Positions 1 through 48,942 of a DNA stretch of 48,942 nucleotides are shown piece by piece. The notes under the pieces were generated by a model. It made no database searches. It had not been told where the DNA came from and worked only from the letters and a program-made list of their open reading frames with translations. Where the stretch lies: the IMG/VR virus record IMGVR_UViG_3300031963_000238, positions 1 through 48,942 of that record. One strand, 5' to 3'. This stretch comes from a virus. Every line of letters starts with the position of its first letter. The stretch's first letter is position 1. The translations under genes and the position numbers were made by a program.

Positions 1-11
1 AACCAACTCTA

Positions 12-530
12 ATGATTAGTTTTTTTGGTGGTCCCGGCTGTGGAAAAAGCATCATGGCTGCTGATGTATTTGCAAAATTAAAGTGGCAAGGACATACTGC
101 CGAACTGGCATTTGAATACGCTAAAACCAAAGTGTGGGAAAAATCTATTAATGTATTAAACAATCAAGTGTATGTATTTGGCAAACAGCATCATATAACC
201 AACCGATTGCTTGGTCAAGTAGAGTTTATTGTCACAGATAGTCCGTTTTTAATTAGCTGTGTTTATGACAGTAACAATGATAGCAATTTACAGTCACTTG
301 TTGTCACTGAATATAAAAAGATCAATACATATAATTTCTTTTTGATGCGAGATTCTGATAAATTTGAGGCCGGGGGGCGTCTGCAAAATTTGGAAGAATC
401 AATCAAAATTGACAATCGTATTATTGATGTATTGAACAAACACAATATTGAATTTGAATCTATAAAAAGCTGCCCTGAGAATGTTTCTGTTATCGTAGAA
501 AAGATTCTAAAAAAAGTTGCAAGCATTTAA
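12..530 (+). CDS. P-loop NTPase / AAA-type ATP-binding protein (5' end probably outside window)
   Basis: The protein starts with a clear Walker A motif GGPGCGKS at residues 6-13 and has a Walker B-like hydrophobic strand ending in TDSPF near residue 79. This small single-domain P-loop NTPase family is common in T4-type phages and is related to nucleoside/NadR-like kinases; the substrate is unknown. The reading frame stays open upstream of the ATG at 12 to the window edge (preceding codons Pro-Thr-Leu). Relatives usually have a few residues before the glycine-rich loop, so the true start probably lies just outside. The next gene follows after 21 bases. Nucleotide binding is secure; any specific kinase role is inference. 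Confidence 0.8.
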   Translation: MISFFGGPGCGKSIMAADVFAKLKWQGHTAELAFEYAKTKVWEKSINVLNNQVYVFGKQHHITNRLLGQVEFIVTDSPFLISCVYDSNNDSNLQSLVVTEYKKINTYNFFLMRDSDKFEAGGRLQNLEESIKIDNRIIDVLNKHNIEFESIKSCPENVSVIVEKILKKVASI

Positions 531-545
531 ATTTTAACCTATAGT
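518..545 (+). promoter_or_regulatory. Candidate leaderless promoter for the macro-domain gene
   Basis: A -10 hexamer TATAGT (540-545) lies exactly 7 bases before the ATG at 552, so transcription would begin on the start codon. The -35 region is poor: TTGCAA at 517-522 with a 17-base spacer. It is listed because the same -10-to-ATG distance recurs at stronger promoters in this window. Confidence 0.35.
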
Positions 546-551
546 AAAAAC

Positions 552-1031
552 ATGATTGAAATAATTGATAAAAACATTTTTGAACATAATGCTCAATGCA
601 TTATCCATCAAGCAAATTGTCATTGCCGCATGGCAAGTGGAGTTGCAGCACAAATACGTCGCTTCTATCCAGAAGCTGTGGCGGCAGACAATGCAACAAC
701 AGTTGGCGATGCTAATAAGTTAGGTACGTTTACTAGTGCAACTGGTAAAGACGGCAAGATTATATACAACTTGTATGGACAATACAATTTTGGTAATCAA
801 ATTCGGCAAACACATTACGAAGGTTTTTACAGAGCAATGGATGCGATACATAAAGATGTTGTAGCCAGAAACCTAACTACTGCAAGTGTGCCATATAATA
901 TTGGTTGCGGTCTGGCAGGCGGTAGTTGGAAGATTGTATCTGCAATTATCGATGAAATTTGGCATAATAGTGCTGTAGAATTGACAATATGCAGATATGC
1001 TCCTGAAAATGCGCGTGATAGAGGATATTAA
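552..1031 (+). CDS. Macro-domain (ADP-ribose-binding) protein
   Basis: A single macro domain fills the 159-residue protein. The N-terminal strand IIHQANCHCRMASGVA (17-32) carries the Asn-22 and glycine-rich ligand loop. The second loop, YNIGCGLAGGSW (115-126), is the phosphate-binding motif typical of ADP-ribose 1''-phosphatase/Poa1 and OARD1-type macro proteins. Known members bind or hydrolyse ADP-ribose derivatives, including ADP-ribose-1''-phosphate from RNA 2'-phosphate processing and ADP-ribosyl adducts. In this phage it could serve the RNA-repair enzymes downstream or reverse ADP-ribosylation; which one cannot be told from sequence. No Shine-Dalgarno sequence is visible, in keeping with a possible leaderless start. 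Confidence 0.9.
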   Translation: MIEIIDKNIFEHNAQCIIHQANCHCRMASGVAAQIRRFYPEAVAADNATTVGDANKLGTFTSATGKDGKIIYNLYGQYNFGNQIRQTHYEGFYRAMDAIHKDVVARNLTTASVPYNIGCGLAGGSWKIVSAIIDEIWHNSAVELTICRYAPENARDRGY

Positions 1032-1036
1032 ATCGC

Positions 1037-1393
1037 GTGCAAGAAGGTATAGACTACACAATTGAAAATGGTAAATATGTATTTACCAGTAAGTTTTTAT
1101 TAAAAAGAGGCTATTGTTGTCATTTTGGATGTCGCAATTGCCCATACACAAAAAAATATATGGAAAAAATATTATACATGAAAGGCGATTTGCCACATAG
1201 AACAGTTATTCAACATGATGATTTAAAATATGATGGAAAGAATTTAATTATTCCCGGATATTGGGCGAGTTCAATTGCTGAATATATAAAAAATGTAAAT
1301 GAAAATAAGATTGCTGAAGACGACAAGGAAGACTTGGAAACCTTCAAGAGTTTTATTTTTGATGTCGAATATAGTAAGAACGAAGGAAATTAA
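1037..1393 (+). CDS. Small Cys-rich protein, DUF5522-like
   Basis: The first 35 residues contain DYTIENGKYVFTSKFLLKRG followed by a CC...C..C cluster (CCHFGCRNCPY, about 27-37). This is the signature of the short bacterial DUF5522 family, of unknown function and probably metal-binding. The remaining two-thirds is a phage-specific extension ending in an acidic helix. The start is a GTG at 1037, five bases after the macro gene's stop; the next in-frame Met lies beyond the Cys motif and would delete the domain. It appears co-transcribed with the macro gene. Function unknown. Confidence 0.8.
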   Translation: MQEGIDYTIENGKYVFTSKFLLKRGYCCHFGCRNCPYTKKYMEKILYMKGDLPHRTVIQHDDLKYDGKNLIIPGYWASSIAEYIKNVNENKIAEDDKEDLETFKSFIFDVEYSKNEGN

Positions 1394-1395
1394 TT

Positions 1396-1614
1396 ATGAA
1401 TAATAGTAATTACGCCGCCGACCAAATTCTGGAATATTTGTTGAAAAACGGTTGGGTATCAACCAATTGTTATTCTTCACAGCGTGTGAAAGCAGATATT
1501 GAGCAGATCATAATTAATGCAGCATTATCAAATGTTAAAGTGTCCAACAATTTAGATGTTACTACATTTGATAGTGCCACTACTTATACGATTCCTGTAT
1601 ATAAATTTGACTGA
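1396..1614 (+). CDS. Hypothetical protein (72 aa)
   Basis: A short soluble protein with no recognised domain. It has an N-terminal helix (AADQILEYLLKNGW), a second predicted helix around 30-45 and a Thr-rich C-terminal strand. It follows the DUF5522-like gene by two bases and is preceded by AAGGAAA nine bases before the ATG, a reasonable ribosome-binding site, so it is probably translated as the last gene of this small operon. Confidence 0.65.
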   Translation: MNNSNYAADQILEYLLKNGWVSTNCYSSQRVKADIEQIIINAALSNVKVSNNLDVTTFDSATTYTIPVYKFD

Positions 1615-1622
1615 CAATCCTA

Positions 1623-1650
1623 TTGACTTTTTATAATGTCCGTGTTAGAT
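1623..1650 (+). promoter_or_regulatory. Early-type promoter, TTGACT-N16-TTAGAT, leaderless
   Basis: The -35 TTGACT (1623-1628) and -10 TTAGAT (1645-1650) are separated by 16 bases. The ATG of the downstream 59-codon gene is at 1658, so the predicted transcription start is on or one base before the start codon. This is the same geometry as the promoters at 3683 and 5318. Confidence 0.7.
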
Positions 1651-1657
1651 TGGGTGT

Positions 1658-1837
1658 ATGAAAATTCAAATAGTAAAAGACAATGAACCGGTTTGCGAAA
1701 AAAATTCAATTTCATTGAAGATAAATCAAATCGTTGAAGGTAAACTGATCACAAGAGGTCGGTTTACCTCTACTTTTGAGATTGACAATCAACTTGTATG
1801 TATTCGTAATTGGAATTGGAAATTAATCACGGTATAA
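1658..1837 (+). CDS. Hypothetical small protein (59 aa)
   Basis: An open frame of 59 codons begins MKIQIVKDNEPVCEK and ends in WNWKLITV. It starts 8 bases after the -10 box of a good promoter and shares the MKI- start of several neighbours (4567, 5097, 5980). The composition suggests a small beta-rich soluble protein; no family is recognised. The promoter placement is the main argument that it is real. Confidence 0.6.
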   Translation: MKIQIVKDNEPVCEKNSISLKINQIVEGKLITRGRFTSTFEIDNQLVCIRNWNWKLITV

Positions 1838-1848
1838 TAAATAAGTTT

Positions 1849-2052
1849 ATGCACACTAACGAAGAATTAGACAAACTTGCAGAAGAAGTATACGATTGGT
1901 GTTGCGCTCGACGCGAAGATAATTTGGATAAAAAGGGCAATCCCGGCGATCCACGCAAAGTAAGTTCTCCGTATCCACTTGCTATGGATAATGTAAAAGC
2001 ATTTTACAGAAATGTAGTAAAATGGCATTTGGAAAAACAAAATAATCCATAA
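1849..2052 (+). CDS. Hypothetical protein (67 aa)
   Basis: The product begins MHTNEELDKLAEEVYDWC and is a small helical protein with a DNLDKKGNPGDPRK loop and a C-terminal helix rich in aromatic and basic residues. The frame is open further upstream through a TTG at 1810, but that would overlap the preceding gene. The ATG at 1849 follows that gene by 11 bases and sits behind a TATAAT box (1833-1838) with TTGGAA 17 bases upstream, so 1849 is preferred. Function unknown. Confidence 0.7.
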   Translation: MHTNEELDKLAEEVYDWCCARREDNLDKKGNPGDPRKVSSPYPLAMDNVKAFYRNVVKWHLEKQNNP

Positions 2053-2056
2053 CAGT

Positions 2057-2761
2057 ATGAAAAAAATAATTAATACAATTGCGGTCACTGGAGCCGACGA
2101 TTCAACGTCAATACAAGACATGGTTAAATTGCAACAAAAATATCCATTTATTGAATTTGCAATTTTAATTAAATCTCCTACCGTATCGCGCTCCAGTTTT
2201 AGTAGATTTCCTTGCATTGAATGGCTAAATAAACTAGCCGAACAAAGTCATTTATTGAATCTATCAATGCATTTATGTTCGCGGCCTGTAAAAGATATTT
2301 TGGACCATGGGGTTTTACCAGATCATATTGCCAATATTAAATACAAGCGCATTCAAATTAATACTCATGCAGAACCACATTCTTATTCAAGAATGAGTTT
2401 ATATAAATGTTTTGAAGAAAATGCAAATACTACTTTTATATTTCAATTAGATGGTGTAAATGAACATATGTTCACGGATTCCATTGACGCGGGATATAAA
2501 AATATAGCTGGATTATATGATTTGAGTCATGGTGCAGGTATTCTGCCTGACAAATGGATTGAAACTCCAAAAAATGGTATTTTATATGGTTATGCAGGCG
2601 GGTTGTCTCCAGAAAATGTTGCTTCCCAATTGTCTAAAATTGAAAAATTGACAGATAATACATGGATTGATGCAGAAACTTATCTTCGAACAGATAGCAA
2701 ATTTGACCTAAATAAAGTTGTTGCATTTGTTGAAGCATCAAAACCGTGGAATATATTATGA
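2057..2761 (+). CDS. TrpF-like TIM-barrel protein (phosphoribosylanthranilate isomerase-like)
   Basis: The 234-residue protein has the alternating pattern of a (beta/alpha)8 barrel. The segment LYDLSHGAGILPDKW (about 157-171) matches the Asp-rich strand of TrpF-like proteins. YAGGLSPENV (about 179-188) matches the C-terminal phosphate-binding Gly loop, and WIDAETYLRTDSKFDLNKV the final ExxR...FD strand. These C-terminal motifs resemble a bacterial subfamily of TrpF homologues of unknown substrate rather than true TrpF: the N-terminal catalytic Cys region reads AVTGADDST, without the Cys. No other tryptophan gene is present. It is translationally coupled to the next gene by an ATGA overlap. 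Confidence 0.7.
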   Translation: MKKIINTIAVTGADDSTSIQDMVKLQQKYPFIEFAILIKSPTVSRSSFSRFPCIEWLNKLAEQSHLLNLSMHLCSRPVKDILDHGVLPDHIANIKYKRIQINTHAEPHSYSRMSLYKCFEENANTTFIFQLDGVNEHMFTDSIDAGYKNIAGLYDLSHGAGILPDKWIETPKNGILYGYAGGLSPENVASQLSKIEKLTDNTWIDAETYLRTDSKFDLNKVVAFVEASKPWNIL

Positions 2762-2958
2762 ATGAAGAATTAGACTTAGCTTACATGTCAATTGAAACAC
2801 TAAAAAATAGAATCAATGTTCTTGAAGAAGAATTACGCATTGTGAAAATTGAGAGAGACCGGCTTAATGATCAATATCACAAAAATGCACTATCAGATTA
2901 TCATTATCATGATAATGATGAAACAATCAGATATGGATTTAACGGGCCGGGGTATTAG
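2758..2958 (+). CDS. Small coiled-coil protein (66 aa)
   Basis: The ATG at 2758 overlaps the TGA of the TrpF-like gene (ATGA), which is why it is preferred to the in-frame ATG at 2746. Residues about 10-42 form a heptad-patterned, highly charged helix (LKNRINVLEEELRIVKIERD) typical of a short coiled coil. A His/Tyr/Asp-rich tail (DYHYHDNDE) could bind metal. The family is not recognised. Confidence 0.65.
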   Translation: MNEELDLAYMSIETLKNRINVLEEELRIVKIERDRLNDQYHKNALSDYHYHDNDETIRYGFNGPGY

Positions 2959-2976
2959 ACACATGTACCTATCATT

Positions 2977-3096
2977 ATGAAAAATAATAAAAAAACAAAA
3001 AAATGCAATATTTGCAACGGAAATAAATATTACGTCACTTATGACGGATATTACAATCCATGTGGACGATGCAATCCTAACGGTAAAATTCATTAA
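2977..3096 (+). CDS. Mini zinc-ribbon protein (39 aa)
   Basis: A 39-codon frame with a lysine-rich N-terminus and two Cys knuckles, CNIC and CGRC, separated by about 18 residues (KYYVTYDGYYNP). This is a classic zinc-ribbon layout; the NPCGRC knuckle resembles the DnaJ-type and phage-encoded zinc ribbons. Such mini ribbons are frequent in T4-type genomes. It ends one base before the next gene's ATG. Confidence 0.6.
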   Translation: MKNNKKTKKCNICNGNKYYVTYDGYYNPCGRCNPNGKIH

Positions 3097-3097
3097 T

Positions 3098-3364
3098 ATG
3101 AATGCTAAAGAAGCACAAATGCTTGCGGATGTTGTGTATAATAAACGACATCAATCGGAAATTAATGAAATATATAAAAAAATTCGCGCAGCCGCTGAAA
3201 ATGGAGATTATATATTAATTTTAAAATATGATCACATTGTACATTATCGGATCATTCCAGTTTTAGAAAAACAGGGATATAAAGTAAAACATGATACCCG
3301 AACACATTGCTGTTCTGAAGGAAGATGGAGAATAGAAGAATTAGTTATTTCTTGGAATGAATAA
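3098..3364 (+). CDS. Hypothetical phage protein (88 aa; MNAKEA family)
   Basis: From the ATG at 3098 the product reads MNAKEAQMLADVVYNKR, then a charged helix EINEIYKKIRAAAENGDY, a hydrophobic strand and a C-terminal ELVISWNE. This arrangement (an N-terminal NAKEA helix, an AAENG turn and a final ISW strand) is typical of a small family found across many tailed phages, with unknown function. The frame is open to 3041, but that start would lie inside the zinc-ribbon gene and in another frame of it, so 3098 is chosen. Confidence 0.75.
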   Translation: MNAKEAQMLADVVYNKRHQSEINEIYKKIRAAAENGDYILILKYDHIVHYRIIPVLEKQGYKVKHDTRTHCCSEGRWRIEELVISWNE

Positions 3365-3385
3365 TATAATAACATCCGTATAAGT

Positions 3386-3676
3386 ATGCACGATTTATCC
3401 AACAATATGTTGCTCATGATTGAGCCACAATCTCGTATCAAAGAACCTGCTGTAAATGATGCATATACAGCAAAAATGGAAATGCTCATGAAAAAAGCAA
3501 AACATGGTTCACCATGCAAAGGATTTCATCAGTGTGCGTGTGGTGAATGTAGCACAAATTACGATTTGAAAATTGGAAAATACACTACAAATTCACTTGC
3601 CGCTCATTATTTACGCTATCATCGTAGCGAAGTTCCTGCTTCCGAAATCGAAAAGTTAAGAAAATTATTTCTATAA
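3386..3676 (+). CDS. Conserved phage zinc-binding protein (96 aa)
   Basis: The central segment HGSPCKGFHQCACGECSTNY has several Cys and His residues able to form a zinc site. It is followed by TNSLAAHYLRYHRSEVP, in which the TNSLA-HYL-HR-EVP pattern recurs in small proteins of unknown function from many phages. The N-terminal 35 residues are poorly conserved. A 16-base-spaced promoter for the next gene begins seven bases after its stop. Confidence 0.75.
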   Translation: MHDLSNNMLLMIEPQSRIKEPAVNDAYTAKMEMLMKKAKHGSPCKGFHQCACGECSTNYDLKIGKYTTNSLAAHYLRYHRSEVPASEIEKLRKLFL

Positions 3677-3682
3677 AAAGAG

Positions 3683-3710
3683 TTGACTTTGTGAAGTAAC
3701 ATGCTATCAT
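3683..3710 (+). promoter_or_regulatory. Early-type promoter, TTGACT-N16-TATCAT, leaderless
   Basis: TTGACT (3683-3688) and TATCAT (3705-3710) are separated by 16 bases. The ATG of the MBL-fold gene (3717) is 7 bases after the -10 box, so the message is predicted to begin at the start codon. No Shine-Dalgarno sequence could fit. Confidence 0.75.
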
Positions 3711-3716
3711 AAATGT

Positions 3717-4496
3717 ATGAAACTTAAATTCATAGGCGTCGGCGGTGCGTTTGCGCCAATTTCAATCGGCAATTCAAATATACTTCTTTCCCATAACGGA
3801 AAGAATATGCTAATTGATTGTGGAGTGACTGCACCATTTATTCTTCGTGATGAATGGAACATTCAACATTCGGATATTGATAGTATTTGGGTGAGTCATC
3901 TCCATTCCGATCATATTGGTGGATTGGAGCATTATGCATTTTTGCGTTATTTTTCTCCGGTTCGTGACCAGCAAGGAAATGTAATCAAACCGAAACTTTA
4001 CACGATTCGACATCTAATGCAAGAATTGTGGGATAATTCTCTCAAAGGCGGATTGGAGTCTGTTGAAGGTAAAATTACCACACTCACTGATTTTTTTGAT
4101 TGCAAACCAATTGAGCCAAACGATAATTTTGTGTGGCAAGGCTATAATTTTCAGCCGGTCCAGACAATTCATGTAATGGCTGGATATATTTTTAGATACA
4201 GTTATGGGTTGTTGATAACAAATCCAGAAACAAAGAAGAAAACGTTTATAACCACGGATACACAATTTAGTCCGTATCAACTTCATAAGTTTTATGAAAT
4301 GTCTGATATCATTTTCCATGACACAGAGACTCTTCCATTTAAATCTCATGTTCATGCTCATTATGAAGATTTGAAAACGCTGGATGCACCAACACGGGCC
4401 AAGATTTGGATGTACCATTATGCAAAGCCAATCGAATCATGGGAAGCAGATGGATTCGCAGGATTTGTAAAAAAGGGTCAAGAATTTGACATATAA
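3717..4496 (+). CDS. MBL-fold metallo-hydrolase (RNase Z / phosphodiesterase-like)
   Basis: The metallo-beta-lactamase signature SHLHSDHIGG occurs at residues 60-69 (His61, His63, Asp65, His66), preceded by the N-terminal GVGGAFAP strand and DCG (34-36). Later metal ligands are plausible in TTDTQFSP (about 188-195) and in MYHYAKP near residue 233. This is a complete MBL core of about the usual 260 residues. The first 70 residues look most like RNase Z/phosphodiesterase-type MBL proteins, and substrates in that group include RNA and cyclic phosphates. Its place among RNA-repair genes makes an RNA or nucleotide substrate attractive but unproven. It has its own leaderless-type promoter. Confidence 0.9.
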   Translation: MKLKFIGVGGAFAPISIGNSNILLSHNGKNMLIDCGVTAPFILRDEWNIQHSDIDSIWVSHLHSDHIGGLEHYAFLRYFSPVRDQQGNVIKPKLYTIRHLMQELWDNSLKGGLESVEGKITTLTDFFDCKPIEPNDNFVWQGYNFQPVQTIHVMAGYIFRYSYGLLITNPETKKKTFITTDTQFSPYQLHKFYEMSDIIFHDTETLPFKSHVHAHYEDLKTLDAPTRAKIWMYHYAKPIESWEADGFAGFVKKGQEFDI

Positions 4497-4532
4497 TACT
4501 TTTAGAGAATAAAAGTGGATTACAACAATCGC

Positions 4533-4560
4533 TCGATTTTTTATAAAACTACATTATACT
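4533..4560 (+). promoter_or_regulatory. Candidate leaderless promoter, TCGATT-N16-TATACT
   Basis: A good -10 TATACT (4555-4560) lies 7 bases before the ATG at 4567. At the usual 16-base spacing the -35 is the weaker TCGATT (4533-4538, four of six matches to TTGACT). The preserved spacing supports it. Confidence 0.5.
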
Positions 4561-4566
4561 AAATAT

Positions 4567-4869
4567 ATGAAGATTGACTATTACATAATTGGGCACACGG
4601 GAGCAATCCACAAACACTATATTGATACCGAAAGCGAGAATTATTTTTCTCACACAGATCATGAAGTAACTATCATATATAAAGAATTAGATGAAGATTA
4701 TTACTTCATTACAGAGAAAGTAACATATCCTCGTATTTTTGAAACTGCACAATTGGAGCGAATCGCCACATATAAAGAACGAATTGAAAGTCTTCAGAAA
4801 GATTTAGCAGTATTTGAAAACAGTAAGGATTATGATCACTACTGGGAGTTGGTAGAAAAAAATCGCTGA
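4567..4869 (+). CDS. Hypothetical protein (100 aa)
   Basis: Begins MKIDYYIIGHTGAIHKHYID. The N-terminal two-thirds looks like a beta-rich fold with several Tyr and His residues; residues about 62-95 form a charged helix with coiled-coil character (YKERIESLQKDLAVFE). No family is recognised. The stop TGA is the first three bases of a 15-base element repeated at the ends of the next two genes. Confidence 0.7.
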   Translation: MKIDYYIIGHTGAIHKHYIDTESENYFSHTDHEVTIIYKELDEDYYFITEKVTYPRIFETAQLERIATYKERIESLQKDLAVFENSKDYDHYWELVEKNR

Positions 4870-4881
4870 CTTTCTATAAAA
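4867..4881 (+). repeat. Junction repeat TGACTTTCTATAAAA, copy 1
   Basis: First of three near-identical 15-base elements (others at 5073-5087 and 5319-5333) whose leading TGA is the stop codon of the upstream gene. Copy 3 forms part of a promoter (TTGACT); here the base before TGA is C, so no good -35 is made. Confidence 0.6.
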
Positions 4882-4883
4882 CC

Positions 4884-5075
4884 ATGAAATGGACGAAGAA
4901 ACTTCCCAATAAACGGGGATATTATTGGTATAAAGATGAAACAATGGAAGAACCTGTTGTTTTATATGTAAAAGAACATAATGGTGGTTGGTTTGCTCAA
5001 GATGAAGAATATTGTTTTGTTGTCGAAAAAGACCGATCAAATTGGTGCTACATATCAGAACCAGCCACCCATTGA
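4884..5075 (+). CDS. Hypothetical protein (63 aa), W-x-K-x-LP-x-x-x-G-x-YW type
   Basis: Begins MKWTKKLPNKRGYYWYKD and continues as a small beta protein with repeated Trp/Tyr residues. This W-T-K-x-LP...G-x-Y-W opening is common in small uncharacterised phage proteins that form a compact beta-barrel-like domain. It lies between two 15-base junction repeats, 14 bases after one gene's stop. Function unknown. Confidence 0.7.
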   Translation: MKWTKKLPNKRGYYWYKDETMEEPVVLYVKEHNGGWFAQDEEYCFVVEKDRSNWCYISEPATH

Positions 5076-5087
5076 CTTTCTGTAAAA
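5073..5087 (+). repeat. Junction repeat TGACTTTCTGTAAAA, copy 2
   Basis: Second copy of the 15-base gene-junction element, with one mismatch (G for A at position 10). The TGA is the stop of the 63-residue gene. TTGACT is present at 5072-5077, but the only -10-like hexamer at 16 bases (TATATG, 5094-5099) overlaps the next start codon, so promoter activity for that gene is doubtful. Confidence 0.55.
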
Positions 5088-5096
5088 TAAAAATAT

Positions 5097-5321
5097 ATGA
5101 AGATATATTTTGAATCCGAAAACGATAAAATAAAATTTAATAATTGGTTACGAGAAATTCAGCATTGTGCATCGTATATTGATGTTGCATTGCATGATCC
5201 TGTTCTTTTTGAAGGTCAAGAAGAAACCATACGGAGCAATGCCAGAACTTTAGGATGTCGAATATATGATGTTGCCGAATCAATGTATGAAGTAATTCCC
5301 CAAGACAAACTTTCTCGTTGA
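5097..5321 (+). CDS. Hypothetical protein (74 aa)
   Basis: A small protein beginning MKIYFESENDKIKFNNWLRE, predicted to be an N-terminal strand followed by amphipathic helices. Two Cys residues (23 and 53) are not arranged as a metal site. No family is recognised. It is the third of a run of short genes separated by a repeated 15-base junction element. Confidence 0.65.
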   Translation: MKIYFESENDKIKFNNWLREIQHCASYIDVALHDPVLFEGQEETIRSNARTLGCRIYDVAESMYEVIPQDKLSR

Positions 5322-5345
5322 CTTTCTATAAAAACCTGATATCTT
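5318..5345 (+). promoter_or_regulatory. Early-type promoter, TTGACT-N16-TATCTT, leaderless
   Basis: TTGACT (5318-5323) and TATCTT (5340-5345) are 16 bases apart. The -10 ends 7 bases before an ATG at 5352 that opens only a nine-codon frame (see 5352-5381). The promoter overlaps the stop codon of the preceding gene and probably once drove the RNA ligase gene, now displaced by the HNH gene. Confidence 0.7.
5319..5333 (+). repeat. Junction repeat TGACTTTCTATAAAA, copy 3
   Basis: Third copy of the junction element, identical to the copy at 4867. Here it forms the -35 and part of the spacer of the promoter at 5318-5345. Confidence 0.6.
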
Positions 5346-5351
5346 GATTGT

Positions 5352-5381
5352 ATGAAGATTGACCTATCAAAATTAGTTTAA
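5352..5381 (+). pseudogene. Nine-codon remnant resembling the RNA ligase start (MKIDLSKLV)
   Basis: A nine-residue open frame, MKIDLSKLV, starts at the position expected for a leaderless message from the promoter at 5318. The intact RNA ligase starts MKIDLNNID at 5980, directly after the HNH gene. The first five codons encode the same residues, with synonymous third-base changes in two of them (AAG/AAA, ATT/ATA). The simplest reading is a stranded copy of the original ligase start left behind by insertion of the HNH gene. MKI- starts are frequent here, so chance similarity is possible. Confidence 0.4.
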
Positions 5382-5426
5382 TGTTTGATGATTCCACTTG
5401 CTACTTATTTAAAAGGAAGCAATTGG

Positions 5427-5999
5427 ATGAAAAATATAATAAATCAAAAGTTTGGTAAATTATTAGTTTTAGAATTTCATAGTAAATCATTAGCAAAAAG
5501 ACCACAAAATAAATGGAAATGTATATGTGATTGTGGAAAGGTAAAAATAGTACAAGAGAATCATTTAGTTCGGGGCACTACGAAATCATGTGGATGTTTG
5601 CATAAAAGAACTGGAAAAGATTCTCCATTCTTCAAAGGCTATGAAGACATTTCATTAGATTTTTTTAATCACATAAAAGCAGCATGTGAAAAACCACAAA
5701 AATATAGAAAATCCCGTGAGTTTAAATTAACGATAGAGTATTTGTGGAATTTATATATAAAACAAAATAAAAAATGTGCAATATCTGGTGTAGAAATCTT
5801 GTTTACTGAACGAGAAGGAAGTAGAGGACGAAGATGTTCAGCATCTCTTGATAGAATTGATTCATCAATCGGATATGTTGAAGGTAATGTTCAATGGGTA
5901 CATAAAATCGTCAACATAATGAAAAATAAAACAGATATGAAAGAATTCATATCTTGGTGTAATAAAATTACAAAACATAATGAAAATAGACCTCAATAA
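5427..5999 (+). CDS. HNH homing endonuclease
   Basis: The C-terminal half holds an HNH-type nuclease core: CAISGVEILF (about 120-129), ASLDRIDSSIGYVEGNVQWV (about 139-158) and the trailing VNIMKNKTDMKEFISWC helix, a layout typical of phage homing endonucleases. The N-terminal part (INQKFGKLLVLEF, then CICDCG...SCGC) is a Cys-rich DNA-recognition module often found with such enzymes. The ATG at 5427 is chosen because AGGAAG lies 7 bases upstream; the frame is open to 5385. The gene splits the promoter at 5318 from the RNA ligase, and its last 20 bases overlap the ligase start. Confidence 0.85.
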   Translation: MKNIINQKFGKLLVLEFHSKSLAKRPQNKWKCICDCGKVKIVQENHLVRGTTKSCGCLHKRTGKDSPFFKGYEDISLDFFNHIKAACEKPQKYRKSREFKLTIEYLWNLYIKQNKKCAISGVEILFTEREGSRGRRCSASLDRIDSSIGYVEGNVQWVHKIVNIMKNKTDMKEFISWCNKITKHNENRPQ

Positions 6000-7080
6000 T
6001 ATTGACACTGAAAATTTCATGTCGCATGACCATTTCATCAATGGAGAAGTTGTCACGCTAATTCAGCCAAAAAACATAGGAGTTAAATGGCGGCAGGATA
6101 ATAAGCATTTGCGTTCTTCCGTATGGAACTATGAAGGTGAGCTTATCAGCGCAGGATTTCCTAAATTCACTAATTTTGGTGAAAATCCCGAACATTTTCC
6201 TGTTCCACAGTCATTGAAGAATTGCACTGTTGTTGAAAAATTGGATGGTTCATTGCTTATTGTCAGCAAGTATAAGGGTCAACTTATTCTACGTACCCGT
6301 GGAACTGTTGACGCATTTACGATGGACAATGGACATGAACTCGAAATTTTCAAGACCATATTTTCTAAATATGAAAAGTTATGGAATAGTCACGATGATA
6401 CTTGGGATTTTAGTCTATTATTTGAATGGGTGTCGCCAATAAATAAAATCGTACTTTCATACGGTGATTCTCCAGATTGGTATTTGGTCGGGATTGTTAA
6501 TCACGATAATTATAGACTTGAGTCGCAAGATTTTTTGGATGAATTCGCCAAAGTAATCAATGTAAAGCGTCCGGCAACCTATACTTTTTCTGATGTCAAT
6601 GATCTATTAGAGAATGTTGAACAGTGGAAAGGTAAGGAAGGTGTAGTTATTTACAGCCAAGACGGTCAAATGCTTCATAAAGTGAAGGGTGCATGGTATT
6701 TGGCACTTCATCATATGAAATCTGAACTTTCTTCAACAGAGAAAGTTATGGACGTATGGTTAGAACAAAAAATGCCGGATTATAATAGCTTCTATAATTA
6801 TATATCCACCACTTTTGATTTTGAGTTGGCAGAGCAAATTCGTGGAACAATTAGCAATCTTTGTGATGGACGCAAGGAAGTCGATAAGATTATTGATCAT
6901 ATGCGCGGCTTCATAAATAGCAAAGTTCGTCACCTTACCTCACGTAAGGAACAGGCATTGACTATTTTGAATTCGTATGGCGAAACCAATCGAAGCGGTT
7001 ATCTATTCAAGATTTTGGATAACAAACCTCTTGAAAAAGATGATTATAAGAAACTGATGTTTCAAGTTTTAAAGAAGTAA
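5980..7080 (+). CDS. rnlA: RNA ligase, T4 Rnl1 family
   Basis: The 366-residue protein (T4 Rnl1 is 374) has the nucleotidyltransferase motifs in order: motif I EKLDGS (86-91) with adenylated Lys87; motif IIIa around FEWVSP (148-153); motif IV KEGVVIY (219-225); motif V HKVKGAWY (233-240). An Rnl1-like helical C-terminus follows. It joins 5'-phosphate and 3'-OH RNA ends using ATP. In T4 it works with polynucleotide kinase to repair tRNA cut by host anticodon nucleases. The start overlaps the HNH gene's end by 20 bases. A strong terminator follows the stop, so ligase and HNH gene end one transcription unit. Confidence 0.92.
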   Translation: MKIDLNNIDTENFMSHDHFINGEVVTLIQPKNIGVKWRQDNKHLRSSVWNYEGELISAGFPKFTNFGENPEHFPVPQSLKNCTVVEKLDGSLLIVSKYKGQLILRTRGTVDAFTMDNGHELEIFKTIFSKYEKLWNSHDDTWDFSLLFEWVSPINKIVLSYGDSPDWYLVGIVNHDNYRLESQDFLDEFAKVINVKRPATYTFSDVNDLLENVEQWKGKEGVVIYSQDGQMLHKVKGAWYLALHHMKSELSSTEKVMDVWLEQKMPDYNSFYNYISTTFDFELAEQIRGTISNLCDGRKEVDKIIDHMRGFINSKVRHLTSRKEQALTILNSYGETNRSGYLFKILDNKPLEKDDYKKLMFQVLKK

Positions 7081-7084
7081 ATAT

Positions 7085-7119
7085 AAACTCACCAAATATA
7101 ATAATTTGGTGAGTTTTTT
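7085..7119 (+). terminator. Rho-independent terminator after RNA ligase
   Basis: A 13-bp perfect stem (AAACTCACCAAAT at 7085-7097 with its complement at 7104-7116) and a 6-base loop are followed by a T-run to 7119. It begins just after the RNA ligase stop. Confidence 0.85.
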
Positions 7120-7139
7120 ATTTGTTATATATTTTTGTT

Positions 7140-7406
7140 ATGATAACTAAACACACGCTAATCAAAGGCACTCCTGAAGAAATTCAACAATATATTGTTT
7201 CTCAAATAGAATATAAGCACAATGATAGTTTTGATATAAAGGATCAACTTAATAAAATTGGACTAGAAAAACAAGGTATGATTTTTTATCTTGAAAAAGT
7301 ATCTGATATAATTAAACTCGTTTCTATATATGTTCACACTGTTGATGCGGTTGCGAGAGAGAAGGCACAACAAAAAATGATTGAATCATATAATAAATTA
7401 TCATAA
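7140..7406 (+). CDS. Hypothetical protein (88 aa)
   Basis: Begins MITKHTLIKGTPEEIQQYIV and is predicted largely helical, with a C-terminal segment AREKAQQKMIESYNKL. The frame is open to a TTG at 7122, but that codon is immediately beside the terminator's T-run; the ATG at 7140 is more likely. No family is recognised. It lies between the ligase terminator and the rIIA promoter. Confidence 0.6.
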   Translation: MITKHTLIKGTPEEIQQYIVSQIEYKHNDSFDIKDQLNKIGLEKQGMIFYLEKVSDIIKLVSIYVHTVDAVAREKAQQKMIESYNKLS

Positions 7407-7439
7407 TGGTAATGCCCATTATTTTTTATACAAAACAAG

Positions 7440-7467
7440 TTGACTTCTGATGCACATAGAGTAAGAT
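7440..7467 (+). promoter_or_regulatory. Early-type promoter, TTGACT-N16-TAAGAT, upstream of rIIA
   Basis: TTGACT (7440-7445) and TAAGAT (7462-7467) have the 16-base spacer seen throughout this region. The predicted start near 7474 gives a leader of about 28 bases before rIIA, with no obvious Shine-Dalgarno sequence. Confidence 0.7.
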
Positions 7468-7501
7468 ACGAACTCGATCCAAAATAATTGTATAAAAATT
7501 C

Positions 7502-9772
7502 ATGAAAGTTGAAGAAAATAATAGATTTGTAACCACTGTCGGTAATTTTGAGACAGTTGAATTTGCAGTTCAACGTCACAATATGCGTCATCTAATGAGC
7601 ATTTTGCGTGATCAGCTTTATAGTGATAAAAAGCTGGCACCAATTCGTGAATATAGTTGTAATGCATATGACGCAAACGTTGAAAATGGTAAAAAGGATG
7701 TACCGATTAAAGTAACATTGCCAACCACTCTGTTTCCAGAATGGAAGGTACGTGACTATGGCAAGGGTGTTTCCTACGAAGATATGAAGAATATCTTTTG
7801 TAGTTATGGTGAAAGTACCAAACGCAACAGCAACGAATTCATCGGCCAATTGGGAATTGGTAGCAAGAGTGGATTTGCGTATGGTGATAATTTTCTTGTT
7901 ACATCTTATATGGACGGCAAGAAGATCACTTATAATTGTGTATTGGACAAGAGCGGCGTAGGCGCATTGCTTCATTTGACCACTGAAGATTCAAATGAGC
8001 CTTCTGGACTGGAAATTACTATTCCTGTAAAGAATCAAGATTTGGTTGATTTTAAGCTCAAGTCTTTGAATTTCTTCAAATATTGGAACGTATATCCTGA
8101 CGTTGTTGGTATTTCTTCTGAAGAAATCAAGCAATACAAGCATATTGACGAACCAATGCTCAATGGTGCTGGTTGGGAATTGTATACTGCCACCAATAAT
8201 AATCCTGCCGCCGCGTTTGTTGTCATGGGAAATATCAGTTATCCTATGACTTGGGACTTGGTATATGATTATAATTCACGATACAACGATGCCAAATTTG
8301 TTCCATTCTATAACTTCCTAAAATCCAGTCGAGTTGTATTGCGAATGGATATTGGTTCGATTGAAATGGCACCTAGCCGCGAAGCGTTGCAATATACTGA
8401 AAAGACAATTGCATCTATTCGTGCCAAGGTTGATCTTATTATCAAATCGATGCGTGATAGCATTCAGCAAAAGATTGCCACTGCCAATAATCTTTGGGAG
8501 GCAAAGTATATCTACGGAAAGATTTTTGGTCATATTTATGATGAATCCGGTGCTTCATATACCAATCAAGCATATCGTCAACTTGAAAATTCCTTTAACA
8601 AGTCACTGACTTGGAACAATATTATTATTTCCAGCAATAAATTCGAAAGTTTGCATGTATATGACGCTGATCTAGGAAAAGTTACGAACCATCGTGTTGT
8701 AAATCCAGTATTTAGTTATTTTCAAATTTCTCAAAAAGGAATTATGAAACATTCGCAAAATGCATACACTGCGAATAATTTGCAATGCAATCCAAAATAT
8801 AAGATTGTAATCAATGATATTGTAAATAAAAAGACAATCAATAAAAGTGCAATTCGATATTATTTGGACAACAATAAAGATGTAAAGATTCTGTACTATC
8901 TGAATTTCAATACAGAGATTGCCAAGAGTACATGGTTTAAGGATCTACAATTTGAAACTGTGCCGCTCACACTAATGAGCGACCTCGTAAATGAATATGT
9001 AAAGAACAAACCAAAGGTTGTACGATCAAAGGTTCCAAAGGAATTGACCAAGATTGGATATGTAAATATTCCTACGTTTTATCGATCCGGTAATTTTACG
9101 CAATATGAAACTATTGATTTGAATGCCGTAAATGGAGTATATGTATATTCTGAAGATCGTGTTGTAGACATCAATGGCAGAAAGATCAATCTAGTTTATT
9201 TCCTTGAAGATTTGAAGAATCTTAACAATATCTTTAATATGGGACTTGATAAGGTATATTTGATGGGTCCACGAATTAAGGATGGAAAGAAGTTCAATAG
9301 TCAAAATTGGACAAATATCGAAACGATTATCAATAAATCTGCAAATGCAAATAATTCAATTGCAAATTATATTGAGCATACGGCCTATAATAACAGTATT
9401 AACTCTACTCGCGGTAATTCAAATACAAAATATTTGATTCTTAGCAAGAGTATGATGCAAAGTATTGCTCCAAATATTAAAAATCCAAATGGAACATTTA
9501 ATAAGATTTTTGCATCTTATCCTGATATTGACTTTAAGCAAGATGGTCGTGGCATTCGATCTATGCAAAACATAGGTTTGTTTGATCAAAATCAATATAA
9601 TACACAGTCCAAAAACACGCAAACCAAATACACAAATATGTGGACTGATTTGTATAATAGCTATCGCATGCTTAAATATATCGATATTGATTTTTCAGAA
9701 CCAGAAGGCAAATTGAAAAATCCGATGGCAAGTGAGATTGCCGATTACATCAATATGGTAGATAGCATATAA
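7502..9772 (+). CDS. rIIA: rIIA-like protein (GHKL ATPase fold)
   Basis: The N-terminal 200 residues have GHKL ATPase motifs: an N-box helix PIREYSCNAYDAN (47-59, Glu50 and Asn54), the G1 loop VRDYGKGVS (83-91) and the G2 loop GQLGIGSKSG (115-124). This arrangement, the 756-residue length (T4 rIIA is 725) and the rIIB-like gene directly downstream identify it as T4 rIIA-type. In T4 the rII proteins associate with the membrane and are needed for growth on RexAB lysogens and for normal lysis timing; their biochemical role is unsettled. The C-terminal half is Asn/Lys-rich and diverged. It has its own 16-base-spaced promoter. Confidence 0.88.
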   Translation: MKVEENNRFVTTVGNFETVEFAVQRHNMRHLMSILRDQLYSDKKLAPIREYSCNAYDANVENGKKDVPIKVTLPTTLFPEWKVRDYGKGVSYEDMKNIFCSYGESTKRNSNEFIGQLGIGSKSGFAYGDNFLVTSYMDGKKITYNCVLDKSGVGALLHLTTEDSNEPSGLEITIPVKNQDLVDFKLKSLNFFKYWNVYPDVVGISSEEIKQYKHIDEPMLNGAGWELYTATNNNPAAAFVVMGNISYPMTWDLVYDYNSRYNDAKFVPFYNFLKSSRVVLRMDIGSIEMAPSREALQYTEKTIASIRAKVDLIIKSMRDSIQQKIATANNLWEAKYIYGKIFGHIYDESGASYTNQAYRQLENSFNKSLTWNNIIISSNKFESLHVYDADLGKVTNHRVVNPVFSYFQISQKGIMKHSQNAYTANNLQCNPKYKIVINDIVNKKTINKSAIRYYLDNNKDVKILYYLNFNTEIAKSTWFKDLQFETVPLTLMSDLVNEYVKNKPKVVRSKVPKELTKIGYVNIPTFYRSGNFTQYETIDLNAVNGVYVYSEDRVVDINGRKINLVYFLEDLKNLNNIFNMGLDKVYLMGPRIKDGKKFNSQNWTNIETIINKSANANNSIANYIEHTAYNNSINSTRGNSNTKYLILSKSMMQSIAPNIKNPNGTFNKIFASYPDIDFKQDGRGIRSMQNIGLFDQNQYNTQSKNTQTKYTNMWTDLYNSYRMLKYIDIDFSEPEGKLKNPMASEIADYINMVDSI

Positions 9773-9804
9773 AAAACAGGGGAGGGGTGCCCTCCCCAAA
9801 AAAA
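9771..9804. other. GC-rich hairpin between rIIA and rIIB
   Basis: A perfect 8-bp stem GGGGAGGG/CCCTCCCC (9779-9786 with 9790-9797) and a 3-base loop stand out in this AT-rich sequence. It is flanked by A6 on the left and A7 on the right. On the + strand there is no T-run after the stem, so it is not a standard rightward terminator. Read leftward it is followed by TGTTTTTT and could stop antisense transcription. It could also protect or process the rIIA message. Confidence 0.6.
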
Positions 9805-9807
9805 TAC

Positions 9808-9835
9808 TTGACTTTTTTACCACAATCTATATAGT
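9808..9835 (+). promoter_or_regulatory. Early-type promoter, TTGACT-N16-TATAGT, upstream of rIIB
   Basis: TTGACT (9808-9813) and TATAGT (9830-9835), 16-base spacer. The predicted start near 9842 leaves a leader of about 20 bases before the rIIB ATG. It comes four bases after a hairpin, a hairpin-plus-promoter layout repeated at 11051 and 14778. Confidence 0.75.
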
Positions 9836-9861
9836 AGCTGTGTAGTAAATAATAAATAAAT

Positions 9862-11031
9862 ATGATCGCATATACATTGACAAATAATAGTATTACGGTG
9901 GTCCTTAATAATAAGGTATACACCGTTTCCAGCGGACAACCTCAATGGGAATCTGTATTGGACGCAATTCGTAACAATGATGAAAAGAAGCTGCATGATG
10001 TATTGAGTGTAGCCAACACAATTGTTAGTTTCACCGAAGGAAATGTAACTGTAAAGGATAATCAGGTCTTTTATCGAAACGTTCCTTTGGATAATTATGT
10101 AGTGGAAAAGGTATTGGATTTCGCCAAGAATAAGTTGCCATTGCAGCCTATTCTACGTTTCATCAATAATTTGATGAAGAATCCAAGTCGTCGTGCCGTT
10201 CAAGAACTTTATAAGTTCTTGGAACACAAGAACATGCCCATTACTCCAGATGGTAATTTCTTGGCATATAAGGGTGTTCAGTCTGACTATTATAGCAAGA
10301 CTGCCGGAAGTATTATCGTAATCAAGGGAACCGTTAAAGACGGCAAGATTTACAACGGTATTGGTGAAGTAATCGAAGTTGAACGTAATGGTGTTTGCGA
10401 TGACAAGAATCTCGGCTGTAGCTCTGGTTTGCATGCTGGTAGCGTAGCGTATGCAACCGAATTTGGTCGTGGAGGTCGAGTTGTTATTGTGGAAATCAAT
10501 CCTGCTGATGTTGTTAGCGTTCCAGATGATTGTAATTGCCAAAAGCTACGTGCTTGTACCTATAAGGTTGTGGGTGAATATGAAGTTCCACTAGATCACA
10601 ACTATAATAATAGTTATTCCAATGAAGATTGGAATGATGATGACGACACCTTTGAAGAAGATTGTGGTGATGATGGCGACGAATCATTTGATGAATTTGA
10701 TGAATCTGATGAATGCGGTTGCACGATTTGTCAGCAAGCAAAATCGGATAATGATGAAGAGCTAAGTGAATTAGTTGGCGGTATTCCAACTCCTGCGCCT
10801 GAAAAGGAAACAAAGCCTGATTTGGAAGCTGAAATCAAGCGATTGATTGAAAGTGCCAATGCAGACATTAAGAGCAAGTTGAACGAAACTGCCGAACGTC
10901 TACGTGCATTTTCTGAACAAATCAGTACGCCGCAAACCAAGCCAGTACCAACTGCTGAACAGTTGCAAAAGACTGCCAAGACCGCACTTGAACAACTTCG
11001 TGATGCACTTGATAAGTTGAAGAAGCAATAA
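9862..11031 (+). CDS. rIIB: rIIB-like protein with acidic and coiled-coil C-terminal extension
   Basis: The central domain matches the conserved C-terminal domain of T4 rIIB: a helical lead, PITPDGNFLAYKGVQSDYYS (about 130-149), CSSGLHAGSVAYATEFG (about 190-206), VVIVEINPADVVSVPDD (about 211-227) and CTYKVVGEYEVP. T4 rIIB is about 312 residues. This 389-residue protein adds a highly acidic stretch (residues about 255-285), a CGCTIC cysteine pair and a charged coiled coil to the end. The N-terminal HTH seen in some relatives is not obvious. It acts with rIIA in T4. It ends before a GNRA-loop terminator. Confidence 0.85.
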   Translation: MIAYTLTNNSITVVLNNKVYTVSSGQPQWESVLDAIRNNDEKKLHDVLSVANTIVSFTEGNVTVKDNQVFYRNVPLDNYVVEKVLDFAKNKLPLQPILRFINNLMKNPSRRAVQELYKFLEHKNMPITPDGNFLAYKGVQSDYYSKTAGSIIVIKGTVKDGKIYNGIGEVIEVERNGVCDDKNLGCSSGLHAGSVAYATEFGRGGRVVIVEINPADVVSVPDDCNCQKLRACTYKVVGEYEVPLDHNYNNSYSNEDWNDDDDTFEEDCGDDGDESFDEFDESDECGCTICQQAKSDNDEELSELVGGIPTPAPEKETKPDLEAEIKRLIESANADIKSKLNETAERLRAFSEQISTPQTKPVPTAEQLQKTAKTALEQLRDALDKLKKQ

Positions 11032-11050
11032 CTTCAACACATCTATAAAA

Positions 11051-11079
11051 AAGCAGGTGAGCAATCACCTGCTTTTTTT
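11051..11079 (+). terminator. Rho-independent terminator after rIIB
   Basis: A 10-bp perfect stem AAGCAGGTGA (11051-11060) with its complement (11065-11074), a stable GCAA tetraloop and a following T-run. A promoter starts four bases later (TTGACA at 11083). T4-type phages are known to carry mobile terminator-plus-early-promoter cassettes (PeSL), and this matches that design. Confidence 0.9.
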
Positions 11080-11082
11080 ATA

Positions 11083-11116
11083 TTGACATGCTGCTTCATA
11101 TAGATTATTGTATACT
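11083..11116 (+). promoter_or_regulatory. Early promoter, TTGACA with TATTGT/TATACT
   Basis: A consensus -35 TTGACA (11083-11088) is followed at 17 bases by TATTGT (11106-11111) and further on by TATACT (11111-11116). The second RNA ligase ATG is at 11121, so any leader is only a few bases long. Which -10 is used is not clear. Confidence 0.65.
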
Positions 11117-11120
11117 CTTT

Positions 11121-12137
11121 ATGAAAGTAGCAACTATTGAACGAATTGCAGAAGTTAACAAGCATCCAAATGCAGATGCGTTGGAACTTGCCAAAATTAA
11201 TGGCTGGCAGGTGTGTGTAAAGAAAAATGAATTTAAAGTAGATGATCTATGTATTTATATTACGGTAGATAGTGTATTGGAAGATTGCCATCAATATGAA
11301 TTTTTGCGAAGCAAGCATTTTCGTATCAAGACAATCAAGTTACGTGGCGCATTGAGTCAAGGCATTGCTTTTCCTATTAGTTTATTGAAGAGCTTTGGAC
11401 ATGACATTGTTCCCTTGGACGATCCAATTGAAGGTACGGATGTTGCTGATTTGGTAAAAGCTAAACATTATGAAAAACCTGTTCCAGCAAATCTTGCAGG
11501 ACAAGTTAAAGGTTATCGTCCTTCTTATATCAAGAAAACTGATGAAGACAATATTAAAAGTAATCCCGGCATCATTAAAGAATTATTTGATCAGCCTTAT
11601 GTTATCACTGTCAAAGTGGATGGCAGTAGTGGCACGTTTTATGTAAAAGACAATGTATTTGGTGTTTGTAGTCGTAATTTAGAATTAAAGTACGAGCAAA
11701 ACAATGCATTTTGGAAGATTGCAATCAAATATGATTTGGAAAACAAGATAAAGCAGTATTTTCCAAATAAAAATATTGCATTGCAAGGCGAAGTGTATGG
11801 ACCCGGAATACAAGACAATCTATTGGGTGTTAGTGAAGTAAGTTTTGCGGCATTTAATTTGTTTGATATTGACAATCAAGTATATCTTGGTCATTTTGAT
11901 TTGTTAAATTTTACAAATATAACAAACATACCAATGGTTCAGGTATTGGAAATTGGAAACACTTTCAATTATACATTGGATCAATTACAGACAAAAGCAA
12001 ATGAATTGGTTTACGCCAATGGCAATTTGGCCGAAGGTATTGTAATACGTACTGTAACAGAAACATACAGCGAAACATTAAGAGGCAGATTGAGTGGCAA
12101 AGTAGTTAGTGAACCGTTTGAATTAAAATACGCATAA
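11121..12137 (+). CDS. RNA ligase, DRB0094 (Deinococcus Rnl / Rnl5) family
   Basis: From the ATG at 11121 the 338-residue protein has the two-domain layout of DRB0094-type ligases. An N-terminal OB-like domain begins MKVATIERIAEVNKHPNADA and includes IKLRGALSQGIAFP. The nucleotidyltransferase domain has motif I VKVDGSSG (164-171) with Lys165, motif III LQGEVYGPG (221-229), motif IV EGIVIR (305-310) and the motif V region GKVVS (326-330). Deinococcus Rnl seals nicks with a 3'-OH RNA end. This second ligase, unrelated in architecture to Rnl1 at 5980, is adjacent to cREC and kinase genes. The upstream in-frame ATG at 11088 lies in the -35 box and is rejected. Confidence 0.9.
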   Translation: MKVATIERIAEVNKHPNADALELAKINGWQVCVKKNEFKVDDLCIYITVDSVLEDCHQYEFLRSKHFRIKTIKLRGALSQGIAFPISLLKSFGHDIVPLDDPIEGTDVADLVKAKHYEKPVPANLAGQVKGYRPSYIKKTDEDNIKSNPGIIKELFDQPYVITVKVDGSSGTFYVKDNVFGVCSRNLELKYEQNNAFWKIAIKYDLENKIKQYFPNKNIALQGEVYGPGIQDNLLGVSEVSFAAFNLFDIDNQVYLGHFDLLNFTNITNIPMVQVLEIGNTFNYTLDQLQTKANELVYANGNLAEGIVIRTVTETYSETLRGRLSGKVVSEPFELKYA

Positions 12138-12141
12138 AAAT

Positions 12142-12702
12142 ATGAATAATGTAGAATATCTGATAAAAATTCATGATGTTTCTACCGATAACTCTATAGA
12201 AAATATTGTTAACGACTATCTTAATAGTGGTTATACAATAAAGAAAATAGAGCCATGTGATACAACAAAATATACATTTTATTTGGAGAGACATATGAGT
12301 TATAATTTATTTTTGGATGATGAAAGAATGCCGCACAATGTTACTTGGGTAAAATTGCCTGAAAATGTTGAGTGGACGATTGTGCGAAGTTATAAACAAT
12401 TTGTTGACGCAATTACACAAAGAGGATTGCCTAAAAATATTAGTTTTGATCATGATTTGGCCGATGAACATTATGTTCAATCAGTTGCATCAAATCAAAA
12501 TCATACATCTAATTTTAATTATGGTACAATCACTGAAAAGACGGGGTATGATTGTGCAAAATGGCTGGTGGAATATTGTAGAGAAAAAGATCTTGAAATT
12601 CCACCGTACACAGTGCATAGTATGAGTATTGTTGGTAAGAAAAATATAATTGGTTATTTGGAGAATTATAAATTATGGAGACACAACCTAAAATCATTGT
12701 AA
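12142..12702 (+). CDS. cREC (cyclic-phosphate-processing receiver) protein with N-terminal extra domain
   Basis: Residues 52-186 match the cREC receiver-like family: YNLFLDDERMPHN (54-66), a VRSYKQFVDAI helix, GLPKNISFDHDL (about 95-106), GYDCAKWLVEYCRE and YTVHSMSIVGKKNI. cREC domains are predicted to process cyclic phosphate ends and occur in RNA-repair gene clusters; the biochemistry is largely inferred from context. The first 51 residues form a separate small domain of the DYLNSGYTIKKIEP...YLER type known from other phage proteins. An internal ATG at 12295 with GGAGAG just upstream could give the receiver alone. It lies 4 bases after the ligase and overlaps the kinase. Confidence 0.8.
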   Translation: MNNVEYLIKIHDVSTDNSIENIVNDYLNSGYTIKKIEPCDTTKYTFYLERHMSYNLFLDDERMPHNVTWVKLPENVEWTIVRSYKQFVDAITQRGLPKNISFDHDLADEHYVQSVASNQNHTSNFNYGTITEKTGYDCAKWLVEYCREKDLEIPPYTVHSMSIVGKKNIIGYLENYKLWRHNLKSL

Positions 12703-13142
12703 TGATTGGTGCGCCGGGAAGCGGCAAAACTACATTTGCAAAAAAAATGTGGCAGGAAAATCCATCATTCAAGTATTTGAGTAGCGATGCTCTTCGTGCC
12801 GAATTGGGTAGTGGTGAAGAAGATCAAAGTGTAACACCAATTGTGTTTTCTACATTGAAGCGGCGTCTCGACCATTGTTTGCGTCGTAACGAAAGTGTTA
12901 TTGTTGACGCTACTAGCATGAACGCCAAAGATCGCAAAGATTATGTCAATGCGGCAAAACAGTTTAATGCTAGAGTTGTTGCATACGCTTTTGTGTGTGA
13001 CAAAAAAACACTGATTGAACGCAATCAAAAACGTGGGGCAGGGGGAGGTAGAAATGTTCCAGAATTTGTTATTGACAAAATGCTGGCAAAGTATCAGCCA
13101 CCTTCCACCCAAGAAGGATTCGACGAAATACATTTTGTATAA
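12675..13142 (+). CDS. Polynucleotide-kinase-like P-loop kinase
   Basis: The 155-residue protein has Walker A GAPGSGKTT (12-20), the SSD motif (36-38) equivalent to the catalytic Asp of T4 Pnk, VIVDATSMNAKDR (75-87) with the DAT substrate-binding signature, and an Arg-rich lid (ERNQKRG). This is the kinase domain of the T4 Pnkp family; T4 Pnkp is about 300 residues because it adds a HAD 3'-phosphatase, absent here. The expected role is to phosphorylate 5'-OH RNA ends before ligation. It overlaps the cREC gene by 28 bases and the next gene by one base (TAATG), so it is tightly coupled. Confidence 0.87.
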   Translation: METQPKIIVMIGAPGSGKTTFAKKMWQENPSFKYLSSDALRAELGSGEEDQSVTPIVFSTLKRRLDHCLRRNESVIVDATSMNAKDRKDYVNAAKQFNARVVAYAFVCDKKTLIERNQKRGAGGGRNVPEFVIDKMLAKYQPPSTQEGFDEIHFV

Positions 13143-13735
13143 TGAAATATCTTACACCAAATTCTTTTTTTAGATGGCCACCACACAGTTTTGTTAATAT
13201 TAATTTAAACCAATTCTACTTGACTAGACGCAATTTTATTCCGTCTGTAAAAGATCCCCAATATTTGGATCGTGAATTGAAAAAATTAAATATTGCAACT
13301 TATGGTGGTTATGGAGAAAATAGAAAAGATATTTGGAAAGGCACCTATTTAGATAATACACAAAATTATTATCATTTGGGATGTGATATAAATGTTAAAA
13401 AAGGAACAGAAATTATTGCACCATGCGACTTAAATGTAATTGATGTATTTAAAGATTTAGATACAAAAATAGGATGGGGAGGTAGAATTATTCTACGTAA
13501 AAAAGATGGGCCATTTATAATTTTGGCTCATCTTGATCCTCACACAATAACTGATCAAAAGTACATAAAAATGGGTAATCCAGTAGGAAAAATTGGAACA
13601 TGGCCAACCAATGGAAATACATTTGAACACTTGCATTTACAGTTGCGTTATACCGACGACTTTGATATCATGGACGGGTATGGAACTGAAGAAGAGTTAA
13701 TGAACAATCCGTGTCCGTTTACAACCAAAATATAA
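13142..13735 (+). CDS. M23-family metallopeptidase (LytM-like)
   Basis: The C-terminal domain has the M23 zinc site: HLGCD (78-82, His78 and Asp82), FIILAHLDP with His130, and EHLHLQL (162-168) with the HxH pair 163/165. The surrounding pattern (KKGTEIIAPCDLNVIDV, GRIILRKKDG, MGNPVGKIGTWPTNGN) is the classic LytM core. Family members cut peptidoglycan cross-bridges, but there is no signal peptide or wall-binding domain, and the gene sits between a kinase and an uncharacterised gene rather than in a lysis cassette. It starts at TAATG overlapping the kinase stop. Lysis, entry or another peptidase role cannot be separated. Confidence 0.85.
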   Translation: MKYLTPNSFFRWPPHSFVNINLNQFYLTRRNFIPSVKDPQYLDRELKKLNIATYGGYGENRKDIWKGTYLDNTQNYYHLGCDINVKKGTEIIAPCDLNVIDVFKDLDTKIGWGGRIILRKKDGPFIILAHLDPHTITDQKYIKMGNPVGKIGTWPTNGNTFEHLHLQLRYTDDFDIMDGYGTEEELMNNPCPFTTKI

Positions 13736-13739
13736 ATTT

Positions 13740-14018
13740 ATGAATGGTAAAGGCGACAGTCCTCGAAATTGTTTCAGCAAGCAATTTAAATCAAACTATG
13801 ACAATATCAATTGGAGAAGACCAAAGACAATCGATGAAGTTTGTGGTGCTCCAAAAGGTTCTTTTAAACGTTCTTTAAAAGAAGAATCCGAAGAACTAAA
13901 AAAACAAGAAAAAATCAGACAAAAGAGAATACGAAAAGCAAACGCAGATAAAGCGGTTACAGAACCAGAATGTGAACATTGTGGTTTGATTTATTGTGAT
14001 TGTGAAAATAAATATTAA
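13740..14018 (+). CDS. Conserved small phage protein (92 aa; MNGKGD type)
   Basis: Opens MNGKGDSPRNCFSKQF...NINWRRP, a start seen in many small phage proteins of unknown function. A strongly basic, helical central segment (residues about 45-72, rich in Lys/Arg/Glu) precedes a CEHCGLIYCDCE tail whose Cys spacing suggests a small zinc site. It lies 4 bases after the M23 gene in the same operon. Confidence 0.75.
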   Translation: MNGKGDSPRNCFSKQFKSNYDNINWRRPKTIDEVCGAPKGSFKRSLKEESEELKKQEKIRQKRIRKANADKAVTEPECEHCGLIYCDCENKY

Positions 14019-14019
14019 T

Positions 14020-14754
14020 ATGAAAACATTGATTATTCCAGATCTACACAATTGCATCGAAAAAGCTGACAAAATTATCAAACACGAATCTGCTGATCAG
14101 ATTGTGTTTCTCGGCGATTATTTTGATGATTTTGGTGACGATTATCGAATTGCACTTGAAACTGCAAATTGGCTTGCTGCATCACTTGAACAACCTAATA
14201 GAATCCATTTGATGGGAAATCATGATATTAGTTATGCAATGCCGGGTCGGAGCTACAAATGCAGTGGTTATGAAACTGGCAAAGATTATGCAATTAATTC
14301 TGTATTAAAAGAATCTGATTGGCGTAAGCTGAAAACGCACACATGGGTTGGAAATTATTTTTGCAGCCATGCAGGTGTGCATGAAGCTCTGTATGTAAAA
14401 TACGGGGCAGATAAACCGTTCAATGTATGGATTGATGAAATTTGTACCGAAGCAATGGAAAATGCATACGCAGGAAAACCCGCTGCACCTATTTTACGTG
14501 CAGGTATGAGTCGCGGTGGTGGCGAGGTATACGGTGGTATTATGTGGTGTGATAGTGATGAATTTGTTGGTATTAAAGGTATTAATCAAATTTTCGGTCA
14601 CACTCCAAGTCGAAAGCCCTATTGGAAAGATTTTGGCTCGCCAATATCTAAAGAATATAGCAGAAACTTGGCATTGGATAATTACGGCCATAGCAATTAC
14701 TATGCAATTCATGAAAATGACGCTGTAACTGTCAAATGGGTGGGTGATATGTAG
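14020..14754 (+). CDS. Calcineurin-type metallophosphoesterase
   Basis: The 244-residue protein has the metallophosphoesterase motifs in order: DLH (8-10), GDYFDD (32-37), GNHD (66-69), CSHAGVHE (115-122) and FGHTPSR (near 198-204). This is the PP1/PP2A-like superfamily, which includes protein phosphatases, Ap4A hydrolases and the phosphatase domain of bacterial Pnkp that removes 2',3'-cyclic and 3'-phosphates from RNA. The kinase two genes upstream lacks a phosphatase domain and two ligases are nearby, so an RNA-end-healing role is attractive but inferred. The ATG at 14020 is preferred over an in-frame GTG at 13996. A terminator follows. Confidence 0.87.
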   Translation: MKTLIIPDLHNCIEKADKIIKHESADQIVFLGDYFDDFGDDYRIALETANWLAASLEQPNRIHLMGNHDISYAMPGRSYKCSGYETGKDYAINSVLKESDWRKLKTHTWVGNYFCSHAGVHEALYVKYGADKPFNVWIDEICTEAMENAYAGKPAAPILRAGMSRGGGEVYGGIMWCDSDEFVGIKGINQIFGHTPSRKPYWKDFGSPISKEYSRNLALDNYGHSNYYAIHENDAVTVKWVGDM

Positions 14755-14777
14755 TATATATACAAATATACAAATAT

Positions 14778-14814
14778 ATGGACTGTGACTTTACGGTTAC
14801 AGTCCATTTTTATT
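14778..14814 (+). terminator. Rho-independent terminator after the phosphoesterase gene
   Basis: ATGGACTGT (14778-14786) pairs with ACAGTCCAT (14799-14807); three further pairs (one G-U) extend the stem, with a 6-base loop, and a T-rich run follows. A promoter starts directly afterwards at 14815, repeating the terminator-plus-promoter design. Confidence 0.85.
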
Positions 14815-14842
14815 TTGACAAGGTACTATTGTTTAATATATT
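14815..14842 (+). promoter_or_regulatory. Early promoter, TTGACA-N16-TATATT
   Basis: TTGACA (14815-14820) and TATATT (14837-14842) with a 16-base spacer. The ATG at 14852 leaves a leader of about 3 bases. It drives the operon from 14852 to about 16,633. Confidence 0.75.
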
Positions 14843-14851
14843 ATTAATCCT

Positions 14852-15076
14852 ATGACCATAAATTGCATTTTTTGTGATACCACAGCAGTTACTCGGAATA
14901 ATTATATATTTATGCGCTGCATGTGTGATGACGATTTTCGGGCAGCGTTAATTGATGACATTAAATATGGATTTCATTCAGATCGTGTATATTTATTAGA
15001 GACATCAACCAAAGGAGATAAAGTCTATGATCAAACGAATGAATGCAAAACAACGTTTCACAATAATTGCAGATGA
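14852..15076 (+). CDS. Small Cys-rich protein (74 aa)
   Basis: Opens MTINCIFCDTTAV with a CxxC knuckle (5-8) and has a second CMC pair at about 23-25, suggesting a short zinc ribbon; the rest is polar. It is the first gene after a promoter. Its last 50 bases overlap the ClpP-like gene, which has its own Shine-Dalgarno sequence inside this gene. No family is recognised. Confidence 0.6.
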   Translation: MTINCIFCDTTAVTRNNYIFMRCMCDDDFRAALIDDIKYGFHSDRVYLLETSTKGDKVYDQTNECKTTFHNNCR

Positions 15077-15659
15077 TGGATCGGGCGATGGTACTGGAAT
15101 AGCGGGTAAAGAAAGTAAAGATTTATCTCTCAATTTAAATAGTAATCAAGTTTATTTTTATGATGATGTCACAAAACAAAGTATATTTGATTTAAATAGA
15201 AATTTAGATTGTGTAGCTAAAAATCTATTAATGGTAACTTTATCTTATAATTTAGTAGAAGCACCTCCAATTGAATTGTATATTAGTAGTGATGGTGGTG
15301 AAGTATTCAGTGCATTTAGTGCGGTTGATAGAATTAAAAATAGCAGAGTCCCTGTGCATAGTTATGTTGAAGGTGTTGCCGCCAGCGCGGCAACATTATT
15401 GAGTGTAGTGGCTCATAAACGTTTTATCAGAAAAAACAGCTTCATGTTGATTCATCAGGTGAGCGGTGGGTTGTGGGGAAACTTTGCTCAGTTCAAAGAT
15501 GAAATATATAATCTTGAACTGTTGATGAAATTTATAAAAGATATTTATTTGAGTCATACTAAATTTACAGAAGAAGAACTTGACAAATTGCTCAATCATG
15601 ATATATATTTAAATGCTGAACAATGCCTTGAAAAAGGACTTGTTGATGAAATCATATGA
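15027..15659 (+). CDS. ClpP-like serine protease
   Basis: The fold and catalytic motifs of ClpP are present: ELYISSDGGEVFSAFSAVD (83-101), the nucleophile segment VEGVAASAATLLSVVA (114-129) with Ser120, and FMLIHQ (139-144) with His143; the catalytic Asp is expected near 190-195. The length (210) is close to host ClpP. The N-terminal 35 residues are variable. AAAGGAG lies 9 bases before the ATG. T4-type phages sometimes carry clpP homologues in non-structural regions, where they could redirect host proteolysis; the partner ATPase would be the host's. Confidence 0.88.
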   Translation: MIKRMNAKQRFTIIADDGSGDGTGIAGKESKDLSLNLNSNQVYFYDDVTKQSIFDLNRNLDCVAKNLLMVTLSYNLVEAPPIELYISSDGGEVFSAFSAVDRIKNSRVPVHSYVEGVAASAATLLSVVAHKRFIRKNSFMLIHQVSGGLWGNFAQFKDEIYNLELLMKFIKDIYLSHTKFTEEELDKLLNHDIYLNAEQCLEKGLVDEII

Positions 15660-15965
15660 ATGAGTGGGTATTTATACATAATAAGCAATGAAAACTTTCC
15701 CGGTTGGATCAAAGTAGGAGTTACAAAAGACCTCAAAAATCGATTGCATACTTATCAAACGGCTAGTCCGTTTCGTAATTACATTTTGGAATATAGTTTG
15801 TTTCATCCCGAATATTTGCAAGCCGAAAAGAAAATCAAGGAGACCATGAAACACTTTGCAAAAAGTGTAAAAAATGAATGGTATGAAGTTGATTTGCATA
15901 TGGCCAAAAGTCGCTTGGATGAGCAGCTTGAAGAATATCAGCGAAAAAACTTGACTCCTACGTAG
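15660..15965 (+). CDS. GIY-YIG / T5orf172-like nuclease-family protein
   Basis: The 101-residue product begins MSGYLYIISNENFPGWIKVG and continues TKDLKNRLHTYQTASPF, matching the GIY-YIG fold variant called T5orf172/MUG113 (GYLYI, IKVG, R-x-x-x-Y-x-T). It ends with an AEKKIKE helix and a short acidic tail. It lacks a separate DNA-binding domain, so it could be a stand-alone nuclease or a degenerate DNA-binding relative. It starts immediately after the ClpP-like stop (TGA then ATG). Confidence 0.75.
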   Translation: MSGYLYIISNENFPGWIKVGVTKDLKNRLHTYQTASPFRNYILEYSLFHPEYLQAEKKIKETMKHFAKSVKNEWYEVDLHMAKSRLDEQLEEYQRKNLTPT

Positions 15966-15988
15966 TTTTTATATATCGTGGAGACGTT

Positions 15989-16633
15989 ATGAGTGAAATA
16001 GCAAACAAACCAATTACGTTGCAGTTGAACAGTGCTTGGAAGCCAATCGGTTACAAGAGTGTCAAAGATGCAATTATTAGCCTAACTGGTAGCGAAACAA
16101 AACCAGAACCATCAGCATTAGCAATCGACATCGAATATGCTCTTAAAGATGATGGAACTCCTGATTTTGCTAATGTTATCAATATGCGTCCTGTATCATG
16201 GAGCGAGTGGATTACTCTACCTATTCGTGATTGGGATCTGACTATCAGTGGCGCAAATAAGAAATATCGTGTACCAACTGTTATTGTTGCTGTCAATTAT
16301 GACAAAATGCCTCGTAAAGAATTTGACGGCAAGCCAAGTAACGATAGTATTTTCCAGCGTGATAATAATACTTGTCAAGTTACCGGGCAGCAATTGCCAA
16401 AAGAAATGTTGAATGTTGATCACGTTATTCCTCGTAGTCGTGGAGGTAGCGACGAATGGGATAATCTTGTTACTATCAGAAAAGATATTAACAGTAAAAA
16501 AGGTAACAAACTAAATAGTGAAATTGGTTTGAAGTTGATTCGTCAGCCTACAAAACCAAAGCCTATTGACGTTATGTATCTGATTCGTGAAGCGCGACAC
16601 AAAGATTGGGAACATTTTTTGGTAAAAAAGTAG
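15989..16633 (+). CDS. HNH endonuclease
   Basis: The C-terminal half has a canonical HNH motif: IFQRDNNTCQVTGQ (about 120-133), LNVDHVIPRSRGGSDEWDNL (about 141-160) and the Asn/His-type ending VTIRKDINSKKGNK. The N-terminal 115 residues (LNSAWKPIGYKSVKDAI...) form the extra domain seen in phage and bacterial stand-alone HNH proteins of the VNHxxxP type. GGAG lies 8 bases before the ATG. It is the last gene before a strong terminator. It could be a free-standing homing enzyme or a DNA-processing nuclease. Confidence 0.87.
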   Translation: MSEIANKPITLQLNSAWKPIGYKSVKDAIISLTGSETKPEPSALAIDIEYALKDDGTPDFANVINMRPVSWSEWITLPIRDWDLTISGANKKYRVPTVIVAVNYDKMPRKEFDGKPSNDSIFQRDNNTCQVTGQQLPKEMLNVDHVIPRSRGGSDEWDNLVTIRKDINSKKGNKLNSEIGLKLIRQPTKPKPIDVMYLIREARHKDWEHFLVKK

Positions 16634-16660
16634 GAATGTGAAGAAAATTCATAACATTAA

Positions 16661-16697
16661 ACTCTGAACGAAATATTTATCGTTCAGAGTTTTTTTT
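16661..16697 (+). terminator. Rho-independent terminator after HNH gene
   Basis: A 10-bp perfect stem ACTCTGAACG (16661-16670) with its complement (16681-16690), a 10-base A/T loop and T8. It closes the rightward early operon. Confidence 0.88.
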
Positions 16698-16701
16698 ATT
16701 T

Positions 16702-16866
16702 ATGAATGCAATCACTATCAAAATTCAAGAAGAAGAAATGGAACTAACCACGGAAATGATCCAATTTTACAAAGATCAAACCCGAAAAAAACGAGTAACA
16801 AAAAAGGGAATTGAAAAATTTTTCAATTCCCTTCTTGATAAGTTTTATACTAATTTGCTTTTTTAA
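16702..16866 (+). CDS. Small basic protein (54 aa), convergent with the VWA gene
   Basis: A 54-codon frame begins MNAITIKIQEEEMELTTEM and continues with a basic helix TRKKRVTKKGIEKFFNSLLD. The composition is protein-like, but the gene starts only 4 bases after a terminator T-run and contains the 30-bp palindrome that probably terminates the opposing VWA gene. Its stop overlaps the VWA stop. It may be a real small gene or a chance frame. Confidence 0.4.
   Translation: MNAITIKIQEEEMELTTEMIQFYKDQTRKKRVTKKGIEKFFNSLLDKFYTNLLF
16804..16833 (-). terminator. 30-bp perfect palindrome; leftward terminator of the VWA gene
   Basis: The 15-base half AAGGGAATTGAAAAA is followed directly by its exact complement, and leftward transcription then meets a T-run (the A5-A6 at 16799-16805 read on the - strand). 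It lies about 30 bases past the VWA stop, as expected for a - strand intrinsic terminator. It also falls inside the small + strand frame 16702-16866. Confidence 0.7.
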
Positions 16867-17558
16867 GGAGTAACAACCGTTTTGACAGTTGTCACTGTTT
16901 TTGTCACAGTTGCACCAGCATCTTTTTGTGCATCAAGATCCTTTTGATTGTAAGCAAATGTTGTATTTGCAAAACTACGAAGAGCAGTTGTATTGGCACT
17001 TAACGATGCAAACATATTCGCACTACCTTTGCTATTTGCAGCATACGTCAAACTAGCATCGGCAGCAATACCAAGATTTGCGCTTACACTCCAAGCATCT
17101 TGATTTGCTCCAATATAAGTAAATTGCCAATTATAAACCTTGTTTTGATGTTCAACTGACTTCTTTACTTGATCCCAAGTATAAGTGTGGCTACTATTTT
17201 CTTCACCATCTGTAATAATAACAACCAATACCTTTTCTGGTCGTTCTGATTCTTGCAACTTTGCCAAGTGATTTCCTACATTTTTAATTGTAGTTCCAAC
17301 TGCATCCAACAAAGCGGTGCCGCCTCTTGGCACAAATGTCTTGTTGTCCAAATCCTTTACAAAGTCAATTGGAGTATTTTCATACACAGCTTCATAAAGT
17401 GTATCAAACTGATAAAAACTTACGTCGCATGTACCATGCTTTAATGCCTTTTGGTCAGAAATAAACTTGTTATAACCACCAATAACATCATTGGCAATAC
17501 TACCCATACTTCCACTTCTGTCTACCACGAATACAATTTTTGTATAATCTTTTTTCAT
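16863..17558 (-). CDS. von Willebrand factor A (VWA) domain protein
   Basis: The protein has a complete MIDAS metal site: DRSGSMGS (13-20), Thr80 in PRGGTALLDAV (77-87) and Asp116 in IITDGEENS (113-121). The VWA domain spans about residues 5-195. A repetitive Thr/Val tail (TVTKTVTTVKTVV) ends the protein. There is no signal peptide, so it should be cytoplasmic. VWA proteins usually mediate protein-protein contacts with MoxR/AAA or other partners, none of which is adjacent. It is the last gene of the leftward cassette but has its own consensus promoter. Confidence 0.88.
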   Translation of the reverse strand: MKKDYTKIVFVVDRSGSMGSIANDVIGGYNKFISDQKALKHGTCDVSFYQFDTLYEAVYENTPIDFVKDLDNKTFVPRGGTALLDAVGTTIKNVGNHLAKLQESERPEKVLVVIITDGEENSSHTYTWDQVKKSVEHQNKVYNWQFTYIGANQDAWSVSANLGIAADASLTYAANSKGSANMFASLSANTTALRSFANTTFAYNQKDLDAQKDAGATVTKTVTTVKTVVTP

Positions 17559-17605
17559 ATATGTTTTTCTAATAATTATTATGTAGATCGATGTCTACCT
17601 CATGC

Positions 17606-17633
17606 ATTATATAGAGACCACCGTAGTTGTCAA
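17606..17633 (-). promoter_or_regulatory. Consensus sigma70-like promoter, TTGACA-N16-TATAAT (leftward)
   Basis: Read on the - strand, TTGACA (17633-17628) and TATAAT (17611-17606) are perfect consensus hexamers 16 bases apart. Transcription would start near 17599, about 41 bases before the VWA ATG. A short inverted repeat GTAGA/TCTAC (about 17583-17598) lies at the predicted start and could be an operator or leader hairpin. Confidence 0.85.
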
Positions 17634-17637
17634 CTTT

Positions 17638-17940
17638 TTATAACATAAACACAAATGACGCTGGTTTAACAACCTTCGGAATAATTGATAAACCAGATGT
17701 ATTTGCTACATTCAAATTTTCTTTTTGTTTTTCTTTTTCGGTTTTTAATTTTTCAATCATTAATGTTCCATGTCTAACAACAATAGTATATGTATCTTTG
17801 CCGTCTGTAACATGCAATTGATTAGTTGTAATAATATTTGGTGTTTGTTCTTTAATTGTTTTAGTTTCTGTTGCATCTGCGGTTAGTGCGCCCAATCCAC
17901 ACAATGCCAAACAGCTTTTTAAGAAGTTGTTTCGATTCAT
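17638..17940 (-). CDS. Small exported protein with Tat-like signal sequence
   Basis: The 100-residue product opens MNRNNFLKSCLALCGLGALT, very like bacterial Tat/lipoprotein leaders (MNRRxFLK...), but with Arg-Asn in place of the twin Arg. The hydrophobic stretch runs to about residue 20 and a cleavage site such as ADA-TET is plausible. The mature part is Lys/Thr-rich, with a central DTYTIVVRHGTLMIEKLK segment and no known domain. It sits between iscU and the VWA gene, with 3 bases separating it from iscU. Export is a reasonable inference; the role is unknown. Confidence 0.65.
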   Translation of the reverse strand: MNRNNFLKSCLALCGLGALTADATETKTIKEQTPNIITTNQLHVTDGKDTYTIVVRHGTLMIEKLKTEKEKQKENLNVANTSGLSIIPKVVKPASFVFML

Positions 17941-17943
17941 AAC

Positions 17944-18345
17944 TTATTTTATACCTTTTCTTTTTTTATAATCTTCAAGTGCTGCATTTAATGCTTCGCT
18001 TGCCAATACACTACAATGTATTTTTACCGGAGGCAAACCACCCAATGCATCTACTATTTGTTGATTATTAAAATTTTGTTCCACATCATTTATGGTGCGT
18101 CCTTTGATGAGTTCTGTGGCCATGCTACTAGCAGCAATAGCACTGCCACAACCAAAAGTCTTAAATCTTGCGTCGATGATTTTTCCAGTAGTTTCATCTA
18201 TTTTAAGACTAATTTTCATGATATCACCACATGCTGCGGCACCAACTTCGCCAATAGCATCTGCATTTTTGATATCACCCATGTTGCGTGGATTCATAAA
18301 ATGATCCATCACAGTTGAATTGTATAATGTATAAGATTCATTCAT
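17944..18345 (-). CDS. iscU: IscU-type iron-sulfur cluster assembly scaffold
   Basis: The 133-residue protein (IscU is about 128) aligns across its whole length with bacterial IscU. It has VMDHFMNPRNMG (12-23), the ligands AACGD (37-41, Cys39 and Asp41), FGCGSAIA (64-71, Cys66), HC (110-111, Cys111) and the LPPVK motif (104-108) recognised by the HscA chaperone. All cluster ligands and the chaperone site are intact, so it should be functional with host IscS/HscA. The ATG at 18345 is chosen for GGAGAT 7 bases upstream. It overlaps the upstream gene by 8 bases. Fe-S scaffolds are rare in phages; host origin is likely. Confidence 0.92.
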   Translation of the reverse strand: MNESYTLYNSTVMDHFMNPRNMGDIKNADAIGEVGAAACGDIMKISLKIDETTGKIIDARFKTFGCGSAIAASSMATELIKGRTINDVEQNFNNQQIVDALGGLPPVKIHCSVLASEALNAALEDYKKRKGIK

Positions 18346-18535
18346 ATTTTTTATCTCCAATCGAACCATGCACTGTTAATTTATATATAGGATTTGCACA
18401 TCCTAACCCAACATAACTTCCCCATTTATTGCATCCACAATGTTTACCATGTGGGCCTGTATTAGTAATTTTGTGTTTAAGATACCAATATAATTTATAT
18501 AACGCCGACTTTTCTTTAATTATTAACGTATTCAT
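18338..18535 (-). CDS. Small Cys-rich protein (65 aa)
   Basis: The middle of the protein, GPHGKHCGCNKWGSYVGLGC, has three Cys and two His residues in a glycine-rich setting that could hold a metal or cluster. The N-terminal 25 residues form a basic helix (EKSALYKLYWYLKHK). It starts at a TAATG overlap with the dehydratase stop and overlaps the iscU start, so all three are translated as one unit. No family is recognised. Confidence 0.65.
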   Translation of the reverse strand: MNTLIIKEKSALYKLYWYLKHKITNTGPHGKHCGCNKWGSYVGLGCANPIYKLTVHGSIGDKKYE

Positions 18536-19671
18536 TATAATCCCATTAATTTTAGGTCATTTAACACCATTTTTTCTACCAATTGTGGAAATGTTGTTTT
18601 TGGTTGCCATTGCAATTCATTTCTTATCAAATTACTATTACCAAGTAAAAGATCAACTTCGGCGGGTCGATAGAATTTTGGATTAATTTTTACCAGTACA
18701 CTATTGATTGGATCATATTTCATAGCATCAGCCACACTAATGCTATATTCTTCACCAAGTCCATTTCCATGCCATCCGCCGTTTATACCTGCTGCTGTAA
18801 ATGCCATTTCAATAAATTCTTTGATTGTATGTGTTTCGTTGCTAGAAACCACATATTCTTGAATTTGCATATGACTATCAAAATCAATTCTGTATTTTTC
18901 TTGATTTAACATTCTCCAAATTGCATCAACAAAATCTTCAGCATCACTCCAATCTCGTTTTGCATATACATTGCCCAATTCAATACTATTAAACGGGTTG
19001 CCTTCTATCAATGCTTTTTTGATACGTGCCACTCCTTTTGTAATTTTACGAGTTACAAATTCTTCGCCACGACGAGTTCCTTCATGATTAAATAATAATC
19101 CTTGTATTGCATACAGTTTGTAGCTTTCACGATATACTTTTACCAATTGACGTGCCGCAGCTTTGCTTGCTCCATATGGACTACGTGGTTTTGATGGATG
19201 TTTTTCATCTTGGGGTGCGTATTCAACATTACCATATTCTTCTGATGAACCTGCATTGTAAAATCGACATGTAGGTTTGTGTTGACGAATAGCTTCTAAA
19301 ATATGAATAACACCGGTTGTATTGCATTCCCATGTTTGGGCAGGAAAATCCCAACTGCTACCAACAAATGTTTGTGCGGCAAGATTAATAAAATAGTCTG
19401 GCTTCAATTCTTTTACAATAGCATTGATTGCATGTGCGTCACTAAGATCAAAATTAACCAATGCAAATCTATTTTTACTCCAATCAACATCTTTTAAATT
19501 GGCATGATTAGGTACGCTCAATCTACGTACTCCTCCAAAAATCATATAATCGGTATTTTTCAATAAATAATCGACCATATGACTACCATCTTGGCCTGTT
19601 ACTCCAGTGATAAAAACTACTTTGCGGTTGTCGATAAGAGATGCTGCGTCAGAAATATTTAATATATTCAT
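18535..19671 (-). CDS. gmd: GDP-mannose 4,6-dehydratase-family nucleotide-sugar dehydratase
   Basis: An extended short-chain dehydrogenase fold: Rossmann motif GVTGQDGS (23-30), the active-site segment GSSEEYG (141-147) in place of the usual Ser/Thr-Ser-Glu-x-Tyr-Gly, and the YGASK catalytic Tyr166-Lys170. NAGSS, RSPYGASKA, NHEGTRRGEEFVTRKI and DWSDAEDFVDAIW are all typical of Gmd, which converts GDP-mannose to GDP-4-keto-6-deoxymannose. The length (378) fits. In phages such enzymes can alter host surface sugar or supply modified sugars. The upstream ATG at 19698 is possible; 19671 gives the usual N-terminus length. It is the first gene of the leftward cassette. Confidence 0.85.
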   Translation of the reverse strand: MNILNISDAASLIDNRKVVFITGVTGQDGSHMVDYLLKNTDYMIFGGVRRLSVPNHANLKDVDWSKNRFALVNFDLSDAHAINAIVKELKPDYFINLAAQTFVGSSWDFPAQTWECNTTGVIHILEAIRQHKPTCRFYNAGSSEEYGNVEYAPQDEKHPSKPRSPYGASKAAARQLVKVYRESYKLYAIQGLLFNHEGTRRGEEFVTRKITKGVARIKKALIEGNPFNSIELGNVYAKRDWSDAEDFVDAIWRMLNQEKYRIDFDSHMQIQEYVVSSNETHTIKEFIEMAFTAAGINGGWHGNGLGEEYSISVADAMKYDPINSVLVKINPKFYRPAEVDLLLGNSNLIRNELQWQPKTTFPQLVEKMVLNDLKLMGL

Positions 19672-19741
19672 ATTTTTTATAATTACTGCTGGTATCATAT
19701 AAAAATTCAGATGTTAGGTTTAGTATATATGTATAAGTCGT

Positions 19742-20125
19742 ATGAATCAAGATATTTTAATTCAATTATTAACCGACAAGATTTTTTATAATCAAATTAT
19801 AAAAGAGTTTCCGGGGTTATATTCACCGTGTTTAATTATAAAACAAAATAGCTCAACTGAAGGAGTTGCCAAATCAATTGAAAAATTATTAACTTTTTAT
19901 AAAACAAATGAAAAATTTAAATTATTAATTGATTCATTAAATAACAATAAAGTGGACGAGTCTTCGATTATTAACGGCAGCGATGTTGTTGGTATGGTAA
20001 TAATATTGGATAAAAAAGAAGAGAGTTTTAAAAAACTGATGCAAACTGCTAAAAAAGAAAAATGGCAATATAAAGGAATTGCAATTGTGGATCAATTTGA
20101 TAGTATTCGCTTATACTTTTATTAA
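19742..20125 (+). CDS. Hypothetical protein (127 aa)
   Basis: A mixed alpha/beta protein, Lys/Asn/Ile-rich, with no recognised motif; the C-terminal half (SDVVGMVIILDKKEESFKKL) looks like a strand-helix unit. It is transcribed divergently from the dehydratase gene and convergently with the next gene, whose stop overlaps its own by 4 bases. The start ATG has no clear ribosome-binding site. Confidence 0.65.
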   Translation: MNQDILIQLLTDKIFYNQIIKEFPGLYSPCLIIKQNSSTEGVAKSIEKLLTFYKTNEKFKLLIDSLNNNKVDESSIINGSDVVGMVIILDKKEESFKKLMQTAKKEKWQYKGIAIVDQFDSIRLYFY

Positions 20126-20598
20126 AACGAATCATCAGAATCATCATCATCTTCTTCAATGTTTTCGTCAATCGTTCCATATTTGTTGTTAAAATTTTTA
20201 AAATCTTGATCATTTAATCCGAGCGAGCTTAACATTGTCAAAATAATATAACAAATTTCATCTTTTGACAATTTGTGATCCATCAATTTTTTTGCAATTA
20301 TATTGGCAATATAATTTAATTTCATCAATTTCTTTTCATCTGCCAATTCTTTTCTCGCCGACTGCTTAATATCTTTTTCCGGTAATATTAAACCCGGAAT
20401 CAAATCCTGATTCATTGAATACTTAGTAGTTTTTAACACTTCTTTCTGCAACAATTCATTGAATTCTTCTTTGGTTTTACATTTCTTTTTAATTTTGTCG
20501 CTTATTTGTTTGATGTCTTTTTTAGACACTTTGCGAGCAATACTAAATGATGTTAAAATTCCATGCTTGGCGATCAAATGATTAAATCCAGTACTCAT
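20122..20598 (-). CDS. Hypothetical protein (158 aa) with acidic C-terminus
   Basis: A Lys-rich helical protein (KKDIKQISDKIKKKCKTKEEF) ending in an almost purely acidic tail (EEDDDDSDDSF). The central part, LMKLNYIANIIAKKLMDHKL, is a hydrophobic helix but probably not membrane-spanning. No family is recognised. It follows the HTH/HNH-like gene on the - strand and appears to be the last gene of that leftward group. Confidence 0.7.
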   Translation of the reverse strand: MSTGFNHLIAKHGILTSFSIARKVSKKDIKQISDKIKKKCKTKEEFNELLQKEVLKTTKYSMNQDLIPGLILPEKDIKQSARKELADEKKLMKLNYIANIIAKKLMDHKLSKDEICYIILTMLSSLGLNDQDFKNFNNKYGTIDENIEEDDDDSDDSF

Positions 20599-20623
20599 AA
20601 TTATAAATATCTATATAAAAAAT

Positions 20624-21406
20624 TTAAAACCGTGCTTTAATTGGAAATTTTGCACCTTGCAAAATATCGGGGTCCATATTGAAATGAACAGTTCCTCGTT
20701 TTATATATCCTCTACCAGATACAAACGTACAATTATAACATAGTACTTTTAAATTTTCTAATTTATGATTGTGACGATCACCGTCTTCAAAGTTTAATAA
20801 TAATGGTATTTTTCCATCTGTAATACGGCGTTCGCTAAAACCACATTGTTCACATTCGCTTTTTTTAATACCTGCTCGCACCAATTTATCTTTTAATCGA
20901 TGAATCGGAAAGTTTGGAAATTGATTATTAAGAATTTTGTTGATCGGATATTTTCCTTTATAAGGATTTACAGGAGCAACGTCTGGTCGTTTTTGCGTCT
21001 GATCACGAACTTTAAAGATGTTATACATCTTGCAATATTTTTTATATGTAGGATAACTAACACCTAATCTTTTTGCCGCTTGTCTAGCACTATTTGTATG
21101 TTTTTGAACTTCTAGGATTTCTGATTCTAGTAACGGTTTTGCTGCTTTTCCAATTAATTTACGTGGTTGAAATATAATATCTTCAGCTTGTTTTTCTAAA
21201 AATGGAATCTTTATGTCTTGTTGTTTTAACGCATCGACTTCAGCAACAATTTCTTTTTGAATTTCTGATGCAATATCAGAACCAACAGTTGTAAGTTCTT
21301 TTATATCTTTGACATCGCGTTTTAATTGTTCCATTTCTTTGATTTTGTTTTCCATTTCTTGCAAACGGAACAACAACGCTGTCACATCAATATTTGACTC
21401 ATTCAT
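20624..21406 (-). CDS. HTH plus HNH-like zinc-finger protein
   Basis: Three parts are visible: an N-terminal coiled coil (about 8-65), a helix-turn-helix ARQAAKRLGVSYPTYKKYC (about 108-126), and a C-terminal HNH-like fold with CEQCG (about 187-191), LLLNFEDGDRHNHKLENLKV (about 202-221) and LCYNC (about 222-226). The layout matches HNH folds, but the first catalytic His of the HH pair is replaced (NFEDGD), so it may bind rather than cut DNA. It overlaps the next upstream gene by 8 bases. A regulator or weakened nuclease are both possible. Confidence 0.75.
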   Translation of the reverse strand: MNESNIDVTALLFRLQEMENKIKEMEQLKRDVKDIKELTTVGSDIASEIQKEIVAEVDALKQQDIKIPFLEKQAEDIIFQPRKLIGKAAKPLLESEILEVQKHTNSARQAAKRLGVSYPTYKKYCKMYNIFKVRDQTQKRPDVAPVNPYKGKYPINKILNNQFPNFPIHRLKDKLVRAGIKKSECEQCGFSERRITDGKIPLLLNFEDGDRHNHKLENLKVLCYNCTFVSGRGYIKRGTVHFNMDPDILQGAKFPIKARF

Positions 21407-21716
21407 AATTGCTTTTTATAGGCTCTACTGCCCAATCTATATTTGTTTGTTTATAAAGATTTTTACGTAAAAATTCTGCTTGTTTATGTAACCCGGCATT
21501 TATTAATATTTTGTAACTATTATAGGTTATTAGTTTTTTCTCTGAATTGTTGCCGCTCCAACAAATCATAACCGCAGCCAATCTTAGTTGTTTTTCTTTT
21601 GCCATTTGTTCAATAATTTGTGTGCATGCTTCTGCATATATATCATCAAATAAATTGGCGTCGATTTTAACCGTTTTTTTCCAATCGCCACTAGTTACTG
21701 TTACTTGTTTCATCAT
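21399..21716 (-). CDS. Hypothetical protein (105 aa)
   Basis: Begins MMKQVTVTSGDWKKTVKIDA and is mainly helical, with a short ICWSGNNSEKK loop. GGAGAT lies 7 bases before the ATG at 21716; the frame is open to 21734, but those codons lie inside the helicase gene. It overlaps the helicase by 26 bases and the HTH/HNH-like gene by 8. No family is recognised. Confidence 0.7.
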   Translation of the reverse strand: MMKQVTVTSGDWKKTVKIDANLFDDIYAEACTQIIEQMAKEKQLRLAAVMICWSGNNSEKKLITYNSYKILINAGLHKQAEFLRKNLYKQTNIDWAVEPIKSNYE

Positions 21717-23301
21717 ATTTAAGATCTCCATCATTTAACAAATCCATGTTTTCTAATTTTTCATTTACACTTTCACAAACTCTTTCTTCAACAGTTTTTG
21801 CCACGAAAACAATTTTTTGAACACTTTTGCTTTTGGCACTATCACGCCACACTCTACCTGTGGATTGACGCATTTGAACGGCTGAATAAGATGGTGAAAT
21901 TAGTGACAATCTAGGATATTTACCTGTCACATCATGTAAAGAAAGTCCGGCTCCACCAGCAGCAATATTGACTAATATTACTCTTTCTTTATCATTTTGA
22001 AAATTATCAATATTTTGCTGGCGAACTTTTTCATATTTAAGTTCACCATTTACAATACATTGGGTATTTAAACGTTCTGCAAGTGCATGAATAGTTTCTG
22101 TAAAATTACAAAATACAACTACACTCATTCCATTTTCCAGACCTTCTTCTATCATTTCAAGGAACAGTGGTACTTTTACTAATTCAATTTCTTGTCGTGC
22201 TCGTAATATAGCAGTCAATTCATTCGTATTACGCTCTTTTTTTATTTTCTTGCGTAATTTTTTAAGCTCACTTTCCATTTCAGAATAAATCTTATTGATT
22301 TTTTTCTGAGCTTCTTCTTCCATGTCATAACACGCTGCAATTATTTGACTTTCTGGAAAATTTGGAATTGTGTCGCGACTCAATCGAACACCTCTATTAA
22401 CAAATATATCTTTGTTTAACTTGACTAAATGTTCTTTGCCACCAGTGAATTCCAAACCAAAACGTCCTTTGGTAACACCGTGTTCATACAGCCACGCATA
22501 ATACTGTGGATTGTTGTTGAATAGCTTTAACGCAGATCCAACAGTTTTTAACTCCAATGGATTTGTAGCATTTGTAGCACTGCAAAACAACATCTTGTAT
22601 CCTTGATTCAATGCTGCAATGCATGTCTCACTGTTTTTTGTCTTGGCACCTTTTAATTTCTGACTTTCATCCCAAATAATTAAGGTGTTCTTAGGTATCT
22701 TCCAAACAAATTCTTTTCTGCGCGTTTCGCGTCTTTTTACATAACTTGCAAATGGACTATCTTTTCTTCCAGTTCGTAGCATTTCATAGTTTATAATACC
22801 TACTAATTTGTCTTTCATTTTGAAATGATTAACAATAACACGCTTCCAAGATTCCATTACTGCTTTTGGGCAAACAATCAATATTTGCATGTTTAGTTCT
22901 CTTGCAACGCCACATGCAGTATATGTTTTACCAACACCAACATCACTACCATCAATACCCGCACCCCATTTTTTAATAGCCGCACATAATTTCTCCGCAG
23001 CAGTTACTTGCCAAGGACGCAATCCAGTCGAATTGTTTAATGGCAATACTTCCAAAGATTCTTCTTGTTTTGCTCCAACATCAACCGGTGCATCAAACAA
23101 TACTTTTCTGGCTTTTGATTCGATTAATATCCATTCACCATCTTTTTTTGCGACACTATATCCCTGTGCCTTTAAAGAAAGACTGTGCTTCTTCCAATAA
23201 TCGAAAAAACTAAATCTAAGTTCTTGAGGAATTAACCAATCACGCTGCCAGATACTATCAGTTTTGTATGGCTTTCCCCAGTTAACATCTAACTGATCCA
23301 T
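21691..23301 (-). CDS. SNF2-like superfamily 2 DNA helicase/translocase
   Basis: The 536-residue protein has an N-terminal extension (1-92), the Q-motif/LRPWQ entry (94-98), Walker A GVGKT (122-126), Walker B DESQ (211-214), motif III SAT (241-243), a Lys/Glu-rich linker helix around 335-365, and C-terminal motifs including VNIAAGGAGLSLHD and motif VI QSTGRVWRD (near 490). DESQ and the linker fit SNF2-type double-strand translocases rather than T4 UvsW. Phage relatives are thought to act in replication, recombination or repair. It is coupled to small genes on both sides of a leftward operon. Confidence 0.9.
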   Translation of the reverse strand: MDQLDVNWGKPYKTDSIWQRDWLIPQELRFSFFDYWKKHSLSLKAQGYSVAKKDGEWILIESKARKVLFDAPVDVGAKQEESLEVLPLNNSTGLRPWQVTAAEKLCAAIKKWGAGIDGSDVGVGKTYTACGVARELNMQILIVCPKAVMESWKRVIVNHFKMKDKLVGIINYEMLRTGRKDSPFASYVKRRETRRKEFVWKIPKNTLIIWDESQKLKGAKTKNSETCIAALNQGYKMLFCSATNATNPLELKTVGSALKLFNNNPQYYAWLYEHGVTKGRFGLEFTGGKEHLVKLNKDIFVNRGVRLSRDTIPNFPESQIIAACYDMEEEAQKKINKIYSEMESELKKLRKKIKKERNTNELTAILRARQEIELVKVPLFLEMIEEGLENGMSVVVFCNFTETIHALAERLNTQCIVNGELKYEKVRQQNIDNFQNDKERVILVNIAAGGAGLSLHDVTGKYPRLSLISPSYSAVQMRQSTGRVWRDSAKSKSVQKIVFVAKTVEERVCESVNEKLENMDLLNDGDLKYDETSNSN

Positions 23302-23312
23302 AACAAAAAATA

Positions 23313-23612
23313 TTAATCTCCCATTTCGGTACGATAGTTTGAATATTGGGCTACTTCATAAATATTACATTTAACATGACGCAGTTGCTTTACAACTCCA
23401 ATATCAAAATATTTTGCCAGTGATTCTACAAATGTTTTACCATTCGAATCATCTGGACCATGGCCCAAATCAATAAGATTCTGCATATAGGTACGACGAT
23501 TCTGTTTAAATTTTCGTTGTACAGTGCCCTCTAAATGTTTAACTACCTCGTTGAGTGTATTATAATACACAGGAGTTTTACCTAATGTTGTATCAACTAT
23601 ATAAAATTTCAT
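23313..23612 (-). CDS. Hypothetical protein (99 aa)
   Basis: Begins MKFYIVDTTLGKTPVYYNTLNE; the middle (QRKFKQNRRTYMQNLIDLG) is a basic helix and the C-terminus has a short VKCNIYEV strand. No family is recognised with confidence. It is the first gene of the leftward helicase operon, 11 bases before the helicase, and faces the divergent junction. Confidence 0.7.
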   Translation of the reverse strand: MKFYIVDTTLGKTPVYYNTLNEVVKHLEGTVQRKFKQNRRTYMQNLIDLGHGPDDSNGKTFVESLAKYFDIGVVKQLRHVKCNIYEVAQYSNYRTEMGD

Positions 23613-23679
23613 AACTTACTAATAAGTATGGTGTTGTCTACCATATAGCGTATATTTTAACATATAATAAATCAGTTAC

Positions 23680-23743
23680 AATTTATTTTATTGTTTAAAT
23701 TGATTTACATGCCATAAATATTATATAAACAATAAAATAAATT
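23680..23743. repeat. 18-bp perfect inverted repeat at the divergent early/late junction
   Basis: AATTTATTTTATTGTTTA (23680-23697) is repeated in exact inverse complement at 23726-23743, with a 28-base spacer that contains the late-promoter-like CATAAATATT. It lies in the only gene-free junction where leftward and rightward groups diverge (23613-23762). It could be a protein-binding site, a bidirectional promoter element or an origin-type structure. Nothing else is recognised in the junction. Confidence 0.6.
23713..23725 (+). promoter_or_regulatory. Candidate late promoter, CATAAATA
   Basis: CATAAATA (23713-23720), one base off the T4 late promoter TATAAATA, lies about 43 bases before the ATG at 23763. 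The extended string ATAAATATTATA is shared with the candidate before the sheath gene at 24184, which supports a common late signal. Confidence 0.45.
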
Positions 23744-23762
23744 ATATTTATTATCAACCTTT

Positions 23763-24161
23763 ATGGCACTAATAAGCAGCTATTCAATAAGATTTGATCA
23801 AAGAAACGGCGCGAATACAGCGTACACCGAAAGTTTTGTATCTGGTTCAAATCTTATTTTAACTACAAATTCAACCGGCATTGTAACAGGATCATATATT
23901 GTTCCGTCTAGTAGTCTTTCTATAACTGCGAGTTATACTGAAACAGCAAGTTATGCAAATCAAATATTTGTAGCAAAACAATCATTTTCTTCTAGTACAA
24001 CGTGGAGTTTTTATCATAATTTAAATACAACATCTCCATTCATTCAAATATATAATCAAAACAACGATCAAATGATTCCTGCTAAAATCCAAGCAATTAA
24101 TAATTCTACAAGTTCAATACAATTTAGTTTTTCAGCAAGTGGAATCGCAATAGCTCGCTAA
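23763..24161 (+). CDS. Small virion/adhesin-like protein (132 aa)
   Basis: A Ser/Thr/Ala/Asn-rich beta protein with the SLSITASYTETASYANQIF pattern (about 56-74) characteristic of fibre and adhesin shaft segments in T4-type and other large phages. A compact C-terminal domain (TWSFYHNLNTTSPFIQIYN...FSFSASGIAIAR) follows. It precedes the sheath gene and is probably a tail- or head-decorating protein. The exact location is unknown. Confidence 0.7.
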   Translation: MALISSYSIRFDQRNGANTAYTESFVSGSNLILTTNSTGIVTGSYIVPSSSLSITASYTETASYANQIFVAKQSFSSSTTWSFYHNLNTTSPFIQIYNQNNDQMIPAKIQAINNSTSSIQFSFSASGIAIAR

Positions 24162-24183
24162 AATAAAGATTTTATAAAAAAAC

Positions 24184-24196
24184 TATAAATATTATA
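24184..24196 (+). promoter_or_regulatory. Candidate late promoter, TATAAATA, upstream of tail sheath
   Basis: An exact match to the T4 late promoter TATAAATA (24184-24191) about 80 bases before the sheath ATG, sharing the ATAAATATTATA string with 23713. Similar strings occur before other late genes: TATAAATA at 37256-37263 before the scaffold gene and GATAAATA at 32606-32613 before the 32678 gene. Confidence 0.5.
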
Positions 24197-24270
24197 ATCT
24201 TGAATTTTTGACGTATATTTATATTTAGTTTTATATAACAAAAAAACTGATTTGAAAGGAAATTTAATAT

Positions 24271-27200
24271 ATGCCAATTACTGAAGGTGGAAAATTTAGC
24301 CCAGAAGATAGAATCGTTAGTCCCGGTGTGTTTACCCGCGAAAACGATTTGAGCGGCATTGCTCAAGGAGTAGCAGATATTGGCGCAGCAATTGTTGCTC
24401 CATTTCCGCAAGGACCGGGCTTTGCCCCAACATTAGTTACCAGTACTGCTGACTTAGAAGCAAAATTTGGTGTAGCTGATGGTGTTTATTACGGCCCATA
24501 TACAGCAAAAGAATATTTGAAAGAAAAGGGATTCGTAACAGTTGTTCGTGTGGGTGCATTAACTGGATATAACCAAAATAACCCATTCGTCATTTGGGCA
24601 GAACCGGGTTCATGGGCACGCAGTGGCAGTGCAGGTGCATTTAATAGTGCTAGTTCATATGTTTTGTATGACAATAATGATTTAGCCGCTACATTTGACT
24701 ATACTGCATCAAGCACAAGCGGATCGTTGACATTTTTAAGTGGAGCATCATTTATTGGTAAATTCCAAGCCTCACAAGGAGATGCAGTAAGTGGAAGCAC
24801 CTCCAATTTTAGTAGCGGAAGTAAATTGTACTACAATCAACAGTTTGCATTTGCGTTTTCAACAAATACTACTGCATCATCATTGCGTGTTACAAGTAGT
24901 CTTCAAGGAAGCGGTGCATCTGGAACTGTTAAATTATTACAAGCACTAACCGAAACCGCAGGAGCAAATGGTAGTGTTAGTGGTTCATTTCCTGTTAGTG
25001 GTATTACCGTTGTAAATACTGATAACGGTATTGTTACTGATGGCAGCGCAATTAAATTGATTAGTGGTTCATTTACATCGTCGGTTGTTTCAGGTGGATG
25101 TGGTGTTCAATTAGTTGTTAACGGTATTATAAGTGGTTCATTTGGTCAATTGACCGGACAATTTAGTGCATCAAATGGTAGTTATGGCGATCCATGCAGT
25201 CCAGTTTCACAAAGCGGTCGCTTACCACAAATTTTAGCAGTGTTATCTGATACACAACACGCAACATTGGATTCAACGCTTAGTGCCGCAGGATTTAGTG
25301 GTAGCGTATTGACTTCTAGCGTTGCTTCATCTGGTACATATAGTGGCAGCGTTGATCAAGCTGCATTAAATTTTCAATTGCAATTAAAGAGTGATGGTAG
25401 TACTGTTGGTTTCTATGATTTCTCATTGGATCCAGCAAGTAACAAATATATTACCAATGTCTTCGGCACAGATCCAACTGCTGGAAATCCAGCAAAACAA
25501 GTTGCAGGAACCAAAATTGAAGCTGCTTACTTATATAAATTCTTCGGTAGTAGCGTACAACGTGTTGCTGCAAATCTGTTAACAGAAGGTTGGCAAATCC
25601 GTGGTGCAGTGTTTCCAAGTGCTAGTTTCACAACCGGCAATCCATTGACATTCACCGATTCATATTCATTGAACTTGAATGCTGGTGATAGCAGCTTTGG
25701 ATTGACCCATGCATATACTCCTTGGGTAAAGAGTCAAGGTATTGCTCCATGGAGTGCAGATGGTAGCACCGCAAATGCAACTAAATTTGAATTGTTTAAA
25801 GTTCATACATTAGCGGACGGTACTTACACCAATCAAAAATACAAGATTGAAATCAGTAATGTCAAATTGGCTGGTACAGTTGCTGGTAGTGATTGGGGTA
25901 GTTTCACATTGGCAGTACGTGACTTTAGCGACACGGAAAAGAAACCTAAATATTTGGAAATCTTCCAAAATTTGAGTTTGGATCCAGATAGCGCAAACTT
26001 CATTGCACGTCGTATTGGTGATCGCTACAATTATATTACCTATGCAGGTAAGATTATTGAATTTGGTACTTATAACAACTTGAGTAAATACATTCGTATT
26101 GAAATGAGTGAAATTGCTTATCCAGTAAGTGCAGTTCCTTATGGTTTCCAAGCATATACAACACCAATTGGCAGCACAGCAACTGGTTATGTTCCAATTG
26201 TTAAATACAGCAAAGCAAGTATCTACGGTCAAGCACCGGGCAAATATGCGTCCGGCACAGTCTTTGGTGATAATCCACTAGGTGCTGATGATGAATTGAC
26301 CGCACTGTATCCAACAGCAAGTACTGGTGTAACTGTGGCCGAAGACACATTGCAATATTTTGCTCCAATTCCAGCGATGGGTGCAAATGATAGCAATGGT
26401 AAGAATATCGACTTCGACTTGGGCGATGTATTGGGTAGCGGTAGTGCTGCTTATATTGCAACAACTGGTAGTTTGTTACCAGCCGCAACAAGTGGTAGTA
26501 TTCCATCTGTATATGATGCTGCTAATGAAGCAAATTATGTTAAGATGCGTAAATTCGTACTAGGTTTCCAAGGCGGATTTGATGGTCAAAGCCCAGCAAT
26601 TCCAATCAATGTTGGTAGTGATATCACAGCAGGTAATACTCAAGGTTTGAATTGTACTAACATTAATAGTGGCGGTAGTATTGCTTACAAACAAGTTGTA
26701 GGTGCTCTTGGTAATGCAGATGAATTTGATATTAACTTGATTGCTACACCGGGTATCTTCCATAGCCAACATAGTTATGTTGCCCAATTGGTAATTGATA
26801 TGTGCGAAGCTCGCGGAGATTGTTTCTACATCATGGATAACATTATCTTCCCTAAGAGCAATCAAACAGTTGGTATGATTGATGCTGCTGTAAATGACGT
26901 ATCAACAATTGATAGCAATTATGTTGGTACATATTATCCTTGGATCAAGATTCTTGATACCAATATGAACAAGATCATCAGTGTTCCACCAAGTGTTATT
27001 ATGCCAGCAATTTATGCTGCAAATGATAATTCAAGTGCCGAATGGTTTGCTCCAGCAGGTTTGAATCGTGGTGGTATCGCACAAGCTGTTCAAGTTCTTG
27101 ATAGATTAACACATGCTGAACGCGATGTGTTGTATGAAGGTCGTGTTAACCCAATCGCAGCATTTCCGGGTCAAGGAATTTGTGTATGGGGCCAAAAGAC

Positions 27201-27546
27201 ACTTCAAATCAAACCAAGCGCATTGGATCGTATCAACGTTCGTCGATTGTTGATTGCATTGAAGAAATTTATTGCAAGTTCAAGCAAGTTCTTGGTATTC
27301 GAACAAAATGTTGCCGCAACAAGAAATCGTTTCTTGAGTATTGTCAATCCATATTTGGAAAGCGTACAACAACGTAGTGGTTTGTATGCATTCCAAGTAA
27401 AAATGGATGCTGAAAACAATACACCAGACTTGATAGATAGAAATGTTCTTTACGGTCAAATCTACTTGCAACCAGCAAAGACTGCTGAATTCATTATTCT
27501 TGATTTCAACATCTTGCCAACAGGTGCTCAATTTCCCGGCGCATAA
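24271..27546 (+). CDS. 18: Tail sheath protein (gp18-like), enlarged
   Basis: The N-terminus (DRIVSPGVFTRENDLSGIAQ, then GAAIVAPFPQGPG and TSTADLEAKFG) is the standard phage sheath start, and the C-terminal 300 residues have the conserved helical core ending in a DFNILPTGAQFPGA-type arm. The protein is 1091 residues against 659 in T4; the extra length is in Ser/Thr/Gly-rich, beta-rich segments between about residues 100 and 420 that should project outward as surface domains. Hundreds of copies would form the contractile tube. AAGGAAA lies about 8 bases before the ATG and a strong terminator follows. Confidence 0.93.
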   Translation: MPITEGGKFSPEDRIVSPGVFTRENDLSGIAQGVADIGAAIVAPFPQGPGFAPTLVTSTADLEAKFGVADGVYYGPYTAKEYLKEKGFVTVVRVGALTGYNQNNPFVIWAEPGSWARSGSAGAFNSASSYVLYDNNDLAATFDYTASSTSGSLTFLSGASFIGKFQASQGDAVSGSTSNFSSGSKLYYNQQFAFAFSTNTTASSLRVTSSLQGSGASGTVKLLQALTETAGANGSVSGSFPVSGITVVNTDNGIVTDGSAIKLISGSFTSSVVSGGCGVQLVVNGIISGSFGQLTGQFSASNGSYGDPCSPVSQSGRLPQILAVLSDTQHATLDSTLSAAGFSGSVLTSSVASSGTYSGSVDQAALNFQLQLKSDGSTVGFYDFSLDPASNKYITNVFGTDPTAGNPAKQVAGTKIEAAYLYKFFGSSVQRVAANLLTEGWQIRGAVFPSASFTTGNPLTFTDSYSLNLNAGDSSFGLTHAYTPWVKSQGIAPWSADGSTANATKFELFKVHTLADGTYTNQKYKIEISNVKLAGTVAGSDWGSFTLAVRDFSDTEKKPKYLEIFQNLSLDPDSANFIARRIGDRYNYITYAGKIIEFGTYNNLSKYIRIEMSEIAYPVSAVPYGFQAYTTPIGSTATGYVPIVKYSKASIYGQAPGKYASGTVFGDNPLGADDELTALYPTASTGVTVAEDTLQYFAPIPAMGANDSNGKNIDFDLGDVLGSGSAAYIATTGSLLPAATSGSIPSVYDAANEANYVKMRKFVLGFQGGFDGQSPAIPINVGSDITAGNTQGLNCTNINSGGSIAYKQVVGALGNADEFDINLIATPGIFHSQHSYVAQLVIDMCEARGDCFYIMDNIIFPKSNQTVGMIDAAVNDVSTIDSNYVGTYYPWIKILDTNMNKIISVPPSVIMPAIYAANDNSSAEWFAPAGLNRGGIAQAVQVLDRLTHAERDVLYEGRVNPIAAFPGQGICVWGQKTLQIKPSALDRINVRRLLIALKKFIASSSKFLVFEQNVAATRNRFLSIVNPYLESVQQRSGLYAFQVKMDAENNTPDLIDRNVLYGQIYLQPAKTAEFIILDFNILPTGAQFPGA

Positions 27547-27564
27547 TTAGTTCCTAAAAATCAG

Positions 27565-27595
27565 ACCCTGCTAGAGAAATCTAGCAGGGTTTTTT
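27565..27595 (+). terminator. Rho-independent terminator after tail sheath
   Basis: An 11-bp perfect stem ACCCTGCTAGA (27565-27575) with its complement (27580-27590), a GAAA loop and T6. It separates the very highly expressed sheath gene from the terminase group. Confidence 0.92.
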
Positions 27596-27620
27596 ATTGG
27601 AACACTATATATTTATATAT

Positions 27621-28385
27621 ATGATTTATTTGTCCGACCTACTAAATGAAACAAAACTACCATCAAGTGAGATTGATATGGACGTTTATGCGCGTAAGTA
27701 TTTAAAAACAATAGATTATTTAAAAACTAAGAAAAAAACATTGTTACTCACAACTAGTAATAGATGGATACAACACAAAGATGATGTACCAAAAAGTACT
27801 CAATTGGCAATAAAAATAAAAGAAACTCTTGGAAGTGATAAAATAATTCATCTTGATATTCCAAAATTAAATATTTTACCATGTGAAGGTAATGTTAGTA
27901 GCAACAAGCAATTTGGTGGATATCATTGTGGTACAAAAGACTCGGCATTAAAAGATAAAGAAAAAAATCCTACGGGAAATCATCGTTGTTGGTGTAGTTA
28001 TAACAACAAAAATGATGAATTATGGAAAGTTAGTAAAGAACTTTTTGAATGTGATGCTGTTGTATTTTTTACAAGCATTAGATGGGGACAAGCCAATAGC
28101 TTTTACCAAAAATTAATTGAAAGATTAAATTGGCTTGAAAGCCGACATGCTACATTGGGAGAAAGCAATATTGTTAAAAATATTGACGCTGGATTTATTG
28201 CAGTTGGTCAAAATTGGAACGGTCCAAGTGTTGTGAAAACTCAAAAACAAGTTTTTGAGTTTTTTGGATTCAATACTCCAAATGATTTGTTTTGGAACTG
28301 GCAATATACAAATGACCCGTGGGATGAATCAAAGCGTTCATATAATACTGCACCGAGTGTGTTTAACGAAACATTTAAAATATAA
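27621..28385 (+). CDS. Flavodoxin-like / NADPH-dependent FMN reductase-family protein with capsid-targeting-like leader
   Basis: The core shows a flavodoxin-like pattern: TLLLTTSNRW (about 40-49) as the first strand and phosphate loop, DIPKLNILPCEGNVS (about 83-97), then a strand-loop AVVFFTSIRWGQANSFYQKLIERL (about 150-173) typical of NADPH-dependent FMN reductases. A Cys-rich insert (HCGTKD...HRCWC) may bind metal or a cluster. The N-terminus MIYLSDLLNE (1-10) resembles the leader on other late proteins here. The upstream in-frame ATG at 27597 lies in the terminator's tail and is rejected. Its place between sheath and terminase suggests a virion-linked redox enzyme, which is inference. Confidence 0.75.
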   Translation: MIYLSDLLNETKLPSSEIDMDVYARKYLKTIDYLKTKKKTLLLTTSNRWIQHKDDVPKSTQLAIKIKETLGSDKIIHLDIPKLNILPCEGNVSSNKQFGGYHCGTKDSALKDKEKNPTGNHRCWCSYNNKNDELWKVSKELFECDAVVFFTSIRWGQANSFYQKLIERLNWLESRHATLGESNIVKNIDAGFIAVGQNWNGPSVVKTQKQVFEFFGFNTPNDLFWNWQYTNDPWDESKRSYNTAPSVFNETFKI

Positions 28386-28435
28386 AAAACTTATATAGAT
28401 ATTATGTTATATGTAATAAAGGCTGTTATAAATTT

Positions 28436-29125
28436 ATGAAAAAAGCATCAGGAAAAAGTAATTTAAGCATTGTACGCGATTATCTTGACGGAACTAGACC
28501 ATTCATTCAAGTAGGATATGATGAAAATGTGGCATTGCAAAGTCGAAAAGAAGGAGAAGAATGGGAAGATAGTAATGGTGTTAAATGGGTAAAGAAGAAT
28601 GGATATAAGAAACGTGTAAGCAAAAAAGCACAGTATGTTTTTGAACAACGCTGCACGGTTTGTAACGCAGATATGAAATGGGGAAATTATCTTGATCAGA
28701 AAATATATCCGAAGACTCAACGATGCTATGAATGCAATATTGAATTTGAAGCAATCTTAAAAAGTCGTGGAATTTACAATGACTATGAAAAATTTAAAGT
28801 AATTAACAATGAATTATCAATGATGAAAGATTTCAAATCAAAGATTGTTGATAGCATAAATTACCTTGAAAATTATACACCACAAACAAAAGATCCTCAA
28901 TTTTTCAATGAAGATGGTAGCAATGAAATTTGGGTAGATGACACAGATAGACGCGAACTTGTATTGAAAGATTTGAAAGAAGATCTTGATAAAGTCAATA
29001 GTGGAATCGCATTAGCAGAAAGCGAATTAGTTAAATTAAATTATAACGTTGCGCTTGATCCAAATATTAATAAATTAACATTGAAAAAGATACAGGAAAA
29101 AGAGGAGAAATTGCAAAATGGCTGA
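28436..29125 (+). CDS. Zinc-finger protein upstream of terminase (candidate small terminase)
   Basis: The 229-residue protein has a basic N-terminus (MKKASGKSNLSIVRDYLDG), a zinc-ribbon CTVCN...CYEC (about 78-103) and a long C-terminal helical region with coiled-coil character (about 120-229). It overlaps the large terminase start by 8 bases, the position of gp16 in T4. T4 gp16 is about 164 residues and lacks a zinc finger, so identity as the small subunit is only positional. A DNA-binding role in packaging is plausible. Confidence 0.75.
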   Translation: MKKASGKSNLSIVRDYLDGTRPFIQVGYDENVALQSRKEGEEWEDSNGVKWVKKNGYKKRVSKKAQYVFEQRCTVCNADMKWGNYLDQKIYPKTQRCYECNIEFEAILKSRGIYNDYEKFKVINNELSMMKDFKSKIVDSINYLENYTPQTKDPQFFNEDGSNEIWVDDTDRRELVLKDLKEDLDKVNSGIALAESELVKLNYNVALDPNINKLTLKKIQEKEEKLQNG

Positions 29126-30713
29126 AAAATCATTAAAAGAAATAATCAAAGAAGAGTATAAAAAATGTTTGGTTGATCCGATATATTTCATGAAGAAATA
29201 TGTAAAGATTCAACATCCAATTCGTGGCACAATTAATTTTGATTTGTATCCTTTTCAAGAAGAAACATTAAGTGGATTGGTAGAAAATGATTTTAATATC
29301 ATTTTAAAAAGTCGTCAAATGGGTATTAGCACATTGGTTGCCGCATATAGTTTGTGGCTGATGGTATTTCATACAGATAAAAATATTCGCTGTATTAGTA
29401 TTACACAAGAAACAAGTAAAGAAATTGTTACCCGTGTTCGATTTGCCAATGATAATTTACCCGTTTGGTTAAAAGTGCCCGTTGTTGAAAACAATCGTCT
29501 TTCTCTAGTATTAAAAAATGGTAGTACAATCAAGGCAGAAAGTAGTGCAGGTACAGCAGGACGTTCGGCGGCATTGTCATTACTAATTATTGACGAAGCT
29601 GCATTTATTGATAATATCGAAGAAATTTGGTTGTCTGCTCAATACACATTGAGTACAGGTGGTCGTGCAATTGTTTTGAGTACACCAAACGGAGTTGGTA
29701 ATTTCTTTCATAATACATGGGTTGACGCTGAAGCAAAGAAAAACAATTTTCATACAATTAAGTTGCCGTGGCATTTACATCCGGAGCGTGATCAAAAATG
29801 GCGCGACCAACAAACAGCTTTGAGTGGTGTAAAAGGATCTGCACAAGAATGTGATTGTGATTTTAGTACTACCGGTAACACTGTAATTGATATTCCTACA
29901 TTAGATTTTTACAAAAATGAAAAGGTTAAAGATCCGATAGAAATGCGGGGTATTGATAAAAGTTATTGGATTTGGGAATATCCAGATTATAGTCGTAGTT
30001 ATATTGTTTGTGCCGACGTTGCGCGTGGAGATGGTGCAGATTATAGCGCATTTCATGTAATTGATATTGAAAGTTTCACGCAAGTTGCCGAATATCAAGG
30101 TCAAATTAATACTAAAGATTACGGTAATATGTTGGTTAGCGTTGCGACCGAATATAACAATGCATTATTAGTTGTTGAAAATGCAAATATCGGATGGGCA
30201 GTATTACAGCAAATTATTGACCGTGGCTATCCTAATACATTTTATAGCAGTGCCGATCTTCAATATGTAGATATTGAACGTCAGATATCAAACAAGTTTA
30301 ATGCTATGGAAAAGAAGATGGTGCCGGGATTTACGACAACAATGAAGACTCGTCCGTTGATTGTATCTCGTTTGGAAATGTATTTTAGAGAACGTAGCAT
30401 TGAAGTTCGTTCAGCAAGATTGGTAAATGAATTGAGAACATTTATTTGGAATGGTAACAAACCAGAAGCGTTGCCAAAATATCACGACGATCTGGTTATG
30501 TCATTTAGTATTGGTATGTGGGTGCGTGATACTGCATTAAAATTACGTCAACAGGGTGTTGATATTACTAAGAGTTTGATAAACAACATCAACAAGCTTG
30601 GAAATGCAGATCCAATTTATAAAACTGGTAATTTAACTGCTCAACAAGCATGGGAAATGAATATCGGAAAAACTGGTAATGATAAAAAAGAGTCTTTAAA
30701 TTGGTTATTATAA
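29118..30713 (+). CDS. 17: Large terminase subunit (gp17-like)
   Basis: The packaging ATPase-nuclease: variant Walker A SRQMGIST (65-72), Walker B LLIIDEAAF (155-163), a motif III-type VLSTPNGVGNFF (187-198), and nuclease motif I VCADVARGDGADYS (297-310) with Asp300. HDDLVMSFSIGMW (about 454-466) completes the RNase H-like site. The length of 531 (T4 gp17 is 610) lacks only the T4 N-terminal region. It cuts and translocates concatemeric DNA into the prohead through the portal. It overlaps the upstream gene by 8 bases and is 15 bases before the portal gene. Confidence 0.95.
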   Translation: MAEKSLKEIIKEEYKKCLVDPIYFMKKYVKIQHPIRGTINFDLYPFQEETLSGLVENDFNIILKSRQMGISTLVAAYSLWLMVFHTDKNIRCISITQETSKEIVTRVRFANDNLPVWLKVPVVENNRLSLVLKNGSTIKAESSAGTAGRSAALSLLIIDEAAFIDNIEEIWLSAQYTLSTGGRAIVLSTPNGVGNFFHNTWVDAEAKKNNFHTIKLPWHLHPERDQKWRDQQTALSGVKGSAQECDCDFSTTGNTVIDIPTLDFYKNEKVKDPIEMRGIDKSYWIWEYPDYSRSYIVCADVARGDGADYSAFHVIDIESFTQVAEYQGQINTKDYGNMLVSVATEYNNALLVVENANIGWAVLQQIIDRGYPNTFYSSADLQYVDIERQISNKFNAMEKKMVPGFTTTMKTRPLIVSRLEMYFRERSIEVRSARLVNELRTFIWNGNKPEALPKYHDDLVMSFSIGMWVRDTALKLRQQGVDITKSLINNINKLGNADPIYKTGNLTAQQAWEMNIGKTGNDKKESLNWLL

Positions 30714-30728
30714 GATATATATACAAAT

Positions 30729-32600
30729 ATGCCTACAGATGAATTCAAAGAGTTGAAACAACGTTCGTTGTTTTCAAAATTAAGAAGATTATTTAGCACC
30801 GACGTAATTGTTCGTAATATTGGTGGTAAAAAACTGAAAGTAGTAGACACCGACGAATTAGCATACGCGACAGATCGTAATACCTTACGTGATCGTTTCA
30901 ATCGTATTCGCACAAGTGCTTATAATCAATATAGCCGTGATTTCACATTGAGTTATCAAGCGGCTCGTATTGAATTGTTTCGTGATTACGACACAATGGA
31001 TATGGACCCTATTATCAGTAGTGCATTAGATATTTATGCAGATGAGTGTTTAACGCAAAACGAATTGGGCGATATGCTAACAATTCGTAGCACCAATGAT
31101 AACGTCAAACAAATTCTTCATAATTTGTTTTATGACATTTTAAATATTGAATTTAATTTGTGGAGTTGGACTCGTAATTTGGTCAAATATGGTGATTTTT
31201 ACTTGAAAATGTATGTAAGTCCAGAATTTGGCGTTTACATGGTTGAACCAATTAGTAGCTACAACGTTACCCGTGTAGAAAATAGCGATTTAAATAATAA
31301 AAATTATATTAAATTTCAAGTAAATTTACCAGAAGGTGGAAAAATTGAAGAATTAGAAAATTATCAGGTTGCACATTTTCGTTTGTTGAGCGATAGCAAT
31401 TTCTTACCTTACGGAAAAGGTATTATTGAAGGTGCGCGTCGTGTTTGGAAACAAGTTAGTTTGATGGAAGATGCAATGTTGATTCATCGTATTATGCGAG
31501 CACCTGAAAAGCGTATTTACAAGGTTGACATTGGTAATATTCCACCAAACGAAGTTGATCAATATATGGAAAAATTGATCAATAAAACAAAAAAAGTTCC
31601 TTATATTGATGAAAAAACAGGTGACTACAATCTTCGTTTCAATTTGTGGAACATGGTTGAAGATATTTATTTGCCTGTTCGTGGCAGTGATAGTGGAACC
31701 AGCATTGAGCCATTGAGTGGCATGGAATTTACAGGTATTGATGATATTGAATATCTTCGCAACAAAATGATGGCTGCATTAAAGATTCCAAAGGCATTTT
31801 TGGGATATGAAGAAGATTTGAGCGGCAAAGCTACATTAGCAGCAGAAGACGTTCGTTTTGCACGTACCGTTCAACGTGTTCAAAAATTTATTGTTAGTGA
31901 ATTAACAAAAATTGCAATTGTTCATTTGTATTCACAAGGTTATCGCGATGCAGAATTGGTTGATTTTAGTTTGGAATTAACAAATCCATCGACTATTTTT
32001 GAAAAAGAAAAGGTTAGTGTCTGGCAAGAAAAAACCAGTTTGGCAAAAGAAATGATTGATGCCAAAATTTATAGTCGTAAATGGATTCATACTACTGTCT
32101 TCAATACCAGTGAAGATGATATTGACACTATTAACAATGATATTGTTGAAGATGCAAAACAAGCATATCGTTTGAAGAAGATTGAAGAAGAAGGTATTGA
32201 TCCAGCAAAACCATATAATAAAATTAATGCTGGTGAAGAAGGAGACGCTGGCGCAACCCCTGAACTCGGCGCAGCAGAACCAGAAGCAGCACCAGCAGAA
32301 ACACCAGCACCACCAACAGGTGCAGGAGAAGCTCCATTAAAAGAACGAGATCAAACAGGTCGTAAAAAAGCATCAAATTATCCATTTGGAGAAGATCCAT
32401 TGGGTAGTAAAGAAAACACTCGCCGTTCAAATAAAACAACAACAAAACATCCTATTTCACATGCATACAAAAATAATAGTCCTTTGAGTTTTGAAGGATT
32501 GGATATGCATCTTCGTGGAGATGGTACAAAATCAATTTTAAATGAAAATATAGATTCAAAAAAGAAATCATTTTTGGATGAATCTAATATAATTGACTAA
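30729..32600 (+). CDS. 20: Portal protein (gp20-like)
   Basis: The T4 portal family pattern is clear: FRDYDTMDMDPIISSALDIYADEC (about 77-100), WTRNLVKYGDFYLKMYV (about 143-159), EPLSGMEFTGIDDIEYLRNKMMAALKIPKAFLGYEE (about 327-362) and a long helical stem. The 623-residue length exceeds T4 gp20 (524) by a C-terminal Pro/Ala/Glu-rich tail (about 510-623) that is unlikely to be part of the dodecameric core. The portal is the DNA entry channel and prohead nucleus. The gene lies between terminase and the head-assembly block, as in T4. Confidence 0.95.
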   Translation: MPTDEFKELKQRSLFSKLRRLFSTDVIVRNIGGKKLKVVDTDELAYATDRNTLRDRFNRIRTSAYNQYSRDFTLSYQAARIELFRDYDTMDMDPIISSALDIYADECLTQNELGDMLTIRSTNDNVKQILHNLFYDILNIEFNLWSWTRNLVKYGDFYLKMYVSPEFGVYMVEPISSYNVTRVENSDLNNKNYIKFQVNLPEGGKIEELENYQVAHFRLLSDSNFLPYGKGIIEGARRVWKQVSLMEDAMLIHRIMRAPEKRIYKVDIGNIPPNEVDQYMEKLINKTKKVPYIDEKTGDYNLRFNLWNMVEDIYLPVRGSDSGTSIEPLSGMEFTGIDDIEYLRNKMMAALKIPKAFLGYEEDLSGKATLAAEDVRFARTVQRVQKFIVSELTKIAIVHLYSQGYRDAELVDFSLELTNPSTIFEKEKVSVWQEKTSLAKEMIDAKIYSRKWIHTTVFNTSEDDIDTINNDIVEDAKQAYRLKKIEEEGIDPAKPYNKINAGEEGDAGATPELGAAEPEAAPAETPAPPTGAGEAPLKERDQTGRKKASNYPFGEDPLGSKENTRRSNKTTTKHPISHAYKNNSPLSFEGLDMHLRGDGTKSILNENIDSKKKSFLDESNIID

Positions 32601-32605
32601 AGTTA

Positions 32606-32615
32606 GATAAATATC
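32606..32615 (+). promoter_or_regulatory. Candidate late promoter-like motif GATAAATATC
   Basis: One base off TATAAATA, in the 77-base gap before the 32678 gene; the same ATAAATATC string occurs at 37261-37269 before the scaffold gene. The match is short in AT-rich DNA and weakly supported. Confidence 0.3.
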
Positions 32616-32677
32616 GTATTTAAATCAATTTTACACATTTTTCTCTATATTTATAAAATAACGGAATAGACATTATT

Positions 32678-33544
32678 ATGTATAAAGCAAAACATTCTAA
32701 GTTTAGAAACACTGGGTTGCTATTTGAGTTACTTACTCGACAAGTAACTGCGGATATTTTAGCTGGAAAAGACGAATCACCGGCTAAAAATTTACTGTTT
32801 AAATATTTTTCGCCAAATACAGAACTTGGACGCGAATGGCAATTGTATAATTTCTTAGTAAATGAACGTGCCAAAGACGAAACTCTAGCAGAAAAATATA
32901 TCTCAATCACTTTAAAGCAAAGAGAAAAACTTGATAACAAAAAACTCACTGAACAAAAATATAATTTAATCAAAGAAATTAATGATGTCTATTCCGCAGA
33001 AACATTATTAAAATCAAGTTTAAAAAATTATAAACTTTTTGCTTCAGTTTATAAATTATTTGAAGATCACATTAATAATAAAATTAAGTTTGATATTCAA
33101 GAAGTAATTCAAGCTAGAAATTTTATTAGTGAAAATCTATGCGGTATCAAAAAGAAATCTCCAGAAGCAGAAGAAGAAGTAATTAAAATCTACAAGCAAC
33201 AAAGCGAAGATATTCGTATGTTGTCTTACAAAATCATGGTCGATAGCTTGAATGAAAAATATCAAGGACTTGATCAAAATCAAAAACGATTACTTAGAGA
33301 ATTTATTAACAATATTACTAATACAAATTCATTGAATGTATTGATTAATGAAGAAGTAGAAACTGTAAAGAAAGAATTGACTGAATTGAGTTCACAAGTT
33401 GATTCAGATGTTATCAGAATTAAAATTACAGAAACTGTAAAACAATTGGATAAAGTAAAACCATCAAAGAGTGTCAAAGACAATCAAGTTATGGTTTTGT
33501 TGCTTTCATATGAACTCATCAAAGAAATAAAATCACAAATTTAA
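32678..33544 (+). CDS. Conserved head-region protein (288 aa)
   Basis: Begins MYKAKHSKFRNTGLLFELLTRQ, a start that recurs in proteins next to portal genes of distant (marine-type) T4-like phages. It is almost entirely helical and strongly charged, with long predicted coiled-coil segments from about 85 to 280. A scaffold or prohead-core role would suit its position between portal and protease, comparable to gp67/gp68 in T4, but no direct similarity to those is visible. Confidence 0.75.
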   Translation: MYKAKHSKFRNTGLLFELLTRQVTADILAGKDESPAKNLLFKYFSPNTELGREWQLYNFLVNERAKDETLAEKYISITLKQREKLDNKKLTEQKYNLIKEINDVYSAETLLKSSLKNYKLFASVYKLFEDHINNKIKFDIQEVIQARNFISENLCGIKKKSPEAEEEVIKIYKQQSEDIRMLSYKIMVDSLNEKYQGLDQNQKRLLREFINNITNTNSLNVLINEEVETVKKELTELSSQVDSDVIRIKITETVKQLDKVKPSKSVKDNQVMVLLLSYELIKEIKSQI

Positions 33545-33550
33545 TAATAT

Positions 33551-34048
33551 ATGAATAAAGACAACGTAATGAAAAAAGGCAAAATTATTGTTGGAGGCAC
33601 TTTGCGTGAAAAATTAAAAGCAAAGTTAAAAGAAATCATTCGTAAAAAAATGACAGAAATTTCAACAAGCGGTGCTGCTGGTGGTAGTGCTGCGGATGGT
33701 AGTGCCGGTCCAGTAAAAACGCCATATGCATTTGGTAAAGTAAAAGATCCTACAACTGGTTTGGATGGATACAAGCAAGTTGGAAAACCCGAAACAGGTA
33801 CAATTACTGAAAAAGAAGGTAAGAAAAAAGAACCCGAAACTAAAGAATCTCCTAAGAAGAGTGAACCAAAGCCATATGAGCCAATTGTAAAGCCAAAAAC
33901 TCCTGAAGAAAAAGCTGCCGATGAACTTTCTGCTTCAAACGAAAGACGTAAAAAAGAAGTAGAATTGGTTGCGAAAATTGTATCAGGATGGGCCGATACT
34001 CGCAAAAAAGCTTCAAAAGCTTCAAAAGCTTCAAAAAAATCTGATTAA
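33551..34048 (+). CDS. Lys-rich head-region protein (165 aa)
   Basis: A basic amphipathic N-terminal helix (TLREKLKAKLKEIIRKKMTE, about 17-36) is followed by EISTSGAAGG, a Gly/Ala/Ser stretch, TPYAFGK and a low-complexity Lys/Glu/Pro tail ending in three KAS repeats. Such STSGAAGG...TPYAF proteins lie near portals in T4-like phages from aquatic sources and are probably internal or scaffold components. The ATG at 33569 (MKKGKIIVGG) is an alternative start. Confidence 0.7.
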   Translation: MNKDNVMKKGKIIVGGTLREKLKAKLKEIIRKKMTEISTSGAAGGSAADGSAGPVKTPYAFGKVKDPTTGLDGYKQVGKPETGTITEKEGKKKEPETKESPKKSEPKPYEPIVKPKTPEEKAADELSASNERRKKEVELVAKIVSGWADTRKKASKASKASKKSD

Positions 34049-34059
34049 TAAAGATTATT

Positions 34060-34539
34060 ATGTCGATTAGTTTAAAAAGACTAATAGAATTGGATAGTGA
34101 GCCGCAAGTCAAACAAAATGCGGCTTATACTCCTATTGTTGCTCAACAACCAACTCCACAAGGTCAGGAGTTTAATGTTGGATTAGATTTTACTAATTTT
34201 GAACGAACGATAGCAGCATTTACTGAAAATGCAAAAAATGCATTTCAACAAAAACTTATGAGTTTGGTTGGAAATAAAAAAGTATTTTTGCGTGGTAGTA
34301 AAGGCTATGGTCAGCCAATTAAAGATTATACTGTCAATGTAAAAAGCGTTAGCATTGATTTTTATTATGAACGTTATGTTGTTGTTTTCAAAGATGAAAA
34401 TGACAAAGAATACTTTTTAGAGCCGGGATACAAGATTAAAATCTTGGGTCAGGCACAAATTGTTCCAAAAACACCAAAGAAAAAAAAGAAGGAACAACCT
34501 CCGGTTGTGCCAGTTCAACCAAATATTAATCCTAGATAA
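34060..34539 (+). CDS. Head-region protein with capsid-targeting-like leader (159 aa)
   Basis: The first ten residues MSISLKRLIE fit the M-x-L-K-x-L-[LI]-E leader shared by several late proteins here, ending in a gp21-type (I/L)-x-E site. The remainder has a central beta-rich domain (KVFLRGSKGYGQPIKDYTVNVKSV...FYYERYVVVF) and a Lys/Pro-rich tail. It is directly upstream of the prohead protease, one base apart, where T4 has small core proteins. It is predicted to enter the prohead and be cleaved. Confidence 0.7.
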   Translation: MSISLKRLIELDSEPQVKQNAAYTPIVAQQPTPQGQEFNVGLDFTNFERTIAAFTENAKNAFQQKLMSLVGNKKVFLRGSKGYGQPIKDYTVNVKSVSIDFYYERYVVVFKDENDKEYFLEPGYKIKILGQAQIVPKTPKKKKKEQPPVVPVQPNINPR

Positions 34540-34540
34540 T

Positions 34541-35158
34541 ATGAATAAAGAATTACTTGTTGACTGCATTTCGTTTGCAGTAAGCCGAGATGTCATAAAT
34601 GAAATGACAAATAGTGGCGGACCTTTTGTAGTAAAAGGTGTATTGCAACGTGCTAATGCAAAAAATCAAAATGGTAGAATTTATCCAAAAGCAATTTTGG
34701 AACGTGAAGCAGTAAAATATACTGAAAACTTCATCAAACAACGTCGTGCATTAGGTGAATTAGATCATCCTGAAACTAGTGTTGTTAATTTGCAAAATGT
34801 TAGTCATAACGTATTGGAAGTTCACTGGGAAGGTGATGATTTGGTCGGTAGTGTTGAAATTTTAACAACGCCAAGCGGCAACATTTTGCGTGAGTTATTT
34901 AAAAGCTCAATCAATGTTGGCATTAGTAGTCGTGGCGTAGGTAGTGTAAAACGAAAAATGGCAGAAAGTGCAGATGAAGTTCAAGAAGATTTTGAATTAA
35001 TTGCATTTGATTTCGTTAGCAACCCAAGCACACAAGGAGCATTTTTACATCCGTCTGGACAAATTCAAGAAGGTGTAAATACAATTAAAAATCCAGTCAC
35101 AAACAAATGGGATAATGTAAATAATATTATTCGAGAAATCTTAGGAGAAATTAAATAA
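34541..35158 (+). CDS. 21: Prohead maturation protease (gp21-like)
   Basis: The T4 gp21/herpesvirus-type serine protease motifs are present: GRIYPKAILEREAVKY (45-60), ELDHPE (73-78) with catalytic His76, and NVGISSRGVGSV (125-136) with the nucleophile Ser129/130. The length is 205 (T4 gp21 is 212). In T4 the protease degrades the core and trims capsid proteins after (I/L)-x-E sites. The frame is open upstream to 34460, but the ATG at 34541, one base after the previous stop, gives the expected N-terminus. Confidence 0.93.
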   Translation: MNKELLVDCISFAVSRDVINEMTNSGGPFVVKGVLQRANAKNQNGRIYPKAILEREAVKYTENFIKQRRALGELDHPETSVVNLQNVSHNVLEVHWEGDDLVGSVEILTTPSGNILRELFKSSINVGISSRGVGSVKRKMAESADEVQEDFELIAFDFVSNPSTQGAFLHPSGQIQEGVNTIKNPVTNKWDNVNNIIREILGEIK

Positions 35159-35161
35159 TAT

Positions 35162-35842
35162 ATGAATAATAAAACACAAAATGAAGGATTTTTTGACCGT
35201 CTTAAAGCAAATTGGACTGGGGCAAAAACTGCCGCAACAAATATAGGAACAGGCGTAGCATCGGTTGCGGCTGGAGTACCATTGAAATTAACCAATGTTC
35301 AAGATGCCAGAATTAAACAATTATTTAGTCAGGTTCAAGCAAGAATCAAACCATATGCAAACAAATTGGGAAATACAAATGTTGCGACCAAACTGAATGC
35401 TGAAATTGAAGTAAAAAAGAATCTTCTAGGATTCATCAATGATTTCATGAAAATGACGGGTGAAAAAAAACCAAATAATGTGATTGCCACATTGCAACAA
35501 CCACAATATGCTGAAATTGCAAATTATATCAAAAAATTAGGGCTTTCTGTTCCTGTTTCAAAGAAACCTGTGACACCATCCGCATCCACAACTACCCCTA
35601 CCCCAGCACCTGCTTCATCTACACCGCCAACTGGAGGTACACCCGCCGATGGTACATTCGATGTTTCTAAAAATTATAAATTTGATGCTAGTAAAAATCT
35701 ATGGGTTAATATTTCAACCGGAGTTGCGTTGAACAAATCAGCTTCAGACGCAAAGACAGTTGCATACTGGAATGCAGTTAAAAAAGGAACCATCATTCCA
35801 GAAAATAAAACTAAAATTGTATATAAAGAGTTTTTTGTATAA
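35162..35842 (+). CDS. Head-region protein (226 aa)
   Basis: Begins MNNKTQNEGFFDRLKANWTG; the first 120 residues are helical (GAKTAATNIGTGVASVAAGV, QDARIKQLFSQVQARIKPYA). A Thr/Pro/Ala linker (about 138-165) leads to a short C-terminal domain (FDVSKNYKFDASKNLWVNIS). It has no leader motif. It is placed between protease and scaffold genes and is probably a virion or prohead component. Confidence 0.65.
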   Translation: MNNKTQNEGFFDRLKANWTGAKTAATNIGTGVASVAAGVPLKLTNVQDARIKQLFSQVQARIKPYANKLGNTNVATKLNAEIEVKKNLLGFINDFMKMTGEKKPNNVIATLQQPQYAEIANYIKKLGLSVPVSKKPVTPSASTTTPTPAPASSTPPTGGTPADGTFDVSKNYKFDASKNLWVNISTGVALNKSASDAKTVAYWNAVKKGTIIPENKTKIVYKEFFV

Positions 35843-35861
35843 TTGCTAATATTTATTACAT

Positions 35862-36347
35862 ATGATCACGTTAAAAAAAATTATTGAAGGAGTTGAACAA
35901 GAATCTTCTGTAGATACTAATGAATTGAGTGGTATGATGGGACAGTCACCTACTACATGGGATACGCCAAAAGCATATGCTCCTGCCGGTGCGCCAGTTC
36001 GAACAAATGAAGCATTACCTTCAAAGAAATTAACCGCTGAAGAAAAGCGTAAATTGCTTGGTATGATTGGTCAATTTAACGAATATCGCCGTGCTATGAA
36101 GATGGCGGATGAATTGAAACACGTTGCTGAAAACATTGTTTACATTGCAGAAATGACCGAAAAATACGGTTTGAATGAAACAAGTGAGTGGTTTGAAGGA
36201 GTAACATTGGAACGTGATATGAAAGAAATTAAACGTTATGCAAGTGAATTGCATAAGATTGCTAATAAAGTTCATCCACAGGTTCAACAAGCCGAAGCAA
36301 TATACGAAGAAATTGGACTAAAGTTAGAAAGATACTTTAATCTATAA
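35862..36347 (+). CDS. Head-region protein with capsid-targeting-like leader (161 aa)
   Basis: The leader MITLKKIIE (1-9) ends in an I-I-E site. A polar linker follows, then a helical domain from about residue 55 (KLTAEEKRKLLGMIGQFNEY...ERYFNL) with regular heptads. It ends with a bidirectional terminator shared with the two leftward genes. The leader and the location suggest a core/internal protein; function unknown. Confidence 0.7.
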   Translation: MITLKKIIEGVEQESSVDTNELSGMMGQSPTTWDTPKAYAPAGAPVRTNEALPSKKLTAEEKRKLLGMIGQFNEYRRAMKMADELKHVAENIVYIAEMTEKYGLNETSEWFEGVTLERDMKEIKRYASELHKIANKVHPQVQQAEAIYEEIGLKLERYFNL

Positions 36348-36350
36348 ATC

Positions 36351-36379
36351 AAAAACCCCACTTAATAGTGGGGTTTTTT
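36351..36379. terminator. Bidirectional rho-independent terminator
   Basis: AAAAACCCCAC (36351-36361) pairs with GTGGGGTTTTT (36368-36378) around a 6-base loop, giving A-runs and T-runs on both sides. It serves the rightward gene ending at 36347 and the leftward gene ending at 36381. Confidence 0.9.
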
Positions 36380-36380
36380 A

Positions 36381-36764
36381 TTATACTTCTAATTTTCCAA
36401 ACTCATCTATTCTATCCATCATGTTATCGAATGATTTAAAATAATGTTTTCTATCATTAACTTTTAATTCATATCCAAGCTTTTTATGCTTGGCAATGCT
36501 GTATCTATTCATATCCATATCACCGGGAATAGTTAATCCCATATGACTATCACCTTCGATTTGAAAGCCCATACCTTCAAGCATATCCAAATGTTTCATT
36601 TCCCACGAATTTGGATTATCGAAGTCATCTAACTTGTAATAATTTTCATTTTGTAGTTCGGATGTATGATAATCTTTTCTAATATTCATTGGTTGTTTGT
36701 AGCTATTATGATTGCTGCCAACACTATGACGTTTTGAACTAATTGTAAATTGTTTTGATTGCAT
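36381..36764 (-). CDS. Hypothetical protein (127 aa)
   Basis: A polar protein with an unstructured, Ser/His/Asn-rich N-terminus and a C-terminal compact part: MKHLDMLEGMGFQIEGDSHM, then YELKVNDRKHYFKSFDNMMDRID. It is leftward, in the middle of the rightward late block, and 3 bases after the next gene on the - strand. No family is recognised. Confidence 0.65.
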   Translation of the reverse strand: MQSKQFTISSKRHSVGSNHNSYKQPMNIRKDYHTSELQNENYYKLDDFDNPNSWEMKHLDMLEGMGFQIEGDSHMGLTIPGDMDMNRYSIAKHKKLGYELKVNDRKHYFKSFDNMMDRIDEFGKLEV

Positions 36765-36767
36765 ATG

Positions 36768-37256
36768 TTATTTATTCATTAATAGTGCGTCTGTAAAAAA
36801 ATTATAAATGTTGCTCAAGAAATTTGGAATATTTGCATTTTTATCAAATGAACTTCCTGAGCGACTAAACACTGCGCCGGGTTTATCTATATCTTCTCGT
36901 TTAGTAAATGCAACATACCACATGGCATATTTATATTCATTAGAATTTCGTGGATTTGCAATTTTTCTAATGGCAAAATGAAAATTTGTTGGCGATTGAT
37001 TAACTTCAAATTGAATAGTATTATTTGTAAAATCAACTGAACTTATATTACTATATACATGTTTAATTGCTTCTTTTATTTTTTCAAGCTCTTGAGGACC
37101 AATTGTATAAGGGCGATTATATCCTTTTTGTAATACAGCAGTCAAATTGGTATCATCAGCTTCTTTTGTTTCAACATAAGAAGATTCAATCAACATATTT
37201 TCCAACAATACTTTTTTGATATATTGTTTCAATGATTGTTTTTGTTTTTCGTTCAT
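36768..37256 (-). CDS. Hypothetical late-region protein with LLE leader (162 aa)
   Basis: The N-terminus MNEKQKQSLKQYIKKVLLE (1-19) is an amphipathic basic helix ending L-L-E, similar in kind to the leaders on rightward late proteins though longer. The rest is a mixed alpha/beta domain (FEVNQSPTNFHFAIRKIANP, YKYAMWYVAFTKRED). It is one of two leftward genes inserted between head genes. Function unknown. Confidence 0.65.
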   Translation of the reverse strand: MNEKQKQSLKQYIKKVLLENMLIESSYVETKEADDTNLTAVLQKGYNRPYTIGPQELEKIKEAIKHVYSNISSVDFTNNTIQFEVNQSPTNFHFAIRKIANPRNSNEYKYAMWYVAFTKREDIDKPGAVFSRSGSSFDKNANIPNFLSNIYNFFTDALLMNK

Positions 37257-37269
37257 ATAAATAAATATC
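37256..37269 (+). promoter_or_regulatory. Candidate late promoter TATAAATA upstream of the scaffold gene
   Basis: An exact TATAAATA (37256-37263) lies in the 149-base junction between a leftward gene and the scaffold gene, 143 bases before the scaffold ATG. It overlaps the leftward start codon. It is the second exact T4-late-type match found at a late gene junction. The rest of the junction is AT-rich with no gene. Confidence 0.4.
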
Positions 37270-37405
37270 TAAAAATATTTTAACTTTTGTATTTTTTAAT
37301 TATATTTATTTTACAGTAATACGACATTTCCTTTGTCGCAATAAATATTCTAACTTTATTGGAGTTTCTATAATAACTTCAGAAACAAACAAAGGATAAT
37401 CATAT

Positions 37406-38587
37406 ATGTCAAAATTATTACAAGAAGCACTCGCTGACGCAAAAGCCGTTAAGCGTATTGCTATTGAAAATGCTAAAGTAGCATTAGAAGAAACATTCCA
37501 ACGCGAAGTCACCGGAATGTTCCAAGAAAAAATCAAAGAAGAATTGGCCAACGAAGAAACCTACGGTGTAGGTGATCAAAGTGGCGGCCTTCAAGGATCC
37601 AGTGATATTGGCGGAACTGTTGGTGGCAGCAAAAAGCCATCTGCAAAAGCCCACAAAACATCAACCAAAGTTTCTAAGTTGGAAACTGGTGTAAAATTGG
37701 ATGAAGAAGCCGAAGATTCGATGCATGCTGAAGTTGGTTCACATGACAATCAAATGGAAGCTTCAGAAGAAGCTGTTCATGATGAAACAATTACCAATGA
37801 AGAATTGGAAGAAATCTTGAGTAGCTTAGAAGAAGAATTGGATGAAGAAGGTGAACCGTCACCAGCACAACCTCCTGTTGATCCAATGGCACAAACACCT
37901 GCTCCTGCTCCTGCGCCAATGGCACCTGCTCCAGTTGATCCAAATGCTCCAGTAGCTGCTCAACCTCCAGTTGATCCAAATGCTCCTGTTGCTCCAGTTG
38001 CTCCTGCTCCAATGGCACAAGCACAACCTCCAGTTGCTGAAGAAGAAGAAAGCATGGAAGAAATCAGTCTCGACGAACTTTTGAGTGAAATCGGTGCTGA
38101 AGAAAGCTTGGAAGAAGCTAAGGAAGAAGACGACGACGAAAAAGAAGAAAAAGAAGAAGGTAAAGAAGAAGATGAAGATTTGAAAGAACAAAATACTTCA
38201 CTTCGTACCCAATTGAGCGAACACATTAAAGTCATTGAATATTTGCGTGAACAAATCAATGAAATTAATTTATTGAATGCAAAATTATTGTATACCAACA
38301 AGTTGTTTAAGCAATTTGGATTGAGTAACACACAAAAATTGAGCATTGTTGAAAAATTCGACTTGGCAAGCACAGTACGTGAAGTCAAGTATGCATACAC
38401 AATTTTAGCCGAATCATTAAGTTCCGGTGCATCAACAGTCAAGAAGACTAATACTGTTGCAAAATCTATCACCGAAGGTTTGGCAAGCAAAGCAGTTGCA
38501 TCCACAAAACCATCAAAAGATGTAATTGTTGAAAACACTAACGAGATGGCTTTGAAATTCCAAAGACTCGCCGGAATCAAGAAGTAA
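37406..38587 (+). CDS. 22: Prohead core scaffold protein (gp22-like)
   Basis: The N-terminus MSKLLQEALADAKAVKRIAI...AKVALEETFQ is the T4-type scaffold opening. The middle (about 145-215) is a Pro/Ala/Val repeat region, followed by a very acidic, lysine-poor coiled-coil segment (about 215-275) and a helical C-terminus (LREQINEINLLNAKLLYTNKLFKQFGL). The length is 393 against 269 in T4, the repeats accounting for most of the difference. It builds the core on which the prohead forms and is then degraded by gp21. AAAGGAT precedes the ATG. It lies directly before the capsid gene. Confidence 0.9.
   Translation: MSKLLQEALADAKAVKRIAIENAKVALEETFQREVTGMFQEKIKEELANEETYGVGDQSGGLQGSSDIGGTVGGSKKPSAKAHKTSTKVSKLETGVKLDEEAEDSMHAEVGSHDNQMEASEEAVHDETITNEELEEILSSLEEELDEEGEPSPAQPPVDPMAQTPAPAPAPMAPAPVDPNAPVAAQPPVDPNAPVAPVAPAPMAQAQPPVAEEEESMEEISLDELLSEIGAEESLEEAKEEDDDEKEEKEEGKEEDEDLKEQNTSLRTQLSEHIKVIEYLREQINEINLLNAKLLYTNKLFKQFGLSNTQKLSIVEKFDLASTVREVKYAYTILAESLSSGASTVKKTNTVAKSITEGLASKAVASTKPSKDVIVENTNEMALKFQRLAGIKK
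37860..38040 (+). repeat. Imperfect tandem repeats coding PVDPNAPVA... in the scaffold gene
   Basis: Units encoding Pro-Val-Asp-Pro-Asn-Ala-Pro-Val and Pro-Ala-Pro-Met recur several times (for example PVDPNAPVA twice, QPPV three times), with near-identical DNA at about 37931-37950 and 37969-37988. Such repeats can expand or contract by slippage. The encoded linker should be disordered. Confidence 0.7.
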
Positions 38588-38638
38588 TTTTAATGGTGAG
38601 CAAAAACCAAACAAAAAAATAGATAAGGAAAATATAAT

Positions 38639-40402
38639 ATGAGTGATATTAAGTCATTATTGACAAACAACATGAACCCACAAGCACGTTTGATGCAGGA
38701 AACTCGTCAATTACAAAGTAAGTGGGATAAAACTGGTCTTCTTGAAGGATTGGGCGGCGTAGAAAAAGCCAATATGTCCATCTTGCTTGAAAACCAAGCA
38801 AAGCAATTGCTTGATGAAGCAACTGCCACAGGTACATCAGCAAACAGTGAACAATGGGCAGGCGTAGCTCTTCCATTGGTTCGCCGTGTATTTGCTGAAA
38901 TTAGCGCAAAAGAATTCGTTTCAGTACAACCAATGAATCTTCCAAGTGGTTTGATCTTTTATTTGGATTTCAAATATGGTTCAACTAATGGCGGATTTAC
39001 TGCTGACTCAGCTAACAATTACAGTTCATTGTTCGGTGGAACAGGCAAGAAGCTTGGATCAACTGACAGTGCAACCGGTGGTTTGTATGGTGTAGGTCGT
39101 TATGGTTATTCTATTAATGATATTACAGCAAGTATTTCTGCTGCAACTGGTAGCAGCTTGCCAGCAAGTGGAGTATATTTCACCACTGCGTCATATAGTG
39201 ATGTCGATTTTGATGCATCCTATAGTTCTAGCGTTAACGGTACAAGCAACAACATCTACAAGTTGACAATTAATTTGGGAGATAATAGTAGTACTTCAGG
39301 TGCAAACCCATTTGCATCAACAATTAATAATGCCGACTTAAATGCAGTACGTAGCTTCGTATTCACTGGAACCAGTACAACTACTGCTCCATTGAACGCA
39401 TTCCAAGCTGTATATAACACTGGTAGTTTGGCAAGTCCACAATACTCAGTAACATTGTTCTTCAGTGCATCTTCAGCATTGTTGGCAGCCGGTAAAGTAA
39501 CTGGCTCTGTATTGTTTAGCAAGCAACCAACTGATACAACCCGTGGTGACTTCGAAGATAAGGCTCCATTCAGTGGTACTGGTGCAAATACTGGTATTAA
39601 CGCTGGTACCGATATTGGTATTCCAGAAATTAACTTGGAATTGAAGAGCGAACCTATCGTTGCCAAGACACGTAAATTGAAGGCCGTTTGGACCCCTGAA
39701 TTGGCTCACGATTTGAATGCTTACCACAGCATCGACGCAGAAGCAGAATTGACTGCTTTGTTGAGTGAATACGTCTCAATGGAAATTGATTTGGAAATCC
39801 TTGATATGTTAATTACTGCTGCTCCGGGTGTAACAACTCAAGCATGGAGTGCTAAGATCGGTAATGAATTGTCAGTTAACTTGGATAGTTTCGGTAATAT
39901 GAATAATATTACTTTGAACACCGACGCAACTAACAAAACTGCATATGTTAAGAGCACATGGTTCCAAACATTGGGTAACAAGATTCAACGTGTATCTAAC
40001 AAGATTCACCAATTGACTCTTCGTGGTGGTGCTAACTTCTTGGTCGTCAGTCCAGATGTTGCAACTATCTTGGAAAGTATTCCGGGCTATGTAGTAAACA
40101 CCGATGGTGATAGTGCTAAGTTCGCAATGGGCGTAAGCCGTGTTGGTTCTTTCGCATCACGTTTCCAAGTTTACAAGAATCCATATATGGTTGAAAACGT
40201 AATCTTGGTTGGTTTCCGTGGAAATAACTTCCTCGAAACTGGTGCAGTTTATGCTCCATATATCCCACTCGTACAAACTCCAATGGTATACGATCCAATT
40301 AACTTCACACCACGTCGTGGAGTATTGACTCGTTATGCTAAGAAAGTAATTCGTCCAGAATTCTACGGTAAAGTATTCATTGGTGATCTTGACCAAGTAT
40401 AA
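38639..40402 (+). CDS. 23: Major capsid protein precursor (gp23-like)
   Basis: The T4 gp23 pattern runs throughout: an N-terminal removable segment with QLLDEATATG (56-65), SEQWAGVALPLVRRVFAEISAKEFVSVQPMNLPSGLIFYLDFKYG (about 70-114), and the HK97-like C-terminal core (VSPDVATILESIPGYV, PMVYDPINFTPRRGVLTRYAKKVIRPEFYG). The predicted gp21 cut after Glu60 (L-D-E/A) mirrors Glu65 in T4. Length 587 against 521; extra Ser/Thr/Gly-rich segments at about 160-300 suggest a surface insertion domain. TAAGGAA precedes the ATG. It is followed by a terminator. Confidence 0.95.
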   Translation: MSDIKSLLTNNMNPQARLMQETRQLQSKWDKTGLLEGLGGVEKANMSILLENQAKQLLDEATATGTSANSEQWAGVALPLVRRVFAEISAKEFVSVQPMNLPSGLIFYLDFKYGSTNGGFTADSANNYSSLFGGTGKKLGSTDSATGGLYGVGRYGYSINDITASISAATGSSLPASGVYFTTASYSDVDFDASYSSSVNGTSNNIYKLTINLGDNSSTSGANPFASTINNADLNAVRSFVFTGTSTTTAPLNAFQAVYNTGSLASPQYSVTLFFSASSALLAAGKVTGSVLFSKQPTDTTRGDFEDKAPFSGTGANTGINAGTDIGIPEINLELKSEPIVAKTRKLKAVWTPELAHDLNAYHSIDAEAELTALLSEYVSMEIDLEILDMLITAAPGVTTQAWSAKIGNELSVNLDSFGNMNNITLNTDATNKTAYVKSTWFQTLGNKIQRVSNKIHQLTLRGGANFLVVSPDVATILESIPGYVVNTDGDSAKFAMGVSRVGSFASRFQVYKNPYMVENVILVGFRGNNFLETGAVYAPYIPLVQTPMVYDPINFTPRRGVLTRYAKKVIRPEFYGKVFIGDLDQV

Positions 40403-40429
40403 TCCGTAACGAGATATTAAGTTAAAGCG

Positions 40430-40458
40430 AACCCACGGTATTTCTACCGTGGGTTTTT
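40430..40458 (+). terminator. Rho-independent terminator after the major capsid gene
   Basis: ACCCACGGTA (40431-40440) pairs with TACCGTGGGT (40445-40454) around TTTC, followed by a T-rich run. It isolates the highly expressed capsid gene from the accessory block. Confidence 0.92.
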
Positions 40459-40479
40459 ATTTTTTATTTTTCTATTTAT

Positions 40480-41280
40480 ATGATTATGTATTCAGAAAAA
40501 ATATCACTAAAGTCTTTGTTATTGGAATATTTTACGGAACCCGTTTCTGTTTTAAAAAAATACATTACTAAAACAGAGGCAGAAAGAAAAATAGAACTTG
40601 GATTAAAAAATGATTGCATAGAATTTTTAGCAAGACGATATCCAAGTATATATGAAAAATATAGAAAAAACAATTACGGTGAATCGTCTGAAATGTTAAT
40701 GAAAGAGCATTTAGATGTATTTAATGAATGGTGTAATTTTTTGTATGAAAAATTAAACAGTTATGATTATCATGAATACTTTGACACGGGCTATCCGACA
40801 TGGAATTATGTAGATTATAGATCCATTGTAAAAAATCAATGGTTGATTCATTTTAGTGATACAGCACAAAATATTTATTATGATCAAAGATTTAATAGTG
40901 GAGTAGATGATTATACAAGACTAGGATTAACTAAGCATTTATCCGATGGTATGAAAGATATGGAAGGATATAATTTTGCTTATTTATTAAGTGATTATTT
41001 GAGATACGGAAAGGAACGTAATCGATTCAAATATGGAAAAGAAGCTGTTTTGTTCAAAGCAAGTGGAATACAAGTGTGGCATTTTGGTGATGCCGAACCA
41101 CAAGTAATTTTTTGGGGACCGAGTGCATTTGATATTGTCTATATTAGAGAAGACAGTGACACAGGCGAATATTATGTATATAGTAAAAACAAGACAAGTC
41201 CATTCAGAGGAGAATTTGATGATTGTGTTGACTGGGTAATAAATAATTTTAATCAATATAAACGCATATTATTACCTTGA
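40480..41280 (+). CDS. Putative ADP-ribosyltransferase-fold protein with capsid-targeting-like leader
   Basis: Residues 8-15 (ISLKSLLLE at 8-16) form the late leader ending in L-L-E. The C-terminal part has WLIHFSDTAQNIYYDQRFNSG (about 125-145), LGLTKHL, GYNFAYLLSDYLRYG (about 164-178), KYGKEAVLFKASGIQVWHFGD (about 185-205) and EPQVIFWGPSAFDIVYI (about 206-222). This pattern recalls phage-encoded ART-like/polyvalent-protein domains, with His in LIHF, Tyr in GYNFAY and Glu in EPQVIFWG as H-Y-E candidates. T4 packages ART proteins (Alt) in its capsid, so a packaged effector is a plausible role. The ATG at 40486 is an alternative start. Confidence 0.65.
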   Translation: MIMYSEKISLKSLLLEYFTEPVSVLKKYITKTEAERKIELGLKNDCIEFLARRYPSIYEKYRKNNYGESSEMLMKEHLDVFNEWCNFLYEKLNSYDYHEYFDTGYPTWNYVDYRSIVKNQWLIHFSDTAQNIYYDQRFNSGVDDYTRLGLTKHLSDGMKDMEGYNFAYLLSDYLRYGKERNRFKYGKEAVLFKASGIQVWHFGDAEPQVIFWGPSAFDIVYIREDSDTGEYYVYSKNKTSPFRGEFDDCVDWVINNFNQYKRILLP

Positions 41281-41300
41281 TGTATTCTATTTATTATCAT

Positions 41301-41912
41301 ATGAAATTAACCGACATTGTTGAAAATATTGTTCATCCAGCAGAACCAATGAATCTAATTAAAGAGGTTGCTGTTAGCCAAAATTTAAAATATCATTTGG
41401 ATAGACACTTAACGCTTGAAGAATGTGTATTTCGCAATTATAGCGAAGCTTATTTTAACTTAATAAATGAAATTCGTGCATTATACAACGATGATGCAAT
41501 TGAATTAAATGAATATGACGCAGATATTGTCGAAAGCGATTTGGGAGAAACTGCTGAATATGAAGGACGCACTGTATATTTAGATGCTCCTATTGAAGAA
41601 GATGTTGATGAACAATTGATGTTGGAAGCAAAACATCGTGGCAGAACAGTTAAATTAAATAGACCATTTCGAACTCCCGGTGGACCAAAAAAATTTGCTG
41701 TTTATGTAAAAAGCAAAAAGGGAAAAATCAAAAAAGTAACATTTGGTGATCCTAAAATGCGTGTTCGTGCCAGTAGCAAGGCTCGCCGCAAGAGCTTTTC
41801 TGCCCGACATAAATGTAGTCAAAAGAAAGATCGTACAACAGCAGGTTATTGGAGTTGCAGAGCACATCGTATTCGCAGTTTGGGTACAAAAAGCAAGGGC
41901 AAATATTGGTAA
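41301..41912 (+). CDS. Basic virion-region protein with DUF5872-like domain and leader
   Basis: From the ATG at 41301, MKLTDIVE (1-8) is a leader-like start. The C-terminal 90 residues (RTPGGPKKFAVYVKSKKGKI, then KKVTFGDPKMRVRASS, ARRKSFSARHKCSQKKDRTT, GYWSCRAHRIRSLG) are the conserved basic Cys-containing domain, which I believe is catalogued as DUF5872, of aquatic T4-type phages near capsid genes. LMLE-A (about 112-116) is a second possible gp21 site separating an acidic N-half from the basic C-half. Its charge suggests DNA binding inside the head. The ORF is open upstream to 41277; 41301 restores the leader. Confidence 0.75.
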   Translation: MKLTDIVENIVHPAEPMNLIKEVAVSQNLKYHLDRHLTLEECVFRNYSEAYFNLINEIRALYNDDAIELNEYDADIVESDLGETAEYEGRTVYLDAPIEEDVDEQLMLEAKHRGRTVKLNRPFRTPGGPKKFAVYVKSKKGKIKKVTFGDPKMRVRASSKARRKSFSARHKCSQKKDRTTAGYWSCRAHRIRSLGTKSKGKYW

Positions 41913-41913
41913 T

Positions 41914-41939
41914 ATATGATTAAGCTTAAAGATTTGATT
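41914..41939 (+). repeat. 26-base direct repeat encoding the leader, copy 1
   Basis: ATATGATTAAGC... (41914-41939) is identical over 26 bases to 42267-42292. Both copies contain the ATG and the codons for MIKLKDLI at the starts of adjacent, otherwise unrelated genes. The identity at DNA level indicates recent duplication or transfer of the leader itself. Confidence 0.85.
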
Positions 41940-42272
41940 GACGAAGGTTGGGGAGGCATGCTTCAAGCACAGTTCTATTGGCTTGATAAAAATGGAAATG
42001 CGAAAAAAGTTTCAAGTCACGGAAGTTATGCTAATCTTTTATCAAAAATAGATTGGGACGATGATCAATCATATCAATATATGTTTGATCGTGGATGGGC
42101 AAGAATTTCAATAGAAGATAATTATATATTTATAAATACATCATTGACAAATCCAGTTCACGTCGATTTGACCAAATCTCAAAAAGAATGGCTTAAAACA
42201 ATCCGAGATGAAATATATCCAGCGCAACATTTACAAATTGTAAACATATACCGAAGACCAATAGAAATATGA
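41916..42272 (+). CDS. Hypothetical protein with capsid-targeting-like leader MIKLKDLIDE
   Basis: The leader MIKLKDLIDE (1-10) ends with the I-D-E site followed by Gly-Trp. The rest (118 residues) is a small mixed fold with AQFYWLDKNGNAKKVSSHGS, a DWDDDQSYQYMFDRGW loop and DLTKSQKEWLKTI helix. No enzyme motif is recognised. Its stop overlaps the next ATG (ATGA), and its first 24 coding bases are identical to the next gene's. Confidence 0.7.
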   Translation: MIKLKDLIDEGWGGMLQAQFYWLDKNGNAKKVSSHGSYANLLSKIDWDDDQSYQYMFDRGWARISIEDNYIFINTSLTNPVHVDLTKSQKEWLKTIRDEIYPAQHLQIVNIYRRPIEI

Positions 42273-42292
42273 TTAAGCTTAAAGATTTGATT
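42267..42292 (+). repeat. 26-base direct repeat encoding the leader, copy 2
   Basis: Second copy of the leader repeat, identical to 41914-41939. Confidence 0.85.
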
Positions 42293-42610
42293 TTAGAACA
42301 TTCAAATGATATTGTTTATCACTTGACTAAAAAATCTAATTTATCCAGTATTAAGAAATACGGACTAAAACCAAATTTACCGGTTGATATGCCCACTGAA
42401 GATGAAGGTGTGTATGTATTTAAAACAAAAGAAAATGCAGAAGATGCATTGATGAATTGGTATGGAGACAGATTTGATGAAGATGAAGAATTTGTATTGT
42501 TGACCATCAAGACAGATGGATTGCAATTGTTTTCAACAATGGTAGATTGGGAATATATTTCATACACAAATATACCAGCATCCAATATTATTAAAATAGA
42601 AAATATATGA
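42269..42610 (+). CDS. Small ADP-ribosyltransferase-fold-like protein with leader MIKLKDLILE
   Basis: After the leader (1-10, L-I-L-E), the 113-residue protein reads IVYHLTKKSNLSSIKKYGLKP (15-35), then EDEGVYVFKTKENAEDALMNW (about 45-65), FVLLTIKTDG and a closing WEYISYTNIPASNIIKI. The Y-H-x-T-x-x-x-N-L...I...G-L opening, GVY-F strand and final N-I-I-I strand are the layout of small ART-superfamily domains (for example DarT/RES-like), with His18 and Tyr49 as H-Y candidates. The catalytic Glu is not certain. Coupled by ATGA overlaps to both neighbours. Confidence 0.6.
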   Translation: MIKLKDLILEHSNDIVYHLTKKSNLSSIKKYGLKPNLPVDMPTEDEGVYVFKTKENAEDALMNWYGDRFDEDEEFVLLTIKTDGLQLFSTMVDWEYISYTNIPASNIIKIENI

Positions 42611-43212
42611 TTTTATTAAAAACATTACTATTAGAAAATAATTGGCCGAATGTAATTTTGAATGATAAACATCTTTGGTATCATGGCAGAAGCATTGATA
42701 GTGACGTTTTTTCGTATGATTATGTCGGCGGCGAAAATGCATATGATCAAGAGGGGCCGGGATTTTATTTTACAAATAATTTCGAGGATGCAAAAAAATA
42801 TACAAATTCAAATGGTATTATATTAAAATGTAAAATAAATTATCAAAAAATACTTATAAAAAGCCCATCATCAAATACAAAAGTTAATAAAAAAATAATT
42901 GTTGATTTAATTAATAGTAGTCCAGACAAAGATTATACACTAGAAAATTTTGATGAAAATCCAAAAATGGCAATGATTAAAGCAATAAATGCATATTTGA
43001 AATATGATTATGCGCATGACGCGTATCAAATACTTGCCCGTGATTTTTACAAATACAATCCAAAAGAATATTTACAAATATTGTCAAAATATTATGATGC
43101 TCAATTAACTGATAAAAACATAATGGATGGTAAAAAAGTATATCATTTGATTGTTTACAATCCAACATTAATTACAGTTATTGATAAAATAAAATATGAA
43201 TCTTCCATTTAA
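42607..43212 (+). CDS. ADP-ribosyltransferase-like protein (ART-PolyVal/DUF3990 type) with leader MILLKTLLLE
   Basis: After the leader MILLKTLLLE (1-10) comes HLWYHGRSIDSDVFSYDYVG (22-41), GPGFYFTNNFEDAKKYTN (about 50-67), a strand GIILKCKINYQK and the C-terminal VYHLIVYNPTLITVIDKI (about 177-194). This matches the ART-superfamily pattern HG-S...F...GPGFYFT-x-x-x-x-A-x-x-Y... with the H and Y of the H-Y-E triad. The middle is a helical insertion. T4 Alt and ModA/B modify host RNA polymerase; the target here is unknown. It overlaps its upstream neighbour by ATGA and its downstream neighbour by 17 bases. Confidence 0.7.
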   Translation: MILLKTLLLENNWPNVILNDKHLWYHGRSIDSDVFSYDYVGGENAYDQEGPGFYFTNNFEDAKKYTNSNGIILKCKINYQKILIKSPSSNTKVNKKIIVDLINSSPDKDYTLENFDENPKMAMIKAINAYLKYDYAHDAYQILARDFYKYNPKEYLQILSKYYDAQLTDKNIMDGKKVYHLIVYNPTLITVIDKIKYESSI

Positions 43213-43462
43213 AGAAATCTCATTGGGCAACAATCAATATATAAGAGAGTTTGCCGCTGATACAAATCGTGATGTTGTAGAAGAATGGCATCGGGATCGT
43301 GAAGATCGTATTGTTGAAGTAATTGAAAATACAGATTGGTTGTTTCAAATGGATAACGAATTACCAATTTTATTAAAAGAAAAATTATATATTCCCAAAG
43401 AAAACTATCATAGAGTAATTATGGGAAAAGGCAAATTAATTGTTAAGATAACCAAGCTTTAA
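43196..43462 (+). CDS. Conserved small phage protein, cupin-like (88 aa)
   Basis: The pattern EEWHRDREDRIVEVIE (29-44), DWLFQMDNELPILLKE (47-62) and LYIPKENYHRVIMGKGKLIVKI (64-85) recurs in small proteins of many tailed phages. The His-x-x-Asp near residue 31, the Asp-Asn and the final Y-H-R suggest a small beta-barrel/cupin-like fold with a possible metal site. Function unknown. It ends 15 bases before the neck gene. Confidence 0.75.
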   Translation: MNLPFKEISLGNNQYIREFAADTNRDVVEEWHRDREDRIVEVIENTDWLFQMDNELPILLKEKLYIPKENYHRVIMGKGKLIVKITKL

Positions 43463-43477
43463 AACTATTTATAATAT

Positions 43478-44686
43478 ATGGCAAATGCAAATATCGATCA
43501 AGATCGTGTAAGATGGCCGGGTAGCGGTAGTGCTGTGAACACTGGTAGTGTTCCGTATGGATTTTATCTCAATGAAAGCGCAACTACCGGCAGTGTTGGT
43601 TATTTTGAATATGATTGTCAAGCTGCTGCCGGTTGGGCAGCAAAACGTTTGGGTTATCCAATTGTAGATATTGAAATGATTGATGTAAATTTCTATGCAT
43701 GTTTTGAAGAAGCTGTAAGTGAATATGGTGCTCAAGTAAATCAATTCAACATTCGTAATAATATGTTGAATTTACAAGGTATGCCCGTGGCAAATAATCC
43801 AAATGTTACAGGTCTAAATGTAAAAGGAAGTGCATTGCCATTTATTGTTGAATTATCAAAACAATATGGTAGTGAAGTTGGCGTCGGAGGATATGTGGAA
43901 GCAAAAAAATATGGCGTTGCAGTTACAAGTAGTGTTCAAACATATGATTTACAAGCATTAATTGGAACCGCAGTTGAAAGCGGCAGCCGTGTTGAAATTC
44001 GCAGAGTATTTCATGGCCCACCACCAGCATTTGCACGTATTTACGATCCATTCAGCATGACTGGTATGAGTTATAGTAACGTATTGAATGAAATGGGATT
44101 CGCTGGCTATAGTCCTGCTACACAATTTTTAATGACGCCGATCTTTGAAGATTTGCTTCGCGGTCAAGCAATTGAATTCAATGATATGGTACGAAAAAGC
44201 GGATACAGCTTTGAAATTATTAATAACAAATTAAAATTATTTCCTATTCCAACATATGATCATACTGTTTATGTAGAATACGTTGTAGAAAAAGATAAAT
44301 ATAGTACGGCATCGCTGTTTAGTAGTGGAAGTAATTATGATATTGTAAGTGATTATAGTAATGCACCTTATCAAAACGTTGTATATAAGAGCATCAACGC
44401 CGTTGGTAAACAATGGATACGAAAATATTTCTTGGCATTATGTAAAGAAACTCTTGGTCGAATTTTGCAAAAATATACAACAGTTCCGATTCCGGGTGGC
44501 GAAGTTACTCTGGACGGTGCTGAATTGCGTAGTGAAGCGACATCTGAAAAAGAAGTGTTAATGACACAATTAAGAGAAAATCTTGAAGCCAGTGGACGTG
44601 CTGCACAAATGGATGCCAAAGCAAATGAAGCTGATAAAATTCAAGAAACTCTTCGTAAAACCCCACTGTTAATTTATATTGGATAA
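43478..44686 (+). CDS. 13: Neck protein (gp13-like)
   Basis: The 402-residue protein contains AAKRLGYPIVDIEMIDVNFYACFEEAVSEYG (about 51-81), RGQAIEFNDMVRKSGYSFEIINNKLKLFPIP (about 227-257) and WIRKYFLALCKETLGRI near 310, ending in PLLIYIG. This is the pattern of gp13-type neck proteins in distant T4-type phages (T4 gp13 is 309 residues). The head-to-tail connector role follows from T4. Extra length is partly the Gly/Ser-rich N-terminus. It begins the neck/tail-completion operon. Confidence 0.72.
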   Translation: MANANIDQDRVRWPGSGSAVNTGSVPYGFYLNESATTGSVGYFEYDCQAAAGWAAKRLGYPIVDIEMIDVNFYACFEEAVSEYGAQVNQFNIRNNMLNLQGMPVANNPNVTGLNVKGSALPFIVELSKQYGSEVGVGGYVEAKKYGVAVTSSVQTYDLQALIGTAVESGSRVEIRRVFHGPPPAFARIYDPFSMTGMSYSNVLNEMGFAGYSPATQFLMTPIFEDLLRGQAIEFNDMVRKSGYSFEIINNKLKLFPIPTYDHTVYVEYVVEKDKYSTASLFSSGSNYDIVSDYSNAPYQNVVYKSINAVGKQWIRKYFLALCKETLGRILQKYTTVPIPGGEVTLDGAELRSEATSEKEVLMTQLRENLEASGRAAQMDAKANEADKIQETLRKTPLLIYIG

Positions 44687-44689
44687 TTT

Positions 44690-44992
44690 ATGGAACAAGA
44701 AAAAGAACCATCTAAGTTTTTGTCATACAGTACATCAATGGAATGTCCGCAATGCAAATCTAATAAATCAAAAGTCATAGATAAACGCAATGCACAAGAT
44801 CACATTGTACGTCGAAGACACTGTGAAAATGGACATCGTTATACGACGATGGAATTGGACGCAAACAAACCCGGTGCAGCAAAAAAAGGAACAATTGATC
44901 CAACAAGTGATGATTTTGCAGAAAAAATGAAAAATGCACTTGTTCAGTCAATCAATTATCAAAAACTTGCAAACGCACTATATATTAGATAA
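44690..44992 (+). CDS. NrdR-like zinc-ribbon protein (100 aa)
   Basis: MECPQCKSNKSKVIDKR (17-33) and IVRRRHCENGHRYTTMEL (39-56) form a zinc ribbon close to the N-terminal domain of the NrdR repressor (CP-C...RRR-C...R-T-T-x-E), with the last Cys replaced by His (C-x3-H). The ATP-cone domain of NrdR is absent; a short helical tail follows. It sits between two neck genes, an odd place for a regulator. DNA or RNA binding is likely, the target unknown. Confidence 0.75.
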   Translation: MEQEKEPSKFLSYSTSMECPQCKSNKSKVIDKRNAQDHIVRRRHCENGHRYTTMELDANKPGAAKKGTIDPTSDDFAEKMKNALVQSINYQKLANALYIR

Positions 44993-44997
44993 TTAAT

Positions 44998-45468
44998 ATG
45001 AGTTTATTTGGACGCTATTTTAGTGAACGCGATTTAAGATTGATTAATTCTGTTAATGCAGAATTGACCCGCGATATTATTCAAACTTTAGTTGTTTGTT
45101 TTAAAATCGCTGGTAATGTTACCAAAACAAACATGTATGGTGAAAGCAGTCCTAGCGAAGGCAAATCTTTTTATGATGGTATTGAGCTGACCGCATTAAT
45201 TGAACGAAGTGATCCAACAACAGACGATGAAGGATTTGGTCCAGATCGGGATCAAAGCGTTGTGTTCAAATTGAGAGAAAATACTTGTGCCGATGCAAAT
45301 TATTTTCCTGAAGTTGGCGATTTAATTTTATTTAATAATCGGTATCATGAAATTAATAATGTTGTTCAAGAACAATTTTTGGGTGGCCAGAGTGATAAGA
45401 GTCATAGTTTTATTTGCAATACTCATTATAGTCGTTTAAGTAAACTTAACATCATTGAAAGACAATAA
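44998..45468 (+). CDS. Neck / head-completion protein (gp14-like position)
   Basis: The 156-residue protein has GRYFSERDLRLINSVNAELTRDIIQTLVVCFKI (5-37), NMYGESSPSEGKSFYDGIEL (45-64), FGPDRDQSVVFKLR and YFPEVGDLILFNNRYHEINNVV, a pattern found in connector proteins directly after gp13 in aquatic T4-type phages. T4 gp14 is longer (256 residues) and little similarity to it is visible, so the gp14 equivalence is by position. It lies 5 bases after the NrdR-like gene and 2 before the next. Confidence 0.7.
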   Translation: MSLFGRYFSERDLRLINSVNAELTRDIIQTLVVCFKIAGNVTKTNMYGESSPSEGKSFYDGIELTALIERSDPTTDDEGFGPDRDQSVVFKLRENTCADANYFPEVGDLILFNNRYHEINNVVQEQFLGGQSDKSHSFICNTHYSRLSKLNIIERQ

Positions 45469-45470
45469 TT

Positions 45471-46655
45471 ATGTCATGGCGTGGTAATACATCAAATCCA
45501 GTACCTTCGAATGTTGATGAAACAAAGAAAAATCCTTATTTTACAAATCAAGAAAATAAGGCAATGGATGTTCGTCGAGATAAAGATACACGAAAGAATT
45601 TCACAGTTACTTTAATTGATATTGACAATTCATTGATGGAATATTTACAAAATGTAATTAATCCAACAGTTGTCGATGCCGGTGCAAATATCAAAGTACC
45701 TATTCTTTATGGAAATCCCGAAAGATGGAAGGCTATTCAAAACGACGGATATTATCGTGATATAAATGGTAAAATCCAATTACCCGCAATAATGTTCAAG
45801 CGTAGCTCGTTTAGTAAAAATGAAAATTTACAAACGTTTAATAGATATTTAACATATCCAGTTATGACTAAATTTAGTGAAAAAAATCAATATACTAAAT
45901 TTAGTTTGTTAAATGATACCGTTGCTCCTGTTAATCAAATACATGCCGTGACATTGCCAGATCATGTAAAAGTTGAATATGAATTTATGGTTTGGACAGA
46001 ATATGTGGAGCAAATGAACGCTATTTTAGAAAAAATTAACTTTGCAAGCGAAGATTATTGGGGCGATCCACAACGATTTAAATTTAGAGTAACAATCAAC
46101 GATTATAGTCATACCACAGAAGTCTCTAACGATAAAGATCGTATGGTTCGTACCTCTTTTACGCTAAGTTTGTTTGCATATTTATTGCCGGAAAGTTTTG
46201 AAGATCGCAAATCAACGGTTCAAAAACTACTGACTCCTAAAAAGATTAGTATTACGGCAGAAATTGTAAATGGAGTTGAAATGACATCGACAAATAAAAA
46301 TGTTAAAGCGAATTCATATAGCAACCCAAGCAATCCTTACTATAATGTTAATAATGTTATATCATCAATTAAAGATTCGTGGACTGTTCCTAAACCTGCT
46401 ATTGTAACAGAAAAATCAACAGTTGAAGGAGGCGATGTAACGACTCAAATTAGACAAAGTTATGCAGCACTCATTCAACAGACAATTAATATGGTTATCA
46501 GTGGAAGTACAACAGGAAGTGTAAATATTTGGCATAACCCACCTTCTTCACCAACCGAATATGGTGAAGAAGGTTGGATGGCATATGATGGCGATTATCA
46601 TTATATATATGTTGGTGGTCGGTGGAGACGCCAAGCAATTGCAGACTTCGAATGA
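45471..46655 (+). CDS. 15: Tail sheath stabiliser/terminator (gp15-like) with fibre-type C-terminal tag
   Basis: IKVPILYGNPERW (74-86), IQLPAIMFKRSSF, KVEYEFMVWTEYVEQMNAILEKI (about 166-188) and FTLSLFAYLLPESFEDR match T4 gp15 (IRVPITYASKE..., YELSIFTRYEDDM..., a C-terminal beta core). T4 gp15 (272 residues) caps the tail and joins it to the neck. Here 394 residues include a C-terminal extension with a Thr/Ser linker and EEGWMAYDGDYHYIYVGGRW (about 367-386), a short repeat-like motif usual in fibres and structural proteins of this phage group. Confidence 0.8.
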   Translation: MSWRGNTSNPVPSNVDETKKNPYFTNQENKAMDVRRDKDTRKNFTVTLIDIDNSLMEYLQNVINPTVVDAGANIKVPILYGNPERWKAIQNDGYYRDINGKIQLPAIMFKRSSFSKNENLQTFNRYLTYPVMTKFSEKNQYTKFSLLNDTVAPVNQIHAVTLPDHVKVEYEFMVWTEYVEQMNAILEKINFASEDYWGDPQRFKFRVTINDYSHTTEVSNDKDRMVRTSFTLSLFAYLLPESFEDRKSTVQKLLTPKKISITAEIVNGVEMTSTNKNVKANSYSNPSNPYYNVNNVISSIKDSWTVPKPAIVTEKSTVEGGDVTTQIRQSYAALIQQTINMVISGSTTGSVNIWHNPPSSPTEYGEEGWMAYDGDYHYIYVGGRWRRQAIADFE

Positions 46656-46740
46656 TTAACTAAATATTAAAAAAAACCAGTTTAAATAAAAAAAAATATA
46701 TTTATACTAAGATCATAGTAATATAGGAACCAAAGTAATA

Positions 46741-48942
46741 TGCCATATCCAAATACAACAGCTTCAGTCATTGTAATTTCACAAACAAGTGCAAGTTCTG
46801 TCGGCGGCCAATTTCCATTTATTGAAAGACAGATTAGCGGTAGCAATCTATTTTTGGTAACAGATGCAAACGGCTTTTTAACCGGAAGTACAAGCATTCC
46901 CGGTGGAAGTTTTACCTCTTTAACAGTAACTGGCGCACTAACAGCAAGTATAATTAGTGCAAGTACAGCACTTACGAGTGCAGCCGCAACATTTACTGGT
47001 CCTGTAACAATGAGTTCAATGCTTAGTGCAAGCGGGGGCATTACAGCAAGTGGTATTCAAAATACAGGAACACTTACTGTTGTTGGTACGAGTACATTAG
47101 GTACAACAAATGTAACTGGATTGTTAAGTGCAAGTGGAAATATTACCGCAAGTAATATTTTTGACGCCGGTACACTGGTCGTATTGGGTAATACCATTCT
47201 TACAACGGTAACAGCAAGTAACATTAGTGCGAGTGGAAACATTAGTGCAAGTTTGTTTGTTGGCGCTCACACAGGAAGTACATTTGGTACTGCAAGTTGG
47301 GCAACCAATGCTACAACAGCTACAACTGCAAATGCGTTAAATACAGCTAATAATTATACCATTTCAGGATTGACTGTTAATGGTAACGTTAGTGCAAGTG
47401 GTACATTTACCGCAAGTAATTTTCACGTAGTTAATAATGTTGGATTTGCATCAAGTGTAACCGTTGGTGGTTCGCTATCAGTTAGTGGAAGTACCGTATT
47501 TGGAAATGACGTAACTGATACTACAACTATTAACGGTAATTTAATTAACAGTGGCAGCTTTTTCACAAGCGGTTCAATTACTGCAAGTAACATTAGTGCG
47601 AGCGGAAATATTAGTGCAAGTAACGGTTGGTTTAATAATTTGACAGTTGCAGGAACGTTAAATGCCACAGTAAGTGGTAGTATTACCAATGCAAGTAGTG
47701 CTAGTATTGCTGCAAATAATAGTACTGCAACACTACAATATATTACATTTGTTGACGGAACTGGAAATCGTCCATTGTATGTTGATCAAGATAGCTTAAC
47801 ATGGCAGCCAAGTACCAACACGCTGAGTAGTAGTGGTAATTTTGTTGGAGTAAATTATACAGGTTCAAGAATTACTATATCAGGTGGTACTGGTAACAGC
47901 ACTGCTGTTGGTACACAAGGTATTCTTTCATCAAATGGTATTGGTGTCAGTGGCAATAGTTATTTCAATGGAGATGTTGGTATTGGTACGTCGTTAACTG
48001 TTGGTGGCATAATCTCTGGAAGCAATGCATTATGGTTAGCCGGTAATGCAACATTAGCTGGAAATAGTGCTACTGTTACTCATACTGGTACTGGTAATTT
48101 ATCAATCCTTTCTAGTAATGGAAGTGTAGTGATTGAAGGTTCTACTTTTACTGGAAATGATGTAACTATACCGGGTGATCTTGCTGTAAATGGTGGCGAT
48201 ATCACAACAACAGCGGCCACATTTAATTTGATAACAGGCAGTGCTACAACAGTTAATTTCGCTCACAATGCATCGGCTCTTACGATTGGTGCAACGGGTA
48301 GTAGCACTATATTTAATGGCGATATTGCTGTCAACGGTGGAGATATTTCAACCACAGCATCTACATTTAATTTCTTAACAGGTAATTCTGCAACAACAAC
48401 AGTAAATATGTTGTGGAACGATGCTACGCCCACACTTAGAATTAGATCTACAAAAGATGCCACTGCGCCGGGTACTGCCGCTGTTGTTGTTGATGGTGGT
48501 GTTTCTATTGCAAAAAATCTTATTGTTAGTGGTAGTACTACAATGTATGGTGATTTAACATTGATTGGTACTGGATCGATTGTTAATATTAGTAGCAGTA
48601 CTGTTATTATTGGTGATAATCGTATTGCATTAAATGCATGGAGTGTTGGAAGTCCACAACGTTATGGCGGTATTGACGTTTTTGATAGTGGTAGCACTGC
48701 GTCGGTTACAAGTTCTTTGTTGTGGGATAGTTTAAATAACTATTGGTTGTTACAAACAAACAATACAGGTTCTCCTGTAACTGCAAGCAGTGCAGTTATT
48801 CTACAAGGTCCAACAAGTAGTTTTGGTAGTGAATTTTTATTGACAGTAAACAACTTCTTGAAAGTTCAAACAACAACGGGTAACATGATTACTTCAAGTT
48901 TGAGTGAAGTTGGTAACACCTTACAATATGCGGGTACAATTA
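46741..48942 (+). CDS. Long tail-fibre / structural shaft protein (3' end outside window)
   Basis: A single open frame of 734 codons runs from the ATG at 46741 to the window end without a stop. It begins MPYPNTTASVIVISQTSASS and is dominated by repeats such as ISASGNISAS, TASNISASGN, TVGGSLSVSG, and NGGDI(S/T)TTA..FN(L/F)(I/L)TG. These form the beta-helical or triple-helical shafts of large phage fibres. Near 600-680, RSTKDATAPGTAAVVVDGG, IGDNRIALNAW and GGIDVFDSGSTASVT resemble fibre segments of marine T4-type phages. AGGAACC lies upstream of the ATG. It follows the gp15-like gene by 85 bases. The host-range tip is not in view. Confidence 0.85.
46900..47660 (+). repeat. Degenerate tandem repeats coding [ITV]-SASG-N-I-SAS shaft units
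   Basis: Short units coding ISASGN, TASNIS and SGSIT recur at irregular 30-60 base steps, with DNA such as AGTGCAAGTGGAAA found repeatedly (for example near 47131, 47231 and 47604). The repeats are within the fibre gene; they explain the long antisense open frames here and offer sites for in-frame recombination. Confidence 0.75.

Follow-up and report, generated by a model that had tools for sequence, protein, structure and literature searches.

N-terminal leaders resembling the T4 capsid-targeting sequence on proteins of a T4-like phage fragment and its environmental relatives

The window, by which we mean the whole stretch of 48,942 nucleotides analysed here, is a fragment of a T4-like phage that encodes a gp21-type (S77) prohead protease and a gp23-type capsid protein. 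A preliminary description listed nine proteins in it as sharing an N-terminal leader; these leaders, their bodies and the head genes are as follows.

27621-28385, + strand: predicted cargo, FMN-reductase-like protein with a putative flavodoxin fold (Pfam FMN_red, 0.0059, below cut-off)
27621-27650, + strand: its leader MIYLSDLLNE, strict register
34060-34539, + strand: head-module protein directly 5' of the protease, candidate prohead-core protein
34060-34089, + strand: its leader MSISLKRLIE, core phi5-x-x-L8-x-E10, not strict
34541-35158, + strand: S77 prohead protease of T4 gp21 type, predicted processing enzyme, ATG at 34541
35862-36347, + strand: head-module protein, candidate prohead-core or cargo protein
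35862-35888, + strand: its leader MITLKKIIE, 9 residues
37200-37256, - strand: long leader MNEKQKQSLKQYIKKVLLE on gene 36768-37256
38639-40402, + strand: major capsid protein of T4 gp23 type (phrog_138, 3.1e-69)
38810-38818, + strand: predicted capsid propeptide cleavage site L58-D59-E60, cut before A61
40480-40527, + strand: leader MIMYSEKISLKSLLLE, long register, on protein 40480-41280
41301-41912, + strand: predicted cargo with a basic-rich C-terminal domain (phrog_7595, unknown function, 7.5e-16)
41301-41324, + strand: its leader MKLTDIVE, 8 residues
41916-41945, + strand: leader MIKLKDLIDE, strict register, on protein 41916-42272
42269-42298, + strand: leader MIKLKDLILE, strict register, on protein 42269-42610
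42607-43212, + strand: predicted cargo, ADP-ribosyltransferase-like (PF18760 ART-PolyVal, 1e-4, below its cut-off)
42607-42636, + strand: its leader MILLKTLLLE, strict register

The protease gene was recognised in two profile searches (PF03420, 2.9e-26; phrog_207, 2.4e-49), both run on the frame from 34535 rather than from the ATG at 34541, and an S77 protease is also encoded in 12 of 12 relatives examined. The earlier placement of a predicted cleavage site in the capsid precursor, LDE/A at residue 60, was correct: the column aligns with LTE/A of T4 gp23, and of the 70 capsid rows in the alignment 67 have [LI]-x-E (P1' residue A in 58, S in 8 and V in 1), the exceptions being RM378, immuto and one gapped row. 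The leaders and the capsid propeptide have this (I/L)-x-E cleavage consensus in common.

All nine listed N-termini lie in open frames, those at 27621 and 41301 starting at ATGs within slightly longer ORFs, although two required adjustment. The leader assigned to 40480 is present but does not begin at the first residue, the ORF reading MIMYSEKISLKSLLLE, and the minus-strand leader given as 36768 likewise exists, but this coordinate is the low end of its gene, which starts at 37256 (MNEKQKQSLKQYIKKVLLE). The proposed interpretation is partly supported, the likeness to the T4 sequence holding at positions with mapped roles in T4. A strict register, M-x-x-phi4-x-x-phi7-[IL]8-x-E10, was set beforehand from T4 mutational data, in which targeting depends mainly on residues 4 and 7 and processing on residues 8 and 10 (PMC9026906); it is found at 27621, 41916, 42269 and 42607, whereas the other five leaders are shorter (35862, 41301), longer (40480, 36768) or, at 34060, shifted in their hydrophobic residues while still ending at E10. 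Five of the nine thus end at residue 10, and the others at residues 8, 9, 16 and 19. Nor do T4 Alt and IPI begin with MKTYQEFIAE, as had been stated: Alt reads MELITELFDE and IPI MKTFKEFTST, and it is IPII and IPIII that carry MKTYQEFIAE.

The sharing of leaders within the window is above chance. A motif search over all 68 called genes found the strict tag in four, compared with a shuffle mean of 0.26 and maximum of 3, and none of 2000 shuffles reached four. A looser any-register pattern, fitted after the window had been inspected, matches 10 of the 68 (shuffle mean 2.74, maximum 9), namely eight of the nine leaders (all except 36768) together with two probably false matches, 29118 (terminase) and 11088. 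The leader of 36768-37256, matched by neither pattern, is the weakest of the nine; orthologues in loci L003 and L005 keep its IKK(V/I)L.E. Elsewhere the tag is conserved within families: M1, L4, D6, L8 and E10 of the 27621 leader are invariant across 16 aligned family members, and the core is kept in 18 of 20 distinct relatives there, 66 of 72 at 35862, 6 of 7 at 42607, 31 of 61 at 34060 and 34 of 51 at 41301, the 30 and 17 relatives of the last two that have no cut site including fragments and distant relatives.

The protein at 27621-28385 scores 16.6 bits against the FMN_red profile (cut-off 24), and its structural model (mean pLDDT 66) has FMN-bound 2oys_A as best Foldseek match (E 2.7e-5, TM 0.43); tblastn with this protein and with L266:2497-3393 against the phage collection returned no match. 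That at 42607-43212 matches phrog_25279 (unknown function, 2.6e-22) and reaches 23.5 bits against the curated ART-PolyVal cut-off of 31.2; a structure for its body, built on a four-sequence alignment, was discarded at pLDDT 36, and because the family match is below cut-off and the model poor we call it only ADP-ribosyltransferase-'like'. Eighteen phage records, 337-378 kb in length, contain relatives of this body. As a virion test these jumbo-phage relatives gave no support, the N-terminus of CBB_455 being different, and the CBB paper does not mention CBB_455 in its main text. The body at 42269-42610 has relatives in loci L175 and L336.

Beyond the window, we assembled a clade set of the window and 159 loci picked by capsid or portal similarity without use of the motif. 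With one random member taken per cluster, 15.2 of the 257 body clusters begin with the strict tag, whereas shuffling gave 0.5 +/- 0.7 (200 shuffles, maximum 3) and internal methionines gave 0.2. The tag core is most frequent at offset 3 (0.061 per cluster, vs 0.0013 in residues 60-120). Altogether 25 of the 257 clusters are tagged, the tag being common to unlike bodies; I2 is present in 22 of these 25, as is a basic residue at position 3 or 5, though not obligatory. Counted per called gene, the strict tag is found in 97 of 1910 clade genes (3 in one shuffle) and in 81 of 1388 genes of pattern-selected stretches, genes bearing the selecting pattern excluded (5 in one shuffle), whereas control stretches show no excess (6 of 1382, vs 8 in one shuffle). 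With the pattern-selected contigs included there are 126 tagged body clusters (BLASTP, E 1e-3), whose consensus is MIKLKxLLxE with no conservation beyond the tag. Among the tagged bodies are proteins of ADP-ribosyltransferase-like, FMN-reductase-like, NUDIX, DnaJ, kinase and Acb1-like type. Searching PDB sequences with the L079 Acb1-like protein gave no match. The tag keeps company with the protease and the capsid gene. An S77 protease over cut-off is encoded on 28 of 47 tag contigs but only 8 of 39 control contigs (Fisher p 4e-4; 11 of 39 controls at a looser E <= 0.001), and on three large contigs the distance to the capsid gene is at most 30 kb for 19 of 21 strict tags, compared with 186 of 846 genes.

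Among isolates, 262 genes were called in T4 itself (all but one base), and five of them have the strict pattern, compared with a shuffle mean of 0.68 and maximum of 5. They are ipII, ipIII, gp24, gp61.1, which begins MKTFKEFIKE, and dexA.1 in an upstream-extended form unused by the annotation. Of the four matches located at annotated starts, three belong to known substrates of gp21; IPI and Alt are missed. Mel-JY01 shows a slight excess (8 of 229 genes; shuffle 3.5, maximum 8), and HTVC008M was rejected as a tagged isolate, having no enrichment (4 of 179 genes; shuffle 2.8). Flavobacterium phage immuto, whose host is Flavobacterium sp. LMO8, is a tag-rich isolate. Atu_ph07 has only two strict tags; a short register, defined after inspecting its N-termini and borne largely by one tandem array, occurs in 12 of 47 called genes of region CDS 31-76 vs 17 of 747 elsewhere. 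That region accounts for 29 virion proteins by mass spectrometry (PMC6102473), a comparison made at the level of the region. The available portions of the XacN1 and phAPEC6 papers offered no usable information on tagged proteins.

We consider it very probable (roughly 0.85) that the leaders are modular capsid-targeting propeptides of the T4 kind, cut after (I/L)-x-E. In T4, gp21 removes the N-terminal propeptides of gp24 and the IPs, and cuts core proteins into fragments. By analogy, the short amphipathic N-terminal helix M-I-K-L-K-x-[LI]-L-x-E would use its hydrophobic residues to dock on the prohead core, and the S77 protease (34541-35158) would cleave after the glutamate with the same specificity as on the capsid protein. 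The freed body would remain in the head beside the DNA and presumably be delivered with it at infection. The tag is modular, joined in T4-like phages to more than 100 bodies without detectable similarity, and may mark preloaded proteins such as the ADP-ribosyltransferase-like one and other host- or defence-directed enzymes.

A rival account, which we regard as unlikely overall, holds that the tag is a core docking helix plus cleavage site, and that many bearers are core proteins to be degraded or expelled, with a minority injected; it overlaps the preferred explanation, and the odds of the two do not add to one. T4 gp67 and gp68 are core assembly proteins of this sort, and gp21 fragments core proteins in T4. 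Two of the nine proteins fit: 34060-34539 (98 relatives in loci, 58 distinct; no Pfam family and a single PHROG of unknown function at 0.0072) and 35862-36347 (119 relatives, 74 distinct; no Pfam or PHROG family in profile searches) are both conserved members of the head module that could belong to the prohead core instead of being injected cargo. Scaffolding is, however, a poor fit for the 88 of 126 tagged clusters that are singletons in this size-limited sample, and for the enzyme domains in several tagged bodies.

N-terminal amphipathic helices have many targeting roles, and the tag might instead direct proteins to a membrane, the tail, a chaperone or a replication compartment, its likeness to T4 being convergent. 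A tagged M23/tail-lysozyme protein (L319) and terminase, the latter matched by the loose pattern in the window (29118) and also forming one strict cluster of 2, would suit such destinations. We find this quite improbable given that the tag ends in the capsid cleavage site, goes with the S77 protease, lies near capsid genes, and in T4 picks out known gp21 substrates. Because these terminase and M23/tail-lysozyme proteins are unlikely cargo, the motif is, as a sequence criterion, not fully specific: it predicts packaging without proving it. Finally, although hydrophobic N-terminal helices are common and the first 24 nucleotides of the leaders at 41916 and 42269 are identical, chance is an unlikely source of the tag, and chance, common descent or a DNA element at the starts of genes, whether promoter or recombination site, together have very little to recommend them, given the excess over shuffles and internal methionines, its absence from control stretches, bodies that form separate clusters, and varying codons. 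At residues shared between two tags, the codons are identical in 601 of 992 positions (537 expected); selection is therefore mainly on protein, and a DNA-level element was dropped after this comparison.

Only a minority of environmental phage proteins have an assigned function. We are inclined to think that environmental T4-like phages share a single modular code for addressing proteins to the capsid, written in several registers, with which they preload proteins for injection as an open-ended arsenal, and that the tag alone reads out injected effectors, including anti-defence proteins acting before phage gene expression. Candidates for this arsenal are ADP-ribosyltransferase-like, Acb1-like anti-CBASS, NUDIX, J-domain, acetyltransferase, kinase, nucleotidyltransferase, metallopeptidase and flavoprotein bodies. 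If true, one could predict from sequence which proteins a virus preloads: a ten-residue rule based on the positions mapped in T4 would turn gene starts into predicted injected effectors and yield specific testable claims, such as a preloaded Acb1-like protein, and the tags could be used for loading chosen proteins into heads.

This type of tag is already known from T-even phages, and the open-access literature found on the capsid-targeting sequence concerns mostly T4, with SPN3US, P1 and P22 also represented. The consensus MIKLKxLLxE, its breadth and the extra registers look new. The octapeptides MIKLKDLL, MIKLKSLL, MIKLKELL and MIKLKNLL were not found in the open-access literature searched, subscription journals lying outside that scope. 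SPN3US and phiKZ have a related prohead protease that cuts after glutamate, and inner-head proteins with removable N-termini, but in SPN3US the motif is A-x-E and several propeptides are longer than 100 residues. The tag of T4 Alt, a packaged and injected ADP-ribosyltransferase, follows the register seen here and has F at position 8. In the window, the tagged body at 42607 is ADP-ribosyltransferase-like, with a family match below the Pfam cut-off, and is at most a possible homologue of Alt. A close parallel is with IPII and IPIII of T4, in which unlike bodies also share ten N-terminal residues, hydrophobic at 4 and 7 with I/L at 8 and E at 10, in a genome encoding an S77 protease. There the tag reads MKTYQEFIAE, whereas here the consensus is MIKLKxLLxE and endings occur from residues 8 to 19 as well; and body variety reaches 126 clusters in this sample, compared with at least ten Ips reported in T4 relatives (PMC12373910).

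A T4-like head module lies in the window, a 48,942-base virus record of 34% GC:

29118, terminase
30729, portal
34541-35158, S77 prohead protease (PF03420, 2.9e-26)
38639-40402, gp23-type capsid protein, identical to that of the longer contig G001 (123,688 bases)

The preliminary description had listed nine N-terminal leaders resembling the T4 capsid-targeting sequence; these are real, though some entries needed correcting, and the capsid propeptide site it proposed holds among relatives, with [LI]-x-E in 67 of 70 aligned capsid rows (exceptions: RM378, immuto and one gapped row). The window protease has no insert at its DHPE motif; those of two relatives (L003:4941-6479 and L054, G007 74481-76052) carry there an intein-like in-frame insert that begins with Cys after ...GELDHPE and ends ...GN before SSVVNL.

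Because residues 4 and 7 of T4 IPIII chiefly serve targeting, and 8 and 10 processing, in the portion of PMC9026906 drawn on, we chose the pattern M-x-x-phi-x-x-phi-[IL]-x-E (the strict tag), set beforehand and not fitted to the window. With genes taken as longest open frames (simple in-house calls, not annotation), it opens 4 of 68 window genes against a shuffle mean of 0.26 (maximum 3; at least 4 in 0/2000 shuffles). In the clade set (the window plus 159 loci picked by capsid or portal similarity; 1,978 proteins, 257 clusters of similar post-leader bodies) it starts a mean of 15.2 clusters; 200 shuffles give 0.5, and internal methionines 0.2. A looser pattern starts 30.3 versus 8.0, and the fraction of clusters with the core at offset 3 is 0.061, compared with 0.0013 for residues 60-120, partial overlap of loci being absorbed by the clustering and not by per-gene rates.

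As a positive control, the strict pattern was run over T4 (minus one base), where it matched 5 of the 262 genes called; 500 shuffles averaged 0.68 and peaked at 5. Three are ipII, ipIII and gp24, and gp21 strips N-terminal propeptides off gp24 and the IPs (literature used throughout: PMC9026906, PMC5694885, PMC12373910, PMC6102473, PMC5259590); the others are gp61.1 and dexA.1, the latter through a start unused by the annotation. IPI and Alt are not matched by the strict pattern, whose sensitivity is thus moderate. The hypothetical gp61.1 (NC_000866 18966-19130) starts MKTFKEFIKE, near the capsid-targeting sequence, and judging by this start may be an unrecognised internal protein.

Under a loose core pattern for the leader, counted among distinct relatives with fragments included, the core is retained in 18/20 for 27621, 66/72 for 35862, 31/61 for 34060, 34/51 for 41301 and 6/7 for 42607; M1, L4, D6, L8 and E10 are invariant across 16 aligned members of the 27621 family. 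Low-confidence structure models of the 27621 and 42607 products both have residues 4-8 or 4-9 in a helix. Their bodies look like a flavodoxin-fold FMN reductase and an ADP-ribosyltransferase, respectively, each match falling below the Pfam cut-off. Of interest beside the latter is the ORF at 552-1031, whose start (MIEIIDKNIFEHNAQCIIHQANCHCRMASGVAAQIRRFYPEAV) may resemble a macro domain. Strict tags also lie near the capsid gene: 19 of 21 are within 30 kb, versus 186 of 846 genes, in three large contigs.

Beyond the clade, stretches chosen by a DNA pattern encoding M-I-K-[LF]-K-x-[LF]-x-x-E were compared with those chosen by a scrambled control (at least 120 each, neither sample being exhaustive or random). 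Among the matches listed, 132/140 were start-like (at most 30 codons from an upstream stop, at the head of an ORF that is 50 residues or longer or leaves the stretch) versus 43/118 for the control, and 16/120 versus 1/120 stretches held two or more. Of the contigs listed that are 20 kb or longer, the S77 protease scored above the cut-off in 28/47 versus 8/39 (Fisher 3.8e-4; 28/47 versus 11/39 at E <= 0.001) and gp23 capsid in 23/47 versus 11/39. Length does not explain this difference, the tag-set contigs being shorter (medians among those listed, 42 versus 57 kb). With the selecting-pattern genes removed, listed tag stretches have the strict tag in 81 of 1388 genes (one shuffle, 5), and listed control stretches in 6 of 1382 (one shuffle, 8).

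Pooling the clade loci, contigs G001-G003 and 120 listed tag stretches gives at least 312 strict tags on at least 271 non-identical proteins, in at least 126 body clusters (88 singletons among the 126 from matches listed; BLASTP E 1e-3, single linkage, which can miss remote kinship). Aligning the 126 listed clusters leaves M1 and E10 alone invariant, both demanded by the pattern itself; the consensus among the matches listed is MIKLKxLLxE and nothing beyond, positions 2, 3 and 5 being biased by the selecting DNA pattern. In the clade set, picked without the motif, 22 of 25 clusters have I2 and 22 of 25 are basic at position 3 or 5. Pairs of tags within a locus that have a residue in common use the same codon for it in 601 of 992 cases (matches listed); pooled usage predicts 537, and the constraint thus acts mainly on the protein. 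The adjoining window genes at 41916 and 42269 depart from this: 24 nucleotides (41916-41939, 42269-42292) are identical ahead of different bodies, as if the tag had been recently copied.

Pfam searches (E <= 0.001) of the 126 listed representatives gave, among the best 25 of 30 families and each in one member, PolyA_pol, NUDIX, GNAT, DnaJ, NT5C, SprT-like, GIY-YIG, RNase_T, ART-PolyVal, Acb1, several DUFs, terminase and tail lysozyme with M23; tagged proteins checked singly matched NUDIX, DnaJ, SprT-like, M23 plus tail lysozyme, Zeta_toxin/AAA_33 kinases and PolyA_pol. The M23 peptidase and tail-lysozyme protein at L319:6471-7706 (-) starts with MIKLKHILTE, a strict tag; it would be an unusual protein to package into a head. 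The strictly tagged L079:17177-17713 (-) matches anti-CBASS Acb1 at 34.5 bits (cut-off 27) but 2_5_RNA_ligase2 better, at 47.4. Relatives of this 2H-phosphoesterase occur in L035, L036, L037, L042, L047 and L048; those of L035-L037 start tag-like (MKLLENMLLVE), and those of L047 and L048, which follow an ADP-ribosyltransferase-like gene, have no tag at called starts that may be wrong.

By analogy with T4, a tagged protein would dock on the prohead core, the S77 protease would cut the tag, and the body would be retained with the DNA and injected. Virion data exist for Atu_ph07: the portion of PMC6102473 drawn on reports 131 proteins by mass spectrometry, with CDS 31-76 encoding 29 virion proteins, merely two predicted structural. 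Within this region (placed by CDS order, checked on the paper's gp4, gp5 and gp70), eleven consecutive genes, gp53-gp63 (MF403008 39484-50592), start MKWNDLNE, MRWEQLNE, MRWEQLTE and the like. The 8-residue register M-x-phi-x-x-[IL]-x-E, defined after these N-termini were seen, opens 12/47 called genes in CDS 31-76, largely one tandem array, versus 17/747 elsewhere, and 29/794 genome-wide (shuffle mean 6.0); the comparison is with the region's virion-protein count, not individual detected proteins. YRG(M/I) soon follows the leader in 10 of the 11, and gp53 also has a Zeta_toxin-type kinase domain.

Tagged/called genes under an any-register pattern fitted afterwards, with shuffle value
G001, 15/138, 2.7
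G003, 20/334, 5.0
G002, 20/374, 5.0
immuto, 19/216, 3.9
Mel-JY01, 8/229, 3.5 (maximum 8)
T4 60-160 kb, 8/137, 2.3
Atu_ph07, 38/794, 13.9
HTVC008M, 4/179, 2.8

By these counts the system is strong in certain lineages, while elsewhere it is weak or absent. Relative to the T4 case, the consensus, breadth and registers of the tag look new.
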